Origin: Hexactinellida sp. DTS-2022
Taxonomy: Eukaryota; Porifera; Hexactinellida
Direction: 5' to 3'
Length of the DNA stretch: 64,000 nucleotides
Assembly: GCA_028753945.1 (NCBI GenBank)
Contig: JAPNXP010000003.1
Coordinates: 2,170,001-2,234,000 of the forward strand
Shown here: one piece after another, positions 1 to 64,000 of the stretch
How positions within the stretch are numbered: position 1 is the first letter of the stretch
How the letters are laid out: every line of letters begins with the position of its first letter
Notes under the pieces: model-generated
What the model was told of the DNA's origin: nothing
Seen by the model: the letters and a program-made list of their open reading frames with translations, nothing else
Databases searched by the model: none
Translations under genes and position numbers: made by a program

Positions 1-632
1 TGCAAATTGCTATTAACTGCATTAAATTATTATTTATAGTTTCTAATAATATAGTATGGATCTATATAGTTATTTGATCTCAGGACTACATATTGCCTTT
101 AATTAACAAATCCCTGCTCGAACCAAATGAGGGAATCTTAAATCGCCATCCAGATCCCTGCTGAGATTTGGGCCATCCTAAGAAAGATGTCCTCTCCTTG
201 AGGCACAGTGTGGCATATGGTCTCGTTAATTTTCGAAATGTCCAGAATAATCGATTAAGTATCACATTTGTTAGGCATTGAAAATTGGGAAAAACAGCAT
301 TATATCGTTTCTGACTCCAGGAGATTCGCCCCTGGACCCCAACTGGAGGGCTAACAGCGCCTTCCAGAACCCCAGCTGGTGGTGTTTTTGTTTTTTCTAA
401 GATGACAACCCCCCCTTTGAATAAATCTTGGATCCGCCCCTGCCGGTTTAAAAAAAGTTATTATTATAATATTATAAAAATAATAATTTCATAATTATGT
501 TTTCATGATTTTCCGAAAGGGATGAGGCACGATTTGGGTGGCTTAAGCCCCCCTTCCCTTGTATACGGCTATGTAAGTAATATGAGGATTAAATTGAATG
601 ATTATTTCTTCTTATGAAGTTCAAACAAATAA
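1..632. other. Non-coding flank or intron sequence
   Basis: No gene is visible. A GC-rich patch at about 300-442 ends in GATCCGCCCCTG, which resembles one end of a hAT-type element, but no partner end or target duplication was found. A second C-rich patch lies at 525-560. The rest is AT-rich single-copy-looking sequence downstream (in minus-strand sense) of the host exon at 643-862. Confidence 0.4.
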
Positions 633-642
633 TTAATAAGCA

Positions 643-862
643 ACCTCCTGGTATAACAAGTGTACTGTTATCAAATCCTGGGCCACTTCTGAACATAGAT
701 TAGTTAATGTAGTGACTCTAATTGTCTGTGTAGAAGTTGTAGGGGAGTTGGTGAGCTGTAGAGGCTGAGAATTTGCATTCATGACTTGATACCAACTATG
801 AATATCTTCCTTAATATTAGGCTGGATTTCTAAGTTAAGTTCTGTATCTGTGCCCACTCTTT
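643..862 (-). CDS. Exon of a BAIAP3/UNC13D-family protein, start of MUN region
   Basis: Internal coding exon of the host gene. Reading the minus strand, it follows a good acceptor (CTTTCTTTAG) and opens in the phase left by the exon at 5291-5509: one base from that exon plus two here make a Lys codon, so the two join without loss of frame. The peptide holds TELNLEI, IHSWYQVMNA and NLCSEVAQDL, matching the part of BAIAP3 (from my memory of the human protein) that has ELN-DI, a WY pair, and VYDDL followed by a Tyr/Phe-rich stretch. The product would be a MUN-domain priming factor for dense-core or secretory vesicles. The 3' edge is uncertain: the frame closes with TAA at 633-635, and the best nearby donor, GTTGCT, is weak. 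It could instead be the end of a truncated transcript, but a continuing MUN domain is expected beyond the window. Confidence 0.65.
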
Positions 863-1149
863 CTAAAGAAAGTTAAATAAACACATTAAAAACTTGTATC
901 TCATTTGATCATCCTAGACAATTATCAGGGGGTGGAGTGGGAACATTTTCTCATAGTATACGAGGGACTATTTTGACGAATCATATTCTCAGTATTTATC
1001 TCCATCAGCGTGGATAAGATATTTGCATGTATTTTATATAATAAGTGTATTAAGCAAAAGTGCATACCTGCCAACCGTACAGGGATTCCCTGTACAGTCA
1101 GGGATTTGACCATTTTTTGTTCTGTACAGGGAATTATTACATTTGTACA

Positions 1150-1304
1150 CAGGAGCGTGCTGGCCAGGGGGGGCCCATCGGGGGATTTTCATTGCTTTTG
1201 TACAGCTAGAATAGGCCCTTATCAAACTAGGAGCCCAAATTAGGACCCCCCAAGGGGGGCCCAGCGGGGATTCCCCGCTGGCTTGTATAGTCAGGACGCC
1301 CCTG
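1150..1304. mobile_element. hAT-type MITE, TSD TTTGTACA
   Basis: Starts CAGGAGCGTG and ends GACGCCCCTG, with an exact 8-bp target duplication TTTGTACA at 1142-1149 and 1305-1312. Interior is GC-rich with GGGGGGCCC patches. It is inserted in the element at 1063-2535. Confidence 0.85.
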
Positions 1305-1704
1305 TTTGTACAGGGATTTTAAGTCGGGACAAAATTAATGATTGTAAGTCAAATACACCTAAAAAATGTCTCTACTCTCAAAATGTAGCATTTTGTTAAA
1401 GAACAATTCCTAATCAAGCGTATAGTGTTTCCCTACATGAGCGAGACAAAATAATTTCGGGTGTACAGGGATTTTACCAATGTACAGGGGGAAAATTGGA
1501 GCTCCGTGCAGGGACATAGGCGTCAACCATGCCGAGGCAGACGGGGCGTGCCCCGGCATGAAAAATCATTCCGGGGCGGCCAATGTTTCGCCCCGGCATA
1601 AATCTGCCGAAATTCTGTGATTTTTGTGATCTTTCGCGATAATTTGGATGTATCTATCATGGATTGCTATTTTTTATTGTTTCTAAATGCGAGTGGAACC
1701 CAAC

Positions 1705-2060
1705 CAGTGGCATAGCCAGCTTTAGACTTGTGGTGGTGCGTCGGTGGTGCACGGGGTTGTATCATTCTGCCCTCCCTTCCCCCTATTTCCCAAACAAACT
1801 TTGGTCCATCGTGTAATTATTTCAACAATCCAAGCTGAAGTATCATTACATAGTTGACAATATAAATAACGGATCCTAACTTGAATAGATCACATTAATT
1901 AACCTTTCAACTTCGTCATAAATTTTACATTCATGTCATTTCAAGTGGTGACTTAGGAATTAATGCTCACTACTTAAGATGTATAAAAATGAGCACCACT
2001 TGAAGTAGTGCGTAAAAACATTTTGGTGGTGCGCCGTACACCTCCCTGGCTACGCCACTG
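1705..2060. mobile_element. hAT-type MITE, TSD AACCCAAC
   Basis: Terminal inverted repeats CAGTGGCATAGCCAG and CTGGCTACGCCACTG, with exact 8-bp duplication AACCCAAC at 1697-1704 and 2061-2068. 356 bp, no coding capacity. Nested in the element at 1063-2535. Confidence 0.9.
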
Positions 2061-3403
2061 AACCCAACAAATTTGGTTCGGCTGAACTAAAAATTCTAAA
2101 TCGATCCATATCATCTCTGCTCGAAAGGTAATTAATTAACATAAATCGGTGACAGTCGAAATTCACCAGCGGGAAAGTTTTTTTGCGCCTAGTTCAGGAC
2201 GAACCTATTTGATTCGGATGAACCTATTTAATTCGTCTAGAACTTTGCTAATTACGTTCGACGGGATAAATTCGAACACATACATTGTAAATAATGCAAT
2301 GTATGTGTTGTGTCAGAAAGTTTAATAGATAGCGATTAGCGGGAAATTTTCATCAAGATAAAACCGACTTTTTGGAAAAAAGTTACACAGTAGGTAAAGC
2401 AACTTTTCGGAAAAGATGTTTTATACTAGGTGAAATTTAAAAAATTTCATAACTCGCCCCGGCATGATTTTCCGAAAAATGGAAAAGTTCAACGCAACTG
2501 TACAGGGATATGACACAAATAGGTTGGCAGGTATGAGAGTGGTGTTGGTGACTTGGGTGTATAGTATATAATATAATCGTATTTTATATTCATTCGTGAA
2601 AGGTTAGCGTTCAGGCATAGAATTAACATGAACCAGGAAATACAAGAAATATCGTGCTTAATCTGAATTGTGCCATATTTTGGAAACTCCTGTTCGGACT
2701 AGCGAGGGTTCAGATTAGCGAGGTTAACACAGTGGGCAAACAAGTGGAAATAGAGCATTTTTCGAGCGCCTCAGACTGACTCGATATTATTGACATCGTT
2801 TTCAGCATACATGAAAACCTAAAAGTCCAATTTGTTGTGCTGAGAAACATTCGAGATCAAGAGTTATGTGTAATGAGATCATCATGTTATAACAATTCTA
2901 AAAAAAGCAATTTTTGTGGTTTCAGAATTGCAGTATCAAAGTCTTATAAAATTCAACAAATTATTTTATGTTGATGAAATATTCAAGTTAGCTTTATCAT
3001 TGTCATTGGCATTGTATGAAATCAATGTAACTTCTTATATAGTCTAAAATTATAATACATTCCGACCAGAATTTTATGATTCGGACGTATTTACTAATTT
3101 CCATTATTGTTCAAGAACTTTTGAGAGCAATCATGAGCAATTGGTTTTTACATTTTAAATGAAAGGTCATGATGATACCTTCAAATTAAAAAGCATTCTA
3201 GATGCGCGAAAGGGCGCGACTGGGGTCATCTAATGACTTTTAAACATGATATATTAGGATTTTAACCATTTTTGAAAAATTATATCAGGTTCAAGAATTA
3301 TAATCAATGATCATGGTTGAAAAATAAATTTTGTTAACAAACCTAAAATATAATTTATGACTTATTTATCAATAATCGTCTAGAACTGCGTTTAGGAGAC
3401 TAC

Positions 3404-4305
3404 CAGGCACGTCGCCAGGATTTTTCATCTAGGGGGGGCGGCAAAATTACCAGGGGGGGCATGCCCCCCCTCACAAAATTCGTATCAACGAGAGTCGATT
3501 ATAATATGAAATTATCAAGTTTCTATCTTATATATTAAATCTAAATGGTTTGTTTTTTTGTTTGTTGTTTGTTTGTTCGGAATTGATTGAGAAACTGGGT
3601 AAGAGCTACAGACTTGAAATTTGACAGGGAGGTGGGTAACTACGTATCTAGAAACAAGTTCTAATATCTAAGAAAAATATTCACATCTTCAATCTCAAAA
3701 GGTAACAAAACCTTTAGCCAATTAAATTCGAGCGTGGCACAGTATGGATTAGCAGCTAGCATTCAATTAGTATAAATTGATTTAGTGTCTCTAACATTTG
3801 TTAAGCGTGCATTATAGAATGCCAATCTGAAACTGCAATTTAATTGGGCGAGAGAAAAATAAGAAATCCAATCATTTATTTGTAATTTACATATTTTAAA
3901 GGGTCGTGGCCGCTTACTTCCAACGACTATATATGGAGTAATTAAGTAAGCTGATTCCAAATATGATGTTGTTAACAACCCATGTGTATATATTTGTTGT
4001 TTAGATGTAGACGTTATAAGGAATTTACAAACGTTACTTCTGTTATTTGTTGGTTGGGATATATGAGTCACCAGAAGGGTGCTTTCTGCAGCCGCGCAGC
4101 GAAAGCAAGCGAAGCGCGCTTGTATACATAATACTGTAATAATAATAATAATAATAATACACCTACAACGTTATTTGGCAATAATTTAGCAGGGGGTATG
4201 TCCCGGGGCACAAAATTTTACCAGGGGGGGCATTGCCCCGGGGCGAGGATTTCTACCAGGGGGGGGGCATTGCCCCCCTATGCCCCCCCCGTGGCGACGT
4301 CCCTG
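3404..4305. mobile_element. hAT-type element, TSD GAGACTAC
   Basis: Starts CAGGCACGTCGCCAGG and ends GTGGCGACGTCCCTG with exact 8-bp duplication GAGACTAC at 3396-3403 and 4306-4313. The other copy of the host repeat (60421-60440) has the uninterrupted sequence, an empty site. G-run rich ends flank a Helitron inserted at 3526-4122. Confidence 0.9.
3526..4122 (+). mobile_element. Non-autonomous Helitron, 597 bp
   Basis: Begins TCTTATATATTAAATC, ends in a GC-rich segment GCGAAGCGCGCTTG, and sits between A (3525) and T (4123) as Helitrons do. The 3' tetranucleotide is CTTG rather than the canonical CTRR. No Rep/helicase reading frame. A segment at 3717-3865 is shared with 55780-55918. Confidence 0.7.
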
Positions 4306-4441
4306 GAGACTACATATATCATTTTTGATATTGCCATTCAGTTTGCAGCTACCGATAACCTATATGTCAATAATACTTCATTAGATTCTATCTAGCATAG
4401 TTTTCCTATTTCCACTTACACCCCTGAAAATGCCCACTGTG

Positions 4442-4960
4442 AGGTTCGGATTAGCGACTATTGTTGTACATGTATAATATATTTAGTGCAACTAACAATT
4501 GACTAAAAAAAGCCGCGGCCCTGGATGTTGAACAATCATAACAAACATACAATATACAATTTCCATCAACCAACCTCTACCAATGTATTCACTGACATAA
4601 TTTTAAATAATGTCACAAATAATAGAAAAATGTGGAGCCCCTTGGCGCCGCCCCTGGTCATAGGTACATGATTTTAAAGTAAGCAAACTTTGATGATTGG
4701 TTTGTATTTGTTAGTAATATATATATATTTAAGGGGTGGAAAACGAATAGTTTTGAACTTTCAGTGGATAGTTGTTTCGAAACGATTATAAATGAACAGT
4801 ATTTGACTAAATATCGGAAACTATATTTTAGACACGATCAGTGGCGTTGATTGTTTTTAAATATATGGTTTAAATTGATTTTTCGCCCTGTCAGAGGTAA
4901 TATGCCGCCCCTCTACTTAGAAGTGCCGACGGGGCGAGACGCCTACCCCGCCACCCCCAA
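4442..4960. other. Intron filler without recognised gene
   Basis: No coding signal. A hAT-like end (GGCGCCGCCCCTG) lies near 4647 with no visible partner. The rest is AT-rich unique-looking intron. Confidence 0.4.

Positions 4961-5002
<42 letters not shown>
4961..5002 (+). repeat. Short tandem repeat, 8-bp unit GGTACACG
   Basis: About five perfect copies of GGTACACG in a row. Confidence 0.95.
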
Positions 5003-5290
5003 CTAAATTTAATCCTACCATTATACTTCAAATTCGCCACCTATCGCTTTTTTATTAACTCTGTGTTAATTCTAAAACAGTTTCCTTATAATCTTCCGCT
5101 CGATTTTAGTGTCCAATTATCGGCATTTCCATATTTGTTGGGACATTAAATGTTTTTATTGCTGTACTATAAAGAAACCAGGAAATATTAAGAGCTAAGT
5201 GAGATATTAGGGTAAAAAGGAAGTTTTACACTAATAGTATAGATTCTTGTCTAGGTATATACAAATATAATATTGCTGACGAACCTATAC

Positions 5291-5509
5291 TCTTAAGGAA
5301 ATTGAAGGTAGTTATAATTATTTGGATAACTTCTTTGAGGATTTTTTGAGCTGTATTAGAGTTTGGAGGGAATAGCACTCTACTTTGTTTCAGAAGACCT
5401 ATTTCATGGCTATAAATGATTTCGATATTCTCTACAACACTCTTTGTAGTCTCATCATTTAGTATAGTACGTTGTGTGTCCCAATTCTGGATAACCTCTT
5501 CAAGATAAC
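5291..5509 (-). CDS. Exon of a BAIAP3/UNC13D-family protein, N-terminal MUN segment
   Basis: A 219-bp internal exon. On the minus strand it has an acceptor ending ATAATGTAG and a donor GTATAG after CTTAAGA. It leaves one base over, which is completed in phase by the exon at 643-862. The peptide includes GYLEEVIQNW, GLLKQSRVLFPPNSNTAQ and ends near NFLK. In BAIAP3 (compared from memory) the equivalent segment has LLEDM-WEE, then a RDYFP-NSTA motif, then a Leu-rich helix, directly before the ELN-DI segment carried by the next exon. The order of exons on the minus strand therefore agrees with protein order. It is helical MUN-domain sequence with no catalytic residues, probably acting in vesicle priming at the membrane. 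Confidence 0.7.
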
Positions 5510-5519
5510 CTACATTATT

Positions 5520-5610
5520 ATAGAAATACAGACAATTCGTGGCAGGACAATTCGTGACGGACAATTGTGATAGATACAATACGTGACAGGACAATTCGTG
5601 ACAAATACAA
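5520..5610 (+). repeat. 17-bp minisatellite (GACAATTCGTG core)
   Basis: Imperfect tandem copies of AGGACAATTCGTGAC-like units. The same unit occurs in the opposite orientation at 35048-35106. Confidence 0.8.
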
Positions 5611-6157
5611 ATATGAATGTCTAGAAATTAAATTGTGTGAAAGTACATTACTCTTATATTAATTTGTTTACTAATATCGTATCAAAGTGTTGTCATTATG
5701 TCTATTCAAATTTGGAATTGACAAACTGGAACAATTCTAAAGTTTCGGTACCCAGCAGAATGGACTAGTAAAGAAGATTAACAACACTTGCCTTATACAA
5801 AATCAACCATAGTGCCATCTGATTAAACTACTGACTGTAGAATTTATAAAAATGATTTACATGGATGTTCATTGGCCTATTTTTAGAATTATTGGAAAAA
5901 ATTAGTGGTATGGATGCAACCACTTTCCGAGCACTAGTCAAACCGAATAAGATTAGCAGACTTTTATTTGAGAAATTTATCTTCATTTTTCGGGGAAATT
6001 CAGAATATAATTTATCATAGCCTACTATACATACGGCCTATTCACTCACTAAGACCAGGGATAACAGGAAGGCGATTTTATTATTAACTCATAATAAAAA
6101 TTATACAATTACCAACAACAATAACAACCATTTACCTGTTATAATATTACTTGTGAC
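5611..6157. other. Intron sequence, nothing recognised
   Basis: AT-rich, no splice-bounded frame or repeat that I can support. Confidence 0.4.
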
Positions 6158-6313
6158 CATAGGCGTCGTAACCCGCCCGGGTGCCCGGAAATGTCCGGGC
6201 GGCCCGGAAAGGTTGCCCCTATGCAACTAATACTATACACGGAGTTTAGCCGGACTTTACCCGGAATTTCCGGGCGGCCCGAAGGATTGACCTATGCATT
6301 TACGACGCATATG
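6158..6313. mobile_element. hAT-type MITE, TSD CTTGTGAC
   Basis: Ends CATAGGCGTCG and CGACGCATATG, exact 8-bp duplication CTTGTGAC at 6150-6157 and 6314-6321. Interior has GCCCGG/CCGGGC self-complementary motifs. Same terminal family as 44119-44417. Confidence 0.88.
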
Positions 6314-6366
6314 CTTGTGACCTACTTATACTAGGATTTTGGTTTTATTTCTCACTTTCCTTCTTC

Positions 6367-7845
6367 AGTGGCCCAGTTTTAATCTTACTGCCTTTATTTT
6401 TTGTTTTTGTTTTACTGTGCCGACTATACAATAGTAGAGTGGCCCAGTTCTAATCTTATTGCCTTTAGTATATTATTATTTTTACTGTGTCGACTATACT
6501 ATAGTATAGTGGCCCAGTATTGAAATCACTGCCTTTATTACTGTGCCGACTATACTTTAGCACAGTGGCCCAGTATTGAAATCACTGCCTTTATTATTTT
6601 ACTGTGCCGACTATACTTTAGTATAGTGGCCCAATATTGAAATCACTGCCTTTATTTTTACTGTGCCGACGATAGTATAGTATAGTGGCCCAGTATTGAA
6701 ATCACTGCCTTTTTACTGTGCCGACTATACTATAGTATAGTGGCCAGAGTAACCGCGTACGTTCCTACGGTACGGTACGGAGAGTCTCCGTACCGTATTA
6801 TTTCGTACGGTACGTCGTACGTTACGCAATAATACGTTGTGAACAATTAACAATATATACAAGTATTTCTATAATTCGAAAAATAATTAATAAACAAGGA
6901 TCTAATCTATTATAGTTCGAAAATACAGAACCCAACAAAAATTAAAAATACCACAAAGTTCAAACCAATACAAAGGCAAGTTGAATTTTCAACTAAGAAT
7001 CGATAGTTAATCTTGATAATTTTACATAACTTATTATTCGATTTTAAAAAAGAATCAAGTGCTAAAAGATAAGATTCTATACTATCATTAAATAAGTACG
7101 TACGGAGTGCGTAAGTACGGTACGGAAGGATAATCTGCGTACTAAGTCCGTACCGTACCGTACAGTACGCCGTACGCGGTTACTTTGATAGTGGCCCAGT
7201 ATTGAAATGAGTGCCTTGGTATATTATTACTGTGCCGACTATACTATAGTATAGTGGCCCAGTTCTAATCTTACTGCCTTTAATAATATTATTACTGTGC
7301 CGACTATACTATAGTATAGTGGCCCAGTATTGGAATCACTGCCTTTATTATTACTGTGCCGACTATACTATAGTATAGTGGCCCAGTTCTAATCTTACTG
7401 CCTTTATTTTTACTGTGCCGACTATACTATAGTATAGTGGCCCAGTATTGGAATCACTGCCTTTATTATTACTGTGCCGACTATACTATAGTATAGTGGC
7501 CCAGTTCTAATCTTACTGCCTTTATTTTTACTGTGCCGACTATACTATAGTATAGTGGCCCAGTATTGGAATCACTGCCTTTATTATTACTGTCCCGACT
7601 ATACTATAGTATAGTGGCCCAGTTCTAATCTTACTGCCTTTATTTTTATTACTGTGCCGACTATACTATAGTATAGTGGCCCAGTTCTAATCTCACTGCC
7701 TTTATTACTGTGCCGACTATACTATAGTATAGTGGCCCAGTATTGGAATCACTGCCTTTATTATTATTATTACTGTGCCGACTATACTATAGTATAGTGG
7801 CCCAGTATTGGAATCACTGCCTTTATTTATATTATTATTATTTTT
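6367..7845 (+). repeat. Tandem array of 54-60 bp monomers with palindromic core
   Basis: About 17 monomers. Each reads TACTGTGCCGACT, then the core ACTATACTATAGTATAGT (a perfect 18-bp palindrome), then GGCCCAG, then one of two tails (TATTGGAATCACTGCC or TTCTAATCTTACTGCC), then a (TTA)n spacer. Between about 7220 and 7640 the two tails alternate, making a dimer of about 117 bp. The array is broken by the inserted element at 6746-7187. Confidence 0.95.
6746..7187. mobile_element. 442-bp inverted-repeat element inside the monomer array
   Basis: Ends AGAGTAACCGCGTACG and CGTACGCGGTTACTTTG. The target ATAGTGGCC is repeated at 6737-6745 and 7188-7196, a 9-bp duplication. Both ends carry runs of GTACGGTACGG. 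A hAT or MULE derivative is possible; a duplication length of 8 or 9 cannot be settled because the target is itself repetitive. Confidence 0.8.
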
Positions 7846-7850
7846 ATTTT

Positions 7851-8690
7851 TTCTCCGTAGACGGTGCCCTGGCCTGAGCTTTATAGTTGATGGGCTGAAA
7901 CTTGGCATGTAGGTGCGTATGGACCGTCTAATTTGCACCTGGGGTTACAATTTTTTATTAACAAATTTTTGACACATCTTTAACACCTTTCAAAATTTGT
8001 CTGGTCCATAGCTAGAAAAATGTTTTACTAAACCCCCAAATTTTATTTCACATTTGGATTCACCATAAAATTCTGCGTCTGATGGGAGAAGAAAATTTGT
8101 TAAAATTGGTTTAATTTCTGCCATAAATGGGGGTTGAAATTCCTTTGTTTACTCAACACTTCAATTTCAATAAAACTGTGAAATCTAATTCCATTGTTTC
8201 AACTTGTAATAATTATATTGATTTAACTTGTTAAAGCTTTCACTATTGTTTCAACTTGCGATAATTAAATTGATTCAACTTATAAATTCCAGCTGGCTTC
8301 TATTTAATTCTAGTATTACTATACAATGGATTAAATAAAATAATATAATATAAGGAATTTGTTGACTAAACTCAAATCACCGTGGATAACATTGCTAAAA
8401 TAACTAACTAATAATATAATTCATTATCAATACATAATGAATGAATGGCATTGAACTCTAGATGGTTTATGATAGAAACAAACTTCAAATTTATCTACCG
8501 TTCCTTGTGACTCGGGCCAAATAACAAATGCTTCTTCACACCTTGGGCGTTGATGACTTGGCAAAAAAAATCCAAAATTGCAGCCTGCGCCGACAGCATG
8601 TTCCTCTGGAGGCACTATCAATAAACAACACAAAAATAGAGTGCCACCAAAGGAACATGCGTCGGCACAGGGTGCAATTTTGGATTTTTT
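7851..8690 (+). repeat. Composite repeat long unit 1 (type A)
   Basis: Starts TCTCCGTAGACGGTGCCC, carries GACCGTCTAATTTGCACC shortly after (a short inverted match to AGACGGT), and ends in a hairpin at about 8566-8690 whose arms begin TCCAAAATTGCAGCC and close GGGTGCAATTTTGGA. A single 54-bp monomer follows (8691-8768). No gene. Confidence 0.9.
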
Positions 8691-8768
8691 TTACTGTGCC
8701 GACTATACTATAGTATAGTGGCCCAGTATTGGAATCACTGCCTTTATTATTTTTATTATTTTTTTTTT

Positions 8769-9605
8769 CTCCGTAGACGGTGCCCTGGCCAGAGCTTTAT
8801 AGTTGATGGGCTTAAACTTGGCATGTAGGTGCGATGGTACCGTCTAATTTGCACCTGGGGTTACGATTTTTGATTAACAAATTTTTGACACATCTTTAAC
8901 ACCTTTCAAAATTTGTCTGGTCCATAACACAAAATATGTTTTACTAAACCCCCAAATTTTATTTCACATTTGGATTCACCATAAAATTCTGCGTCTGATG
9001 GGAGAAGAAAACTTTCAATAAAGAGTTTTATTTCTGCCATAAATGGGGGTTGAAATTTCTTTGTTTACTCACACTTCAGTTTCAGTATAACTGTTAAATC
9101 TAATTCCATTGTTTCAACTTGTAATAATTATATTGATTTAACTTGTTAAATCTTACTCTATTGATTCAACTTGCGATAATTAAATTGATTTAACTTATAA
9201 ATTGCAGCTGGCTTCTATTTAATTTACCATACAATGGATTAAATAAAATAATATAATATAAGGAATTTGTTGACTTAATTCAACTCAACCGTGGATAACA
9301 ATGCTAATATAAATAACTAATAATATAATTTATTATCAATACATAATGAATGAATGGCATCAAACTCAAGATGGTTTAAGATAGAAACAAACTTCAAATT
9401 TATCTACCGTTCCTTGTGACTCGGACCAATTAACAAATGCTTCTTCACACCTTGGGCGTTGATGACTTGGCGAAAAAAAATCCAAAATTGCAGCCTGTGC
9501 CGACAGCATGTTCCTTTGGAGGCACTATCAATAAACAACCAACAAAATATAGTGCCACCAAAGGAACATGCGTCGGCACAGGGTGCAATTTTGGATATTT
9601 TTTTT
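8769..9605 (+). repeat. Composite repeat long unit 2 (type A)
   Basis: Same architecture as the unit at 7851. It is nearly identical to the unit at 13503-14338. The terminal hairpin is at about 9476-9598, with a monomer at 9618-9690. Confidence 0.9.
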
Positions 9606-9690
9606 TATTATTATTTTTACTGTGCCGACTATACTATAGTATAGTGGCCCAGTATTGGAATCACTGCCTTTATTATTATTTTTTTTTTTT

Positions 9691-10950
9691 TTCTCCGTAG
9701 ACGGTGCCCTGGCAAGAGCTTTAGAGTTGATGGGCTTAAACTTGGCATGTAGGTGCGATAGGACCGTCTAATTTGCACCTGGGGTTACGATTTTTGATTA
9801 ACAAATTTTTTACACATCTTTAACACCTTTCAAAATTTGTCTGGTCCATAACTCAAAAATTGTTTTACTAAACCCCCACATTTTATTTTATATTTGGATT
9901 CACCATAAAATTCTGCGTCTGATGGGAGAAGAAACCTTTCAATAAAGGGGTCAATTTCTGCCATAAATGGGGGTTGAAATTTCTTTGTTTACTCACACTT
10001 CAATTTCAGTAAAGTGTTAAATCTAATTCCATTGTTTCAACTTGTAATAATTATATTGATTTAACTTGTTAAATCCTACTCTAGTGATTCAACTTGCGAT
10101 AATTATATTGATTCAACTTATAAATTCCAGCTGGCTTCTATTTTGCAATTGAAAATTAAGATTATATATTTCATAACAACGACATATTATGTGATTATAT
10201 TTACTTCTGCGTGAATATAATTGCACTGTTAATATACTGACGTAATTAATTATAAATAATTCAGTTTGTATTTAACTTATATAGAAGCTTCCAATTTGTA
10301 TATTAGAGGTTATCGAGTGTGCGGAATTGAAATTTGATAGATAAATTAATTAATTAATTATTTATGACAAAATAATTAAACTTAATAATTGTATGTTGAC
10401 ATTGAAATTGGTGTCATATTATAAATAATATTAATAATTATTTATACTAATTAATTAAATATCATAAATCTCAGAGATCATAGAAGATAGAAACAAACTT
10501 TCAATATATCAATTGGTCCTTATGACACGTGCCACCTATACAAGTGGGTCTTGACACCTTGAGGTGATGATGACATCGTTAAAAAAATGTGTTTTTACAA
10601 TTTTGTTAATTCGATATTTAAAATGGGTTAGTTAATGTTGGTTGATGACCCAACACCCACTTAAAAAATGCTGAGTCATTACAGATTATATTCTACTGAA
10701 ACTTGAATATCTCTTTAATGAAGTGAGCTGAATGGAAACTTCCACCACTCTAAAGGGTCGTTGCCTTCTGAAACACCTTTCTGAAATAATTTAACACCTT
10801 CATAGTGATGATGACATGGCGAAAAAAAAAATCCAAAATTGCAGCCTGTGCCGACAGCATGTTCCTTTGGAGGCACTATCAATAAACCAACAACAAAATA
10901 TAGTGCCACCAAAGGATCATGCGTCGGCACAGGCTGCAATTTTGGATTTT
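9691..10950 (+). repeat. Composite repeat long unit 3 (type A/B chimera)
   Basis: Opens like type A but from about 10130 continues with the longer type-B body (GACACCTTGAGGTGATGATG motif near 10550, then a second related motif at 10795). Hairpin at 10828-10950, monomer after it. Nearly identical to 15333-16595. Confidence 0.9.
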
Positions 10951-11032
10951 ATTACTGTGCCGACTATACTATAGTATAGTGGCCCAGTTCTAATCTTAGT
11001 GCTTTGGTTAGTTATTATTATTATTATTTTTG

Positions 11033-12223
11033 GTCCGTAGATCGTCCACTGAACAGAGTTTAATTAACTAAGAACCCAAAATTTCAGGACAGGTGTCTCA
11101 TGGGTTACAGATGTGCACCTGGGGTCACGATTTTTTACTACATTTTTTTGGACACATTTTTGCACCTGTTTAATATTAGAAAAAGAACAATAAATAGTGC
11201 ACAAATATTTAATTTATATGCATTCGATAGAGAATTAAATTCTACACCTTTTCACAGTGCACGAATTTTTAAATTGAGTTTCGTTTGTGCCACAATTGAG
11301 TTGCAAGTTTCCTTTGTTTACTAACACTTCAGTTCAATTGAAGTGTTAAATCGAATTCTATTGTTTCAACTTGTGATAATTACATTGATTCAACTTGTGA
11401 GATCGAGTAGGCTTCTATTTTCTAATTGAAAACTAAGATTTTACATTCCATAACAACAACAGATTATGTGATTATATTTATTTCTGCTCAGAATATTCTT
11501 GAACAATGGATACATGAGATATTTAATTCTAATTAATTCGCTCTGTGTTTAACTTAGAGAAACGGTTCCAATTAGATTATTAGGGCATCGAGTGCGCTGA
11601 ATTCAAATATGATAGTGAAATTAAATTTAAATTAATTATTATAGCAAATAATTGAACTTAATTTATTTTGATGTAAATAATATTGGTGTTAAATTATCTT
11701 AGATTAATTAAATATTTATACTAATTATCTAAATTTCATTAATCTCAGAGATGATACAAGATAGAAACAAACTTTAAATTTATCAATTGGTCCTTATGGC
11801 ACGTACCACCTATACAAGTGGATCTTGACACCTTGAGGTGATGATGACATCGTCAAAAAAATGTATTTTTACAATTTTGTGAATTATATTATTAAAATGG
11901 GTTAGTTGGAGTTGGGTGATGACCCAACACTCACATAAAAAATGCTGATTCATCACTTATTATATTCTACTGAAACTTGAATATCTTTGAAACGAAGTGA
12001 GCAAAATGGAAACTTCCACCACTCTAAGGGTCGTAGCCTTCTGAAACACCTTTCTGAAATAATTTAACACCTTTATAGTGATGATGACTTGGTGAAAAAA
12101 AAAATCCAAAATTGCAGCCTGTGCCGACAGCATGTTCCATTGGAGGCACTATCAATAGACCACCACCAAAATATAGTGCCACCAAATGAACATGCGTCGG
12201 CACAGGCTGCAATTTTGGATTTT
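11033..12223 (+). repeat. Composite repeat long unit 4 (type B)
   Basis: Starts GGTCCGTAGATCGTCCACTG, carries GGGTTACAGATGTGCACC, the GACACCTTGAGGTGATGATG motif near 11828, and a terminal hairpin (12103-12223). Monomer at 12236-12300. Confidence 0.9.
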
Positions 12224-12302
12224 CTCACTTAGTTATTACTGTGCCGAATATACTATAGTATAGTGGCCCAGTTCTAATCTTAGTGCTTTGGTATATTATT
12301 AT

Positions 12303-13494
12303 TGGTCCGTAGCCTCTCCACTGAACAGAGTTTTACTAACTAAGAGCTCAAATTTTCAGGATATGTGTCTCATGGGTTACAGATGTGCACCTGGGGTCAC
12401 GATTTATTATTACATTTTTTTGGACACATTTTTGCACCTGTTTAATATTGAAACAGGAACAATAAATAGTACCCGAAAATTAAATTTATATGCATTCGAT
12501 AGAGAATTAAATTCTACACCTTTTCACAGTGCACGAATTTTAAAATTGTACTTAGTTTGTGCCACAATTGAGTTGCAAGTTTCCTTTGTTTACTAACACT
12601 TCAGTTCAATTGAAAGTGTTAAATCTAATTCTATTGTTTCAACTCGTTATTATTATATTGATTCAACTTGTGAGATCGAGTAGGCTTCTATTTTCCAATT
12701 GAAAAAAAAGATTCTACATTCCATAACAAAGACAGATTATTTGATTATGTTTATTTCTGCTTAGAATATTCTTGCACAATGGATACATGACGAATTTAAT
12801 TCAAATTAATTCGCTCTGTGTTTAACTTATAGAGATGGTTCCAAATAGATTAGTGGGGTTAACGAGTGCGCTGAATTCAAATATGATAGTGAAATTCAAT
12901 TTAGATTAATAATTATTGCAAAAAATTGAACTTTATTTATTTTGATGTACATAAAATTGGTGTTAAATTATTAATAGATTAATTAAATATTATACTACTT
13001 ATCTAAATTTCATTAATCTCAGAAATGATATAAGATGGAAACAAACTTTCAATTGATCAATTGGTCCTTATGGCACGTGCCACCTATACAAGTGGGTCTT
13101 GACACCTTGAGGTGATGATGACATCGTCAAAAAAATGTATTTTTACAATTTTGTGAATTCGATATTTAAAATGGGTTAATTGATGTTGGGTGATGACCCA
13201 ACACTCACATAAAAAATGCTGAGTCATCTGCTATTATATTCTACTCATACTCGAATATCTCTAAAATGAAGTGACTAAATGGAAACCTCCACCACTCTAA
13301 GGGTCGATGCCTTCTGTAACACCTTTTTGAAATAATTTAACACCTTCATAGTGATGATGACATGGCGGAAAACAAAATCCAAAATTGCAGCCTGTGCCGA
13401 CAGCATGTTCCTTTGGAGGCACTATCAATAAACCACCACCAAAATATAGTGCCACCAAAGGAACATGCGTCGGCACAGGCTGCAATTTTGGATT
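12303..13494 (+). repeat. Composite repeat long unit 5 (type B)
   Basis: Same plan as the unit at 11033. Ends in a hairpin at 13376-13494 and runs directly into the next unit with no monomer between. Confidence 0.9.
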
Positions 13495-13502
13495 TTTATT
13501 TT

Positions 13503-14338
13503 TTTCTCCGTAGACGGTGCCCTGGCCAGAGCTTAATTGTTGATGGGCTGAAACTTGGCATGTAGGTGCGATGGGACCGTCTAATTTGCACCTGGGGTAA
13601 CGATTTTTGATTAAGAAATTTTTGACACATCTTTAACACCTTTCAAAATTTGTCTGGTCCATAACACAAAATATGTTTTACTAAACCCCCAAATTTTATT
13701 TCACATTTGGATTCACCATAAAATTCTGCGTCTGATGGGAGAAGAAAACTTTCAATAAAGAGTTTTATTTCTGCCATAAATGGGGGTTGAAATTTCTTTG
13801 TTTACTCACACTTCAGTTTCAGTATAACTGTTAAATCTAATTCCATTGTTTCAACTTGTAATAATTATATTGATTTAACTTGTTAAATCTTACTCTATTG
13901 ATTCAACTTGCGATAATTAAATTGATTTAACTTATAAATTGCAGCTGGCTTCTATTTAATTTACCATACAATGGATTAAATTAAATAATATAATATAAGG
14001 AATTTGTTGACTTAATTCAACTCAACCGTGGATAACAATGCTAATATAAATAACTAATAATATAATTTATTATCAATACATAATGAATGAATGGCATCAA
14101 ACTCAAGATGGTTTAAGATAGAAACAAACTTCAAATTTATCTACCGTTCCTTGTGACTCGGACCAATTAACAAATGCTTCTTCACACCTTGGACGTTGAT
14201 GACTTGGCGAAAAAAAATCCAAAATTGCAGCCTGCGCCGACAGCATGTTCCTTTGGAGGCACTATCAATAAACAACCAACAAAATATAGTGCCACCAAAG
14301 GAACATGCGTCGGCACAGGGTGCAATTTTGGATTTTTT
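13503..14338 (+). repeat. Composite repeat long unit 6 (type A)
   Basis: Type A, nearly identical to 8769-9605 (offset about 4.74 kb). Hairpin 14214-14338. Two monomers follow at 14341-14473. Confidence 0.9.
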
Positions 14339-14473
14339 TTTTACTGTGCCGACTATACTATAGTATAGTGGCCCAGTATTAGAATCACTGCCTTTATTAC
14401 TGTGCCGACTATACTATAGTATAGTGGCCCAGTATTGGAATCACTGCCTTTATTTTTATTTTTATTATTATTT

Positions 14474-15315
14474 TTTCTCCGTAGACGGTGCCCTGGCCAG
14501 AGCTTTATAGTTGATGGGCTGAAACTTGGCATGTAGTTGCGGAGGGACCGTCTAATTTGCACCTGGGGTCACGATTTTTGATTAAGAAATTTTTGACACA
14601 TCTTTAACACCTTTCAAATTTTGTCTGGTCCATAACTCAAAAATTGTTTTACTAAACCCCCAAATTTTATTTCATATTTGGATTCACCATAAAATTTTGC
14701 GTCTGATGGGAGAAGAAAACTTTTAATAAAGAGTTTTATTTCTGCCATAAATGGGGGTTGAAATTTCTTTGTTTACTCACACTTCAATTTCAGTAAAACT
14801 GTGAAATCTAATTCCATTGTTTCAACTTGTAATATTTATATTGATTTAAGTTGTTAAATCTTACACTATTGTTTCAACTTGCTACAATTATATTGATTTA
14901 ACTTGTGAATTCCAGCTGGCTTCTATTTAATTCTAGTATTACTATACAATGGATTAAATAAATTATAATAATATAAGGAATTTGTTGACTCAACTCAACC
15001 AACCGTGGATAACATTGCTAAAATAAATTCCTGATAATATATTTTATTATCAATACATAATGAATGAATGGCATTAAACTCTTGATGGTTTATGATAGAA
15101 ACTAACTTCAAATTTATCTACCGTTCCTTGTAACTCCGACCAATTAACAAATGGTTCTTCACACCTTGGGCGTTGATGACTGGGCGAAAAAAAATCCAAA
15201 ATTGCACCCTGTGCTGACAGCATGCTCCTTTGGAGGCACTATCAATAACCAACCAATAAAATATAGTGCCACCAAAGGAACATGCTGTCAGCACAGGGTG
15301 CAATTTTGGATTTTT
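14474..15315 (+). repeat. Composite repeat long unit 7 (type A), covarying hairpin
   Basis: Type A. The hairpin (15193-15315) differs from the family in both arms at the same pairs: GCACCCTGTGCTGACAGC on the left and its complement on the right. Confidence 0.9.
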
Positions 15316-15332
15316 TTTTATTATTTTTATTT

Positions 15333-16595
15333 TTTCTCCGTAGACGGTGCCCTGGCCAGAGCTTTATAGTTGATGGGCTTAAACTTTGCATGTAGGTGCG
15401 ATGGGACCGTCTAATTTGCACCTGGGGTTACGATTTTTGATTAACAAATTTTGGACACATCTTTAACACCTTTCAGAATTTGTCTGGTCCATAACTCAAA
15501 ATATGTTTTACTAAACCCCCAAATTTTATTTCATATTTGGATTCGCCATAAAATTCTGCGTCTGATGGGAGAATAAATCTTCCAATAAAGGGGTCAATTT
15601 CTGCCATAAATGGGGGTTGAAATTTCTTTGTTTACTCACACTTCAATTTCAGTAAAGTGTTAAATCTAATTCCATTGTTTCAACTTGTAATAATTATATT
15701 GATTTAACTTGTTAAATCCTACTCTAGTGATTCAACTTGCGATAATTATATTGATTCAACTTGTGAATTCAAGCTGGCTTCTATTTTGCAATTGAAAATT
15801 AAGATTATATATTTCATAACAACGACATATTATGTGATTATATTTACTTCTGCGAGAATATAATTGCACTGTTTATATACTGACGTAATTAATTATAAAT
15901 AATTCAGTTTGTATTTAACTTATATAGAAGCTTCCAATTTGTATATTAGAGGTTATCGAGTGTGCGGAATTGAAATTTGATAGATAAATTAATTAATTAA
16001 TTATTTATGACAAAATAATTGAACTTAATAATTGTATGTTGACATTGAAATTGGTGTCATATTATAAATAATATTAATAATTATTTATACTAATTAATTA
16101 AATATCATAAATCTCAGAGATCATAGAAGATAGAAACAAACTTTCAATATATCAATTGGTCCTTATGACACGTGCCACCTATACAAGTGGGTCTTGACAC
16201 CTTGAGGTGATGATGACATCGTTAAAAAAATGTGTTTTTACAATTTTGTTAATTCGATATTTAAAATGGGTTAGTTAATGTTGGTTGATGACCCAACACC
16301 CACTTAAAAAATGCTGAGTCATTACAGATTATATTCTACTGAAACTTGAATATCTCTTTAATGAAGTGAGCTGAATGGAAACTTCCACCACTCTAAAGGG
16401 TCGTTGCCTTCTGAAACACCTTTCTGAAATAATTTAACACCTTCATAGTGATGATGACATGGCGAAAAAAAAAAATCCAAAATTGCAGCCTGTGCCGACA
16501 GCATGTTCCTTTGGAGGCACTATCAATAAACCAACAACAAAATATAGTGCCACCAAAGGATCATGCGTCGGCACAGGCTGCAATTTTGGATTTTT
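15333..16595 (+). repeat. Composite repeat long unit 8 (type A/B chimera)
   Basis: Duplicate of 9691-10950 at an offset of about 5.64 kb. Hairpin 16473-16595. No monomer after it. Confidence 0.9.
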
Positions 16596-16608
16596 TTTTG
16601 TTTTTTTT

Positions 16609-17434
16609 TCTCCGTAGACGGTGCCCTGGCCTGAAGTTGATGGGCTGAAACTTGGCATGTAGGTGCGATGGGACCGTCTAATTTGCACCTGGGGTTACGA
16701 ATTTTGAATAACAAATTTTTGACACATCTTTAACACCTTTCAAAATTTGTCTGGTCCATAACTCAAAAAATATTTTACTAAACCCCAAATTTTATTCCAC
16801 ATTTGGATTCACCATAAAATTCTGCGTCTGATGGGAGAAAAAAACTTTTAATAAAGAGTTTTATTTCTGCCATTAATGGGGGTTGAAATTTCTTTGTTTA
16901 CTCACACTTCAATTTCAGTAAAACTGTGAAATCTAATTCCATTGTTTCAACTTGTAATAATTATATTGATTTAACTTGTTAAATCTTACTCTATTGATTC
17001 AACTCGCGATAATTATATTGATTCAACTTATAAATTCCAGCTGGCTTCTATTTAATTGTAGTATTACTATACAATGGATTAAATAAAATCTAATAATATA
17101 AGGAATTTATTGACTTTACTCAAATCACCGTGGATAACATTGCATAAATAAATAACTAATAATATAATTTATTATCAATACAAAATGAATGAATGACATT
17201 AAACTCAAGATGGTTTGTGATAGAAACAGACTTCAAATTTATCAACCGTTCCTTGTGGCTCGGAACAATTAACAAATGGATCATGACACCTTGAGGCGTT
17301 GATGACATCGCGAAAAAATCCAAAATTGCAGATGTCTGACAGCATGTTCCTTTGGAGGCACTTTCAATAAACCACCAACAAGATATAGTGCCACCTAAGG
17401 AACATGCGTCGGCACAGCTGCAATTTTGGATTTT
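16609..17434 (+). repeat. Composite repeat long unit 9 (type A)
   Basis: Type A. Hairpin 17318-17434 with the short arm form (right arm GGCACAGCTGC, lacking GG). Monomer 17435-17502. Confidence 0.88.
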
Positions 17435-17504
17435 TACTGTGCCGACTATACTATAGTATAGTGGCCCAGTTCTAATCTTAGTGCTTTGGTTAGTTATTAT
17501 TATT

Positions 17505-18704
17505 CTTCCGTAGCTCATCCACAGAACAGAGTTTAATTAACTAACAACCCAAATTTGCAGGACAGGTGTCTCATGGGTTACAGATGTGCACCTGGGGTCA
17601 CGATTTTTTATTAACAAATTTTGTACTTTTTTTTGACACCTTTCAAATTTTGTCTGGTCCATAACTCAAAGAATGTTATACTAAACCCCCAATTTTCTTT
17701 TCACCATTGGATTCACTATAAAATTCTCCATCTGATGGGAGATGAATGTTTTTACTAATAGGTTTGATTCATGCCATAAATTGGGGTTGAAATTTCTTTG
17801 TTTACTAACACTTCAGTTCAATTGAAAGTGTTAAATCTAATTCTATTGTTTCAACTCGTTATTATTATATTGATTCAACTTGTGAGATCGAGTAGGCTTC
17901 TATTTTCCAATTGAAAAAAAAGATTATATATTTCACAACAACGACAGATTATGTGATTATATTTACTTCTGCGAGAATATTATTGGACTGTTAATATACT
18001 GACGTAATTAATTATAATTAATTCAGTCAGTATATTACTTATATAGATGCTTATAATTTGTTTATTAGGGGTTATCGAGAGTGCTTAATTGAAATTTGAT
18101 AACAAAATAATTAATTTATTATTCATGACAAAATAATTTAATTTAATAATTGTAAGTTGACATTGAAATTGGTGTTAAATTATTAATTTATTAATTAAAT
18201 ATTTATACTAATTAATTAAATATCATAAATCTCAGAAATCAAATAAGATAGAAACAAACTTCCAATTTATCAATTGATCCTTATGCCACGTAACACCTCT
18301 ACAAGTGGGTCTTGACACCTTGAGGTGATGATGACATCGTAAAAAAAATTGTTTTCACAATTTTGTGAATTATATAATTCAAATGGGTCGGTTCGTTTTG
18401 GGTGATGACCCAGAGCTCACATAAAAAATGCTGAGTCATCAGCTATTATATTCTACTGAAACTTGAATATCTTTGAAATGAAGTGAGCATAAAAGAAATT
18501 TACAACTCACTAAGGGTCGTTGCCTTTTGAAACACCTTTCTGAAATAATTTAACACCTTCGTAGTGATGATGACATGGCGGAAAAAAAATCCAAAATTGC
18601 AGCCTGTGCCGACAGCATGTTCCATAGGAGGCACTATCAATAAACCACACCAAAATATAGTGCCACCAAAGGAACATGCGTCGGCACAGGCTGCAATTTT
18701 GGAT
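17505..18704 (+). repeat. Composite repeat long unit 10 (type B start)
   Basis: Starts TTCCGTAGCTCATCC, mixes type-A middle sequence (TTTGTCTGGTCCATAACTC) with a type-B body. Hairpin 18590-18704. Confidence 0.88.
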
Positions 18705-18713
18705 TTTATTATT

Positions 18714-19039
18714 CTTCCGTAGCCACTCCACAGAACAGAGTTTTATCAACTAAGAGCCCAAATTTTTAGGATGGGTGTCTCATGGGTTACAGATGTGCAC
18801 CTGGGGTTACGATTTTTGATTAAATTTTTTTGGACACATCTTTAACACCTTTCAAAATTTGTCTTGTCCATAACTCAAAATATGTTTTAATAAACCCCAA
18901 AATTTTATTTAATATTTAGATTCATCTCCAAAATTGCAGCTGTGCTGACAGCATGTCCCATTGGAGGCACTATCAATAAACAACCAACAAAATATAGTGC
19001 CACCAAAGGAACATGCGTCGGCACAGCTGCAATTTTGGA
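18714..19039 (+). repeat. Composite repeat long unit 11, internally deleted
   Basis: Only about 200 bp of 5' sequence joined directly to a hairpin (18929-19039) at GATTCATCTCCAAAATTGC. The body is missing. Confidence 0.88.
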
Positions 19040-19043
19040 TTTT

Positions 19044-20271
19044 TATTTCTCCGTAGACGGTGCCCTGGCCACACCTGTATACATTGGGGGCTGAAACTTG
19101 GCATGCAGGTTCGGAGTGACCGTCTAATTTGCACCTGGGGTTACGATTTTTGATCAACTAATTTTAACACCTATTCAAACTAATTATGGCTATTACATGA
19201 AATCATACCTTGTCAATTTGATAAAATTTTCACATTGGATAGCAAATTTAATTTTACACCTTTTGGAAAATCAAAAATATTCAACTTTGCGTTAATTTTT
19301 GCCACAAATCGGGGTTTAAATTTCTTTGTTTACCCACACCTCCATTTCAGTAAAACTGTTAAATCTAATTCCATTGTTTCAACTTGTAATAAATATATTG
19401 ATTAAACTTGTTAAATCTTACACTATTGTTTAAACTTGCGATAATCATATTGATTCAACTTGTGAGATCGAGTAGGCGTCTATTTTCTAATTGAAAACTA
19501 AGATATTACATTCCTTAACAACGACAGGTTATGTGTTTATATTTACTTCTGCGTGAATACTCTGCACAATGGATACACTGACATAATTAATCGCTCTGTC
19601 TTTAACTTATAGAGACTGTTCCAATTAGATTATTGGGGTTATCGAGTGTGCGGAATTCAAATATTATAATGAAATTTAATTAAAATTAATAATAATTGCA
19701 AATAATTGAACTTCATTTATTTTGCTATACATAATAATGGTGATAAATAATTAATAAATAAATAATTATTTATAATGATTTGATAAATAGCATTAATCTC
19801 AGAGATTATACAAGATTGAGACAAACTTCCAGTGTATCAATTGATCCTTATGCCAAGTAGCACCTCTGCAAATGTGTCTTGACACCTTGAGGTGCTAATG
19901 ACATCCTCAAAAAAATGAGTTTTGACAATTTTGTGAATTATATAATTCGAATGGGTTGGTTGGTGTTTGGTGATTACTCAACACGCACATAAAAATGCTG
20001 AGTCATCAACTATTATATTCAACTCAAACTAGAATATCTCTAAAATTAAGTGAGCTAAATGGAAACTTTCACCACTCTAAGGGTCGATGCCTTCTGAAAC
20101 ACCATTCTGAGATAATTCAACACCTTCATGGTGATGATGACATGGCGAAAAAAAATCGAAAATTGCAGCTGTGCCGACAGCATGTTCTTTGGAGGCACTA
20201 TCAATAAATCACCACCACAATATAGTGCCACCAAAGGAACATGCGGCGGCACAGGCTGCAATTTTGGATTT
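19044..20271 (+). repeat. Composite repeat long unit 12 (variant)
   Basis: Opens with CTGGCCACACC and has a distinct block around 19155-19270 (TTTTAACACCTATTCAAAC) in place of the usual TTTGTCTGGTCCATAA block. Hairpin 20149-20271, monomer 20274-20335. Confidence 0.85.
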
Positions 20272-20336
20272 TTATTACTGTGCCGACTATACTTTAGTAT
20301 AGTGGCTCAGTTCTAATCTTACTGCCTTTATTATTA

Positions 20337-20654
20337 TTTCTCCGTAGACGGTGCCCTGGCCACACCTTTATACAATGAGGGCTGAAACTTGGCATGTAGG
20401 TTCGAAGTGACCGTCTAATTTACACCTGGGGTTACGATTTTTTATCAAATAATTTTAACACCTATTTAAACTAATTATGGCTCATTACATGAAATCATAC
20501 CTTGTGAACTTGATAAAATTTAATATTTGGATAGCTAATTTAATTCTACACCTTTTGGAAAAATCACAAATATTCAACTGTGTGTTGTTTATGCCATAAT
20601 TGGGGTGCCAATCTCCTCTATTTCCTCGCACTTCAAATTCAGTAAACATTAAAA
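20337..20654 (+). repeat. Composite repeat long unit 13, cut at an inversion boundary
   Basis: Same variant as the unit at 19044, running only to the hairpin at 20654, after which the family continues on the opposite strand. Confidence 0.85.
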
Positions 20655-21508
20655 AATCCAAAATTGCAGCCTGTGCCGACGCATGTTCCTTTGGTAGCAC
20701 TATATTTTGTAGGTTGTTTATTGATAGTGCCTCCAAAGGCTACATGCTGTCGGCACAGGCTGCAATTTTGGATTTTATTTTCGCCTAGTCATCAACGCCT
20801 CAAGATGTCAAGAACCATTTGTTAATTAATTGTTCCAAGTCACAAGGAACGGTAGATAAATTTGAAGTTTGTTTCTATTCATAAACCATGTTGAGTTAAT
20901 GAGTTTAATGCCATTCATTCATTATGTATTGATAATAAATTATACTATTAGTTATTTATTTTAGCAATGTTATCCACGGTGATTTGAGTAAAGTCAATAA
21001 ATTCCTTATATTATTAGATTTTATTTAATCCATTGTATAGTAATACTACAATTAAATAGAAGCCAGCTGGAATTTATAAGTTAAATCAATATATTTATCG
21101 CGAGTTGAATCAATAGAGTAAGATTTAACAAGTGAAATCAATATAATTATTACAAGTTGAAACAATGGAATTAGATTTCACAGTTTTACTAAATTGAAGT
21201 GTGAGTAAACAAAGAAATTTCAACCCCAATTTATGGCAGAAATTAAACCCTTTATTGAAAGTTTTCTTCTCCCATCAGAAGCAGAGTTTTATGGTGAATC
21301 CAAAGGTAAATAAAAAGTATATAAAAAGTATAACATTTTTTGAGTTATGGACCAGACATAATTTGAAAGGTGTTAAAGATGTGTCAAAAATTTCTTAATC
21401 AAAAATCGTAACCCCAGGTGCAAATTAGACGGTATTAACGCACCTACATGCCAAGTTTCAGCCAATCAACTATAAAGCTCTGGCCAGGGCACCGTCTAAG
21501 GAGAAAAA
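20655..21508 (-). repeat. Composite repeat long unit 14, inverted
   Basis: Reverse-complement type-A unit. Its hairpin (20654-20777) abuts the truncated unit before it, and its start (GGCACCGTCTAAGGAGAA on the plus strand) is at 21489-21508. The loop of the hairpin is also inverted (GGTTGTTTATTGATAG). Confidence 0.9.
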
Positions 21509-21527
21509 TACAAAAAGAATAATAATA

Positions 21528-22603
21528 TCCATACTATTAAAACACAAGCCTGGGTGGGTATGTATGTGTACACTAACCAGCCAAAAGTATTTGAACAATT
21601 GTAATTTGAATGCAGACACAATAGTCGTCTGGTAACTTATTAATGGCTGGTCAAACTACTCTGAAATGATTATAATATCTTGCTATAGTTATAAAGTAAA
21701 TTATATTTTGAATCCATGTCATTTTAGTCAATATCCATGAAGTGGCATGTGTATCTGCCACGTGCCACTTGTGGCACAAGTGGCACAAATGGGAATGTGG
21801 CTGTAATTCAGTTGAAAATTAACTTATTGATTTGAAATTATGTAACTAGAGTAATTCGAACATGTGGAATTCAAATCTGCAATCAGAACTTCTATATTCT
21901 CATTAAATCTTGATGATCAGAAATTATATATTTAATTAGCTAATTATATAGTTAATGAGTTTAACACCTCCATATATACGTAAATTCAAAAAAATTGCTA
22001 TTTTATTATACTTTACATATCGTTTTATGTAAATTGCATTGTTGATGCATCTACCAATGCTGTTATGCTGCTAGAAGCTTGAATGTATAAATACAAATTA
22101 TTGCTGTTCAAATACTTTTGGCCGGTTAGTGTATATATTTGTTTGTATGTTACGAGTTGATTGAAGAAAGTGGACGGTTTCCAAATGTGATTTTTGGCAT
22201 ATAGGGGTAACTTTTGGCACCCGTCAACAAGTTGAGGTTTCCACTCAAAATTTCTCACACCTCGACAAGTTATTACGTCATTGTCACATTTCGAGAACCC
22301 TGAAAATTCACTTAATCGCACATAATTCCCGCCCTCTAAGAGCTAAAAATCTGAAAATATAATAGAACATGTACATTAATGATGCGGACACGTTGACGTT
22401 GGTCACACCAGATTGCCAATATGCTTACTCATTATCGCATGATGACGTAATCACAAAAATTTGACATTGTTAAATTTGACATTTTAGGCCTATTTACGCT
22501 TTATAATCAATATTAGGAGTATATAAACCACACACCAACCGCTTCGCGGTTGGTGTGTGGTTGTGTTCTGCCGCGAAGCGACCTAGCAAGCGAAGCGCGC
22601 TAG
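21528..22603 (+). mobile_element. Non-autonomous Helitron, CTAG-T end
   Basis: Starts TCCATACTATTAAAACAC after A, ends with a hairpin-rich tail (ACCGCTTCGCGGT at about 22537) and GCGAAGCGCGCTAG followed by T. Canonical Helitron signatures. A related copy is at 35210-36062. It sits in the (TTA)n spacer between the inverted unit and its monomers. Confidence 0.85.
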
Positions 22604-22604
22604 T

Positions 22605-22739
22605 TAATATTAAAGGCAGTAAGATTAGAACTGGGCCACTATACTATAGTATAGTCGGCACAGTAATAATATCGATAATAATAAAGGCAGTGATTTCAAT
22701 ACTGGGCCACTATACTATAGTATAGCCGGCACAGTAAAA
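22605..22739 (-). repeat. Two inverted 54-60 bp monomers
   Basis: Reverse-complement monomers with the ACTATACTATAGTATAGT core, continuing the inverted segment past the Helitron. Confidence 0.92.
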
Positions 22740-23385
22740 ATTCGATTGTTTCAATTTGTAATAAATATAGTGACTAGACTTGTTAAATCTTACTCTTTTG
22801 TTTCCACTCTACTTGTGAGTTCACTGGCTTTTTAATTGTAGTATTTATATACAATGGATTAAAGCAAATTAAATTCATTCATTAATTTGTAGAGAGTTAA
22901 CTCAACTCACCGTGGATAAATTGCTAAAATAATTAACTATATATTTCATTTATTAATTATTATCTATAGATTCTATACCTGATTGATTAAATATCATAAA
23001 TCTCAAGAGATGATATAAGATAGAAACAAACTTTAAATTTATCAATTGGTCTTTATGCCACGTACCACGTATACAAATGGGTCTTGACACCTTTAGGTGA
23101 TGATGACATCGTCAAAAAATTGGGAGTTTTAACAATTTAGTAAATTTTATATTTCGAATGGGTTGGTTGGTGTTGGATGAACACCCAACACGCATATAAA
23201 AAATGCTGACTCATCACCTATAATATTCTACAGAAACTGAATTTCTCTAAAATGAAGTGAGCTAAAGGAAATTTAACCAATCTAAGGGTCGTTGCCGTCC
23301 GAAACACGTCCTTAAATAATTTAACACCTTCATTGTCATGATGACATGGCGAAAAGAAACCAAAATTGCAGCTGTGCCATCATCA
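22740..23385 (+). repeat. Composite repeat 3' portion with collapsed hairpin
   Basis: Plus-strand unit lacking its 5' half. At 23352-23385 only the outer few bases of the left hairpin arm remain (CCAAAATTGCAGCTGTGCC), with no right arm. Confidence 0.8.
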
Positions 23386-23732
23386 ATTTATTTATTTTTC
23401 TCCGTAGTCGGTGCCCAGGCCAGAGCTTTATAGTTGATGGCCTGAAACTTGGCATGTAGGTGCGGATGGACCGTCTAATTTGCACCTGGGGTTACGATTT
23501 TTGATTAACACGTTTTGGAAACATTTTTCACACCTTTCAAAATTTGTCTGGTCCATAACTCACATATGTTTTACTAAACCACCAAATTTTATTTCATATT
23601 TGGATTCATCATAAAATTCTGCGTCTGATGGGAGAAGAAATTTTTTAAAAGGGTTTATTTCTGCCATAAATGGGGGTTGAAATTTCTTTGTTTACTCACA
23701 ATTCAATTTCAGTAAAACTATTAAATCTCAAT

Positions 23733-24292
23733 AATCATTGAGATAGTGAGTCATTACCTAATAATGAATTAAGTGTTAATTATCTCATTATCTCAAAAAT
23801 TATTAGTTAGGCATATAAAATGTATAATCGATGAATAGGAAGGACAGATCAGTAGCAGCCTAGTTTACATAACATTCATAGTTTTTGAGTTATGGCACAT
23901 TTAGGAAATCTACATTTTCAATGGCAACCGAGGAATGTGCAACATTCCATTTATAATTTCGATACATTTTATTCTACTACTTCTGGGTATAACCATGTTC
24001 CAATTTAGAACATTTAGAACGCGTTTAACTATGTTAAAAGTATGTAGAAAAACAAGATAATTCGAAGCCAAAATTACCATAACGTCATCAGATGATGACA
24101 TATCACAATTCTGGAGGGTGCTATGTATACCTGGATACCATATTCCTATATAGTTATAATACACTTTTCAGCTCTATCATTGCTAATTATTGGGATAAAG
24201 ATCAATTCTCCATTTTTCAATGCACTTTAAGTAATCCATGGTACACAAAATTTTCGCTTAGCACTCAGGCCTTTTATATCGAAGGTCACGAT
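23733..24292. other. Unidentified insert in a composite unit
   Basis: No coding frame supported. Its last 210 bp (24085-24292) match 42713-42925, which also lies directly before a composite unit, so it may be a flanking or terminal part of the same family. Boundaries have no clear duplication. Confidence 0.5.
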
Positions 24293-24532
24293 TGATTAAA
24301 CTTGTTAAATCTTACTCTATTGATTCAACTCGCGATAATTATATTGAATTAACTTATAAATTCCAGCTGGCTTCTATTTAATTGTAGTATTACTATTTAA
24401 TGAATTAAAACAAATTAAATTAAATAAGGAATTTGTTGACTTAATTCAACTCAACCGTGGATAACATTGCGAAAATAGTTAACTAATAATATAATTTATT
24501 ATCAATACATAATGAATTAATGGCATTAAACC

Positions 24533-24702
24533 AGGCCTTCATCTAGCCCTAAGAGATCCGCGCACCCTAGGTGATGTTGATTTTTCAATGGCGCACCCAA
24601 ATTTGCCCAAATCGTACATTTACCAAAAAAGACCAAAAATAGTATTAGAAATACTCTGGGTGCGCACTGCGCACCCAAATTAATTCCAATTTCACGCACC
24701 AT
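24533..24702. other. Insert replacing a left hairpin arm
   Basis: Sequence rich in GCGCACCC motifs (24570, 24592, 24660, 24672) on both strands. It replaces the left arm and loop of the unit's hairpin. Source not recognised. Confidence 0.45.
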
Positions 24703-24756
24703 TGCCACCAAAGGAACATTCGTCGGCACAGGCTGCAATTTTTGATTTGATTTTGA

Positions 24757-25612
24757 TTTTCTCCGTAGACGGTGCCCTGGCCACACCTTTATAGATTAAG
24801 TCCTGAAACTTGGGATGTAGGTGCGGTGTTACCGTCTAATTTGCACCTGGGGATACGATTTTTTATCAACAAACTTTCGACACATTTTTAACACCTTTCA
24901 AAGAATTTTTGGACCATAACTCAAAAAATGTTATACTAAACCCTCAATTTTTATTCCACCATTGGATTTACCATAAAATTCTGCGTCTGATGGGAGAAGA
25001 TAAATTTCAATAATGGGTTTAATTTATGCCATAAATGGAGGTTGAAATTCCCTTTGTTTACTAACACTTCAGTTCAATTTAAAGTGTTAAATCAAATTCT
25101 ATTGTTTCAACTTCTAATAATTATATTGATTTAACTTGATAAATCTTACTCTATTGATTCAACTCGCGATAATAATATAGATTTAACTAATAAATTCCAG
25201 CTGGATTCTATTTAATTGTAGTATTACTATACAATGGATTAAATATAATAATATAAGGAATTTGTTGACTCAACTCAAATCACCGTGGATAACATTGCTA
25301 AATTAATTAAACATTATATTATAATATATTATCAATGCATAATGAATGAATGGCAATAAACTCAAGATGGTTTAAGATTGAAACAAACTTCAAATTTATC
25401 AATCCTTCCTTCGTCCGGTGGCAAGGCTGACTGACTACTTGATAAATGGGTCTAACGAAACAGCTTGAGGCGTTAATTCCATGGCGAAAAAAATCCAAAA
25501 TTGCAGCTGTGCCGACAGCATGTTCCTTTGGAGACACTATCAATAAACCACCACAAAAAGATAGTGCCACCAAAGGAACATGTGTCGGCACAGCTACAAT
25601 TTTGGATTTTAT
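24757..25612 (+). repeat. Composite repeat long unit, last of the first array
   Basis: Type-A/variant unit starting TCTCCGTAGACGG. The hairpin (25492-25612) has the short arm form on both sides (GCAGCTGTGCC / GGCACAGCT). Confidence 0.88.
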
Positions 25613-25964
25613 TTCTCAATTTACTTACTACGTATGCCAAATTCTTGTTCTGCACCCAGATGTCAAACCGGTTACTACAATGACCACAGTGGTATACCAG
25701 TCTTCCAGATACCGTCTAACTGTCCAGACATTGAGCAGAAGTGGAGACTTTTTGCACAGAGATGGTAAGTTATTTATTCACCAATATACAAATTCATTTC
25801 TATAAATTTGTAGATATTCCTCAGGAAAGTGGTACTCAACCTTATATATTACGTACTCCTTTGTATAATCTGAGCCTTTATTTATTAACACAATACACAG
25901 CATTGAATAATATAAAACTATTACGTATAAATAATACTTACTAGTTTAAAACAGAAATAATATT

Positions 25965-26030
25965 CGCGTATGTACCCCCTAGAGAACCTTTGCGTACCCC
26001 AAGGCACAATGTCCACGGTTAAGAACCACT
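25965..26030. mobile_element. Possible hAT MITE end
   Basis: The run ends GGTTAAGAACCACTG, the reverse complement of a typical hAT terminus, immediately before a P-element exon. The other end was not located. Confidence 0.35.
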
Positions 26031-27066
26031 GCAGATGCTGACCAACTAAAAAAGGTTTACTTATGTGCCAAGCATTTCGATCCCCAGGAAATAGTCAATA
26101 CCCAAACATATTTAGACGCTGATGGCATGTATAAAACTCGAAGTATACAAGCTAGATTGAAGAAAGGAGCATTACCTAAATATCTTCCGAACTGTCCTAC
26201 TTACTTTAATGATACTTCTATAAAACAACAGCGCCTTGATAGGATAGAAGGGAATCTGAGCTGCAGATTCAGGTATGTAGAGAAAAATAATTTCGTTTTT
26301 ATGGCTAACTGAATTTAATTTCTGTTCTATTTATCTTAAGGCAATACATTTAAGTAGTGATTGTTTTGAAGCAGAACAGAGAAAGTTTGCAATAGGAAGT
26401 TTTGATGAACTCATTATCAAATTATCTGATATACAAGTTCCCTCTGGATGGATTATTTGGCAACCTGATTCTAGTGCATTGAATTTTGTTAACCTTACAT
26501 CCACTCATCCGATTATACTTCAAAATTATCTTGCAATTGACTATACTCTACAAGTCAGATGTTGCCACCATGGAACTCAAGTTGATTTTAATATTCCAAT
26601 AATTAATGACATTCGTCAAATCAGTACTTTAATTGATCTACTGAGAAATTACAGTGTTGCTCAAGTATTAATCGGTAAGTAAAAACTAATCATTTTGTAA
26701 TTTGGTGGTTCATTAGAGCTAATTAAATGTCCTTTAGAGGTACAAAAGAGCATATCATCTGTAAAAGAAGCAATTGCACTACTTGAAGATACAGTACACG
26801 AGCCAGGTAACTACTAATTATTAACTACACTTACTGCTTTGAATCTCACTTTTTATTAACTGACTATAGGTACGCACAATTTTCCAGATCTGTTAACTCA
26901 ATTGCACTTTATTTTGGGTCAACTGGAGAACTCGATAGTTAAAAAACCTAGGCGGCGCTATAACATAATTACAATGATTATTTCACTTAAATCTCATTTG
27001 TCATCCCATGCTTGCTATAAACAACTACGCAATATGGACTGTATCTCCTTGCTGCACGAGTCATCA

Positions 27067-27644
27067 CAGAGTTGCACGCGGGCCGAATTTTTGTAACCGC
27101 ACCCCGCCATTTAGGTTTAACTGACCCGCAGCCCGCACGGCCCGCGGGCCGATGTGAAAAATTGGCCCGCGGCCCGCCCCGCAACCCGCAACCGGCCCGC
27201 AAATAATCAAGTACCTTGTGTATTCCCTTAAATTTACATAACGAAGTACATTGTACATAAATGCTCGGAAAGCGCAATATACTCCAATGCATGCAATCAA
27301 GGCATGGCCTTGGTTTAATATAATAATGATTTCATTCTAAAGTTTAGACGAACAAACAACAAACACATCACAAGGATTATGAGCTGAAAATACTAATTAC
27401 AGTAATTTGGGGTAAATTGCTAAAGTTTAACAAGAAGTTAAGTTAATTGTTCATTGAACTACTTGACTCTCCTGACCATTGTTCAGTATAACGTATTGTG
27501 CGGGCCTATTGCGGGGTGTTGCGGGCCAACGGCCCGCAACAAAGATTATCGGCCCGCAAGGCCCGCGGGCTGATAATTAAACTCGGCCCGCATACGCGGG
27601 CAGCCCGCGGGCTTGCGGGCCAGCCCGCCCCGCGTGCAACTCTG
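27067..27644. mobile_element. hAT-type MITE, TSD AGTCATCA, GCCCGC-rich
   Basis: Ends CAGAGTTGCACGCGGG and CCGCGTGCAACTCTG with exact 8-bp duplication AGTCATCA (27059-27066, 27645-27652). Both subterminal regions are dense in GGCCCGC/GCGGGCC. It interrupts the P-element exon. Removing it and one duplication keeps the frame. Confidence 0.92.
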
Positions 27645-27759
27645 AGTCATCATTACGACGTTTATACTCTAGTTTTGGTCTCGACACAGAGTTTTTGACA
27701 TTTTTAAAAGCTGAAACGAATGACTTCAATCAATTCGAACGTCATCTCTGTCTAAATAT

Positions 27760-27915
27760 CAGGGTTGCCGTGGGAAGGGAATTTTAATTCCCATTCCCAC
27801 AGGATTTCTGTGGGAATTCCCATAGGATTCCCACAGGATTTCCCACAGGATTCCCACATGTGGGAATTCCCATAGGCTAAAAAAATTTCCCATTCCCATA
27901 CCCACGGCAACCCTG
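27760..27915. mobile_element. hAT-type MITE, TSD CTAAATAT, GGGAATTCCCAT-rich
   Basis: Ends CAGGGTTGCCGTGGG and CCCACGGCAACCCTG. Target CTAAATAT at 27752-27759 and CTAATTAT at 27916-27923 (one mismatch). The interior is made of GGGAATTCCCATAGG-like self-complementary repeats. Same family as 47160-47571 and 59940-60284. Confidence 0.9.
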
Positions 27916-29954
27916 CTAATTATGCATGAAATACATATTAAATCTAATATCACATATAAAGGTTAGTTGAATGCTCTATATATACAGTATATCATTATGT
28001 TAAATATTAGTTTATGGAACATACAAAAGTATACAAGACCTGTTTTAACCCAAACATCTCTTAAAGGCGGAAGGATCTATGGTCACGCCGAAGGTTCCCA
28101 ATCTTTGGTGGGATAGAACCTGCCAAGACTATTTTATGTTTTATGGTATCAAGTTTATGTAAGAAATGGTCTTCGGTTGTACGTTTACTCCCGTTAGTTA
28201 ATCCGAAAGCTTCTGATCTACTTCCTATTACCGTGCAAGTTATTGAAGATGTCGAACAGTTTGGTCTTTTGGTTTATGTAATTGTCTCTGACAATTATCC
28301 CCTTAATGTCAACTTTTTCAAATTGCTTGGAAATAGCAAAGAAATTCTATTTCGTGTGCAACACCCAAACAATGACCAACGATCGCTCTACTTGATGTTC
28401 GATTTTGTGCATATTATAAAGACCATTATAAATAATTGGCTCAATCGAAAAGACTTTAAATGTACATACATTTTCCCACACTTTGAAGATATCTTGCACT
28501 CCAACTATCCAATGAGATTGTCGCAGGCAGCCTTTCAGGTAACCTTTGACTATTCTTGTAGTAAAAAACTTATTACATTACATTGATTACAAATAACTCA
28601 CTACATTATATACTTAGGGTTTGAGGCTACAGTATAAATCTGAACAGCTGTCTGTGCAAAACTTGCACCGATGCTAACTTACAAGGCTTGTTGTCTATCT
28701 ATTCTAGAAAGACAGAATGTTAAACTAGCTCTACGAATCTTCAATGGTTCCAACGTCGCTGCTCTTAATATCCAGCAATCGAGTATGCCAAATTAGCAGA
28801 ACCCAGACCGGTAGCTTTATTGAAATAATTAGTCGCGTATGGAAATTATTTAACGTCAATACCCCTTGGAAAGGTATCCATCTCAGAGATCGAGATAGCT
28901 TGCCACTCAAGCAGAATGACCTCAGGTTCCAATTCTTATCTTCAGTAGTTTGTTGGCTAGATCAGTGGAAAAGATTAGGATTTCGAGAAGGTAAATTAAC
29001 ACCCCAAACTTTTACAAGCTTTCGACATTCGTGTATAACTCTTCCCAAACTTGTTGAATACCTGACAGAAGATATCGGTTTTAGTTACGTACTCAGTTCA
29101 TTTGTGCAGAATGATCCTATTGAGCACCACTTTGGGTTGTACAGGCAAATGTCGGGCTCTAATTATAATCTATCAGTCTGTCAAGTCCTTGAGAATGAGA
29201 GAACGTTAAAATTATCCAATATACTAAAACTTTTCAATCTCAAAACTACAGTTCTGAAGGATAGAGCTTCTTTTATCGAATTTCTCAACACCTTCACATC
29301 TGAACAAGATGACATTTCCGATTGTGGAGAAGCTATTGACTTACAAATATATTATTCGATCATCGTAAGGAGTCTCCTGACCCATCTTTGGAAATACAAC
29401 AAGCATTGGCATTTATCTCTGGTTACGCAGCCTTCTCTATGATGAAAAAGTTCATTAAAACCTTCGAATTATGTAATGAGTGTATCCTATTTTTAACTCA
29501 AGATAAATCTCTCGATATTGAAGAAATTCCACCTACTTTTCAACTGATTCAGCTGTCTGATTGTGGTGGATTAAAGTGGCCATCGAAAACTGTTTTAGGC
29601 GTAGTTATTACCCTTTGGAAATTATTTATCGAGATAGAACAGTCTCCTATTCTATTAAATAACTTTTTCACTTCCAATTCTCGCTCAATTTTAGTCCAAC
29701 TCGCTCTCTTAAAACTTGAAAGCGAAGAAATTGATGAGGTTGCCTCTGAGTGTTTCCAGTGTAATGCAACAGGAAGAGATATGATACATGGAGTGTTGGT
29801 GACTGCGAGCAACAGTTTTCTTAATAATAAAGCAAATAATATCAATCTATCAGCTACCCATGCCCTTTCGAAAGGCTCTGAAAGCAAAATTTTAAATTTA
29901 GTTCAAAGTAATAATGTATTCTTTGTTGATACCTTCTATTCACTTATGTGGTGA

Positions 29955-30574
29955 TTATAACTCATTTAAGTGAAAGTACATATGATATCAGTATCACTAT
30001 ATTTAATTATAACACTTATGGAAACTCGACTTCCTGTTATCCCTGGTTTAAATATCCATTATATTAGAAGTTTCGAATTCATATATCCTCGGTTATAGCT
30101 TATTCAAATTTCTATACTATACTGATCCATACTATCGACAATTCACTATATAGAATTATGATTTTGAATGGTAACCTCAATTATGAAATGTTCCTTACTC
30201 TATTTAGCGATGTCTGTCCGGTTTAGAATTTTGGTTTTAGAATTTAAATTAAATTAATTTCATTTTTAGTAATTTTAGTAGAAAAATTATATATATTTTG
30301 CACTAAAAAATTATTGCTCAATAAAACTTATTAAAATTTGAAATTCTATTTCGGACAGACATCAGTTTAGCTACTTATACGCCTTTTTTACAATGTATGT
30401 CCGTTTCAAAAAAATTTAGTTTTCTTGCACCGTTATTAATGAAAAAGTGTCTATTAATATTGAAATTTTTATTAGTTTTCTAAAAAATTCAGAATGATCA
30501 AAAACAACAACATTTGTGTTTTTTAATTTTTTTCGGATTCGTTTTCTTGACATATCTTCGGACTTTATCTATTA
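29955..30574. other. Spacer after the P-element relic
   Basis: Holds an inverted repeat at 30209-30363 (GATGTCTGTCCG / CGGACAGACATC, with TTTAGC on both sides), probably a MITE. The rest is AT-rich, with nothing else recognised. Confidence 0.5.
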
Positions 30575-31719
30575 CGAGCCCTTCGGTCTCGGTCACTTTG
30601 CGACAAATCGGTGCTACGCACCTCAAGTTAACGGCCGCTACGCGGCCTTACTCCTCACTAAACAATTGATTACATAGTTAGTAATATTTGTTAAAAGCTA
30701 ACTTCTGGATTAATTTTGAATTTTCATTAATTGTTTACCTATTTGTGTAAACAACAACAAATATTCATATTATAAATTTTTAAACGCGAAATTCGTGTTC
30801 AGCATACTTGTTTACCTATAATATGAGGGTGTTGCAATTGATCAACTACAACAGTATGCAATTGACCAATTTGACAAGGTTTGCATTTGATCAATCAATG
30901 TTTGCAATTGATCAACTAGATCGCTTGCAGTTGATCAATAATATGAAATACAGTATTGATCAATTCTCATATTGTACGATTTCAGTAACATTGACAGTTG
31001 ATCAATTAACTTTTGCAATTGATCAACTAACCTTTGCAATTAAAGAACAAATATATTTTTATCAAATATAACTATAGTTTATTGGTAGTTGGATGGTGAT
31101 TATAAGTAGTAGAACTTCACATACTATAAGCAACAATATAATTTTTGAACAATGGTGTGAGTTGATCAATTGCGAACCTAAAGTGAGAAATAATCAATTT
31201 AATGGAAATCCTAGCATATTAGAGGTTGCCAATTGATTAACAATATAGTTTATGTTGTTGATCAATTGTAAACTATGTAGTTGATCAATTGTAAACATTT
31301 ATTGATCAAATGCAAAGGTTAGTTGATCAAATGCAAAGGTTAGTTGATCAATGGCAAAGGTTAGTTGATCAATAGCAAACCATCGAAATTTGACCAATTG
31401 CTAAACTCATTTTTTGATCAATTGCAAGCTCCTCTATAATATCCGTTGAAAGCAAACTTCTAGGTTGATTTTGAATTTTAATTAATTTGTTTACTTATTT
31501 TGTGTCAACAACAATAAATATTCATATCATAAATTTGTAAATGCGAAATTCGTATTCAGCATACTTGTTTACCTATTATAGCATTTGTTTACAAATTATA
31601 ACATTTGAAAGTTAGTTTATATTTCATATATATATGCTGTTTCTATTCCCCCATCACTTTAATACAATCCGGACAAACGAACAAACAAACAAACAACAAT
31701 CGAGTTTTAATAATATAGA
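30575..31719 (-). mobile_element. Non-autonomous Helitron with TGATCA-rich interior
   Basis: On the minus strand it begins TCTATATTATTAAAACTCG and ends CCGAAGGGCTCG before T. The 3' part has hairpins (GGCCGCGTAGCGGCC). From 30830 to 31045 and from 31150 to 31440 the interior is an array of TTGATCAA / TGATCAACT motifs in opposite orientations. No Rep/helicase frame. Relatives: 36396-36929, 44975-45825 and 44971-47616. Confidence 0.8.
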
Positions 31720-32143
31720 TATATTGGCTATTAAAATATTTCTTCCTTTTGCAACGAAATTGCGAAATTCAATAGCGGTTTTCCTTAAGTATGTACTTAA
31801 CTAAGTACGTACTTAGTACTTAAGTCTGCTTAAGTACTAAGTAATCTTAGTGAATACGGGCCCAGGTCGACTCGTACTCAAGTCAATTCCTACTCAGAAG
31901 ATAGTCCAATTGACCAAATTGTAAATAGATTGATAGATGCTAGTTGGATGGGTAAAAGTTTGGGCTCTATGAAACCTGTTAAATATTAATTAATTCCATT
32001 GATATATTCGAATTCGTTTTACCTGTTTTTAAATATCACGTCTATTGATGAAGCCAGCTCTGTTCTGGATAGTCTTATTGCTATTGAATTCTACGTAAAT
32101 ATTTTCTAATTCTCAATTGAATTTATTATTTCGCTTACAAATA
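31720..32143. other. Spacer, no gene
   Basis: Contains a short palindromic cluster of AAGTAC/GTACTT motifs at 31780-31845. Nothing else recognised. Confidence 0.4.
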
Positions 32144-32719
32144 CATGTCAGAATTATGCATCCACTGTGGAATACGTGTGACACCCAGACAACAAGGTTT
32201 ACAATGTGAACCTTGTGGACGTTGGATTCATAGAATTTGCGATACTGGCGTTTATCAAGATGTATATCGCCAGGCTGTTCGCGAAGAAAGGAATATATAT
32301 TGAATGGTGTTGCACATCTTGTCACTCAGTATATCCCCTAACGAAAATGAACAGATATCAGTTGCTGAAGTAAACAGTATTAATATTAATATCAATACTT
32401 TTATGCCATTCGCAAATAGTACACCAGTACATTCTCCGCATACTACCTTGTCCCCAGTAGTTCCAACATTTGAGTTGAATACTTCTAACTTTACACATTT
32501 CAATACTGATTGTTTCTCTCAAACTTATGATAATTCACTAGTGATACTTAACTTAATAGATAATATTCTTTTTATAAGTTATAATATTATAACCTTTATT
32601 GGTTGAGGTTTATTGGATGTTTTTAAACAAGATTAGTATTTTTCAACTAAGTTTAGTATTTACCAGGGTGTTCTTATAACCGGCATCCACTCTAGTTAGA
32701 ACTGGTACGAGTTGGTCAT

Positions 32720-32994
32720 CAGGGTTGCCAACTATCACGCTTTAGGCGTGAATCTCACGCTTTTTTTAAATCTCACGATCTCACGCTTACATTCAAAACC
32801 CACGTTAGAAAGGACGTCCCGCGCCTGAGAAAGTAGCATAAAATTAAGTGGTGGACGCTAAACAAAACCCTCAATATACTGCTTTTTTTGAGGTAAAAAA
32901 TTGTTTTACACGCTTTTTAGTCAAAATCTCACGCTTTTTTTCAAAAAAAGGACAAAATATCACGCTTTGTGCTTACAAAAAGTTGGCAGCCCTG
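32720..32994. mobile_element. hAT-type MITE, TSD TTGGTCAT
   Basis: Ends CAGGGTTGCCAAC and GTTGGCAGCCCTG with exact 8-bp duplication TTGGTCAT (32712-32719, 32995-33002). Interior repeats TCTCACGCTTTTTT. It shares ends with the element starting at 63555. Confidence 0.92.
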
Positions 32995-33467
32995 TTGGTC
33001 ATTGGTACGAGTGACTGGTTCCCATAGTAGGCTATGAATTTATGTAATAATGTCTCTAATACTGATGCCTTTAGCCTGAATATTATAGGCCATAAAGAAA
33101 CTCTTATTATTCTGAGAGTCAGGAAAGGAATTTTAGACGGAAATTCATTTAGCGACTTTAGAAAATTCGACATAGAAATTCAAGAACAGATAGATCTAGA
33201 GTCTAAACATTCAATCAGCAGAAGTTTGCAACCAAATTATTGAATTATTACAAGCTTTACCGTCTAGTAAAACAAATACTCAATGCATCATCTCTTGAAG
33301 ATAGAGATGTGAGCCTTGCATCCGAAACTAGTCCTGAAAGATATAATGTTAATATATCCGCTTCAACTTCATAATGCAGCAGAGGTTAAAATTATGCATC
33401 GCATCAGTGGAGATATTTCCCAATGGCAATGCGTAGTGAGAAAATCATGCAAAGCAAGGATAGACAC

Positions 33468-33813
33468 CAGGCTTGGACCGGGTTACCGGGTCACAATATT
33501 CGCTAAAATTCCGGGTCACTACCGGGTCCGGCTTGTACCGGGTCAACCGGTTCACTTAATTTTTGATTGATCCATTTCTTCACAGTAATGCTAATTAAAT
33601 TTTATTGGTTTGTAAAATTATAAAAGAGAAAGATTCATCTAATATACATAGTAAGGCGTATACTATTTATGAAACATAGTACTTCAAATGAAATTTCTTT
33701 GGTATCGCTGGTCACTGTATACTTACTTACTGGGTCAACTGGGTCAACCGGGTCAGAACTTACCGGGTCAGTTAGGTCACCGGGTCATGAAATCTTGACC
33801 CGGTCCAAGCCTG
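33468..33813. mobile_element. hAT-type MITE, CCGGGTCA-rich
   Basis: Ends CAGGCTTGGACCGGGT and ACCCGGTCCAAGCCTG. Duplication ATAGACAC / ATACACAC (one mismatch). Subterminal arrays of ACCGGGTCA. It splits the FLYWCH finger of the MULE relic. Confidence 0.9.
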
Positions 33814-33859
33814 ATACACACTACAAGATCAGTAATAACAAAAAGGACGAATGAACATA

Positions 33860-34293
33860 CAGTCAAACCTCCAACATCCAGACACCTCTATCATCCGGGC
33901 AACATTTTTGTGTAATTTCAAGAATTAATTCGCCATTTTTAGGTAATTAGCCTACAAATTTTGTTTATCTTTGTTGATTTGAATTTCAAACACGTTACTA
34001 AAGTAGAACCATCCTTATCTGGGCAGAATATATTTGTTTGGATTTGGCCACATGGGAATTTTACTACTTTAATACGATTCATTTTCGAAATTTATGAACA
34101 CCTTGGGTAATGTTATACGATGAACCGATTTCGGAGGTGCGTATCAGGCTATACATTGGGTTTTGAGACATCAGCTCATAAACACTAATTTATTATACAA
34201 TATATATTATGGTTATTCCCGAGATCCGGGAAAATTCTAAGTTACGGGCACCCTCCGGACGAGACTGCCCGGTCCATAGTGGAGGTTCGACTG
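33860..34293. mobile_element. Mariner-like MITE, TA duplication
   Basis: Ends CAGTCAAACCTCCA and TGGAGGTTCGACTG, flanked by TA on both sides (33858-33859, 34294-34295). Lies between the FLYWCH core and its final His pair. Confidence 0.8.
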
Positions 34294-34760
34294 TACACAT
34301 GAATCTAATTATCAAATATTTAATAGTAATGTAGTAAATCGTTATAGAACATTCTTAGATTGTTATTAGTTAACACTCAGGAGTAGTCAACTTGGGTGTT
34401 CTAGTACCACATTGTTAGTAGTAGTATATTTACTTTGTTCTTGTTGTAGTTACTAGTTTTATGTATTAGTTATTCTTCCTTACTAGTGAATAAGCACAAA
34501 CTACTAGTTCATCATGGAATCCCACGAACCCACTGCACTAACGCAGTAGAGGATTGGCATAGAGGATTTAATAACTTAATGTCTTGTCAACATGGAAATT
34601 TATTGAAGTTTTGAAAAAGGAGCAAGGTTTGACTGAAATTAAGCACGCCTTTTATCTTAAGGTATAAATCCTCCAGAAAGAAAATAACGAAAAGGCTTTG
34701 AAAAATTTGATTGACGGCTATTTGAGTCGCCCCAGTTGGAATTCTTGAAAGGAATTGCAT

Positions 34761-35209
34761 ACAAATTTGGATTTCCAATTAATTCATGCAACTTAATTAT
34801 TAATATCTACATATGTTTATCGTCAATTATAATATTATATATTTATCGTCATTTATATTATTATTACCATATTAGCATTCTATACGTTTTTACACACCAT
34901 ACATAGTATAAGATAAATATTTAACATGATTCAAATCACAATTCTGAATTATTTAAATATTAGACACTTTACTTCGTGGATGAGATTTTAGGAATATTAG
35001 TTATACACTATGTAATCACAGTAGAAAATTGATTAGATTTGTATTTGTCACGAATTGTCCTGTCACGAATTGTCTTGTCACGAATTGTCCTGCCACGAAT
35101 TGTCTGTATTCCAATATTATATATACATACGTATTACGTTTAATAAATCATTCAAAGTTGACTCAAATGGAACCAAATCCTTCATTGGGGTAATATAACA
35201 TCTATAGAT
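34761..35209. other. Spacer with a 17-bp minisatellite
   Basis: AT-rich. At 35048-35106 there are four copies of TGTCACGAATTGTCC, the reverse complement of the minisatellite at 5520-5610. Confidence 0.7.
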
Positions 35210-36062
35210 TCTATACTATTGAAACACAAACTTGTATTGCATATGTGTATATAGTATGTGTGAATATATTTGTTTGATGTTCCGAGTTGATTGAAGAAAA
35301 TGGACGGTTTCCAAATGTATTTTTTGCATATAGGGGTAACTTTAGGCACCCGCCAACAAGTTGAGGTTTCCACTCAAAATTTATCACACATCGACAAGTT
35401 ATGACGTCATTGTCACATTTCGAGAACCCTGAAAATTCACTTAATCGCACATAATTCGCGCCCTCTAAGAGATAAAAACCTGAAAATTAAAAAGAACATG
35501 TATAATAATGATGCGGACACGTTGGTTACACCAGATTACCACTATGCTTACTCATGTTCGCATGATGACGTAATCACTAGATTTCACATTGTTAAATTTG
35601 ACTATTGTAGACCTATTTACGCTTTATAATCAATGTAGAACAGTGTTTCCCAACCTTTTTTAACTCGTGCACCCCCTGATACCTGAAAATTTGGTTGTGC
35701 ACCCCCAGGAGATACCTAAGTCTGAAGGACTCTATTGATCCCGACTTTTTTGTAATTAATAATAGACAGGAGAATATTCACTACTTACAGAACACAATAG
35801 TAATCAATCAATATAGTCAAGTTGTCAGAATGTACTTGCAGATTATAATAAAAAAATAGTTGACTTTAAAATCTCAATATTCACTCACTCCTTGTCTAGT
35901 GCACCCCCGAGCCTTGTCCCGTGCACCCCCTGGGCCTAGGGGTTCATGCACCCCAGGTTGGGAACCACTGATGTAGAAGTATATAAACCATCACCAACCG
36001 CTTTGCGGTTGGTGTGTGGTTGTGTTCTACCGCAAAGCGAAATAGCTAGCGAAGCGCGCTAG
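35210..36062 (+). mobile_element. Non-autonomous Helitron, second copy of the 21528 family
   Basis: Starts TCTATACTATTGAAACAC, ends GCGAAGCGCGCTAG before T, with hairpin ACCGCTTTGCGGT. It matches 21528-22603 across ATTGAAGAAAATGGACGG and the 3' tail. It carries a nested hAT MITE. Confidence 0.85.
35641..35970. mobile_element. hAT-type MITE, TSD ATGTAGAA
   Basis: Ends CAGTGTTTCCCAACC and GGTTGGGAACCACTG, exact 8-bp duplication ATGTAGAA (35633-35640, 35971-35978). The homologous Helitron at 21528 lacks it near 22510, so it inserted after the two copies parted. Confidence 0.93.
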
Positions 36063-36174
36063 TTTAGTAATAAATTTTAAAATATCGGATAAAGTTTTTG
36101 CTAAATTTATAAACTAAATAACTGGGGTTAAAAATACGATTATGCAAGAACTTTAAACTATGAGTATATAAGTA

Positions 36175-36307
36175 CAGTCTGTTCTCTCTAATCGTCAACT
36201 TTTCTAATAGTCCACTTATTTACTTGTCCAAATCAACTATTTATATATATGTAATAGTCCACTTTGGGCCAATTTCCCACTGGTGGACTATTAGAGAGAA
36301 CAGTGTG
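36175..36307. mobile_element. Mariner-like MITE, 133 bp
   Basis: Ends CAGTCTGTTCTCTCTAAT and ATTAGAGAGAACAGTGTG, TA on both sides. Confidence 0.85.
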
Positions 36308-36395
36308 TACTATATTCAATTGTATGCTATGTTTTAGTCAAATTTATATTTGGCAATGGGGTGTCAACATGGCACTTATATAATTTTAGAAGATA

Positions 36396-36929
36396 CGAAC
36401 CCTTCGGTCTCGGAAGCTTCGAGACGGATAACTCAACCGCTACGCGATCTCGCTTTTTTAAATAGACAATATATATTTAAATATTGATTTCGTAATCAAC
36501 ATAGTTGTTTACTTATAATACCCGTTGGAAGCTAGCCTCTAGGTTCATTTTTAATTTTCATTAATTTGTTACCTATTTTTAACGACAATAACAACAATGT
36601 ATATTCATATTAAAATTTGAAAATTCGAAATTCGTAATCAGCATACACGTACTTGTTTATCAGGGAATGAAAAGTTCACGAACGGACTGAATAAACCCAA
36701 TTCAGTTCATCTCAAATTGACGCATGTTCAGTTTGCTCACTTTCACCTCCTAACTCCAGCACTACCAGCGTTCGTTCAGTTCGTACAACTTCCCTAGTTG
36801 AATAAGTTCGTTCGTGAACCTTTCATATAGAAGTTAGTTTATATCCCAAATAAAATGTGGTTTTTATCCCTCTATCTTTAATACAATCTGGACAAACGAA
36901 ACAACATAATTGAGTTTTAATAATATAGA
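36396..36929 (-). mobile_element. Non-autonomous Helitron
   Basis: On the minus strand it starts TCTATATTATTAAAACTC and ends CCGAAGGGTTCG before T, like 30575-31719 but without the TGATCA arrays. It contains an inserted inverted-repeat element at about 36667-36826 (ATGAAAAGTTCACGAACG / CGTTCGTGAACCTTTCAT). Confidence 0.75.
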
Positions 36930-36980
36930 TATATTATTATTTATAATGTAAAACTGCTAAAAACTACATATTCAACATAC

Positions 36981-37269
36981 CTTTCAATTGTTCTCTTTCA
37001 TATGACAAACATATCAGGTAGTTAGCACTGGCTCCTAATCTAGCCACAGCCTGTGGGAAGCCATCTATTTGCAGTAGTTGAATGACTTTATCACCAATGT
37101 AGGAGTGTATTTGCTTCATTGAGTGATCTTTAGTAACATCGACATCTTTAATATATTGGTGTCTTGCTGTCTCTGTGAAAAAATCTCTCAGAAGAGACAA
37201 ACCTTGTCCGTCGGCTTTTAAGGCTTCTAACTCACTGTCTTGTAACCTTACTACTATTTCAGTTGTTAT
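36981..37269 (-). CDS. Unassigned internal coding exon
   Basis: A clean open exon on the minus strand: acceptor TTTATCTTCAG, donor GTATGTTG after CAATTGAAAG. The predicted peptide (about 96 residues) contains VVRLQDSELEALKADGQGL, FFTETARHQYIKD, HSYIGDKVIQLL and ANYLICLSYEREQLKG. It looks helical and has normal codon usage unlike the surrounding repeats. It lies on the host-gene strand between the C2 exons (about 50 kb) and the MUN exons (5.3 kb), but I see no match to the corresponding part of BAIAP3. It may be a lineage-specific exon of that gene, an exon of a gene nested in the intron, or a retained fragment of something else. Function unknown. Confidence 0.55.
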
Positions 37270-37732
37270 CTGAAGATAAATTAAATTATAGCAGTTCACT
37301 TACGTGCTTTTGTTTAGGCCAAGGCAATTAATTTAATACTCATTAACCTATAATTACCTTTATATATCGTATTGACGAGTTGTCCATGACATTGTCCATA
37401 ATATATAATAAAATATACTATGAAAGTTGTTTGTATCTTATTGATCTGACAAGATCAGCCGATTGTCATTAATAATGATATATCAACTTTTTTATAATTA
37501 TCACAAGTTGATCGTTGCGAGCAAAGAGCGTCCTCACATATCTCATTCAGAACCTCGTTTTAATTTAATTACTACAACCCATTGCAGGTAATGGTAGAAA
37601 AGAATTCAATTCAGTTGAAAGCTTGCTGGCACAAACACCAAATAACAATGAAATTGTTCATTTTTCCAAATGTTGACTATTTGGGTTCATTTTAACGATA
37701 AAAAATGTATTCTTACGGAAATTAATACCAAC

Positions 37733-37850
37733 GAGCCTTTCGGTCTCGGTCATTGCGCGATGGATCACTCCCTCAGAAAGGTCGCTTCGCAACCTTGCCT
37801 TACTGTCTTCATTAAACCATTTAATATGCAGAAATATTTTGTAGTAAATT
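37733..37850 (-). mobile_element. Helitron 3' end fragment
   Basis: Reverse complement reads GACCGAGACCGAAAGGCTCG before T, with hairpins as in the copies at 30575 and 36396. The 5' part is missing. Confidence 0.6.
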
Positions 37851-37945
37851 ACGTACAGTCAACTCTCGTTATAACGAAGTGCTTGGGACCTGTGATGCGC
37901 AGGACTCAAGGATCTTGTAAAGGTTTAATGAAAGAAATACAAGTA

Positions 37946-38298
37946 CCTTACTATAGGAAATTAACGCGCCATTAAATTAACGCGAATTTCTCCAAATCGC
38001 GTTAATTTCCATGACCTTAATTTCCTGTTATTTAGCAAAATTATGCAATGGATTGACAAACTTCCGAGCTACATATTTTAAGATGTGCAACTAGGTTGAA
38101 AGATATACCATGTCTATCAAGTAGATTGGAAGCCTATATGGGCACAATAAATAGTATTTAATCAGGAGATTAATAATCCTGAATTTTTTCTGAAATGTAT
38201 TCGCGTTAATTTAATGTATTTGAAAATGTTCTGCTCCAATTCGCGTTAATTTCATGGATTGTTAATTTCATGGCGCTTTAAAATTTCCTTTAATAAGG
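37946..38298. mobile_element. Mariner-like palindromic MITE (AACGCG family), long copy
   Basis: Ends CCTTACTATAGG and CCTTTAATAAGG flanked by TA. Arms contain GGAAATTAACGCGCCAT and its complement. Short relatives at 47820-47910 and 47979-48084. Confidence 0.75.
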
Positions 38299-38449
38299 TA
38301 AGTTCAGTTGTATACTTAACATAGCTTAATTCTAGTATACTAATGAAATATAAACTAATGTTGTAAGCGAATACTGTGGTTGACTAAAACTAAGGTTGTA
38401 AACAAATACTGTGGTTGACTAATAATAGGCTATACGCCACATCACCTCT
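38299..38449. repeat. Short direct repeat beside the gypsy relic
   Basis: Two imperfect copies of AATACTGTGGTTGACTAA at 38366-38425. Confidence 0.6.
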
Positions 38450-39419
38450 CTAAAAATGGTTAGGGTCTGGATCCTCACACGGCTCCAGAATGTAATCTTC
38501 GTATTTCTTGGGGATACGATTACGCAGTGGGTATCTACGTTGACTCGAAGGGTTGGTATACTGCAGGGTTGGAAACTGATCTACCTCCTCTTCATTCTCA
38601 GGATCTGTCGCATCGCCTAGCAATTCCGGATCAGCGGTGTCCGATCCTGCTTGACTGAATTCCGCTAATAAGTTCTCCTCTCCGCCGGCTATCGTGGCTT
38701 GTCTTGTTACACCAGTAGTGACGGTACTCTTTTCTCTTTCAGATAACTTACAACGGCTGACATGTAGCCATTTCAGTCGATTCCCCCTCTTAATTTTGAT
38801 ATTTACACCTCTCGTCTCCATCACTAGGTAAGGTCCTATAAATTTAGGGTCCAATGAGTCCTTGCCTCTTCATTTGTACCAACACCAAGTCACCTTTTTC
38901 GAATTGTTGCAATTCAGCCCTCTTGTTCCTTAAGCTGTTTCTGGTGGTTCTACTTTGCAGTTAATTTTCACTTGCTAATGTCCTTAGTTTAGCTGCCTTT
39001 TCCTTCAATCTCTCTAAGTGCTCCTTGTAACCCGGCTCATTTCCCCACTCTTTGGCAATTGATACATCTATTGGAGATAAGAGTTGTCTGCCGGTCATTA
39101 GGAGTTGTGCAAAAAATCGGGTGGACGCGTTATCGGTGTTGCTGCAATAGAAAGCCACTTCCGGAAAAATATCGGGCCAGGATTCTTTGGGAAGCTGCCG
39201 GTCCAACGTCAAACATCTAGCAACTTGCTTAACAAAGCCAATGCTTCTCTCAACCAGCCCATCCCCTGTGGGTGATACGGCGAGGAGTGGCGTTTTTCAA
39301 TTCCTAATCTTTCACACATCCTCCTCACTTCGACGCCATCGATATTGTGAGCTTGATCGGTTAGCAGGCCTCTTGGAACGCCATGTCCCCGGAAAATCCA
39401 ATATCGTTCGAATTCACGT

Positions 39420-39994
39420 TAGACCTCTGCGCGGGTCATATGCGGGACCCCGCGCCCGCCCCGAATCTATTGGTGATTGACCCGTCCCGCCCCGAAAATC
39501 CGACTTTATAAACAAATGAACCCGCACCTAACTCACATTAACCCGCGCCCAACCCGCACCAACCCTCGATGACCAGTCTTCTCGCCTGGATATATAATAC
39601 GGTGTAAACACTCGGCGCACAATCGCGGGCACAAAAAAATTTACATCCTTAAGGAATAAGGAAGACGACAATATGTTTTTGGGCGGAAATTTGAAAGCGA
39701 ATTACGAGTTTATTATTGGGGATTACGAAATAATTTACCGTCAATTCGTTCGATCGCAACCATCTTAAGATTATATTGATCATTAATATAGAGGGGTCCA
39801 TTGTTACAATAAGTGGGCACTGCGCCCCCCAAATAAGCCTTAGTGAGAACACTTGCGCTAACCCGCCCCGCAAGACGAATCCGTGACCCGCACCCGACCC
39901 GACCCGCAAATATTCTGATCATTTGACCCGCAAGAACCCGCGCGTTATGGGTCCCGCAACCCGCATATATTAACCCGCCCCGCGCAGTGCTCTA
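39420..39994. mobile_element. hAT-type MITE, TSD ATTCACGT, ACCCGCC-rich
   Basis: Ends TAGACCTCTGCGCGGG and CCCGCGCAGTGCTCTA, exact duplication ATTCACGT (39412-39419, 39995-40002). Subterminal GACCCGCACCC arrays. Inserted in the gypsy integrase region. Confidence 0.9.
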
Positions 39995-40782
39995 ATTCAC
40001 GTACTAATGATGAAGCTAACTGGTCTTGAAGGGGACATAGCTCGATATATCTGGTAAAAACATCCACGATGCACAAGAAATAGCGGTATTTCTCGTCGGC
40101 CCATGGTAAGGTTGCGATATCCATCGCAACCAAATCTCCAGGTCCTAACCCCTCAACCCTGAATTCTTGAATTGGTATTCTAGCTCGGTTTGATTCCTTC
40201 GCCTTCTGACATGTGAGGCAACTTTGACACCAATTTCGCGTATGTAGCGCCATCCCCAGGCAGAAATAACTCATGTGGTTCTGTAGCTTCCGCTTTTGGC
40301 CGTAGTGACCCGCAACATGTACTTTTGCTAGTATTTCATCCTAACATCGATAGGTAAAAGAACTCGATTTTGGAAGAGCAAAACTCCACTCGAAATCCCC
40401 AAGTGATCCGCGACTCTTCCCTTCGAGCATAATTGTTCACGAGCATCACGTGTCACAGAATCTCGTTCCTGTTGCGTCCGTATTTCTTCCAGGCTCCATT
40501 GGGACTCTTTCTCTTGGTGCGAAGTTACTGTTAATATTTTGTCCTCAAAGGTGCATTCGTCCTGGACTTCTGCGTCGACTTCAAGTCGGTTGCCCGGCAA
40601 AGGTAGTCTGGTAGATTGTTTTCCCTGCCCGGTCGGTGGGTGATGTCATAAGAGAGTACTCCTCCAAATCCAAAATCCATCTTGCATACGTTCTTAGAGG
40701 ATTCCTGCGCCACTTCAATGGGGAATGATCCGTTATAAGTTCTACTTCGCCTCTAGCTCCCAAATAGGTTTTCCACTCCCGG

Positions 40783-41219
40783 CATACTTGCCAACCGTCC
40801 CGATTTTTGGCAAAGATTTTGTGAATTGTCCCGCGTCCCGCTTTTAGACACGTTTGCCCGCTTTTTGTACCCTGTATTTCATTTTTGTGACAATAACAAT
40901 AAAATATAAAGATCTGAGCATTGATTGTTCCAATTAGGTAATAAGTCTGTAGAATTGACTAGCGTCCCGTTTTATTGGCGGGACGTCTCGTTTTATGCAA
41001 TTGGAGCAAGGTTCATTCCGTTGAGATAATCAAATTATTACAATTACTAGGACATCCGTACACGACATCTAATAGTTATTCATCTAAAAGCCAATACTTA
41101 GCGAACCTTAAGTAGTATTTATGTACTAATGTTCTTTGTCTTGCCAAACTTCCTTATGTCCCGCCAAAATTCATTCCTCCGTCCCGCCAAAGACTTGCTA
41201 TAGTAGGTTGGCAAGTATG
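40783..41219. mobile_element. hAT-like MITE with CATACTTGCCAACC ends
   Basis: Ends CATACTTGCCAACC and GGTTGGCAAGTATG. Flanks CTCCCGGC / CTTCCGAC form a diverged 8-bp duplication in the RNase H coding region. Interior GTCCCGC motifs. Same family as 1063-2535. Confidence 0.8.
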
Positions 41220-42258
41220 CTTCCGACATGCTGACCTAGGGCCCAAGCCTCCAGTTGTCCAGCACTGTAATTTCTTTGAGCATTACTAAGTGCAGACGAA
41301 AATAAATCGATGGGTGTAACTGCCCTGTGTGCTTGTTTCGCTGGGATAACACTGCGGCCACAGTTCTCGTACTAGCATCTGCTTCAATTACGAATTTCTC
41401 TTGCCAATTCGGGAATGCTAACATGATTGGCTAACTTCAGTCACTTCAGTCTATCAAAGGCTTCCTAGCATTTGTTATTTCATGTCCAAATCGACCCTTT
41501 CTCGTTAAATCATATAGGGGAGCTTCTAGTTGGGCTATTTCAGGGATGTACGAACGGTAAAAGTTCAGGCTTCCCAAAAATCGTTGCAATTCAGTAACGT
41601 TGTGAGGCCTAGGAAGCTTGGACAATTTCACGGCTGCAGATCTTAATGGGCTTCGTCCATCTTCAGACACTAAGTGGCCTAGGAACTCGACTTCCCTACG
41701 CCCCAACTGGCATTTCCTTAATTTTACATGGAGCTTAGGCGTGGAGCAGACGAGTGAACACAGTACGTAGATCCTCCAGGTGTTGTTCGAAGCTATTGGA
41801 AAAATGATACAGTCATCAATGTAGGATTCTGTACGTTTGAGCCCCTGAAGTGTACTGTCCATGAGCCGCTGAACGTAGCTTGCGCATTGACCAAGCCAAA
41901 CGGCATCACTATAATTTAGAAAAGACCTATGGGTGTATTGAAGGCGGTCTTCTCCACATCCTTTTCACGCATCGGGACGCACCAATATGCGGCGGATATC
42001 ATATATCTATAACCGAAATGGACCGAAAACCGTGTAATTTGTCCAAGATCGCTTGAATCTGAGGTATGCCATATGCATCCTTCTTAGTCACTCCATTTAA
42101 TCCGCGGTAGTCTATAGCGAAACGTGGTACCATCCTTTTTGGTGACGAGCAACACATTGCTTGCCCACGGTGACTTTGAAGGCCTGCACAACTTGTGGTT
42201 CAATAGCTCGTCTAACTGACTGTTGATTTCTTCTTCCTATTGTGGCGGACCACTGGCG

Positions 42259-42297
42259 GTAACCTTCTTGGTCTAGAGTCTAGACCAAGAAGGTTAC
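42259..42297. repeat. Perfect 19-bp-arm palindrome
   Basis: Arms GTAACCTTCTTGGTCTAGA and its exact complement, separated by one base, at the upstream edge of the gypsy relic. Confidence 0.95.
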
Positions 42298-42304
42298 TAT
42301 TAAT

Positions 42305-42683
42305 TAGGGCTGAAACGAATATTCGAAATGTAACGAACGAACCTTTTTCTAAACGAACGAATATTCGAATATTCGTTCGTTTGGATGACTAAGCATTAAA
42401 TCAATTTCTAGAGACAAAATACATTTGAAAATAGGTTTTTGATAATGTTAGAATGGTATAATAATAGTTACAAAGTGTATTATACACAAGTTAACTAATA
42501 ATCAGCTAGTTTAAATAGGAATTTATATTTACGATATCTCTAAGCTATTCAAAAGTCTTGTTGTTGTCCAAAATTAGTTAACGAATATCCGTTTCAATCT
42601 AATATTCGTTTGCAAACGAACGAATATTCGTTCAATCATTTCGAACGAATATTCGAATATTCGGTATATTCGTTTCAGCCCTA
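42305..42683. mobile_element. hAT-type MITE, TSD CTATTAAT, GAATATTCG-rich
   Basis: Ends TAGGGCTGAAACGAATAT and ATATTCGTTTCAGCCCTA, exact duplication CTATTAAT (42297-42304, 42684-42691). Subterminal arrays of the palindromic motif CGAATATTCG. Confidence 0.92.
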
Positions 42684-42712
42684 CTATTAATTCCCACGAA
42701 AAATAGCGATTA

Positions 42713-42925
42713 CGTAATCAAATGGTGATATATCACAATTCTAAAGGGTGTTATGTATGCCTTGATATCATGTTCCAAAATTCCTATATAATTATAAAGC
42801 ATTTCTCAGGTCTATCATCATTACTAGCTATTGAGATAAAGATTTGTCAGCTAATAATCAATGGCATGTAAGTAATCCATGATTCGGAGTAGTAGTGAGG
42901 CCTTATAGAACGAGGGTCACGGTTT
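42713..42925. repeat. Dispersed segment shared with 24085-24292
   Basis: Matches across GATATATCACAATTCT, GGTGTTATGTATGCC and AGTAATCCATG. In both places it lies directly 5' of composite-repeat sequence. Confidence 0.7.
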
Positions 42926-42935
42926 AAAGGTATTA

Positions 42936-43995
42936 TTACTGTGCCGACTATAGTATAGTGGCCCAGTTCTATTCAATGTTAGAAAAGGAACAATAAATAG
43001 TACCCGAATATTCAATTTATATGTATTCGATAGAGAATTAAATTCTACACCTTTTCACAGTGCACGAATTTTCAAATTGCGCTTCGTTTGTGCCACAATT
43101 GAGTTGCAAATTTCCTTTGTTTACTAACACTTCAAGTTCAATTGAGAGTGTTAAATTTAATTCTATTGTTCTAACTTGTAATAATTATATTTATTCAACT
43201 TGTGAGATCGAGTAGGCTTCTATTTTCTAATTGAAAACTAAGATTATATATTTCATAACAACGACAGATTTTGTGATTATATTCATTTCTGCTTAGAATA
43301 TTCTTGTACAATGGATACATGACATATTTAATTCCAATTAATTCGCTCTGTGTTTAACTTATAGAGACGGTTCCAATTAGATTATTGGGGTTATCGAGTG
43401 CGCTGAATTCAAATATGATAGTGAAATTAAATTAAAATTAATGATATGTAATTGCAAATAATTGACTTTTTTTTGCTGTACATAATAATGGTGTTAAATT
43501 ATTAGTAAATTAATAATTATTGATACAATTAATTAAATATCCTAAATCTCAGAGATTATCCTAGATAGAAACAAACTTCCAATTTATCAATTGATCCTTA
43601 TGCCACGTACCACCTATACAAGAGGGTCTTGACTCCTTAAGGTGATGATGACATCGTAAAAAATAGGTTTTTACAATTTTGTGAGTTATACAGTATAATG
43701 CGAATGGGTGATGACCCAACACGCACATAAAAAATGCTGAGTCATCACTTATTATAATCTACTCAAACTTGAATATCTCTAAAATGAAGTGAACTAAATG
43801 GAAACTTCCACCACTCTAAGGGTCGATGCCTTCTGAAATAATTTAACACCTTCATAGTGATGATGACATCGCGAAAAAATCCAAAATTGCAGCCTGTGCC
43901 GACAGCATGTTCCTTTGGAGGCACTATCAATAAACAACCAACAAAATACAGTACCACCAAAGGAACATGCGTTTGCACAGGCTGCAATTTTGGAA
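42936..43995 (+). repeat. Isolated composite repeat unit (type B)
   Basis: A shortened monomer (core ACTATAGTATAGTGG, 42946-42960) joined to a type-B unit that lacks its first 200 bp. Hairpin 43878-43995. Confidence 0.88.
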
Positions 43996-44056
43996 TTGTT
44001 ATTATTGTAACTCCCTCGAATTAGATTGTATTTTGATTCAAATCAATGATTTAAAT

Positions 44057-44673
44057 CAGGCTTCGGAAACCTTATGAGTCTACGGGCCAGATTGATTCAT
44101 TTACCGCATTACACTGGCCATAGGCGTCGTTTCAGGGGGCGGCTGAGGCCTGCCCAACCTAGGAAAAATTTCGGGGCGGGGGACAGCATAGGTCTTGCCC
44201 CCCCCTCCCCACCCCAGATTTCGTCCCCACAGCTGGTGTTTGTCTTGAAAATTAGTTGGACACGTTGCATAAAGCTATATCAGTAAATATCATCTTACTT
44301 GCATTATTAATTTAAAAATTATGTGTAGTTTTTGCTTATTAATTGCAACATAAAATTAAGGTCTTTTTAACGTTCTCCCCAAGATTTTCAGAATAATTGG
44401 AAAGTTCGACCCCTATGACACTGGCCAAGAGATCTACCGTCCTTTGTTCTTACTCGTAATTTATCCATTGTATAATTGTTAATTACGACCACGTAAATAT
44501 GCAATGACTTATCTTTATAACGTTAGCACATTTAATATTTTTTAATTATTTTGGATTTCAATCGAATGATCCAATCGGAGGTCACGATAAGCATGTTTAT
44601 TGAGAGCCTCGGCCCGAGTAATTTCGCCACGCGGGCCACATCTGGCACGCGGGCCGGAGGTTGCCAACCCATG
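44057..44673. mobile_element. hAT-type element, TSD ATTTAAAT
   Basis: Ends CAGGCTTCGGAAACC and GGTTGCCAACCCATG, duplication ATTTAAAT (44049-44056, 44674-44681). Interior CGGGCC motifs near the right end. It carries a nested MITE. Confidence 0.75.
44119..44417. mobile_element. hAT-type MITE, TSD ACACTGGC
   Basis: Ends CATAGGCGTCG and CGACCCCTATG, exact duplication ACACTGGC (44111-44118, 44418-44425). Same family as 6158-6313. Confidence 0.88.
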
Positions 44674-44974
44674 ATTTAAATCAAATAACCCTGCAAATTG
44701 GTGGATAATTAAATTACCAATCCTCAATTTGTGCAGTGAGGCTGCAGTAGGTGGTTACATTCTTGTTAAAACTTGTCAAGGTAAAACGGAAAATTCAAAA
44801 AATTGAAGAAACATGCAATACAATATTTATTAAAGTGTGATAAAATTTTGTACATCCGAATCAAAAGGGGAAGAACTGGACCCCAATCAGTTCCTAAGTG
44901 ACGTCATAAATCCATAAATCGTTTACATGTGTCTCATTTATGTTTTCTTGTTATCTAAAATTGTGACGAATCTA

Positions 44975-45825
44975 TCTATATATTAAAAGCGGAAACGAGT
45001 CCTAGAAAGCTGAAAATTGGCATGCAGGGGAAATTTTGTACTGCGACAACGATCTATTGGTTTTCTAAACGAAATAATGGGATTATGACGTCATAAAGGC
45101 ACAGATTCTGGAATAACTCTTTCGGTTTTTATCCGATTCGCCCACAATTTAGATGGCAAGAAAACATGAAATGAGAGACACGTATACCGATTTATGGGAT
45201 TGTGACGTCACGTAGGAACTAATTAGGATTCGGCTCTTACAATTTTGATTCGATCGTCAAACAATTTTGTCACATTATAAAACAGAATGTATTGCATGTC
45301 TCTAGAAATTTCAATTATTTTCGCATTTAATCTGAGCCAGGTAATAACAAAAATGTAACCTCCAATTGCTGCGTCATTGCACATATTGAGGTTTGATAAT
45401 TTAATCTTCACCTATATTATTTCCGAAATTGCATACTTGACTAATCCAGTTTGGCTTCCATTAGTTTATTTCTATTTAGCTTACGTCAATCACAATAAGC
45501 ATGCATAATATTACTATCAAAGTAATTCAACTATTTACAAACAATTTACTATGTAGTAAATCCTGGGTTAGTAAATAACATTAATTAATTAATTAATAAG
45601 TTGACATACTTGGGTCCCAAATAGCAGCATACTGAATTGAGTACGTATAATCAACAAGTCACAGGTTAAACTTATTTAATATGAGTGATATTTGAGGAGT
45701 GTAAGGCCGCAAAGCGGCCGTTAATTAATTGTGTTGCGTAGTGTCTAACACGAACGAACAAAAGTAGCGAAGCGACTTTTGTGAGAGAGTGATCCGTCGC
45801 GAAGCGACCAAGACCGAAGGGCTCG
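44975..45825 (+). mobile_element. Inner Helitron inserted into another Helitron's 5' end
   Basis: Starts TCTATATATTAAAAGCGG, ends CCGAAGGGCTCG, sits between A (44974) and T (45826). Its 3' 120 bp match the outer element's tail and the copies at 30575 and 36396. Confidence 0.85.
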
Positions 45826-45949
45826 TATATTAAAAGCGGAATTGTTGTGTGTGTGTGTGTTTGGATGTTTGTCCGTAATTAATTGAAAATACCATACTAC
45901 CTAGAAAGCTGAGATTTGGTATATGGGAGTAGTTTGTCATAGCGACATG

Positions 45950-46107
45950 CAGTGGCGGCGCTAGCCAGCCGCCACTGGTGGAGCACAATTGCGTCACAGG
46001 TGGGCATAGGCTATTAAACTGGGGCACACTTACATTAATGAGGTGGGGCACACTTAAATTCAGGTGGGGCACAGGCCCCACCTGGCCCCACCCTCGCGCC
46101 GCCTCTG
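45950..46107. mobile_element. hAT-type MITE, TSD GCGACATG
   Basis: Ends CAGTGGCGGCGCTAGC and GCGCCGCCTCTG, exact duplication GCGACATG (45942-45949, 46108-46115). Repeated GGTGGGGCACA motif inside. Ends related to 59559-60371. Confidence 0.9.
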
Positions 46108-47159
46108 GCGACATGGGTCTATTGGTTTTCTAAGCGAAATATTGTGAGCATGACATGACACGGTAAACTTTTTCCTTAATAACTTTTGCAAATTTGACTA
46201 GGTTAGTATAAATTTTATATAAAAATAGACAACACGTAATGGAACACCTTCGTTAAAATTATAAATTTTACGAACTTACATAGCGAAAGTTATTAGTTAA
46301 AATGTGTCCTTTATATTTAACACTATGTGGGTGATCTGATTTGTTTGTTTAACAAGAATTCGCTTAGAGTAGTTAATTTCTCTAATGCATTGTTTATTTA
46401 TTACACCTATATTGGCTTCCTATAATAAGACTATCAATGGAATTACGTAATTTCTAACCTAGGATTTCTACTAGAAATGAAATTAAGTTAAAAGTAATCT
46501 AGGATTTTGGTTCTGCCTAACGATTACATTTATATGTTAATTCTTGCTAGCAATTAAATTAAATAATTCACTAACCCACCTCCTGCTAAAAAATTGTTTA
46601 TGGTGAGATGTAGAATGTTTATTACTATTAAATCAAATATTTTGCAACCCTGGATTTACCTCTGCATAATAATGTTATAATGGTGAGAATAAGATCGCGA
46701 AGCGGTCTTATTCCCATCTTTAAACCATTATTATGCAGAGATTACACCCAGAGTTAGTAAATTACTTTGCAATACAATTTACTGAAATAAATTAATTGCG
46801 TCTAATTTACAAACCACAGGTCTCAATTTATTTGAGCTAACAAGCTAACCTTATAATATAGCTGAACGAGCTACCCCCTTAAGAATTATTAAGCTATTAA
46901 TTAACTAATAATTAATAACTATTGAGCAATGAGAATAATTACACAACATAATTCACCAAACAAATTACACTAATCACAACGCAAAAATGAATTTTAGGCA
47001 CGCGTTCTTAAGTGATAGTGTATAATTCACTAGCAACAGGTGAACTCATTAGTAATATTATAGCTTTTTGGGAAGGGAAAGGCCGCAAAGCGGCCGTTAA
47101 TTGTATCGCGTAGTGCCTAACACGAACGAACAAAAGTCGAGAAGCGACTTTGTGAGAGA

Positions 47160-47571
47160 CAGGGTTGCCGTGGGTATGGGAATTCCCATGGGGATCCCCA
47201 TACCCATGGGAATGGGAATGGGAATCAGAATCAGAATTTCCCCTGTGGGGATTCCCATGGGAATTCCCATATGGAGATCCCAATTGGAATTCCCATATGG
47301 GGATTTCCATATGGATCCCCAAATGGGAATTCCCATTTGGATACCAATACAACTCATACAAGGCCAACAGGGACGTTACACCAGTTTCTTCATTTTCCTA
47401 CTACTTTTCTGAATTGTTATAGCTGCCTCGAAGAAGGCATATCCCTATACCCATGGAAATGTAATGGGAATCAGATAATCGTCTGGGGATCCCCATATGG
47501 AGATCCCCACAGAAATCCTGTGGGAGTGGAATGGGAATGGGAATTGAAATTCCCCTCCCACGGCAACCCTG
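47160..47571. mobile_element. hAT-type MITE, TSD GTGAGAGA, GGGAATTCCCAT-rich
   Basis: Ends CAGGGTTGCCGTGGG and CCCACGGCAACCCTG, exact duplication GTGAGAGA (47152-47159, 47572-47579). The interior is largely GGGAATTCCCATATGG-type self-complementary motifs. Confidence 0.92.
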
Positions 47572-47819
47572 GTGAGAGAGTGATCCGTCGCGAAGCGACC
47601 GATACTGAAGGGCTCGTCGGATAAAAACTGAAAGGGTTAATCCCAATGTGCTTCTACATATGTAGTAGTAATAATCCCGTTATTTCATTTAGAAAATCAA
47701 TAGATCATCGTCAGCGTGTAAAATTACCCGAGCTTGCAAATTTTCAGATTTCTAGAGCAATTTCTCTTCATATTAATTCTGGACAAACACACACGAAGAA
47801 CAATTGTGTTTTTAGTATA

Positions 47820-47910
47820 CCTTATTATAGGAAATTAACGCTCCATGAAATTAACGCGAATTGGAGCAATTCGCGTTAATGTCATGGCACGTTAATTTCC
47901 TACAATAAGG
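47820..47910. mobile_element. Mariner-like palindromic MITE (AACGCG family)
   Basis: 91 bp, ends CCTTATTATAGG and CCTACAATAAGG, TA on both sides. Nearly a single hairpin centred on GCGAATTGGAGCAATTCGC. Confidence 0.85.
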
Positions 47911-47978
47911 TATACCCCCGAGTATATAATGTCCTAGTCTAATTATACTCCTGGGTATATTATGTCCTAGTATAATGA

Positions 47979-48084
47979 CCTTATTATAGGAAATTAACGC
48001 GCCATGAAATTAATACCAAGGAAATTAACGCTCCATGACATTAACGCGAATTGGAGCAATTCGCGTTAATTTCCTATAATAAGG
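47979..48084. mobile_element. Mariner-like palindromic MITE (AACGCG family), second copy
   Basis: Same ends as 47820-47910, with a partial internal duplication (GGAAATTAACGCxCCATG twice). TA follows on the right; the left flank is GA, so the left duplication has mutated. Confidence 0.8.
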
Positions 48085-48088
48085 TATA

Positions 48089-48261
48089 CAGTGAACTGTG
48101 GTTATAACAATGTGCTTGGGACCTGTAAATTCCTTCGATAAATCCGGATATTCGTTTTAAGATGATAACAAATAATGGATTTAGTGCTCAGGGAGAAATA
48201 ACCATTTCGTTATAAGCGGGTATTTCGTTATTTCCGACTTCGTTATAACGAGAGTTCGCTG
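48089..48261. mobile_element. Mariner-like MITE, TA duplication
   Basis: Ends CAGTGAACTGTGGTTATAAC and GTTATAACGAGAGTTCGCTG, TA both sides. A related left end occurs at 37856. Confidence 0.85.
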
Positions 48262-48594
48262 TATACTACAGTCAATTTAAATCAATTTACTTGTATCGAT
48301 CCTTTCTTTTTCTTCACACTATTCCCATGTAATTCGAATGTGTGGCTTGTTTTCTCATTTGGAAGTGTATTCAGATCAATACATCGTTTTCCTAGAGCAT
48401 AAATATGTTTATCATTGTTGAAATAAGAATCTGCTTTCATTACAATTCTGTTGCATTAATACAACCTCCATATCTGATTCCAGCGAATAATTAAGTATTT
48501 TTGAACCAAATAACTTCAACATTGCCAACGAATTTTCGAATTTTGGTTGTAGGTCTCAATTTTCTATTATGAGTGTTTATATATAGTCAATATA
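48262..48594. other. Intron sequence, nothing recognised
   Basis: AT-rich, no splice-bounded frame found on either strand. Confidence 0.4.
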
Positions 48595-49068
48595 CACTAC
48601 CTGGACAAAAGTATTCGACCACCCAACATTTTCACATTGAAAATAGCACTATAGTAGGTTTAACAATTAAAGATACTAATGTATTCAAATTACATGAGAT
48701 ATTCGTATTTCGATTACAAATTCGTATTCTGCGCATTCGAATTAACAATTGAAGAAGCTTTCAATGCAATCCCTTTTTTGATTTGGTTAAAATTATCACC
48801 CTGTGCCACTATGCACCACTTTTCCCAAATTTCCACAATGGGAGAGATGGTAATAGTGAAAGATTTTCCCATCTCATGATAATTTTCAACCGAATTAATA
48901 TGTAATCAATCTGAATGCATCTACAATGGGTAATTGGAATGGTAGAATAGGGATCCAAAATCAAAATATCAATATGTCATAAAGTTTTAATACATTGAAC
49001 AATATTATTAGGCCAACTATTTTCAATGGGAAAATGTTGGGTTGTCGAATCCTTTTGTCCGGGTACTG
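48595..49068. mobile_element. Tc1/mariner-like MITE, 474 bp
   Basis: Ends CACTACCTGGACAAAAG and CTTTTGTCCGGGTACTG form, with further inward inverted match CCCAACATTTTC. TA flanks both ends (48593-48594, 49069-49070). Confidence 0.8.
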
Positions 49069-49152
49069 TATTATTAAAAATAAATGATAAGAAAGACATA
49101 CTCGTCATTCATATGCCAAAAATGTAGCTAATTTACAGGAATTCAAATGGAG

Positions 49153-49962
49153 CATGGCCTACTATATAATACGGCTAGATAAGTCAAGTATTTGCCATTT
49201 TATTTCCAGGCCAGTGTTTACTTTCTAATTGCTCGTAAAATAAATCACCCATTGTCATGGAATAAACTAAACTTAGGTTTTCAAATACGCTGGAAACATC
49301 TAAAATACTTTTGAGAATGATTTCTCATCAGATTTAACCACAATGACGTAATCAAATATACATACCCATATATGGTAATGATGTTAAATAAATGTTAATT
49401 TTTTAGATAATTTGAGAATCTAACTTTGCCGTTTTTATCCTAATGCATTTTTCTTGTAAAAAAACTAACTACATTAACAAATTATGTCATTCCTTTCACT
49501 CAAATTCTTTTCAACGTCAATGTAAGTAAATAATTATACTATTGTTATCAAACCATATGTTTTGTATTTTTTTGAAATGTATAGTTAGATTTTAATCTAA
49601 GTCTTAAAAGTGCTGTTTGACGACGTACATGTTGCCCAGTCAGTTTAATGACCGTTCTTGTGACTTATTTAGCTAATGTTCACTGAATCTCTACTTCAAT
49701 CTCTACTTCAAATCTCTACTTCATAATTAGTATTAATTCCCATATATGGGTATGAATATTTGATTACGTCATTGTGGTTAAATCCGACTTGAAATCATTC
49801 TCAAAAGTATTTTAGATGTTTCCAGCGTATTTGAAAACCTAAGTTTAGTTTATTCCATGACAATAGGTGATTTATTTTACGAGCAATTAGAAAGTAGACA
49901 CTGGCCTGGAAATAAAATGGCAAATACTTGACTTATCTAGCCGTATTATATAGTAGGCCATG
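49153..49962. mobile_element. Foldback element with ~220-bp arms beside a splice donor
   Basis: Left arm from CATGGCCTACTATATAATAC to about 49378, right arm from about 49735 to GTATTATATAGTAGGCCATG. Target AATGGAG is repeated at 49146-49152 and 49963-49969. The right duplication occupies intron positions +5 to +11 after the host exon ending at 49974. No coding capacity. Confidence 0.85.
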
Positions 49963-49973
49963 AATGGAGTTAC

Positions 49974-50255
49974 CCAAAAAATCGTCTTGTCCTGGTTTGA
50001 AGAAATCAATAATCTTAAACTTGAGTCCCCTCAATCCCTTGATAGAATTCCGTCCCTCAGTTTGTTGCGCAATATCGTCATCCCACACCTCCATTATTAA
50101 CACCCTCGGTTGCTCAAATACTAAGAGCTCAAAGGTTTCCTCCCAGATAGGATCAAGTGTTTTTTTCTGTATCTTAGATTTCTCCATCGTGTCAGGATCT
50201 GGTAAGGACTTTAGTGTTAGCTTCTCTATTGCCGACTTTTCACGAGGAACTAATC
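49974..50255 (-). CDS. Exon of a BAIAP3/UNC13D-family protein, rest of the C2 domain
   Basis: 282-bp exon. Minus-strand acceptor GTACTCTATTAG, donor GTAACT. It begins with two bases that complete a Gly codon with the final G of the exon at 50683-50845, so YCRLG and LVPREK join in frame. It supplies the second half of a C2 domain: KSKIQKKTLDPIWEETFEL, then LIMEVWDDD with the loop-3 acidic residues, then a Lys-rich stretch and the DDFLG motif that closes this C2 type in Munc13-4/BAIAP3. The protein is expected to bind membrane phospholipid in a calcium-dependent way during vesicle priming. The segment between loop 3 and DDFLG is fairly long, as in BAIAP3. A foldback transposon sits four bases beyond the exon edge. 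Confidence 0.87.
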
Positions 50256-50365
50256 CTAATAGAGTACAATATAAAATTATAATACAGTACATATCTTTGG
50301 CAGAGGTATGTTCGATCGTAAGTGCTTTTATTGCAACAATAAATTTCATTTCAATATCAAATAAA

Positions 50366-50520
50366 CAAGCACGCTTCGCTTGCTTTCGCTGCACGGCTGC
50401 GGAAACTTGGTGCCCACAGATGGTCCGGTCCCTCGTATATCCCAATAAACTGCTATCTGACAGATGACATTTGAAAAGTAAACAACATATACTCATAGTA
50501 GCATACCTATGACTAGACAA
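50366..50520 (-). mobile_element. Helitron 3' end fragment in a host intron
   Basis: Reverse complement ends GCAGCGAAAGCAAGCGAAGC then GTGCTTG before T, matching the tail of 3526-4122, including GGGATATA upstream. The 5' end is not identifiable. Confidence 0.6.
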
Positions 50521-50682
50521 TAAAATTCATATTCGGAATCAGCATAATTGATTACCCCATATATAAATTGGAGGAAGCAATTATAAAATTGCTATTTCGT
50601 TAATTAAACTTCTCAAACCAATCAATTTGATTCCGAAAAACATTGCCAGGACATTAGCACACTAAACAAACATAATGCATAC

Positions 50683-50845
50683 CTAGTCTACAGTAGGGAT
50701 CAGAGAATCCATCTTGATCTGCTGAAGGCAATCCGCCTGCATGATGTATAGTCAGTATTAAGACCTTCTGATACTTTGCTGTCGATGATAATCTAGCTTG
50801 CCAGACCTTCTGTTCTTCTGTAGTGGCATGTAATATATCTTGTAC
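50683..50845 (-). CDS. Exon of a BAIAP3/UNC13D-family protein, start of the C2 domain
   Basis: 163-bp exon (54 codons plus one base). Donor GTATGC is good; the acceptor TATATTAATAG is poor in pyrimidines. The peptide contains VQDILHATTEEQKVW, then VLILTIHHAGGLPSADQDG and FSDPYCRLG. The last stretch is the classic first half of a calcium-binding C2 domain: strand, loop 1 with paired Asp residues, and the SDPY motif. It splices in phase to 49974-50255. The VQ..LH.T.EE lead-in also resembles the segment just before C2A in BAIAP3. Upstream exons are not found in the window and would lie beyond 51 kb, possibly outside it. Confidence 0.88.
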
Positions 50846-50994
50846 CTATTAATATAGCTCGTATATTACCACAGCATTAAAGAGAGCAAACTCCGTAGAA
50901 TAGAACCTCGTTAAGCCGAGTACGTACTAAGCGAGTTCCACTGTATACTACAAATTTGAAAAATTGAAGTCGTAATCAGCATATTTTCAGGAAG
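50846..50994. other. Intron or 5' flank
   Basis: Short region with a possible mariner-type remnant near 50905-50955 (AACCTCGTTAAGCCGAG / CTTAGTACGTACTCGG-like). No gene. Confidence 0.35.
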
Positions 50995-51318
50995 CTAGAC
51001 GATAAGTATATTTTAAAGTTGTATTATTACTGTGCCGCCTATACTATAGTATAGTGGCCCAGTTCTAATCTTACTGCCTTTAATATTATTATTACTATGC
51101 CGACTATACTATAGTATAGTGGCCCAGTGTGAAATGAGTGCCTTGGTATATTATTATTATTACTGTGCCGACTATACTATATTAGTATAGTGGCCCAGTT
51201 CTAATCTTAGTGCTTTGGTTAGTTATTACTGTGCCGAATATACTATAGTATAGTGGCCCAGTATTGGTCTTAGTGCTTTGGTTATTACTGTGCCGACTAT
51301 ACTATAGTATAGTGGCCC
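50995..51318 (+). repeat. Five monomers of the 54-60 bp repeat
   Basis: Tandem monomers with the ACTATACTATAGTATAGT core and (TTA)n spacers. The last is cut by the MULE at 51319. Confidence 0.92.
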
Positions 51319-53192
51319 GGTGCTAGCCCATCTTGCCGAAAGCCATCTTGCCGAAAGGCCATCATGCCGAAAGCCATCTTGCCGAAAGGCCATCATGCCG
51401 AAAGCCATCATGCCGAAAGCCATCTTGCCGAATTTACTGATATTGTGTTTGTGAAAAACTTAATTAAGTAATTATTAACTAAATACATATTACTTAGTAG
51501 CTAAAGAGAGATGAGTGAATCTTTAATAAATAAAGTACAAAATAGAAAATAACAAAAAATAGTTAGTATGATAAATTGTGTGATATGCCACGTAGAAACT
51601 CGAGATGAGGAATAAACAAATATTCATCAACAAGTTTCTCTATTCTTTTGTTGAGCTGAATATATTTATTCTTTGATTTGGCCAGTTCGTGACCGCTTCG
51701 AAATTTTTCCAACGTTATCTCGTTACCACTCTGTTCCGCTACAATTTTACGGATGAGTTTGGAAATTGAAGGATGTGTTATACTTATCCTGATATCAAAG
51801 GCTCTATGCCAACCCTCAACAGAATTGTTGGTTCTTGGCAGTGCACACTCAACCCTATCTCTTACATTCCACAGTCCAATGGAGAATAAAGGGCGGCGGC
51901 GTCTACCATGATGATCCAAACCAATCCAGGTTCTTTCGAAATAATCAAGGAATTCGCTTAAATCATTCACTAGTTCATCACTGAGTGAGGATAAAAATTC
52001 ATCATAGCAAGGAATAACATCAACTGTTGGTACGAAGGCTAGAGCCTGAAACTGCTTTATTATAACAGCAAATTCTTCGTCATTTTGATACCGTTGTTGC
52101 AGTCCCAAGGTTTGAATATGTCTCCATATAGCTTGGCCAAAGTGAAAGAAACAGCCTTTAATCTCTGCATTAGGAAAAACCTGTGCAAATGCATTTATTG
52201 CAGCTCTTTCATAATCAAACATTATTGTTGCTGGATTGAGCATTGGAAATTTCTCCTTAAGAGTTGAGAAAATTTCCTTATACACTACCTCAGTTTTAGA
52301 TTTGGAAATACAAAATACCAATGGAATAGTGACGGTTTCATTAAGTAAAGCATTGATGGTATACAATTGATATCCCACGGGCTCCGAATCGAAGGTACCA
52401 TCACAAAACCAGTTGGGGTACCTGGTTAGCATTTGGATATTTTCCTGGGTGCCGAGCACAATCAAATCCAATTCTGGGTTGTTAGAGATCAAAAATTGTT
52501 GTCCTCTTGTAGTATGCACCAACTCGAAAAAATCATCATCTGGAGCTCTCCTCTTACGCCGCACGATTTTAGACAAACTGTTTTTAGAGGGAAGTTTGAC
52601 TGCTGCAGGAATCGAAATATATTTCGTAGAATTCTGAATTACAGAAGATGTAGGTTCCTCAGTAAGAGTAGATCACAATTTTATGTCTCCAATAGTTTTG
52701 ACAGCTTCAATAGCGGCAGAATCGTGGGTAGAAGGTGGCTTTTTTATGCATCCGCTAACTCTGTGTGTTGTTATACGTCCATTGCATAAATCTCGTTTCT
52801 CACAGCGCCAGTAAGTAGAATCAATTGAGTCTTTATCTTTAATATAGATGTATCCTTTATAGAGTAACTTTCTTCCACTGAATATTGTTGATGAAAATTC
52901 CATTTTCCCTTTAATTGTCAAATGAAAAAACTAGTATTTATAAGAGGTATCTATATTGTCGTTTACAAGTTACACTATAATCCTGATGTTTACATCATTA
53001 CACTCCATTCAAAACTATTTATTATCGTATCAACACCATTGACACCATTGGGATTATAAATAATATCGTCAGTATGGCTTTCGGCAAGATGGCTTTCGGC
53101 ATGGTAGCTTTCGGCATGATGGCCTTTCGGCAAGATGGCTTTCGGCAAGATGGCTTTCGGCAAGATGGCTTTCGGCAAGATGGGTGGACACG
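51319..53192 (-). mobile_element. FLYWCH-MULE DNA transposon with tandem-repeat TIRs
   Basis: Terminal inverted repeats open GGTGCTAGCCCATCTTGCC (left) and, reversed, CGTGTCCACCCATCTTGCC, and continue as tandem 15-17 bp units of CATCTTGCCGAAAGC (left 51326-51432, right 53071-53186). The target AGTGGCCC is repeated at 51311-51318 and 53193-53200, inside a 54-bp monomer. It encloses one transposase gene. Confidence 0.88.
51563..52921 (-). pseudogene. MULE transposase with N-terminal FLYWCH finger, one in-frame stop
   Basis: One continuous minus-strand frame of 453 codons, broken only by a TGA at 52673-52675. Before the stop: a FLYWCH finger (FSGRKLLYKGY, YWRCEKRDLCNGRITTH, with the closing His nearby). 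After it: an Arg/Lys-rich linker, then the MULE DDE core with DGTFDS (first Asp), FDYERAAINAF (second Asp), GCFFHFGQAIW (the CxxH motif) and NNSVEGWHRAF (the catalytic Glu). It would cut and paste its own element, recognising the repetitive ends. A single nonsense change in an otherwise intact frame suggests recent activity; a read-through stop or sequencing error is also possible. Confidence 0.88.
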
Positions 53193-53365
53193 AGTGGCCC
53201 AGTATTGGTCTTAGTGCTTTGGTTATTACTGTTCCGACTATACTATAGTATAGTGGCCCAGTATTGGTCTTACTGCTTTGGTTACCTATTATTACTATTA
53301 TTACTGTGCCGACTATACTATAGTATAGTGGCCCAGTTCTAATCTTAGTGCTTTGGTTAGTTATT
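53193..53365 (+). repeat. Three monomers of the 54-60 bp repeat
   Basis: Continues the array interrupted by the MULE. The first is only the part right of the insertion. Confidence 0.9.
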
Positions 53366-53367
53366 AG

Positions 53368-54562
53368 TCCGTAGCCTCTCTACTGAACAGAGTTTTACTA
53401 ACTAAGAGCCCAAATTTTCAGGATATGTGTCTCATGGGTTACAGATGTGCACCTGGGGTCACGTTTTATTATCACATTCTTTTGGACACATTTTTGCACA
53501 AATTTTATATTAGAAAAAGAACAATAAATAGTGCGCGAATATTCAATTTATATGCATTCGATAGAGAATTAAATTCTACACCTTGTCACAGTGCACAAAT
53601 CTTCAAATTGTACATAGTTTGTGCCACAATTGAGTTGCAAGTTTCATTTGTTTACTAACACTTCAGTTCAATTGAAAGTGTTAAATCAAATTCTATTGTT
53701 TCAACTCGTTATTATTATATTGATTCAACTTGTGAGATCGAGTAGGCTTCTATTTTCCAAACGAAAAAAAAGATTATATATTTCACAACAACGACAGATT
53801 AAGTGATTATATTTACTTCTGCGAGAATATTATTGCACTGTTAATATACTGACGTAATTAATTATAATTAATCCAGTCAGTATATTACTTATATACGTAG
53901 ATGCTTATAATTTGTTTATTAGGGGTTATCGAGAGTGCAGAATTGAAATTTGATAACCAAATTAATTAATTAATTATTTATGACAAAATAATTTAACTTA
54001 ATAATTGTAAGTTGACATTGAAATTGGTGTTAAATTAAAAATAATATTAATTATTATTTATACTAATTAATTAAATATCATAAATCTCAGAGATCATAGA
54101 AGATAGAAACAAACTTTCAATTAATCAATTGGTCCTTATGGCACGTGCCACCTATACAAGTGGGTCTTGACACCTTGAGGTGATGATGACATCGCTAAAA
54201 AAATGAGTTTTTACAATTTTGTTAATTCGATATTTAAAATGGGTTAGTTGATGTTGGGTGATGACCCAACACTCACATAAAAAATGCTGAGTCAACAGCT
54301 ATTATATTCTAATGAAACTTGAATATCTCTCAAATGAAGTGAGCAAAATGGAAACTTCCACCACTCTAAGGGTCGTAGACTTCTGAAACACCTTCCTGAA
54401 ATAATTTAACACCTTTATAGTGATGATGACTTGGCGAAAAAAATCCATAATTGCAGCCTGTGCCGACAGCATGTTCCATTGGAGGCACTATCAATAAACC
54501 ACCAACAAAATATAGTGCCACCAAAGGAACATGCGTCGGCACAGGCTGCAATTATGGATTTT
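53368..54562 (+). repeat. Composite repeat unit (type B) with covarying hairpin
   Basis: Starts GTCCGTAGCCTCTC. The hairpin at 54443-54562 has CCATAATTGC on the left and GCAATTATGG on the right, a paired change from the family's CCAAAATTGC / GCAATTTTGG. Confidence 0.9.
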
Positions 54563-54563
54563 A

Positions 54564-55635
54564 TTAGTCCGTAGATCGTCCACAGAACAGAGTTTTATTA
54601 ACTAAGAGCCCAAATTTTCAGGATATGTGTCTCATGGGTTACAGATGTGCACCTGGGGTTACGATTTTTTATTAACAAATTTTGGACACATCTTTAACAC
54701 CTTTCAAGATTTGTCTGGTCCATAACTCAAAATATGTTTTACTAAACCCACAAATTTTATTTCACATTTAGATTCACCATAAAATTCTGCGTCTAATGGG
54801 AGAAGAAATTTTATTATAATGGGTTTAATTTCTGCCATAAATGGGGGTTGAAATTTCTTTGTTTACTCACACTTCAATTTCAATAAAACTGTTAAATCTA
54901 ATTCTATTGTTTCAACTTGTAATAATTATATTGATTTAACTTGTTAAATCCTACTCTATTGATTCAACTTGCGATAATTATATTGATTTAACTTATAAAT
55001 TCCAGCTGGCTTCTATTAAATTGTAGTATTACTATACAATGGATTAAATAAAATAATATAATATAAGGAATTTGTTGACTCAACTCAACCAACCGCAGGG
55101 GCGGCGGAAGCGGTCAGGCCGATCAGGCCATGGCCTGACCACTTTTATCAAGTGGCCAGACCGATAGCCTGACCACTCTACGTCACTAGTTAGGCCGGTC
55201 AAGCCATGGCCTGACCACTTTTATCAAGTGGCCAGACCGATAGCCTGACCACTCTACGTCACTAGTTAGGCCGGTCAAGCCATGGCCTGACCACTTTATA
55301 ATTGCTTCCGCCGTCCCTGAACAGTGGATAACATTGCTAAAATAAATTACTAATAATATATTTTATTATCAATACATAATGAATGAATGGCATTAAACTC
55401 TTGATGGTTTATGATAGGAACTAACTTCAAATTTATCTACCGTTCCTTGTGACTCGGACCAATTAACAAATGGATATTGACACCTTGAGGCGATGATGAC
55501 TTGGCAAAAAAAATCCCAAATTTCAGCCTGCGCCAACAGCATGTTCCTTTGGAGGCACTATCAATAAACCACCAACAAAATATAGTGCCACCAAAGGAAC
55601 ATGCGTCGGCACAGGCTGCAATTTTGGATTTTTTT
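54564..55635 (+). repeat. Composite repeat unit with nested element
   Basis: Type B start joined to type A body. Interrupted at 55096-55319. Hairpin 55516-55635, left arm altered (TTTCAGCCTGCGCCAAC). Confidence 0.88.
55096..55319. mobile_element. Inverted-repeat element with internal tandem repeats
   Basis: Ends CAGGGGCGGCGGAAGC and GCTTCCGCCGTCCCTG. Short flank repeat AACCG / AACAG only. Inside, about 2.5 copies of a ~75-bp unit built on GGCCATGGCC and ATCAAGTGGCCAGACC. Confidence 0.8.
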
Positions 55636-55637
55636 TT

Positions 55638-56389
55638 CTCCGTAGACGGTGCCCTGGGCACATCTTTATACATAGAGAGCTGAAACTTGTCATGTAGGTG
55701 CGGAGTGCCCTTCTAATTTGCACCTGGGGTTACGATTTATGATAAAATAATTTTAACACCTATTTAATCCAATTATGGCTTAGCCAATTAAATTCGAGGG
55801 TTGTCCCAGTATGAATTAGTAGCTAGCATCCAATTAGTATAAAAGGATTTTCTATCAATTGTTAGTGTGCATATAGAATGTCTAACCGAGGGTGTAATTT
55901 AATTGGTAGAGAGTAAGAAGATTTAACTTATTAAATCTTTCACTATTGTTTCCACTTGCGATAATTAAATTGATTTAACTTGTGAATTCGAGCTGGCTTC
56001 TATTTAATAGACTTATACAATACAATGGATTGAATCAAATTAAATTAATTAAATAAGGAATTTGTTGAATTTAAACTCACCTTGGATAACATTGCTAAAA
56101 TACTTACATATTTATATTATTTATTATCTATACATAATCAATGTCAATAAATTCAAGATGGTTTAAGATAGAAATAAACTTCAAATTCAAACAATAGTTC
56201 CTTAGTCCCGTAACAACTTGTTAAATGAGTCTAAACACCATGAGGCGTTCATGACATGGCGAAAGAAATCAAAAATTGCAGCTGTGAAGACAGCATATTC
56301 CTTTGGAGGCACTATCAATAAAACACCACCAAAATATAGTGCCACCAAAGGAACATGCGTCGGCACAGCTGCAATTTTGGATTTTTTTT
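55638..56389 (+). repeat. Composite repeat unit containing a Helitron-like segment
   Basis: Starts TCTCCGTAGACGGTGCCC. Positions 55780-55918 match the interior of the Helitron at 3717-3865 rather than the family. Hairpin 56268-56389 (short arm form on both sides). Confidence 0.8.
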
Positions 56390-56390
56390 T

Positions 56391-57766
56391 TTTTTCTCCG
56401 TAGACGGTGCCACGGCCAGAGCTTTATAGTAGATGGGCTGGAACTTGGCATGTAGGTGCGATGGCACCGTCTAATTTGCACCTGGGGTTACGATTTCTGA
56501 TCAACAAATTTTGGACAGCTCTTTAACACTTTCAAAATTTGTCTGGTCCATAACTAGAAAAATGTTTTACTAAACAAATTTTATTTCACATTTGGATGCA
56601 CCATAAAATTCTGCTTCTGATGGGAAAAGAAAATTTTAAATAATGGTTTTAATTTCTGCCATTAATGGGGGTTGAAATCTCTTTGTTTACTCACACTTCA
56701 ATTTCTATAAAACTGTTAAATCTAATTCCATTGTTTCAACTTGTAATAATTATATTGATTTAACTTGTTAAATCTTTCACTATTGTTTCAACTTGCGATA
56801 ATTATATTGATTTAACTTATAAATTCCAGCTGGCTTCTATTTAATTGTAGTATTACTATACAATGGATTAAATATAATAATATAATATAAGGAATTTGTT
56901 GACTCAACTCAAACAACCGTGGATAACATTGCTAAAATAAATAACTAATAATATAATTTATTGAATGAATGAATGGCATTAAACTCAAGATGGTTTATGG
57001 TAGAAACAAACTTCAAATTTATCTACCGTTCCTTGTGACTCGGATCAATTAACAAATGGTTCTTGACACCCAGAGGCCTTGATGACATTTCGAAAAAATC
57101 TTAAATTGCAGCTGTGCAGACAGCATGTTCCTTTGGAGGCACTATCAATAAACAACCACAAAAATATAGTGCTGATGCAGTCCAATTACGTTTCAACGCC
57201 AAACGGGTTTGGCGTATTTTAGTTCAGCCAAACACGTTTGGCGTGTTTATATACGCCATTCGCGTTTCTAACATTATTTCTTTGTATTTGTTGTTATTTA
57301 ATTTAATTAATTAATTAATTAATGCTAGTTAGATTATTCACAAACAGAGTATCTAATTAATATTCAAATATCTGTTCTACAATATTTACTGATAATTTTC
57401 ATCTGTGTACTAAAATAATACCATTGCGACTTATACTAAATATTTAAAACCATCGTGAATTAAAAACAATTCACGTTCAAACTAAGTAATTGAACAATAT
57501 GTACTTGAACTATATGTACCTCGCCTTAGAGGGAAATATAATTCCGAATAATTCAAAATTATTTGTATTGGTGAACAACATTTGAATTAAATAACAACAA
57601 ATACAAAAAAATAATGTTAGAAACGCGAATGGCGTATATAAACACGCCAAACGCGTTTGGCTGAACTAAAATGCGCTTAACGCGTTTGGAGTTGAAACGC
57701 ACTTGGACTGCAACAGTGCCACCAAAGGGACATGTGTCGGCACAGGCTGCAATTTGGGATTTTTTA
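56391..57766 (+). repeat. Composite repeat unit, hairpin split by a MITE
   Basis: Type A unit. Left hairpin arm at 57098-57145, right arm at 57715-57766, with 57173-57714 inserted in the loop side. Confidence 0.88.
57173..57714. mobile_element. 542-bp long-TIR element, AAACGCGTTTGG motifs
   Basis: About 130-bp inverted ends beginning TGATGCAGTCC and ending GGACTGCAAC, flanked by AGTGC (57168-57172, 57715-57719). The arms carry repeated CCAAACGCGTTTGGC-like palindromes and ACATTATTTCTTTGTATTTG. No coding capacity. Superfamily uncertain. Confidence 0.82.
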
Positions 57767-57767
57767 T

Positions 57768-59327
57768 TTCTCCGTAGACGGTGCCCTGGCCAGAGCTTTA
57801 TAGTTAATGGCCTGAAACTTGGCTTGTAGGTGCGGTGTTACCGTCTAATTTGCACATGGGGTTACGATTTTTGATTAACAAATTTTGGACACATTTTTAC
57901 CACCTTTTAACGAATTTATGGTCCATAGCTCAAAAGATGTAATACTAAACCCCCAATTTTCATTACACCATTGGATTCACCATAAAATTTTGCGTCTAAT
58001 GGGAGAAGACTAATTTTGATAATGGGTTTAATTCATGCCACTAGTGGGGGTTTAAATTTCTTTGTTTACTCACACTTCAGTTTCAGTGAAACTGTTAGAT
58101 CAAATTCCATTGTTTAACTTGTAATAAATATATTGATTAAACTTGTTAAATCTTACACTATTGTTTAAACTTGCGATAATCATATTGATTCCACTTGTGA
58201 AATCGAGTAGGCTTCTATTTAATAATTGAAAACTAAGATTTTACATTCCATAACAACAACAGATTATGTGATTATATTTACTTCTGCGTGAATATTCTGC
58301 ACAATGGATACACTGACATAATTAATCGCTCTGTATTTTTTCTTATAGAGAAGGTTCCAATTAGATTATTGGGGTTATCAACTTATCGTGTACTCTGAAT
58401 TCAAGTATTATAGTGAAATTCAATTTAAATTAATAATTATTGCAAATAACTGAACTTAATTTAGTTTGCTGTACATAATAATGGTGTTAAATTATTAATA
58501 ATTTGAATAATTATTTATACTAATTTGCTAAATTTCATTAATCTCAGAAATGATATAAGATAGAAACAAACTTTCAATTTATTAATTGGTCCTTATGCCA
58601 CGTACTAGTGTTGTAAGGTCGGAAAATTTCCTAGGAAATTTCCAAAAAATAGCTAAATTTCCGGAAATTTTACAAGGAAAAATTATTATATATATACCTA
58701 GTTTTTTTAATTTTGATAAACCATATCTATAATGTAGAGTTGTTGTTACTGTGCGCTTGTTATTTTCCCTCATGGCAGTCTAACTTAAGTAGCACAAAAA
58801 ATTTGGCAATTTAAAATAAAGTTCCTAAGCATAATTTGAAATATGTAATCTTTCCGGAAATTTCCATGGAAAACAAAATTTTTGGAAATTTTACAACACT
58901 ACCACGTACCACCTATACAAGTGGGTCTTGACACCTTAAGGTGATGATGACATCGTAAAAAAAATTGGTTTTTACAATTTTGTGAATTATATAATGCGAA
59001 TGGGTTGGTTGGTATTGGGTGATGACCCAACACGCACATAAAAATGCTGACTCATCACTTATTATATTCTACTGAAACTTTAATATCTTTGAAATGAAGT
59101 GAGCTAAAACGAAACTTCCAACTGACTAAATAAAGGTCGTTGCCTTCTGAAACACCTTTCTGAAATAATTTAACACCTTCATAGTGTTGATGACATGACG
59201 AAAAAAAAATCCAAAATTGCAGCTGTGCCGACAGCATCCTTTGGAGGCACTATCAATAAACTACCACCAAATATAGTGCCACGGGCCACCAAAAGAACAT
59301 GCGTCGGCACAGCTGCAATTTTGGATT
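57768..59327 (+). repeat. Composite repeat unit (A to B chimera) with nested hAT
   Basis: Starts TCTCCGTAGACGGTGCCC, runs into a type-B body. Hairpin 59205-59327 (short arm form on both sides). Interrupted at 58606-58901. Confidence 0.88.
58606..58901. mobile_element. hAT-type MITE, TSD CCACGTAC, GGAAATTTCC-rich
   Basis: Ends TAGTGTTGTAAGGTCGG and AATTTTACAACACTA, exact duplication CCACGTAC (58598-58605, 58902-58909). Subterminal GGAAATTTCC palindromes. Confidence 0.92.
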
Positions 59328-59558
59328 TTTTACATACTGAGATTTTAACAATATTGTCAAAACTAGGTTCTACTAGCTCTAAAACCTAGGTGATGTAATA
59401 TTCCTATAAAAAAGTTTCTAAATGCGCGAAAAGGCGCGACGTGGGCCACTAATAACTTTGAATCATATACATTAGGATTTTTGAAAAATTATACCTTGTT
59501 CAAGAAATATAATCAATAATCATGGGTGAACAATAAAAAATTTGTTAACAAACCTAAA

Positions 59559-60371
59559 CAGTGGCGGCGCTACCGTACTGTAACGAATGGGGCTAGCCAG
59601 GGCTGATAATTTTCTTAATGGGGCTAACACAAACTTGCTATATAAATTTGCTATTATATTTACTTGTTTCGCATTACTATTTTTTCCCCGAATAAGCGCC
59701 CCGGATTGGCAGATAAAATTACCCAACCAAGATTATCCCAAGTATACTAGCCTGTTCAAAGTGACCCTCCTCAGATAAGCTTATAACAAGATTTTAGTAA
59801 GATTTATTTGGCAGATCTTTAAAATTATTATTCTAATTTACTTTAGATATTTTTAGATTACTCTTCAGTCTTCACTATTTTCAAAATGTAAAATTAAAGT
59901 AGAGATATAATGAAAATTTTACATATTTAGTGTAATCTCCAGGGTTGCCGTGGGAATGGGAATCGTATTTATCCTATGGGAATTCCCACAGGTTTTCCCA
60001 TGGAAATTCCCACAGGTTTTCCCATGGAAATTTCCATATGGGAATCTTGAAATTCCTTATGGATTCCCATGGGAATTCCCACAGGTTTCCCGTCATTTGT
60101 GAAGCCATCAAAATCAAAAGTAGATCATATAAAGTATCCAATAGGATTAGGAATTCTCGTAGGATTTCGACGGGGGATTTGCCATGTGAAAACCACATAG
60201 GATTCCCACATGGGAATTCCTACGGAAACTCTGTGGGAATGGGATGGGAATGGGAATGAAAATTCCCTTCCCACGGCAACCCTGGTAATCTCAGCCCCAT
60301 CAACTGATGGGGCTAACAAAAAATGTGATGGAGCTAGCGCCCCATCTAGCCCCATGCTAGCGCCGCCACTG
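59559..60371. mobile_element. hAT-type element, TSD AACCTAAA
   Basis: Ends CAGTGGCGGCGCTACC and GCTAGCGCCGCCACTG, exact duplication AACCTAAA (59551-59558, 60372-60379). The empty site is visible in copy 1 at about 3339-3350. Holds a nested MITE. Confidence 0.92.
59940..60284. mobile_element. hAT-type MITE, TSD GTAATCTC, GGGAATTCCCAT-rich
   Basis: Ends CAGGGTTGCCGTGGG and CCCACGGCAACCCTG, exact duplication GTAATCTC (59932-59939, 60285-60292). Third member of the family at 27760 and 47160. Confidence 0.93.
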
Positions 60372-60543
60372 AACCTAAATTATAATTTATGACAGAATTA
60401 ACATGAATCGTCTAGAACTGCGTTTAGGAGACCACGTATATCATTTTTGATAATGCCATTCAGTTTGCTGCTACCGATAACCTATATGTCAATTATACTT
60501 CATTAGAGTCTATCTAGCATAGTTTTCCTACTTCCACTTACAC

Positions 60544-60783
60544 GCTTTGCATAGAATTTTGCTCCCCAGGACCAATTTCTTTGGGTAAAATTGGTCCCCC
60601 AACCAAAATTCCATGGAATATTGGTCCATGGTGGGACTGTCTCGCCATAGATGGTCCGCCGCCGTAGATGATCCGGCCGGACCATCCACGGCTGCCGTGG
60701 CTGGTCCCCCCTACTAATATTACATAAGATGAGGTTATCGTTGTTTTTTTGTATAGTATTATCTCAATCTATTGGGCAATACG
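60544..60783. other. Spacer with GGTCC-rich patch
   Basis: 60560-60715 is unusually rich in TGGTCC / GGACCA and CGGCC motifs on both strands, probably an unrecognised MITE. No gene. Confidence 0.4.
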
Positions 60784-63391
60784 AGTCGCCGGATTAAGAC
60801 CTAATTTATTGTTGGAATAAGACCTAAACTTGGTAAGTAGGAATAAGGCCTAAAATATTTTGAAGTTGGAATAAGACCTAAAACATATTTTGTTGGAATA
60901 AGACCTAAAACTTGGTAAGTAGGAATAAGGCCTAAAATATTTCGAAGTTGGAATAAGACCTAAAACTTGGTAGTAGGAATATTGCCCAAATAAGTTTGAT
61001 TTGATTGTTTATCTTTGGATTACTTTAAACATAAAATATTAATGATTTCCACATAATATTCATGTGTAATGAATGTGACCAACAAGGTTTAGACTGACTA
61101 GCGAAAACAAAGAAACCTAAATAAATACTTTCTTAATCAAAATATAATATCCAAAAATCATCATTGAAAGACTTTCATTATGCCATTGATTTTTCCCCGG
61201 CAAATTGGGCACTCATGGTTCTGAGCTTTCAATTCATTTGCACATCTTTCACAGAATCCAGCGTGGGCAAAATCCACATGCATAAGTGCAAAATTATCTT
61301 TCCTTTTCTGGAGGCATACGTGGCATCGTGATTCAATAGGTTCTTCATCACTGGATAAATCTGATTCATCCATTTCTGAGTTTATTTGATCTGTTGAAGT
61401 ACTTAATATAGTTTTGTTCTCGCTTCCTATTGTTAGGGAAATACAATTTATATACTCAAGGGGGGTATATATCATATTTATATATTTTGTTTTGTATTTG
61501 GTTCGTAGGTCAGCATTTAAACGAGTTATTAGTTTTGGCCCCCTAGTAGTTTCTAACCCATTATCCAACCTTTCGATTTCAAAATCTGATCTGATAATAC
61601 GTTATTCATGACCGTCATGAATTTCCAAATGTTTGGATGGTTTGTTTTTATGCACGACTTTAACGATTTGTGGTAGGATTCAGCCCCATTGTTTGTATTA
61701 ATCTCGTAGTAAAATACAGATAAACTTACACTCCCATCTATCCATGTTTTAGTAAAATATTTCTTAAAAGAATTAATAAGTTCCAATTTAGAACAATTTA
61801 ACCCATTTGTCGGTAGGTTAATAGTTAAATATGTAGGTTGAATATCCTCTTCTACTAAAATGGCAAAGCCATTAGTTTATGAATCCATGTTTTGAATACT
61901 CTGTTAATCTTGTAGAGTTTACCAAGACCCAACTTTTTTATTTTCTCGTAAAGAGCCTTAGTATAATGAAACCAACATCCTACCAGTATTATATTGGGGA
62001 AGACAGTTGTAAATGCATTGCGTGACGCTTTTTCAAAATCACACAATGCAAAGGTTGGTTTGAAATTAGGAATAAATCCATGAACTGCTGATAATACGGC
62101 TCTGTATAGCTGTTCACTCTTTACAGTCATCAATATGTGTATTGCTGGGATTGCATGCCCTTTGTACCGGATAAAAATTGTAAATAACTGGTAGAAAAGT
62201 CGCGGAACTACCTTAAATGTAGCATCGAAATGAATAGTTTGGTCATCAATAAGCTTTGATATCATGAGATCAGTTGCAAAAACTACAGCTGTTTCATTGC
62301 ATTCTCGAATTGTTAATCTGTAATTTATGGAATAAGAAGAGTGTAGCAAGAGATCTACAAACTCTTCAGGAGATGATGGCAACTTTGGCATCTCTAACTT
62401 CTTTCTCTTCAACAAAGTGCTCTCAATTTTCTTATAGGTTAGTGAACATGCTCCTGAAGAATTGCGAGATTCATTGTTAAACATTTCTCGTAAATTATCA
62501 GTGGATGACTCAGCTTTAAGTTTAATTCTGTTAGCTAGAACAATACTGTCCGATTTATATTCGTCTTTGGAATGATTATGCTCTCTTGTTATCTCCAAAA
62601 GATTGACAGCGATATCAACTTTCGCCAATCCCCCGCATGTAACCTGTTTAGCTAATGTGCATCTAAGATAAATGATTCCATTCGATTCGCGATACTTTGT
62701 ATATCTTTATCCCCCAGATGTATAATTAAAAGAATGTAATCTTTTGCCTTCAACAATCGAAAATTCCATTAATTAAATTGAGAGAAAATGCTTGGACAAA
62801 TAACAGTGAGTATATATAGTAATAGTATACTAGTCACAGAATTCATAAGTGACAAGTGAATCACCAGACATGGTATTATGTAATGTTATGTTATTAAGCT
62901 GATTATACAGACTTCACATTATATTATGGACTAATATCAATTTCAAATGCTTTAGGTGTTAAATAAAATTAATCTTATACCAGCAAAATATGTTTTAGGT
63001 CTTATTCTAACTTCAAAGTATTTTAGGCCTTATTCCTACTTACCAGTTTTAGGTCTTATTCCAACAAAATATGTTTTAGGTCTTATTCTAACTTCAAAGT
63101 ATTTTAGGCCTTATACCTACTTACCAAGTTTTAGGTCTTATTCCAACAAAATATGTTTTAGGTCTTATTCCAACTTCAAAATATTTTAGGCCTTTTTCCT
63201 ACTTAACAAGTTTTAGGTCTTATTCCAACAAAATATGTTTTAGGTCTTATTCCAACTTCAAAATATTTTAGGCCTTTTTCCTACTTACCAAGTTTTAGGT
63301 CTTATTCCAACAAAATATCTTTTAGGTCTTATTCCAACTTCAATTTTAGGTCTTATTCCACCTTCAATTTTAGGTCTTATTCCGGATTCCC
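60784..63391 (-). mobile_element. MULE DNA transposon with tandem-repeat TIRs, 9-bp TSD
   Basis: Exact 9-bp target duplication GGCAATACG (60775-60783, 63392-63400). Ends AGTCGCCGGATTAAGACC and, reversed, GGGAATCCGGAATAAGACC. Both ends are tandem arrays of GGAATAAGACCTAAAA units (left about 60795-60990, right about 62955-63391). Encloses a transposase relic on the minus strand. Confidence 0.92.
61161..62769 (-). pseudogene. MULE transposase with FLYWCH finger and C-terminal MDM2-type RING
   Basis: Starts at ATG 62767-62769 (MEFSIVEGKRLHSFNY). The FLYWCH finger follows (GIIYLRCTLAKQVTCGGL then EHNH), interrupted by an in-frame TAA near 62718. The MULE core has HFDATFK (first Asp), LCDFEKASRNAF (second Asp), GCWFHYTKALY and, after a frameshift near 61860, NNGAESYHKSLK with the catalytic Glu. 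A second frameshift near 61590 leads into an acidic linker and a C-terminal finger: CHVC, then LMH, FAH, CERC and CPIC. The ligand order Cys-Cys-His-His-Cys-Cys-Cys-Cys and the CANELKAQNHECPICR spacing are those of the MDM2 RING class (ubiquitin E3), not the usual C3HC4. Three disabling lesions make this copy a pseudogene. Confidence 0.85.
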
Positions 63392-63554
63392 GGCAATACG
63401 GTTTTAGTGTTATGAATTTATCAAGGTTATTTTTAATAGAAACTTAAAAATAGAAATATATTCCTAAGTAATATAATATTATTAATTAATTAATAACACT
63501 TTACTGACATGATTCAATATACATTCAATATTTAATTCGGTCGAGTAGGCATAT
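63392..63554. other. Short spacer, nothing recognised
   Basis: AT-rich sequence right of the MULE target duplication. Confidence 0.4.
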
Positions 63555-64000
63555 CAGGGTTGCCAACTCTCCCGCTTTTGTGACTTTTTTCTCCCATCCT
63601 CCCGACCTCCCGCCAAACTTTTCAAACTCCCGCTTTCAAGGGCGGCACGTCCTTTCGAAAAGTGGTACGGCGGAGAATTTTACAGTATATGAATGTGGTA
63701 CGGCAAAGCTGGCAATCCTGAAAAGTGGTACGGCGCTCGCCGCACCAGCCGTACCGGGTATGCCGCCCCTGCCCGCTTTTTTTGGAAATTGTTTCTATAC
63801 TTATATTTTATGATAAATAAGTAAATAACTGGATTTTTTGCTAAAATGATTCAAGACACGAGTACCAAGTTTTATTCTACTCATATACGTGTAAGTTAAT
63901 TAAGATTTATTTCCCCCTTATACTATTATGTTTGAATTCGAATTTAGAAGAAATTCTTAAAAATATCCCGGGTGGCCTTGCGCCTACATCCTCTAGATTC
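63555..64000. mobile_element. Left part of a hAT-type element (CAGGGTTGCCAAC end)
   Basis: Begins CAGGGTTGCCAACTCTCCCGC, same end as 32720-32994, with CTCCCGC motifs inside. The right end is not in the window or has been lost. It holds the nested MITE at 63637-63771. Confidence 0.6.
63637..63771. mobile_element. hAT-type MITE, TSD CCCGCTTT
   Basis: Ends CAAGGGCGGCA and TGCCGCCCCTG, exact duplication CCCGCTTT (63629-63636, 63772-63779). Interior repeats AAAAGTGGTACGGCG three times. Confidence 0.9.

Follow-up and report, generated by a model that had tools for sequence, protein, structure and literature searches.

This locus raises the question of whether the two arms of a repeated terminal hairpin change together and, if so, by which process. 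The window (the whole stretch of 64,000 nucleotides analysed here, from the sponge Hexactinellida sp. DTS-2022, contig JAPNXP010000003.1, positions 2,170,001 to 2,234,000) contains many copies of a composite repeat which ends in this hairpin. An earlier note, made from the sequence alone, compared about 20 copies, reported the same copy-specific change in both arms of several of them, and proposed either mutual correction of the arms or selection of the fold, for example as a transposon terminus or a structured RNA.

The hairpin copies and the element they belong to

A profile search of the 64-kb window finds 19 intact hairpins of ~125 nt, one interrupted copy and one lone right arm (24700..24751); positions are on the plus strand unless stated otherwise. 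At 7854..20635, units of the A, B and A/B mosaic types are arrayed head to tail. The A-type unit is 834 bp long (13507..14340, from the CCGTAG start to the hairpin end) and the B-type unit 1193 bp (53370..54562). Arrays of a ~59-bp unit, which includes the 5'-terminal palindrome ACTGTGCCGACTATACTATAGTATAGTGGCCCAGT, are found at 6367-6745 and 7188-7827. 3' hairpins lie at 9476..9601, 10827..10952, 12100..12225, 13373..13498, 14213..14338, 16471..16596, 17314..17434 and 18585..18709, and at 43875..43998 in a B-type unit that stands alone and has no match over its first ~137 bp. The hairpin at 20652..20780 is on the minus strand and belongs to the unit 20651-21502, the sole minus-strand unit found within the window.

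The individual arm changes described in the earlier note are all present. A C/G pair is missing from both arms at 18927..19045, 25489..25612, 56264..56387 and 59205..59331 (18,929, 25,492, 56,268 and 59,205 in that note). In the copies listed there at 20,149 and 57,098 the loss is confined to the left arm; the former is the hairpin at 20151..20274, and the latter the interrupted copy, with its left arm and loop at 57093..57174 and its right arm at 57713-57765, beyond ~540 bp of other DNA, where the earlier reader did not see it. At 54439..54562 (54,443) changes in both arms turn an A-T pair into T-A. The hairpin at 15190..15316 (15,193) has two mirrored substitutions, and its right arm carries a base opposite the left-arm bulge; it mirrors the left-arm variant CTGAC, which is not seen in any other of the 187 distinct right arms sampled. 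The third co-change of this copy, ACCC, may be of older origin. The arms are unmatched at 8566..8690 (8,566; left TGCG, right GGGTGC) and at 55509..55634 (55,516; four unmatched changes in the left arm).

The repeat is a non-autonomous Helentron (a Helitron2-type rolling-circle element) with the hairpin as its 3' end, so the suggestion of a transposon terminus was right. The hairpin arms are ~49 bp long, with an unpaired left-arm base, which is A in 230 of 231 copies, and a nearly fixed A.A mismatch. The 5' end is a palindrome of ~34 bp. It shares with the 3' hairpin a 10-bp inverted motif (CTGTGCCGAC / GTCGGCACAG), forming an inverted repeat near both termini with CTGTGCCGAC in the 5' palindrome and its inverse within the hairpin. 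The autonomous relative, an 11.3-kb stretch (L161+L162), is the sole autonomous element examined end to end. It contains positions 1-455 of the A unit at 367-821 (93% identity) and positions 471-834, with the hairpin, at 9,322-9,682 (91%). Three same-strand open frames (437, 292 and 1,700 codons) lie between these parts. The 1,700-codon frame contains Helitron_like_N (1.4e-28) and PIF1 helicase (8e-25) domains, and the same protein matches the endonuclease domains Exo_endo_phos (2.5e-06) and Exo_endo_phos_2 (7.9e-07), both above cut-offs. Compared with PDB it matches Helraiser (1.8e-19), ninth among the 22 matches listed, after PIF1-type helicases. Helitron_like_N has 151 matches in this genome and none across 14 control genomes. 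The A unit thus shares both ends of the L161 element and lacks the coding part, as a HINE does, and has the stem-loop close to the 3' end that characterises Helentron/Helitron2 elements. Among 17 predicted autonomous 3' ends, five hold a full hairpin, one a partial hairpin and 11 none, so only the L161 hairpin is verified as that of an autonomous element.

Two other assignments were rejected. The 5' TC and 3' CTRR ends of canonical Helitron1 elements are absent: copies end in ...GGATTTT and the 5' end, read by eye, is ...TTACTGTGCCGAC. A non-LTR retroelement, in which the T-rich start would be a reversed poly-A and the snap-back would occur in reverse transcription, was considered on account of the polarity described below; this was dropped because the autonomous relative encodes a Rep-helicase-endonuclease and most units keep both ends. 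With regard to the insertion of Helentrons within TT or T-rich targets without target-site duplication, the hairpin runs into a T stretch followed by other sequence in 45 of 285 copies, and in a few of these that sequence is internal to the element. The solo copy L004 4609-5442 has no obvious target-site duplication by eye.

Concerning known systems, the available parts of Thomas et al. (2014; PMC4067079) describe Helentrons and their HINE/DINE-1 derivatives as having Rep, helicase and endonuclease in one open frame, an inverted motif near both ends, a 3' stem-loop, tandem repeats and T-rich ends, with autonomous copies outnumbered by non-autonomous deletion derivatives; the present family is alike in all of these. 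Its arms of ~49 bp differ from the 5-10 bp palindromes near the 3' end given there for mite families, and its 10-bp motif is shorter than the 12-15 bp subTIRs and slightly below the 11 bp used there for family assignment. The Fusarium oxysporum Helitron2 elements FoHeli1 and FoHeli2 (PMC5148889, as far as its text is available) similarly have an asymmetric terminal inverted repeat inside a hairpin at both termini and the 3' end ...ATTTT, but they are fungal elements for which those parts report no endonuclease domain, and the hairpins quoted are short.

Two flank patterns (up to three mismatches) occur at 1,081 and 3,012 places genome-wide, and reversed controls at none; a full hairpin is present at 77 of 80 sampled places. 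By a simple string test, none of 298 hairpins has an inverted loop.

Inheritance of the two arms

The hairpin sample consists of 231 copies (242 matches minus three one-armed window entries and eight partial ones): 19 from the window, 135 from L001-L020 and 77 from L021-L100, concentrated on contigs 1-3 and the window. Merging of identical copies leaves 187 distinct hairpins. For every one of the 231 left arms, some other left arm is a closer match than the right arm of its own hairpin; the mean difference between the two arms of a hairpin is 4.9. The arms therefore cluster by side, a pattern which the earlier note had itself set against its claim. Of 8,228 cells, 251 are changed in the left arm, 173 in the right, 12 in both identically and four in both differently; private changes are left-only in 34 cases, right-only in 38 and paired in none. 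The arms are two side-specific sequences, inherited as such and mutating mostly independently.

Co-change of the arms, as claimed in the earlier note, holds for a minority of changes only: the 12 identical double changes compare with 2.34 ± 1.48 expected, and none of 4000 within-subfamily shuffles gives as many. Plain co-occurrence with the true partner is 20 (expected 11.0), and with the partner slid by -1 it is also 20 (expected 9.1). Part of the excess is thus due to diverged copies that have changed a lot on both sides, an effect for which the shuffles make no correction. Another part is accounted for by the filled bulges described below. The C/G-pair loss is an old lineage trait, found among the 187 hairpins in both arms of 26, the left arm only of nine, the right arm only of 22 and neither arm of 130.

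Filled bulges and the direction of the proposed copying

An exact-context scan of the genome finds 46 right arms (29 forward, 17 reverse) with a single extra base facing the left-arm bulge. In 45 of them it is T, the complement of the bulge base A, and in one it is A; the same type of pattern for a control site two bases away returns no insertions. The right-arm pattern matches 2,934 places, with 98 of 100 listed reading as right arms, and filled arms make up ~1.5% of right arms in exact context. The filled-copy pattern admits only the consensus in the inner right arm and in five bases past the bulge, so that longer patches are missed, the inner patch end is outside view and mirroring is testable at columns 0-20 only. 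The 43 newly fetched filled places yielded 39 full hairpins. The filled hairpins number 43 overall, 42 without a tail-to-tail junction and 38 when only distinct copies are retained; these 38 share some flanks (27 distinct 20-base upstream flanks), and the 45 filled arms are thus not 45 independent events.

Filled right arms mirror the variants of their own left arm. Among distinct copies, the right arm mirrors a left C at column 19 in eight of eight filled and three of 85 unfilled copies (p = 2e-9), and other left variants at columns 16-20 in two of three filled and none of 37 unfilled (p = 0.004). Variants 16A, 16T, 15T (twice) and 5T are also mirrored in filled arms, and those of L104 and L125 (15T), L140 (16T) and L137 (14A) are unmirrored. 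When the 38 distinct filled copies exchange left arms at random, the mismatches rise from 16 to 35.9 ± 2.4 (0/20,000 as low). Column 19 carries most of the mirroring; the other columns are weaker but significant. Mirroring reaches 8-13 nt outward from the bulge, 22 nt in one copy, and almost never the outermost 14 bp: outer left variants (columns 0-13) are mirrored in one of 11 filled copies, with no excess over six of 53 unfilled. The column-15 C loss is mirrored similarly in unfilled (25/34) and filled (5/5) copies (p = 0.32).

The reverse direction is nearly absent. None of the 231 sampled left arms has lost the bulge base, and the single genome-wide match to a left arm without it is actually a right arm. 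Left arms in the right-arm state at both asymmetries give three matches genome-wide, against a comparison pool of 2,039 left-type arms in similar context; two are head-to-head junctions and one, with a normal flank, is read as a true reverse patch. The tally is thus 45 left-to-right (one in a junction) to one clear reverse. A left C at column 14 has two carriers, L016_2592 and window 15186, with C, which is common there, in the right arm of both; these are possibly one right-to-left event. The A.A mismatch was considered as second proof of one-way repair, with pairing restored by 21 of 31 right-arm changes and by none of eight left-arm changes, and was set aside because the 16 copies fetched out of these 21 lack mirrored neighbours except the common C loss; the copies with restored pairing may have kept the ancestral base. 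Of the correction between arms proposed in the earlier note, a rare rewriting of the right arm from its own left arm is supported, and its mutual character is not.

Explanations and meaning of the polarity

We consider it probable that the left arm occasionally serves as template for a patch of the right arm in the same copy, nearly always in this direction, through a quasi-palindrome template switch. Once its left arm is complete, the nascent plus strand would fold back on itself, copy its own left arm while the right arm is being synthesised, and then rejoin the true template. Such mutation, in which an imperfect inverted repeat has one of its arms overwritten with the sequence of the other, is described in PMC3820800 and PMC8794818 (see also PMC8604942), where the parts available concern yeast assays and RNA genes; here it would affect a transposon terminus with strong element-relative polarity. 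The events themselves are inferred, and the statistics support templating by the partner arm within one molecule. Since the polarity is one-way in elements on both chromosome strands, synthesis would always be that of the element's plus strand. Host replication should yield both directions, so rolling-circle transposition is probably the setting; the timing is inferred. Lineage-wide paired changes such as the C/G-pair loss would be old events, of the same or another kind, amplified by transposition.

A fixed strand could also result from transcription through the element, with transcription-associated quasi-palindrome mutation in place of transposition; in yeast, according to the parts of PMC3820800 available, events were observed only under high transcription and depended on replication direction. 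This would need same-sense germline transcription over thousands of dispersed copies, and we regard it as unlikely.

Selection for the fold, as a DNA hairpin for transposition or a structured RNA with compensatory substitutions, has some observations in its favour and is improbable. Identity between the A and B reference units is 95% in the hairpin and 65-67% in two 200-bp body stretches, and the fold of the 54,439-54,562 copy is strong (-56.8 kcal/mol vs -13.2 ± 2.5 in 200 shuffles, z -17.6). Within the window, three pairs are changed on both sides vs 0.7 in shuffles (7/500 as high), and pairing is 93.7% vs 93.3% (17/500 as high). Some covariation is therefore present in the window, but one control slid by -3 has an equal covariation score (0.024) and more pair types (11 vs 9). 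Against selection, most of the changes that are shared and amplified lack a partner change (left C at column 19 in 87/187 hairpins, right C at column 14 in 30/187, left A at column 38), so that subfamilies with unmatched arms have multiplied; the arms differ by 4.9 positions on average and by four in the hairpin of the autonomous element with the 1,700-codon frame; and the bulge and A.A mismatch are retained in nearly all copies. Shared changes are not paired more than unpaired, and selection of exact pairing gains no support. Fold selection also predicts neither same-copy mirroring beside a filled bulge nor one-way direction. Rfam gives no match at gathering threshold in the whole window. Wobble pairing, checked by eye for a bias toward one RNA sense, has most counts in few alleles.

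Symmetric cruciform arm correction, or a post-insertion template switch at host replication forks, is compatible with same-copy mirroring, and quasi-palindrome mutation in chromosomal DNA synthesis is documented in the available parts of PMC3820800 and PMC8794818; however, with elements in both orientations the two directions should be about equal, and at 45 to one we hold this to be quite improbable. Non-allelic gene conversion among copies is very unlikely to explain the arm likeness. Recombination among copies is evident from the mosaic A/B units and from the filled copy L008_2425, a tail-to-tail junction with another element, which means that trans events exist. The own left arm nevertheless fits better than those of other filled copies, even when shuffling is confined to copies that agree at column 19, with columns 15 and 19 left out (15 mismatches vs 21.9 ± 1.3, 6/20,000). 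Least probable of all is that filled right arms are an ancestral state kept by old copies, without arm copying: at least one filled copy (L080) is strongly diverged, but retention fails to predict the mirroring of subfamily-specific and rarer left variants (column 19, 8/8 distinct).

Both the kind of element and the kind of mutation invoked by the template switch are already known; the hairpin length and the polarity are, as far as we are aware, new. Titles and abstract openings on Helitron/Helentron hairpins or template switching, with subscription journals thinly covered, do not report arm copying.

The analysis explains an abundant family of this genome, with ~4,100 places for the two flank patterns. 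It also carries a warning: hairpin-arm covariation can arise from mutation and not selection, and here it is directional. Living germ lines give little view of which strand is made in Helitron-type transposition, and where. Here thousands of hairpins carry a nearly fixed asymmetry, which makes the matter countable, one direction marking plus-strand and the other minus-strand synthesis. We tentatively propose, at somewhat less than even chance, that the 3' hairpin is a natural transposition recorder, in which one-way copying reflects germ-line plus-strand synthesis through the 3' terminus, with the polymerase stalling and snapping back. If true, displacement (rolling-circle) synthesis of the plus strand would be favoured over a mode in which new copies receive only a new minus strand.

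Hairpin units and other elements of the window

The window corresponds to C12:2,170,001–2,234,000 of the 112-Mb genome (18 contigs). A ~125-nt hairpin occurs in it 19 times intact and once interrupted, and a further right arm stands alone; the fold of the copy at 54,439 lies 17.6 standard deviations below shuffles. Every intact hairpin is the end of a unit, and complete units start with (T)CCGTAG. The units are of type A (834 bp), type B (1,193 bp) or A/B mosaics and lie mainly head to tail, often with at least one ~59-bp unit containing the palindrome ACTGTGCCGACTATACTATAGTATAGTGGCCCAGT between a hairpin and the following unit. Of 287 hairpins, two have too little sequence beyond them; downstream of the others there is another unit (173), the palindrome (67) or a T run and then something else (45). 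At 57175–57712, ~540 bp, probably an insertion, separate the left from the right arm of one hairpin, and inverted motifs are seen by eye around CGCCAAAC/GTTTGGCG. Recent segmental duplications are found on contig C1: several hairpins are repeated identically at ~10.2 kb spacing (8,257,000–8,276,999), and a set of units recurs at 3.9 kb (5,017,000–5,026,999).

The two main flank types match 1,081 and 3,012 places genome-wide (≤3 mismatches), the reversed control patterns match none, and a full hairpin is present at 77 of 80 places sampled. An autonomous relative (L161, C1:5,536,800–5,546,799) contains, in order, three palindromes, A1–455, open frames of 437, 292 and 1,700 codons, and A471–834 with the hairpin. 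Helitron_like_N, PIF1 helicase and Exo_endo_phos domains are all present in the longest frame; the cited parts of PMC4067079 and PMC5148889 describe Helentrons with this Rep/helicase/endonuclease combination and with the same terminal features. The A unit therefore looks like a derivative by internal deletion, and the hairpin is the 3' terminus of a Helentron. Its arms (~49 bp) are long compared with the 5–10 bp palindromes given for the mite families in PMC4067079. Among the Helitron_like_N matches listed genome-wide, there are seemingly two groups by eye: one matched over the whole domain, with frames as long as 1,930 aa; the other, to which L161 belongs, is matched from about position 41–61, and many of its frames have ~1,700 aa.

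The window also contains a MULE transposase frame (51563–52672, minus strand; PF10551, 6e-14), flanked on both sides (51327–53184) by inverted arrays of the 15-bp unit CCATCTTGCCGAAAG, as if tandem arrays served as its terminal inverted repeats. Inverted arrays of 27/82-bp units (60804–63383; arms up to 141 nt, 97%) enclose a second MULE frame (61855–62706, minus; PF10551, 9e-12) together with a RING-finger frame (61161–61601, minus). Three adjacent frames lie at 28065–29954 (plus); Pfam matches only the first of them, in which it finds a TNP-like RNase H domain (PF21787, 2e-08). Retroelement fragments are found at 39945–41964 (minus; Integrase_H2C2 exceeds its cut-off, rve and RVT_1 do not reach theirs). 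An inverted repeat of 227 nt (49153–49962; 96%, arms 356 nt apart) is touched by the end of a C2-domain frame (49933–50526, minus).

Comparison of the two arms

Left arms were aligned with reverse-complemented right arms, with columns numbered from the outer end, in 231 hairpins. The window supplied 19 of these, 20 ten-kb stretches of C1 around flank matches supplied 135, and 80 short stretches picked by upstream flank only supplied the remaining 77. Left and right arms of one hairpin differ on average at 4.87 positions and a left arm and another right arm at 5.17, compared with 3.28 for left–left and 2.46 for right–right pairs. The earlier note had claimed that both arms change together; this is partly right and its examples are real, but there is no general co-evolution. 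Another left arm is nearer than the own right arm for 231 of 231 left arms.

Changed cells were counted in 187 distinct copies, excluding column 15 (C loss), the outermost two columns and mismatch columns. There are 251 in left arms, 173 in right arms, 12 identical doubles and four other doubles; the identical doubles exceed the 2.34 ± 1.48 of within-subfamily shuffles (0 of 4,000 as high). Changes private to one copy are never paired (34 left, 38 right), and those of amplified subfamilies are for the most part unpaired. Plain co-occurrence is 20 for the true partner (expected 11.0) and also 20 for the partner slid by −1 (expected 9.1), so diverged copies account for part of the double-change excess. 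With the window's 19 copies taken by themselves, one slid control (−3) matches the true covariation score. Loss of the C/G pair is a lineage trait: of the 187 copies, 26 have it in both arms, nine only in the left, 22 only in the right and 130 in neither. Another part of the excess traces to right arms with a filled bulge (next section), which mirror their own left arm.

The filled bulge and the direction of the apparent copying

One base of the left arm, A in 230 of 231 copies and C in the other, is unpaired where GACAGC faces right-arm GCGTC. In these 231 copies, all five single-base insertions in right arms are at this bulge site and all are the complementary T; the two in left arms are both away from it. 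Genome-wide, the one-base-insert pattern gives 46 matches (45 T, one A), and a control site two bases away gives none; the unfilled pattern gives 2,934 (98 of 100 listed read as right arms). Three of the 46 places were already in the sample, and 39 of the other 43 yielded a full hairpin. One filled copy (L008_2425), in which an A and a B unit are joined tail to tail, was excluded from the same-copy tests.

Left-arm variants near a filled bulge are mirrored in the right arm of the same copy. Left C at column 19, 8 nt from the bulge, is mirrored in 8/8 filled vs 3/85 unfilled distinct copies, other left variants of columns 16–20 in 2/3 vs 0/37, and substitutions of columns 14–20 minus the two common ones in 4/8 vs 3/43; the C loss of column 15 does not discriminate (5/5 vs 25/34). 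When left arms are shuffled among the 38 distinct filled copies, mismatches increase from 16 to 35.9 ± 2.4 (0/20,000); with the shuffle confined to the same column-19 state and columns 15 and 19 omitted, they increase from 15 to 21.9 ± 1.3 (6/20,000). Marks of right-arm subfamilies (C at column 14 of the right arm, 13 nt from the bulge, or C loss in the right arm, without the same in the left arm) occur in 0/9 filled copies with left C vs 60/122 unfilled (p 0.004, identical copies not merged). Outer left variants (columns 0–13) are mirrored in 1/11 filled copies, similar to 6/53 unfilled, so the patch usually ends short of the outer arm end; in one copy (L136) column 5, 22 nt from the bulge, is mirrored. 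Concerning the window copy at 15,190, for which three co-changes had been noted (at 15,193), the filled bulge and the mirrored CTGAC, a state of 1/187 right arms, fit left-to-right copying, but the ACCC change may be older because its right-arm state is common (30/187).

No left arm among the 231 lacks the bulge base, and the single genome match for such an arm (L160) proved to be a right arm. At three places in the genome, a left arm matches the right arm at the bulge and at an A·A mismatch, the two asymmetries. Two of them (L163, L164) are head-to-head junctions with the right flank, reversed, on the outside; the third (L165), with a normal flank, is read from its sequence as a true reverse patch. 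Left-to-right copying thus prevails by ~44 to 1 in exact contexts, counting each copy with a common filled ancestor and comparing the single-base fill pattern with a reverse side that includes the both-asymmetry pattern. The junctions at L163, L164 and L008:2425–2557 pass through the hairpin, as if synthesis overran the fold into the flank.

Possible source of the copying

The filled right arms would be explained by a quasi-palindrome template switch, described in the cited part of PMC3820800 as copying within one molecule after which synthesis goes back to its first template. Of the filled elements, 29 lie on one chromosome strand and 17 on the other, yet with respect to the element the strand involved seems to be always the same, which makes host replication an unlikely source. 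Template switching linked to transcription remains a rival. Element-driven synthesis of the plus strand would account for the fixed strand. Some models of Helitron transposition have the minus strand of the new copy made, not the plus strand. What stands out in this Helentron 3' hairpin is rare one-way arm copying superimposed on old lineage-shared changes, and the polarity of this copying could tell apart plus-strand from minus-strand models of Helitron transposition.
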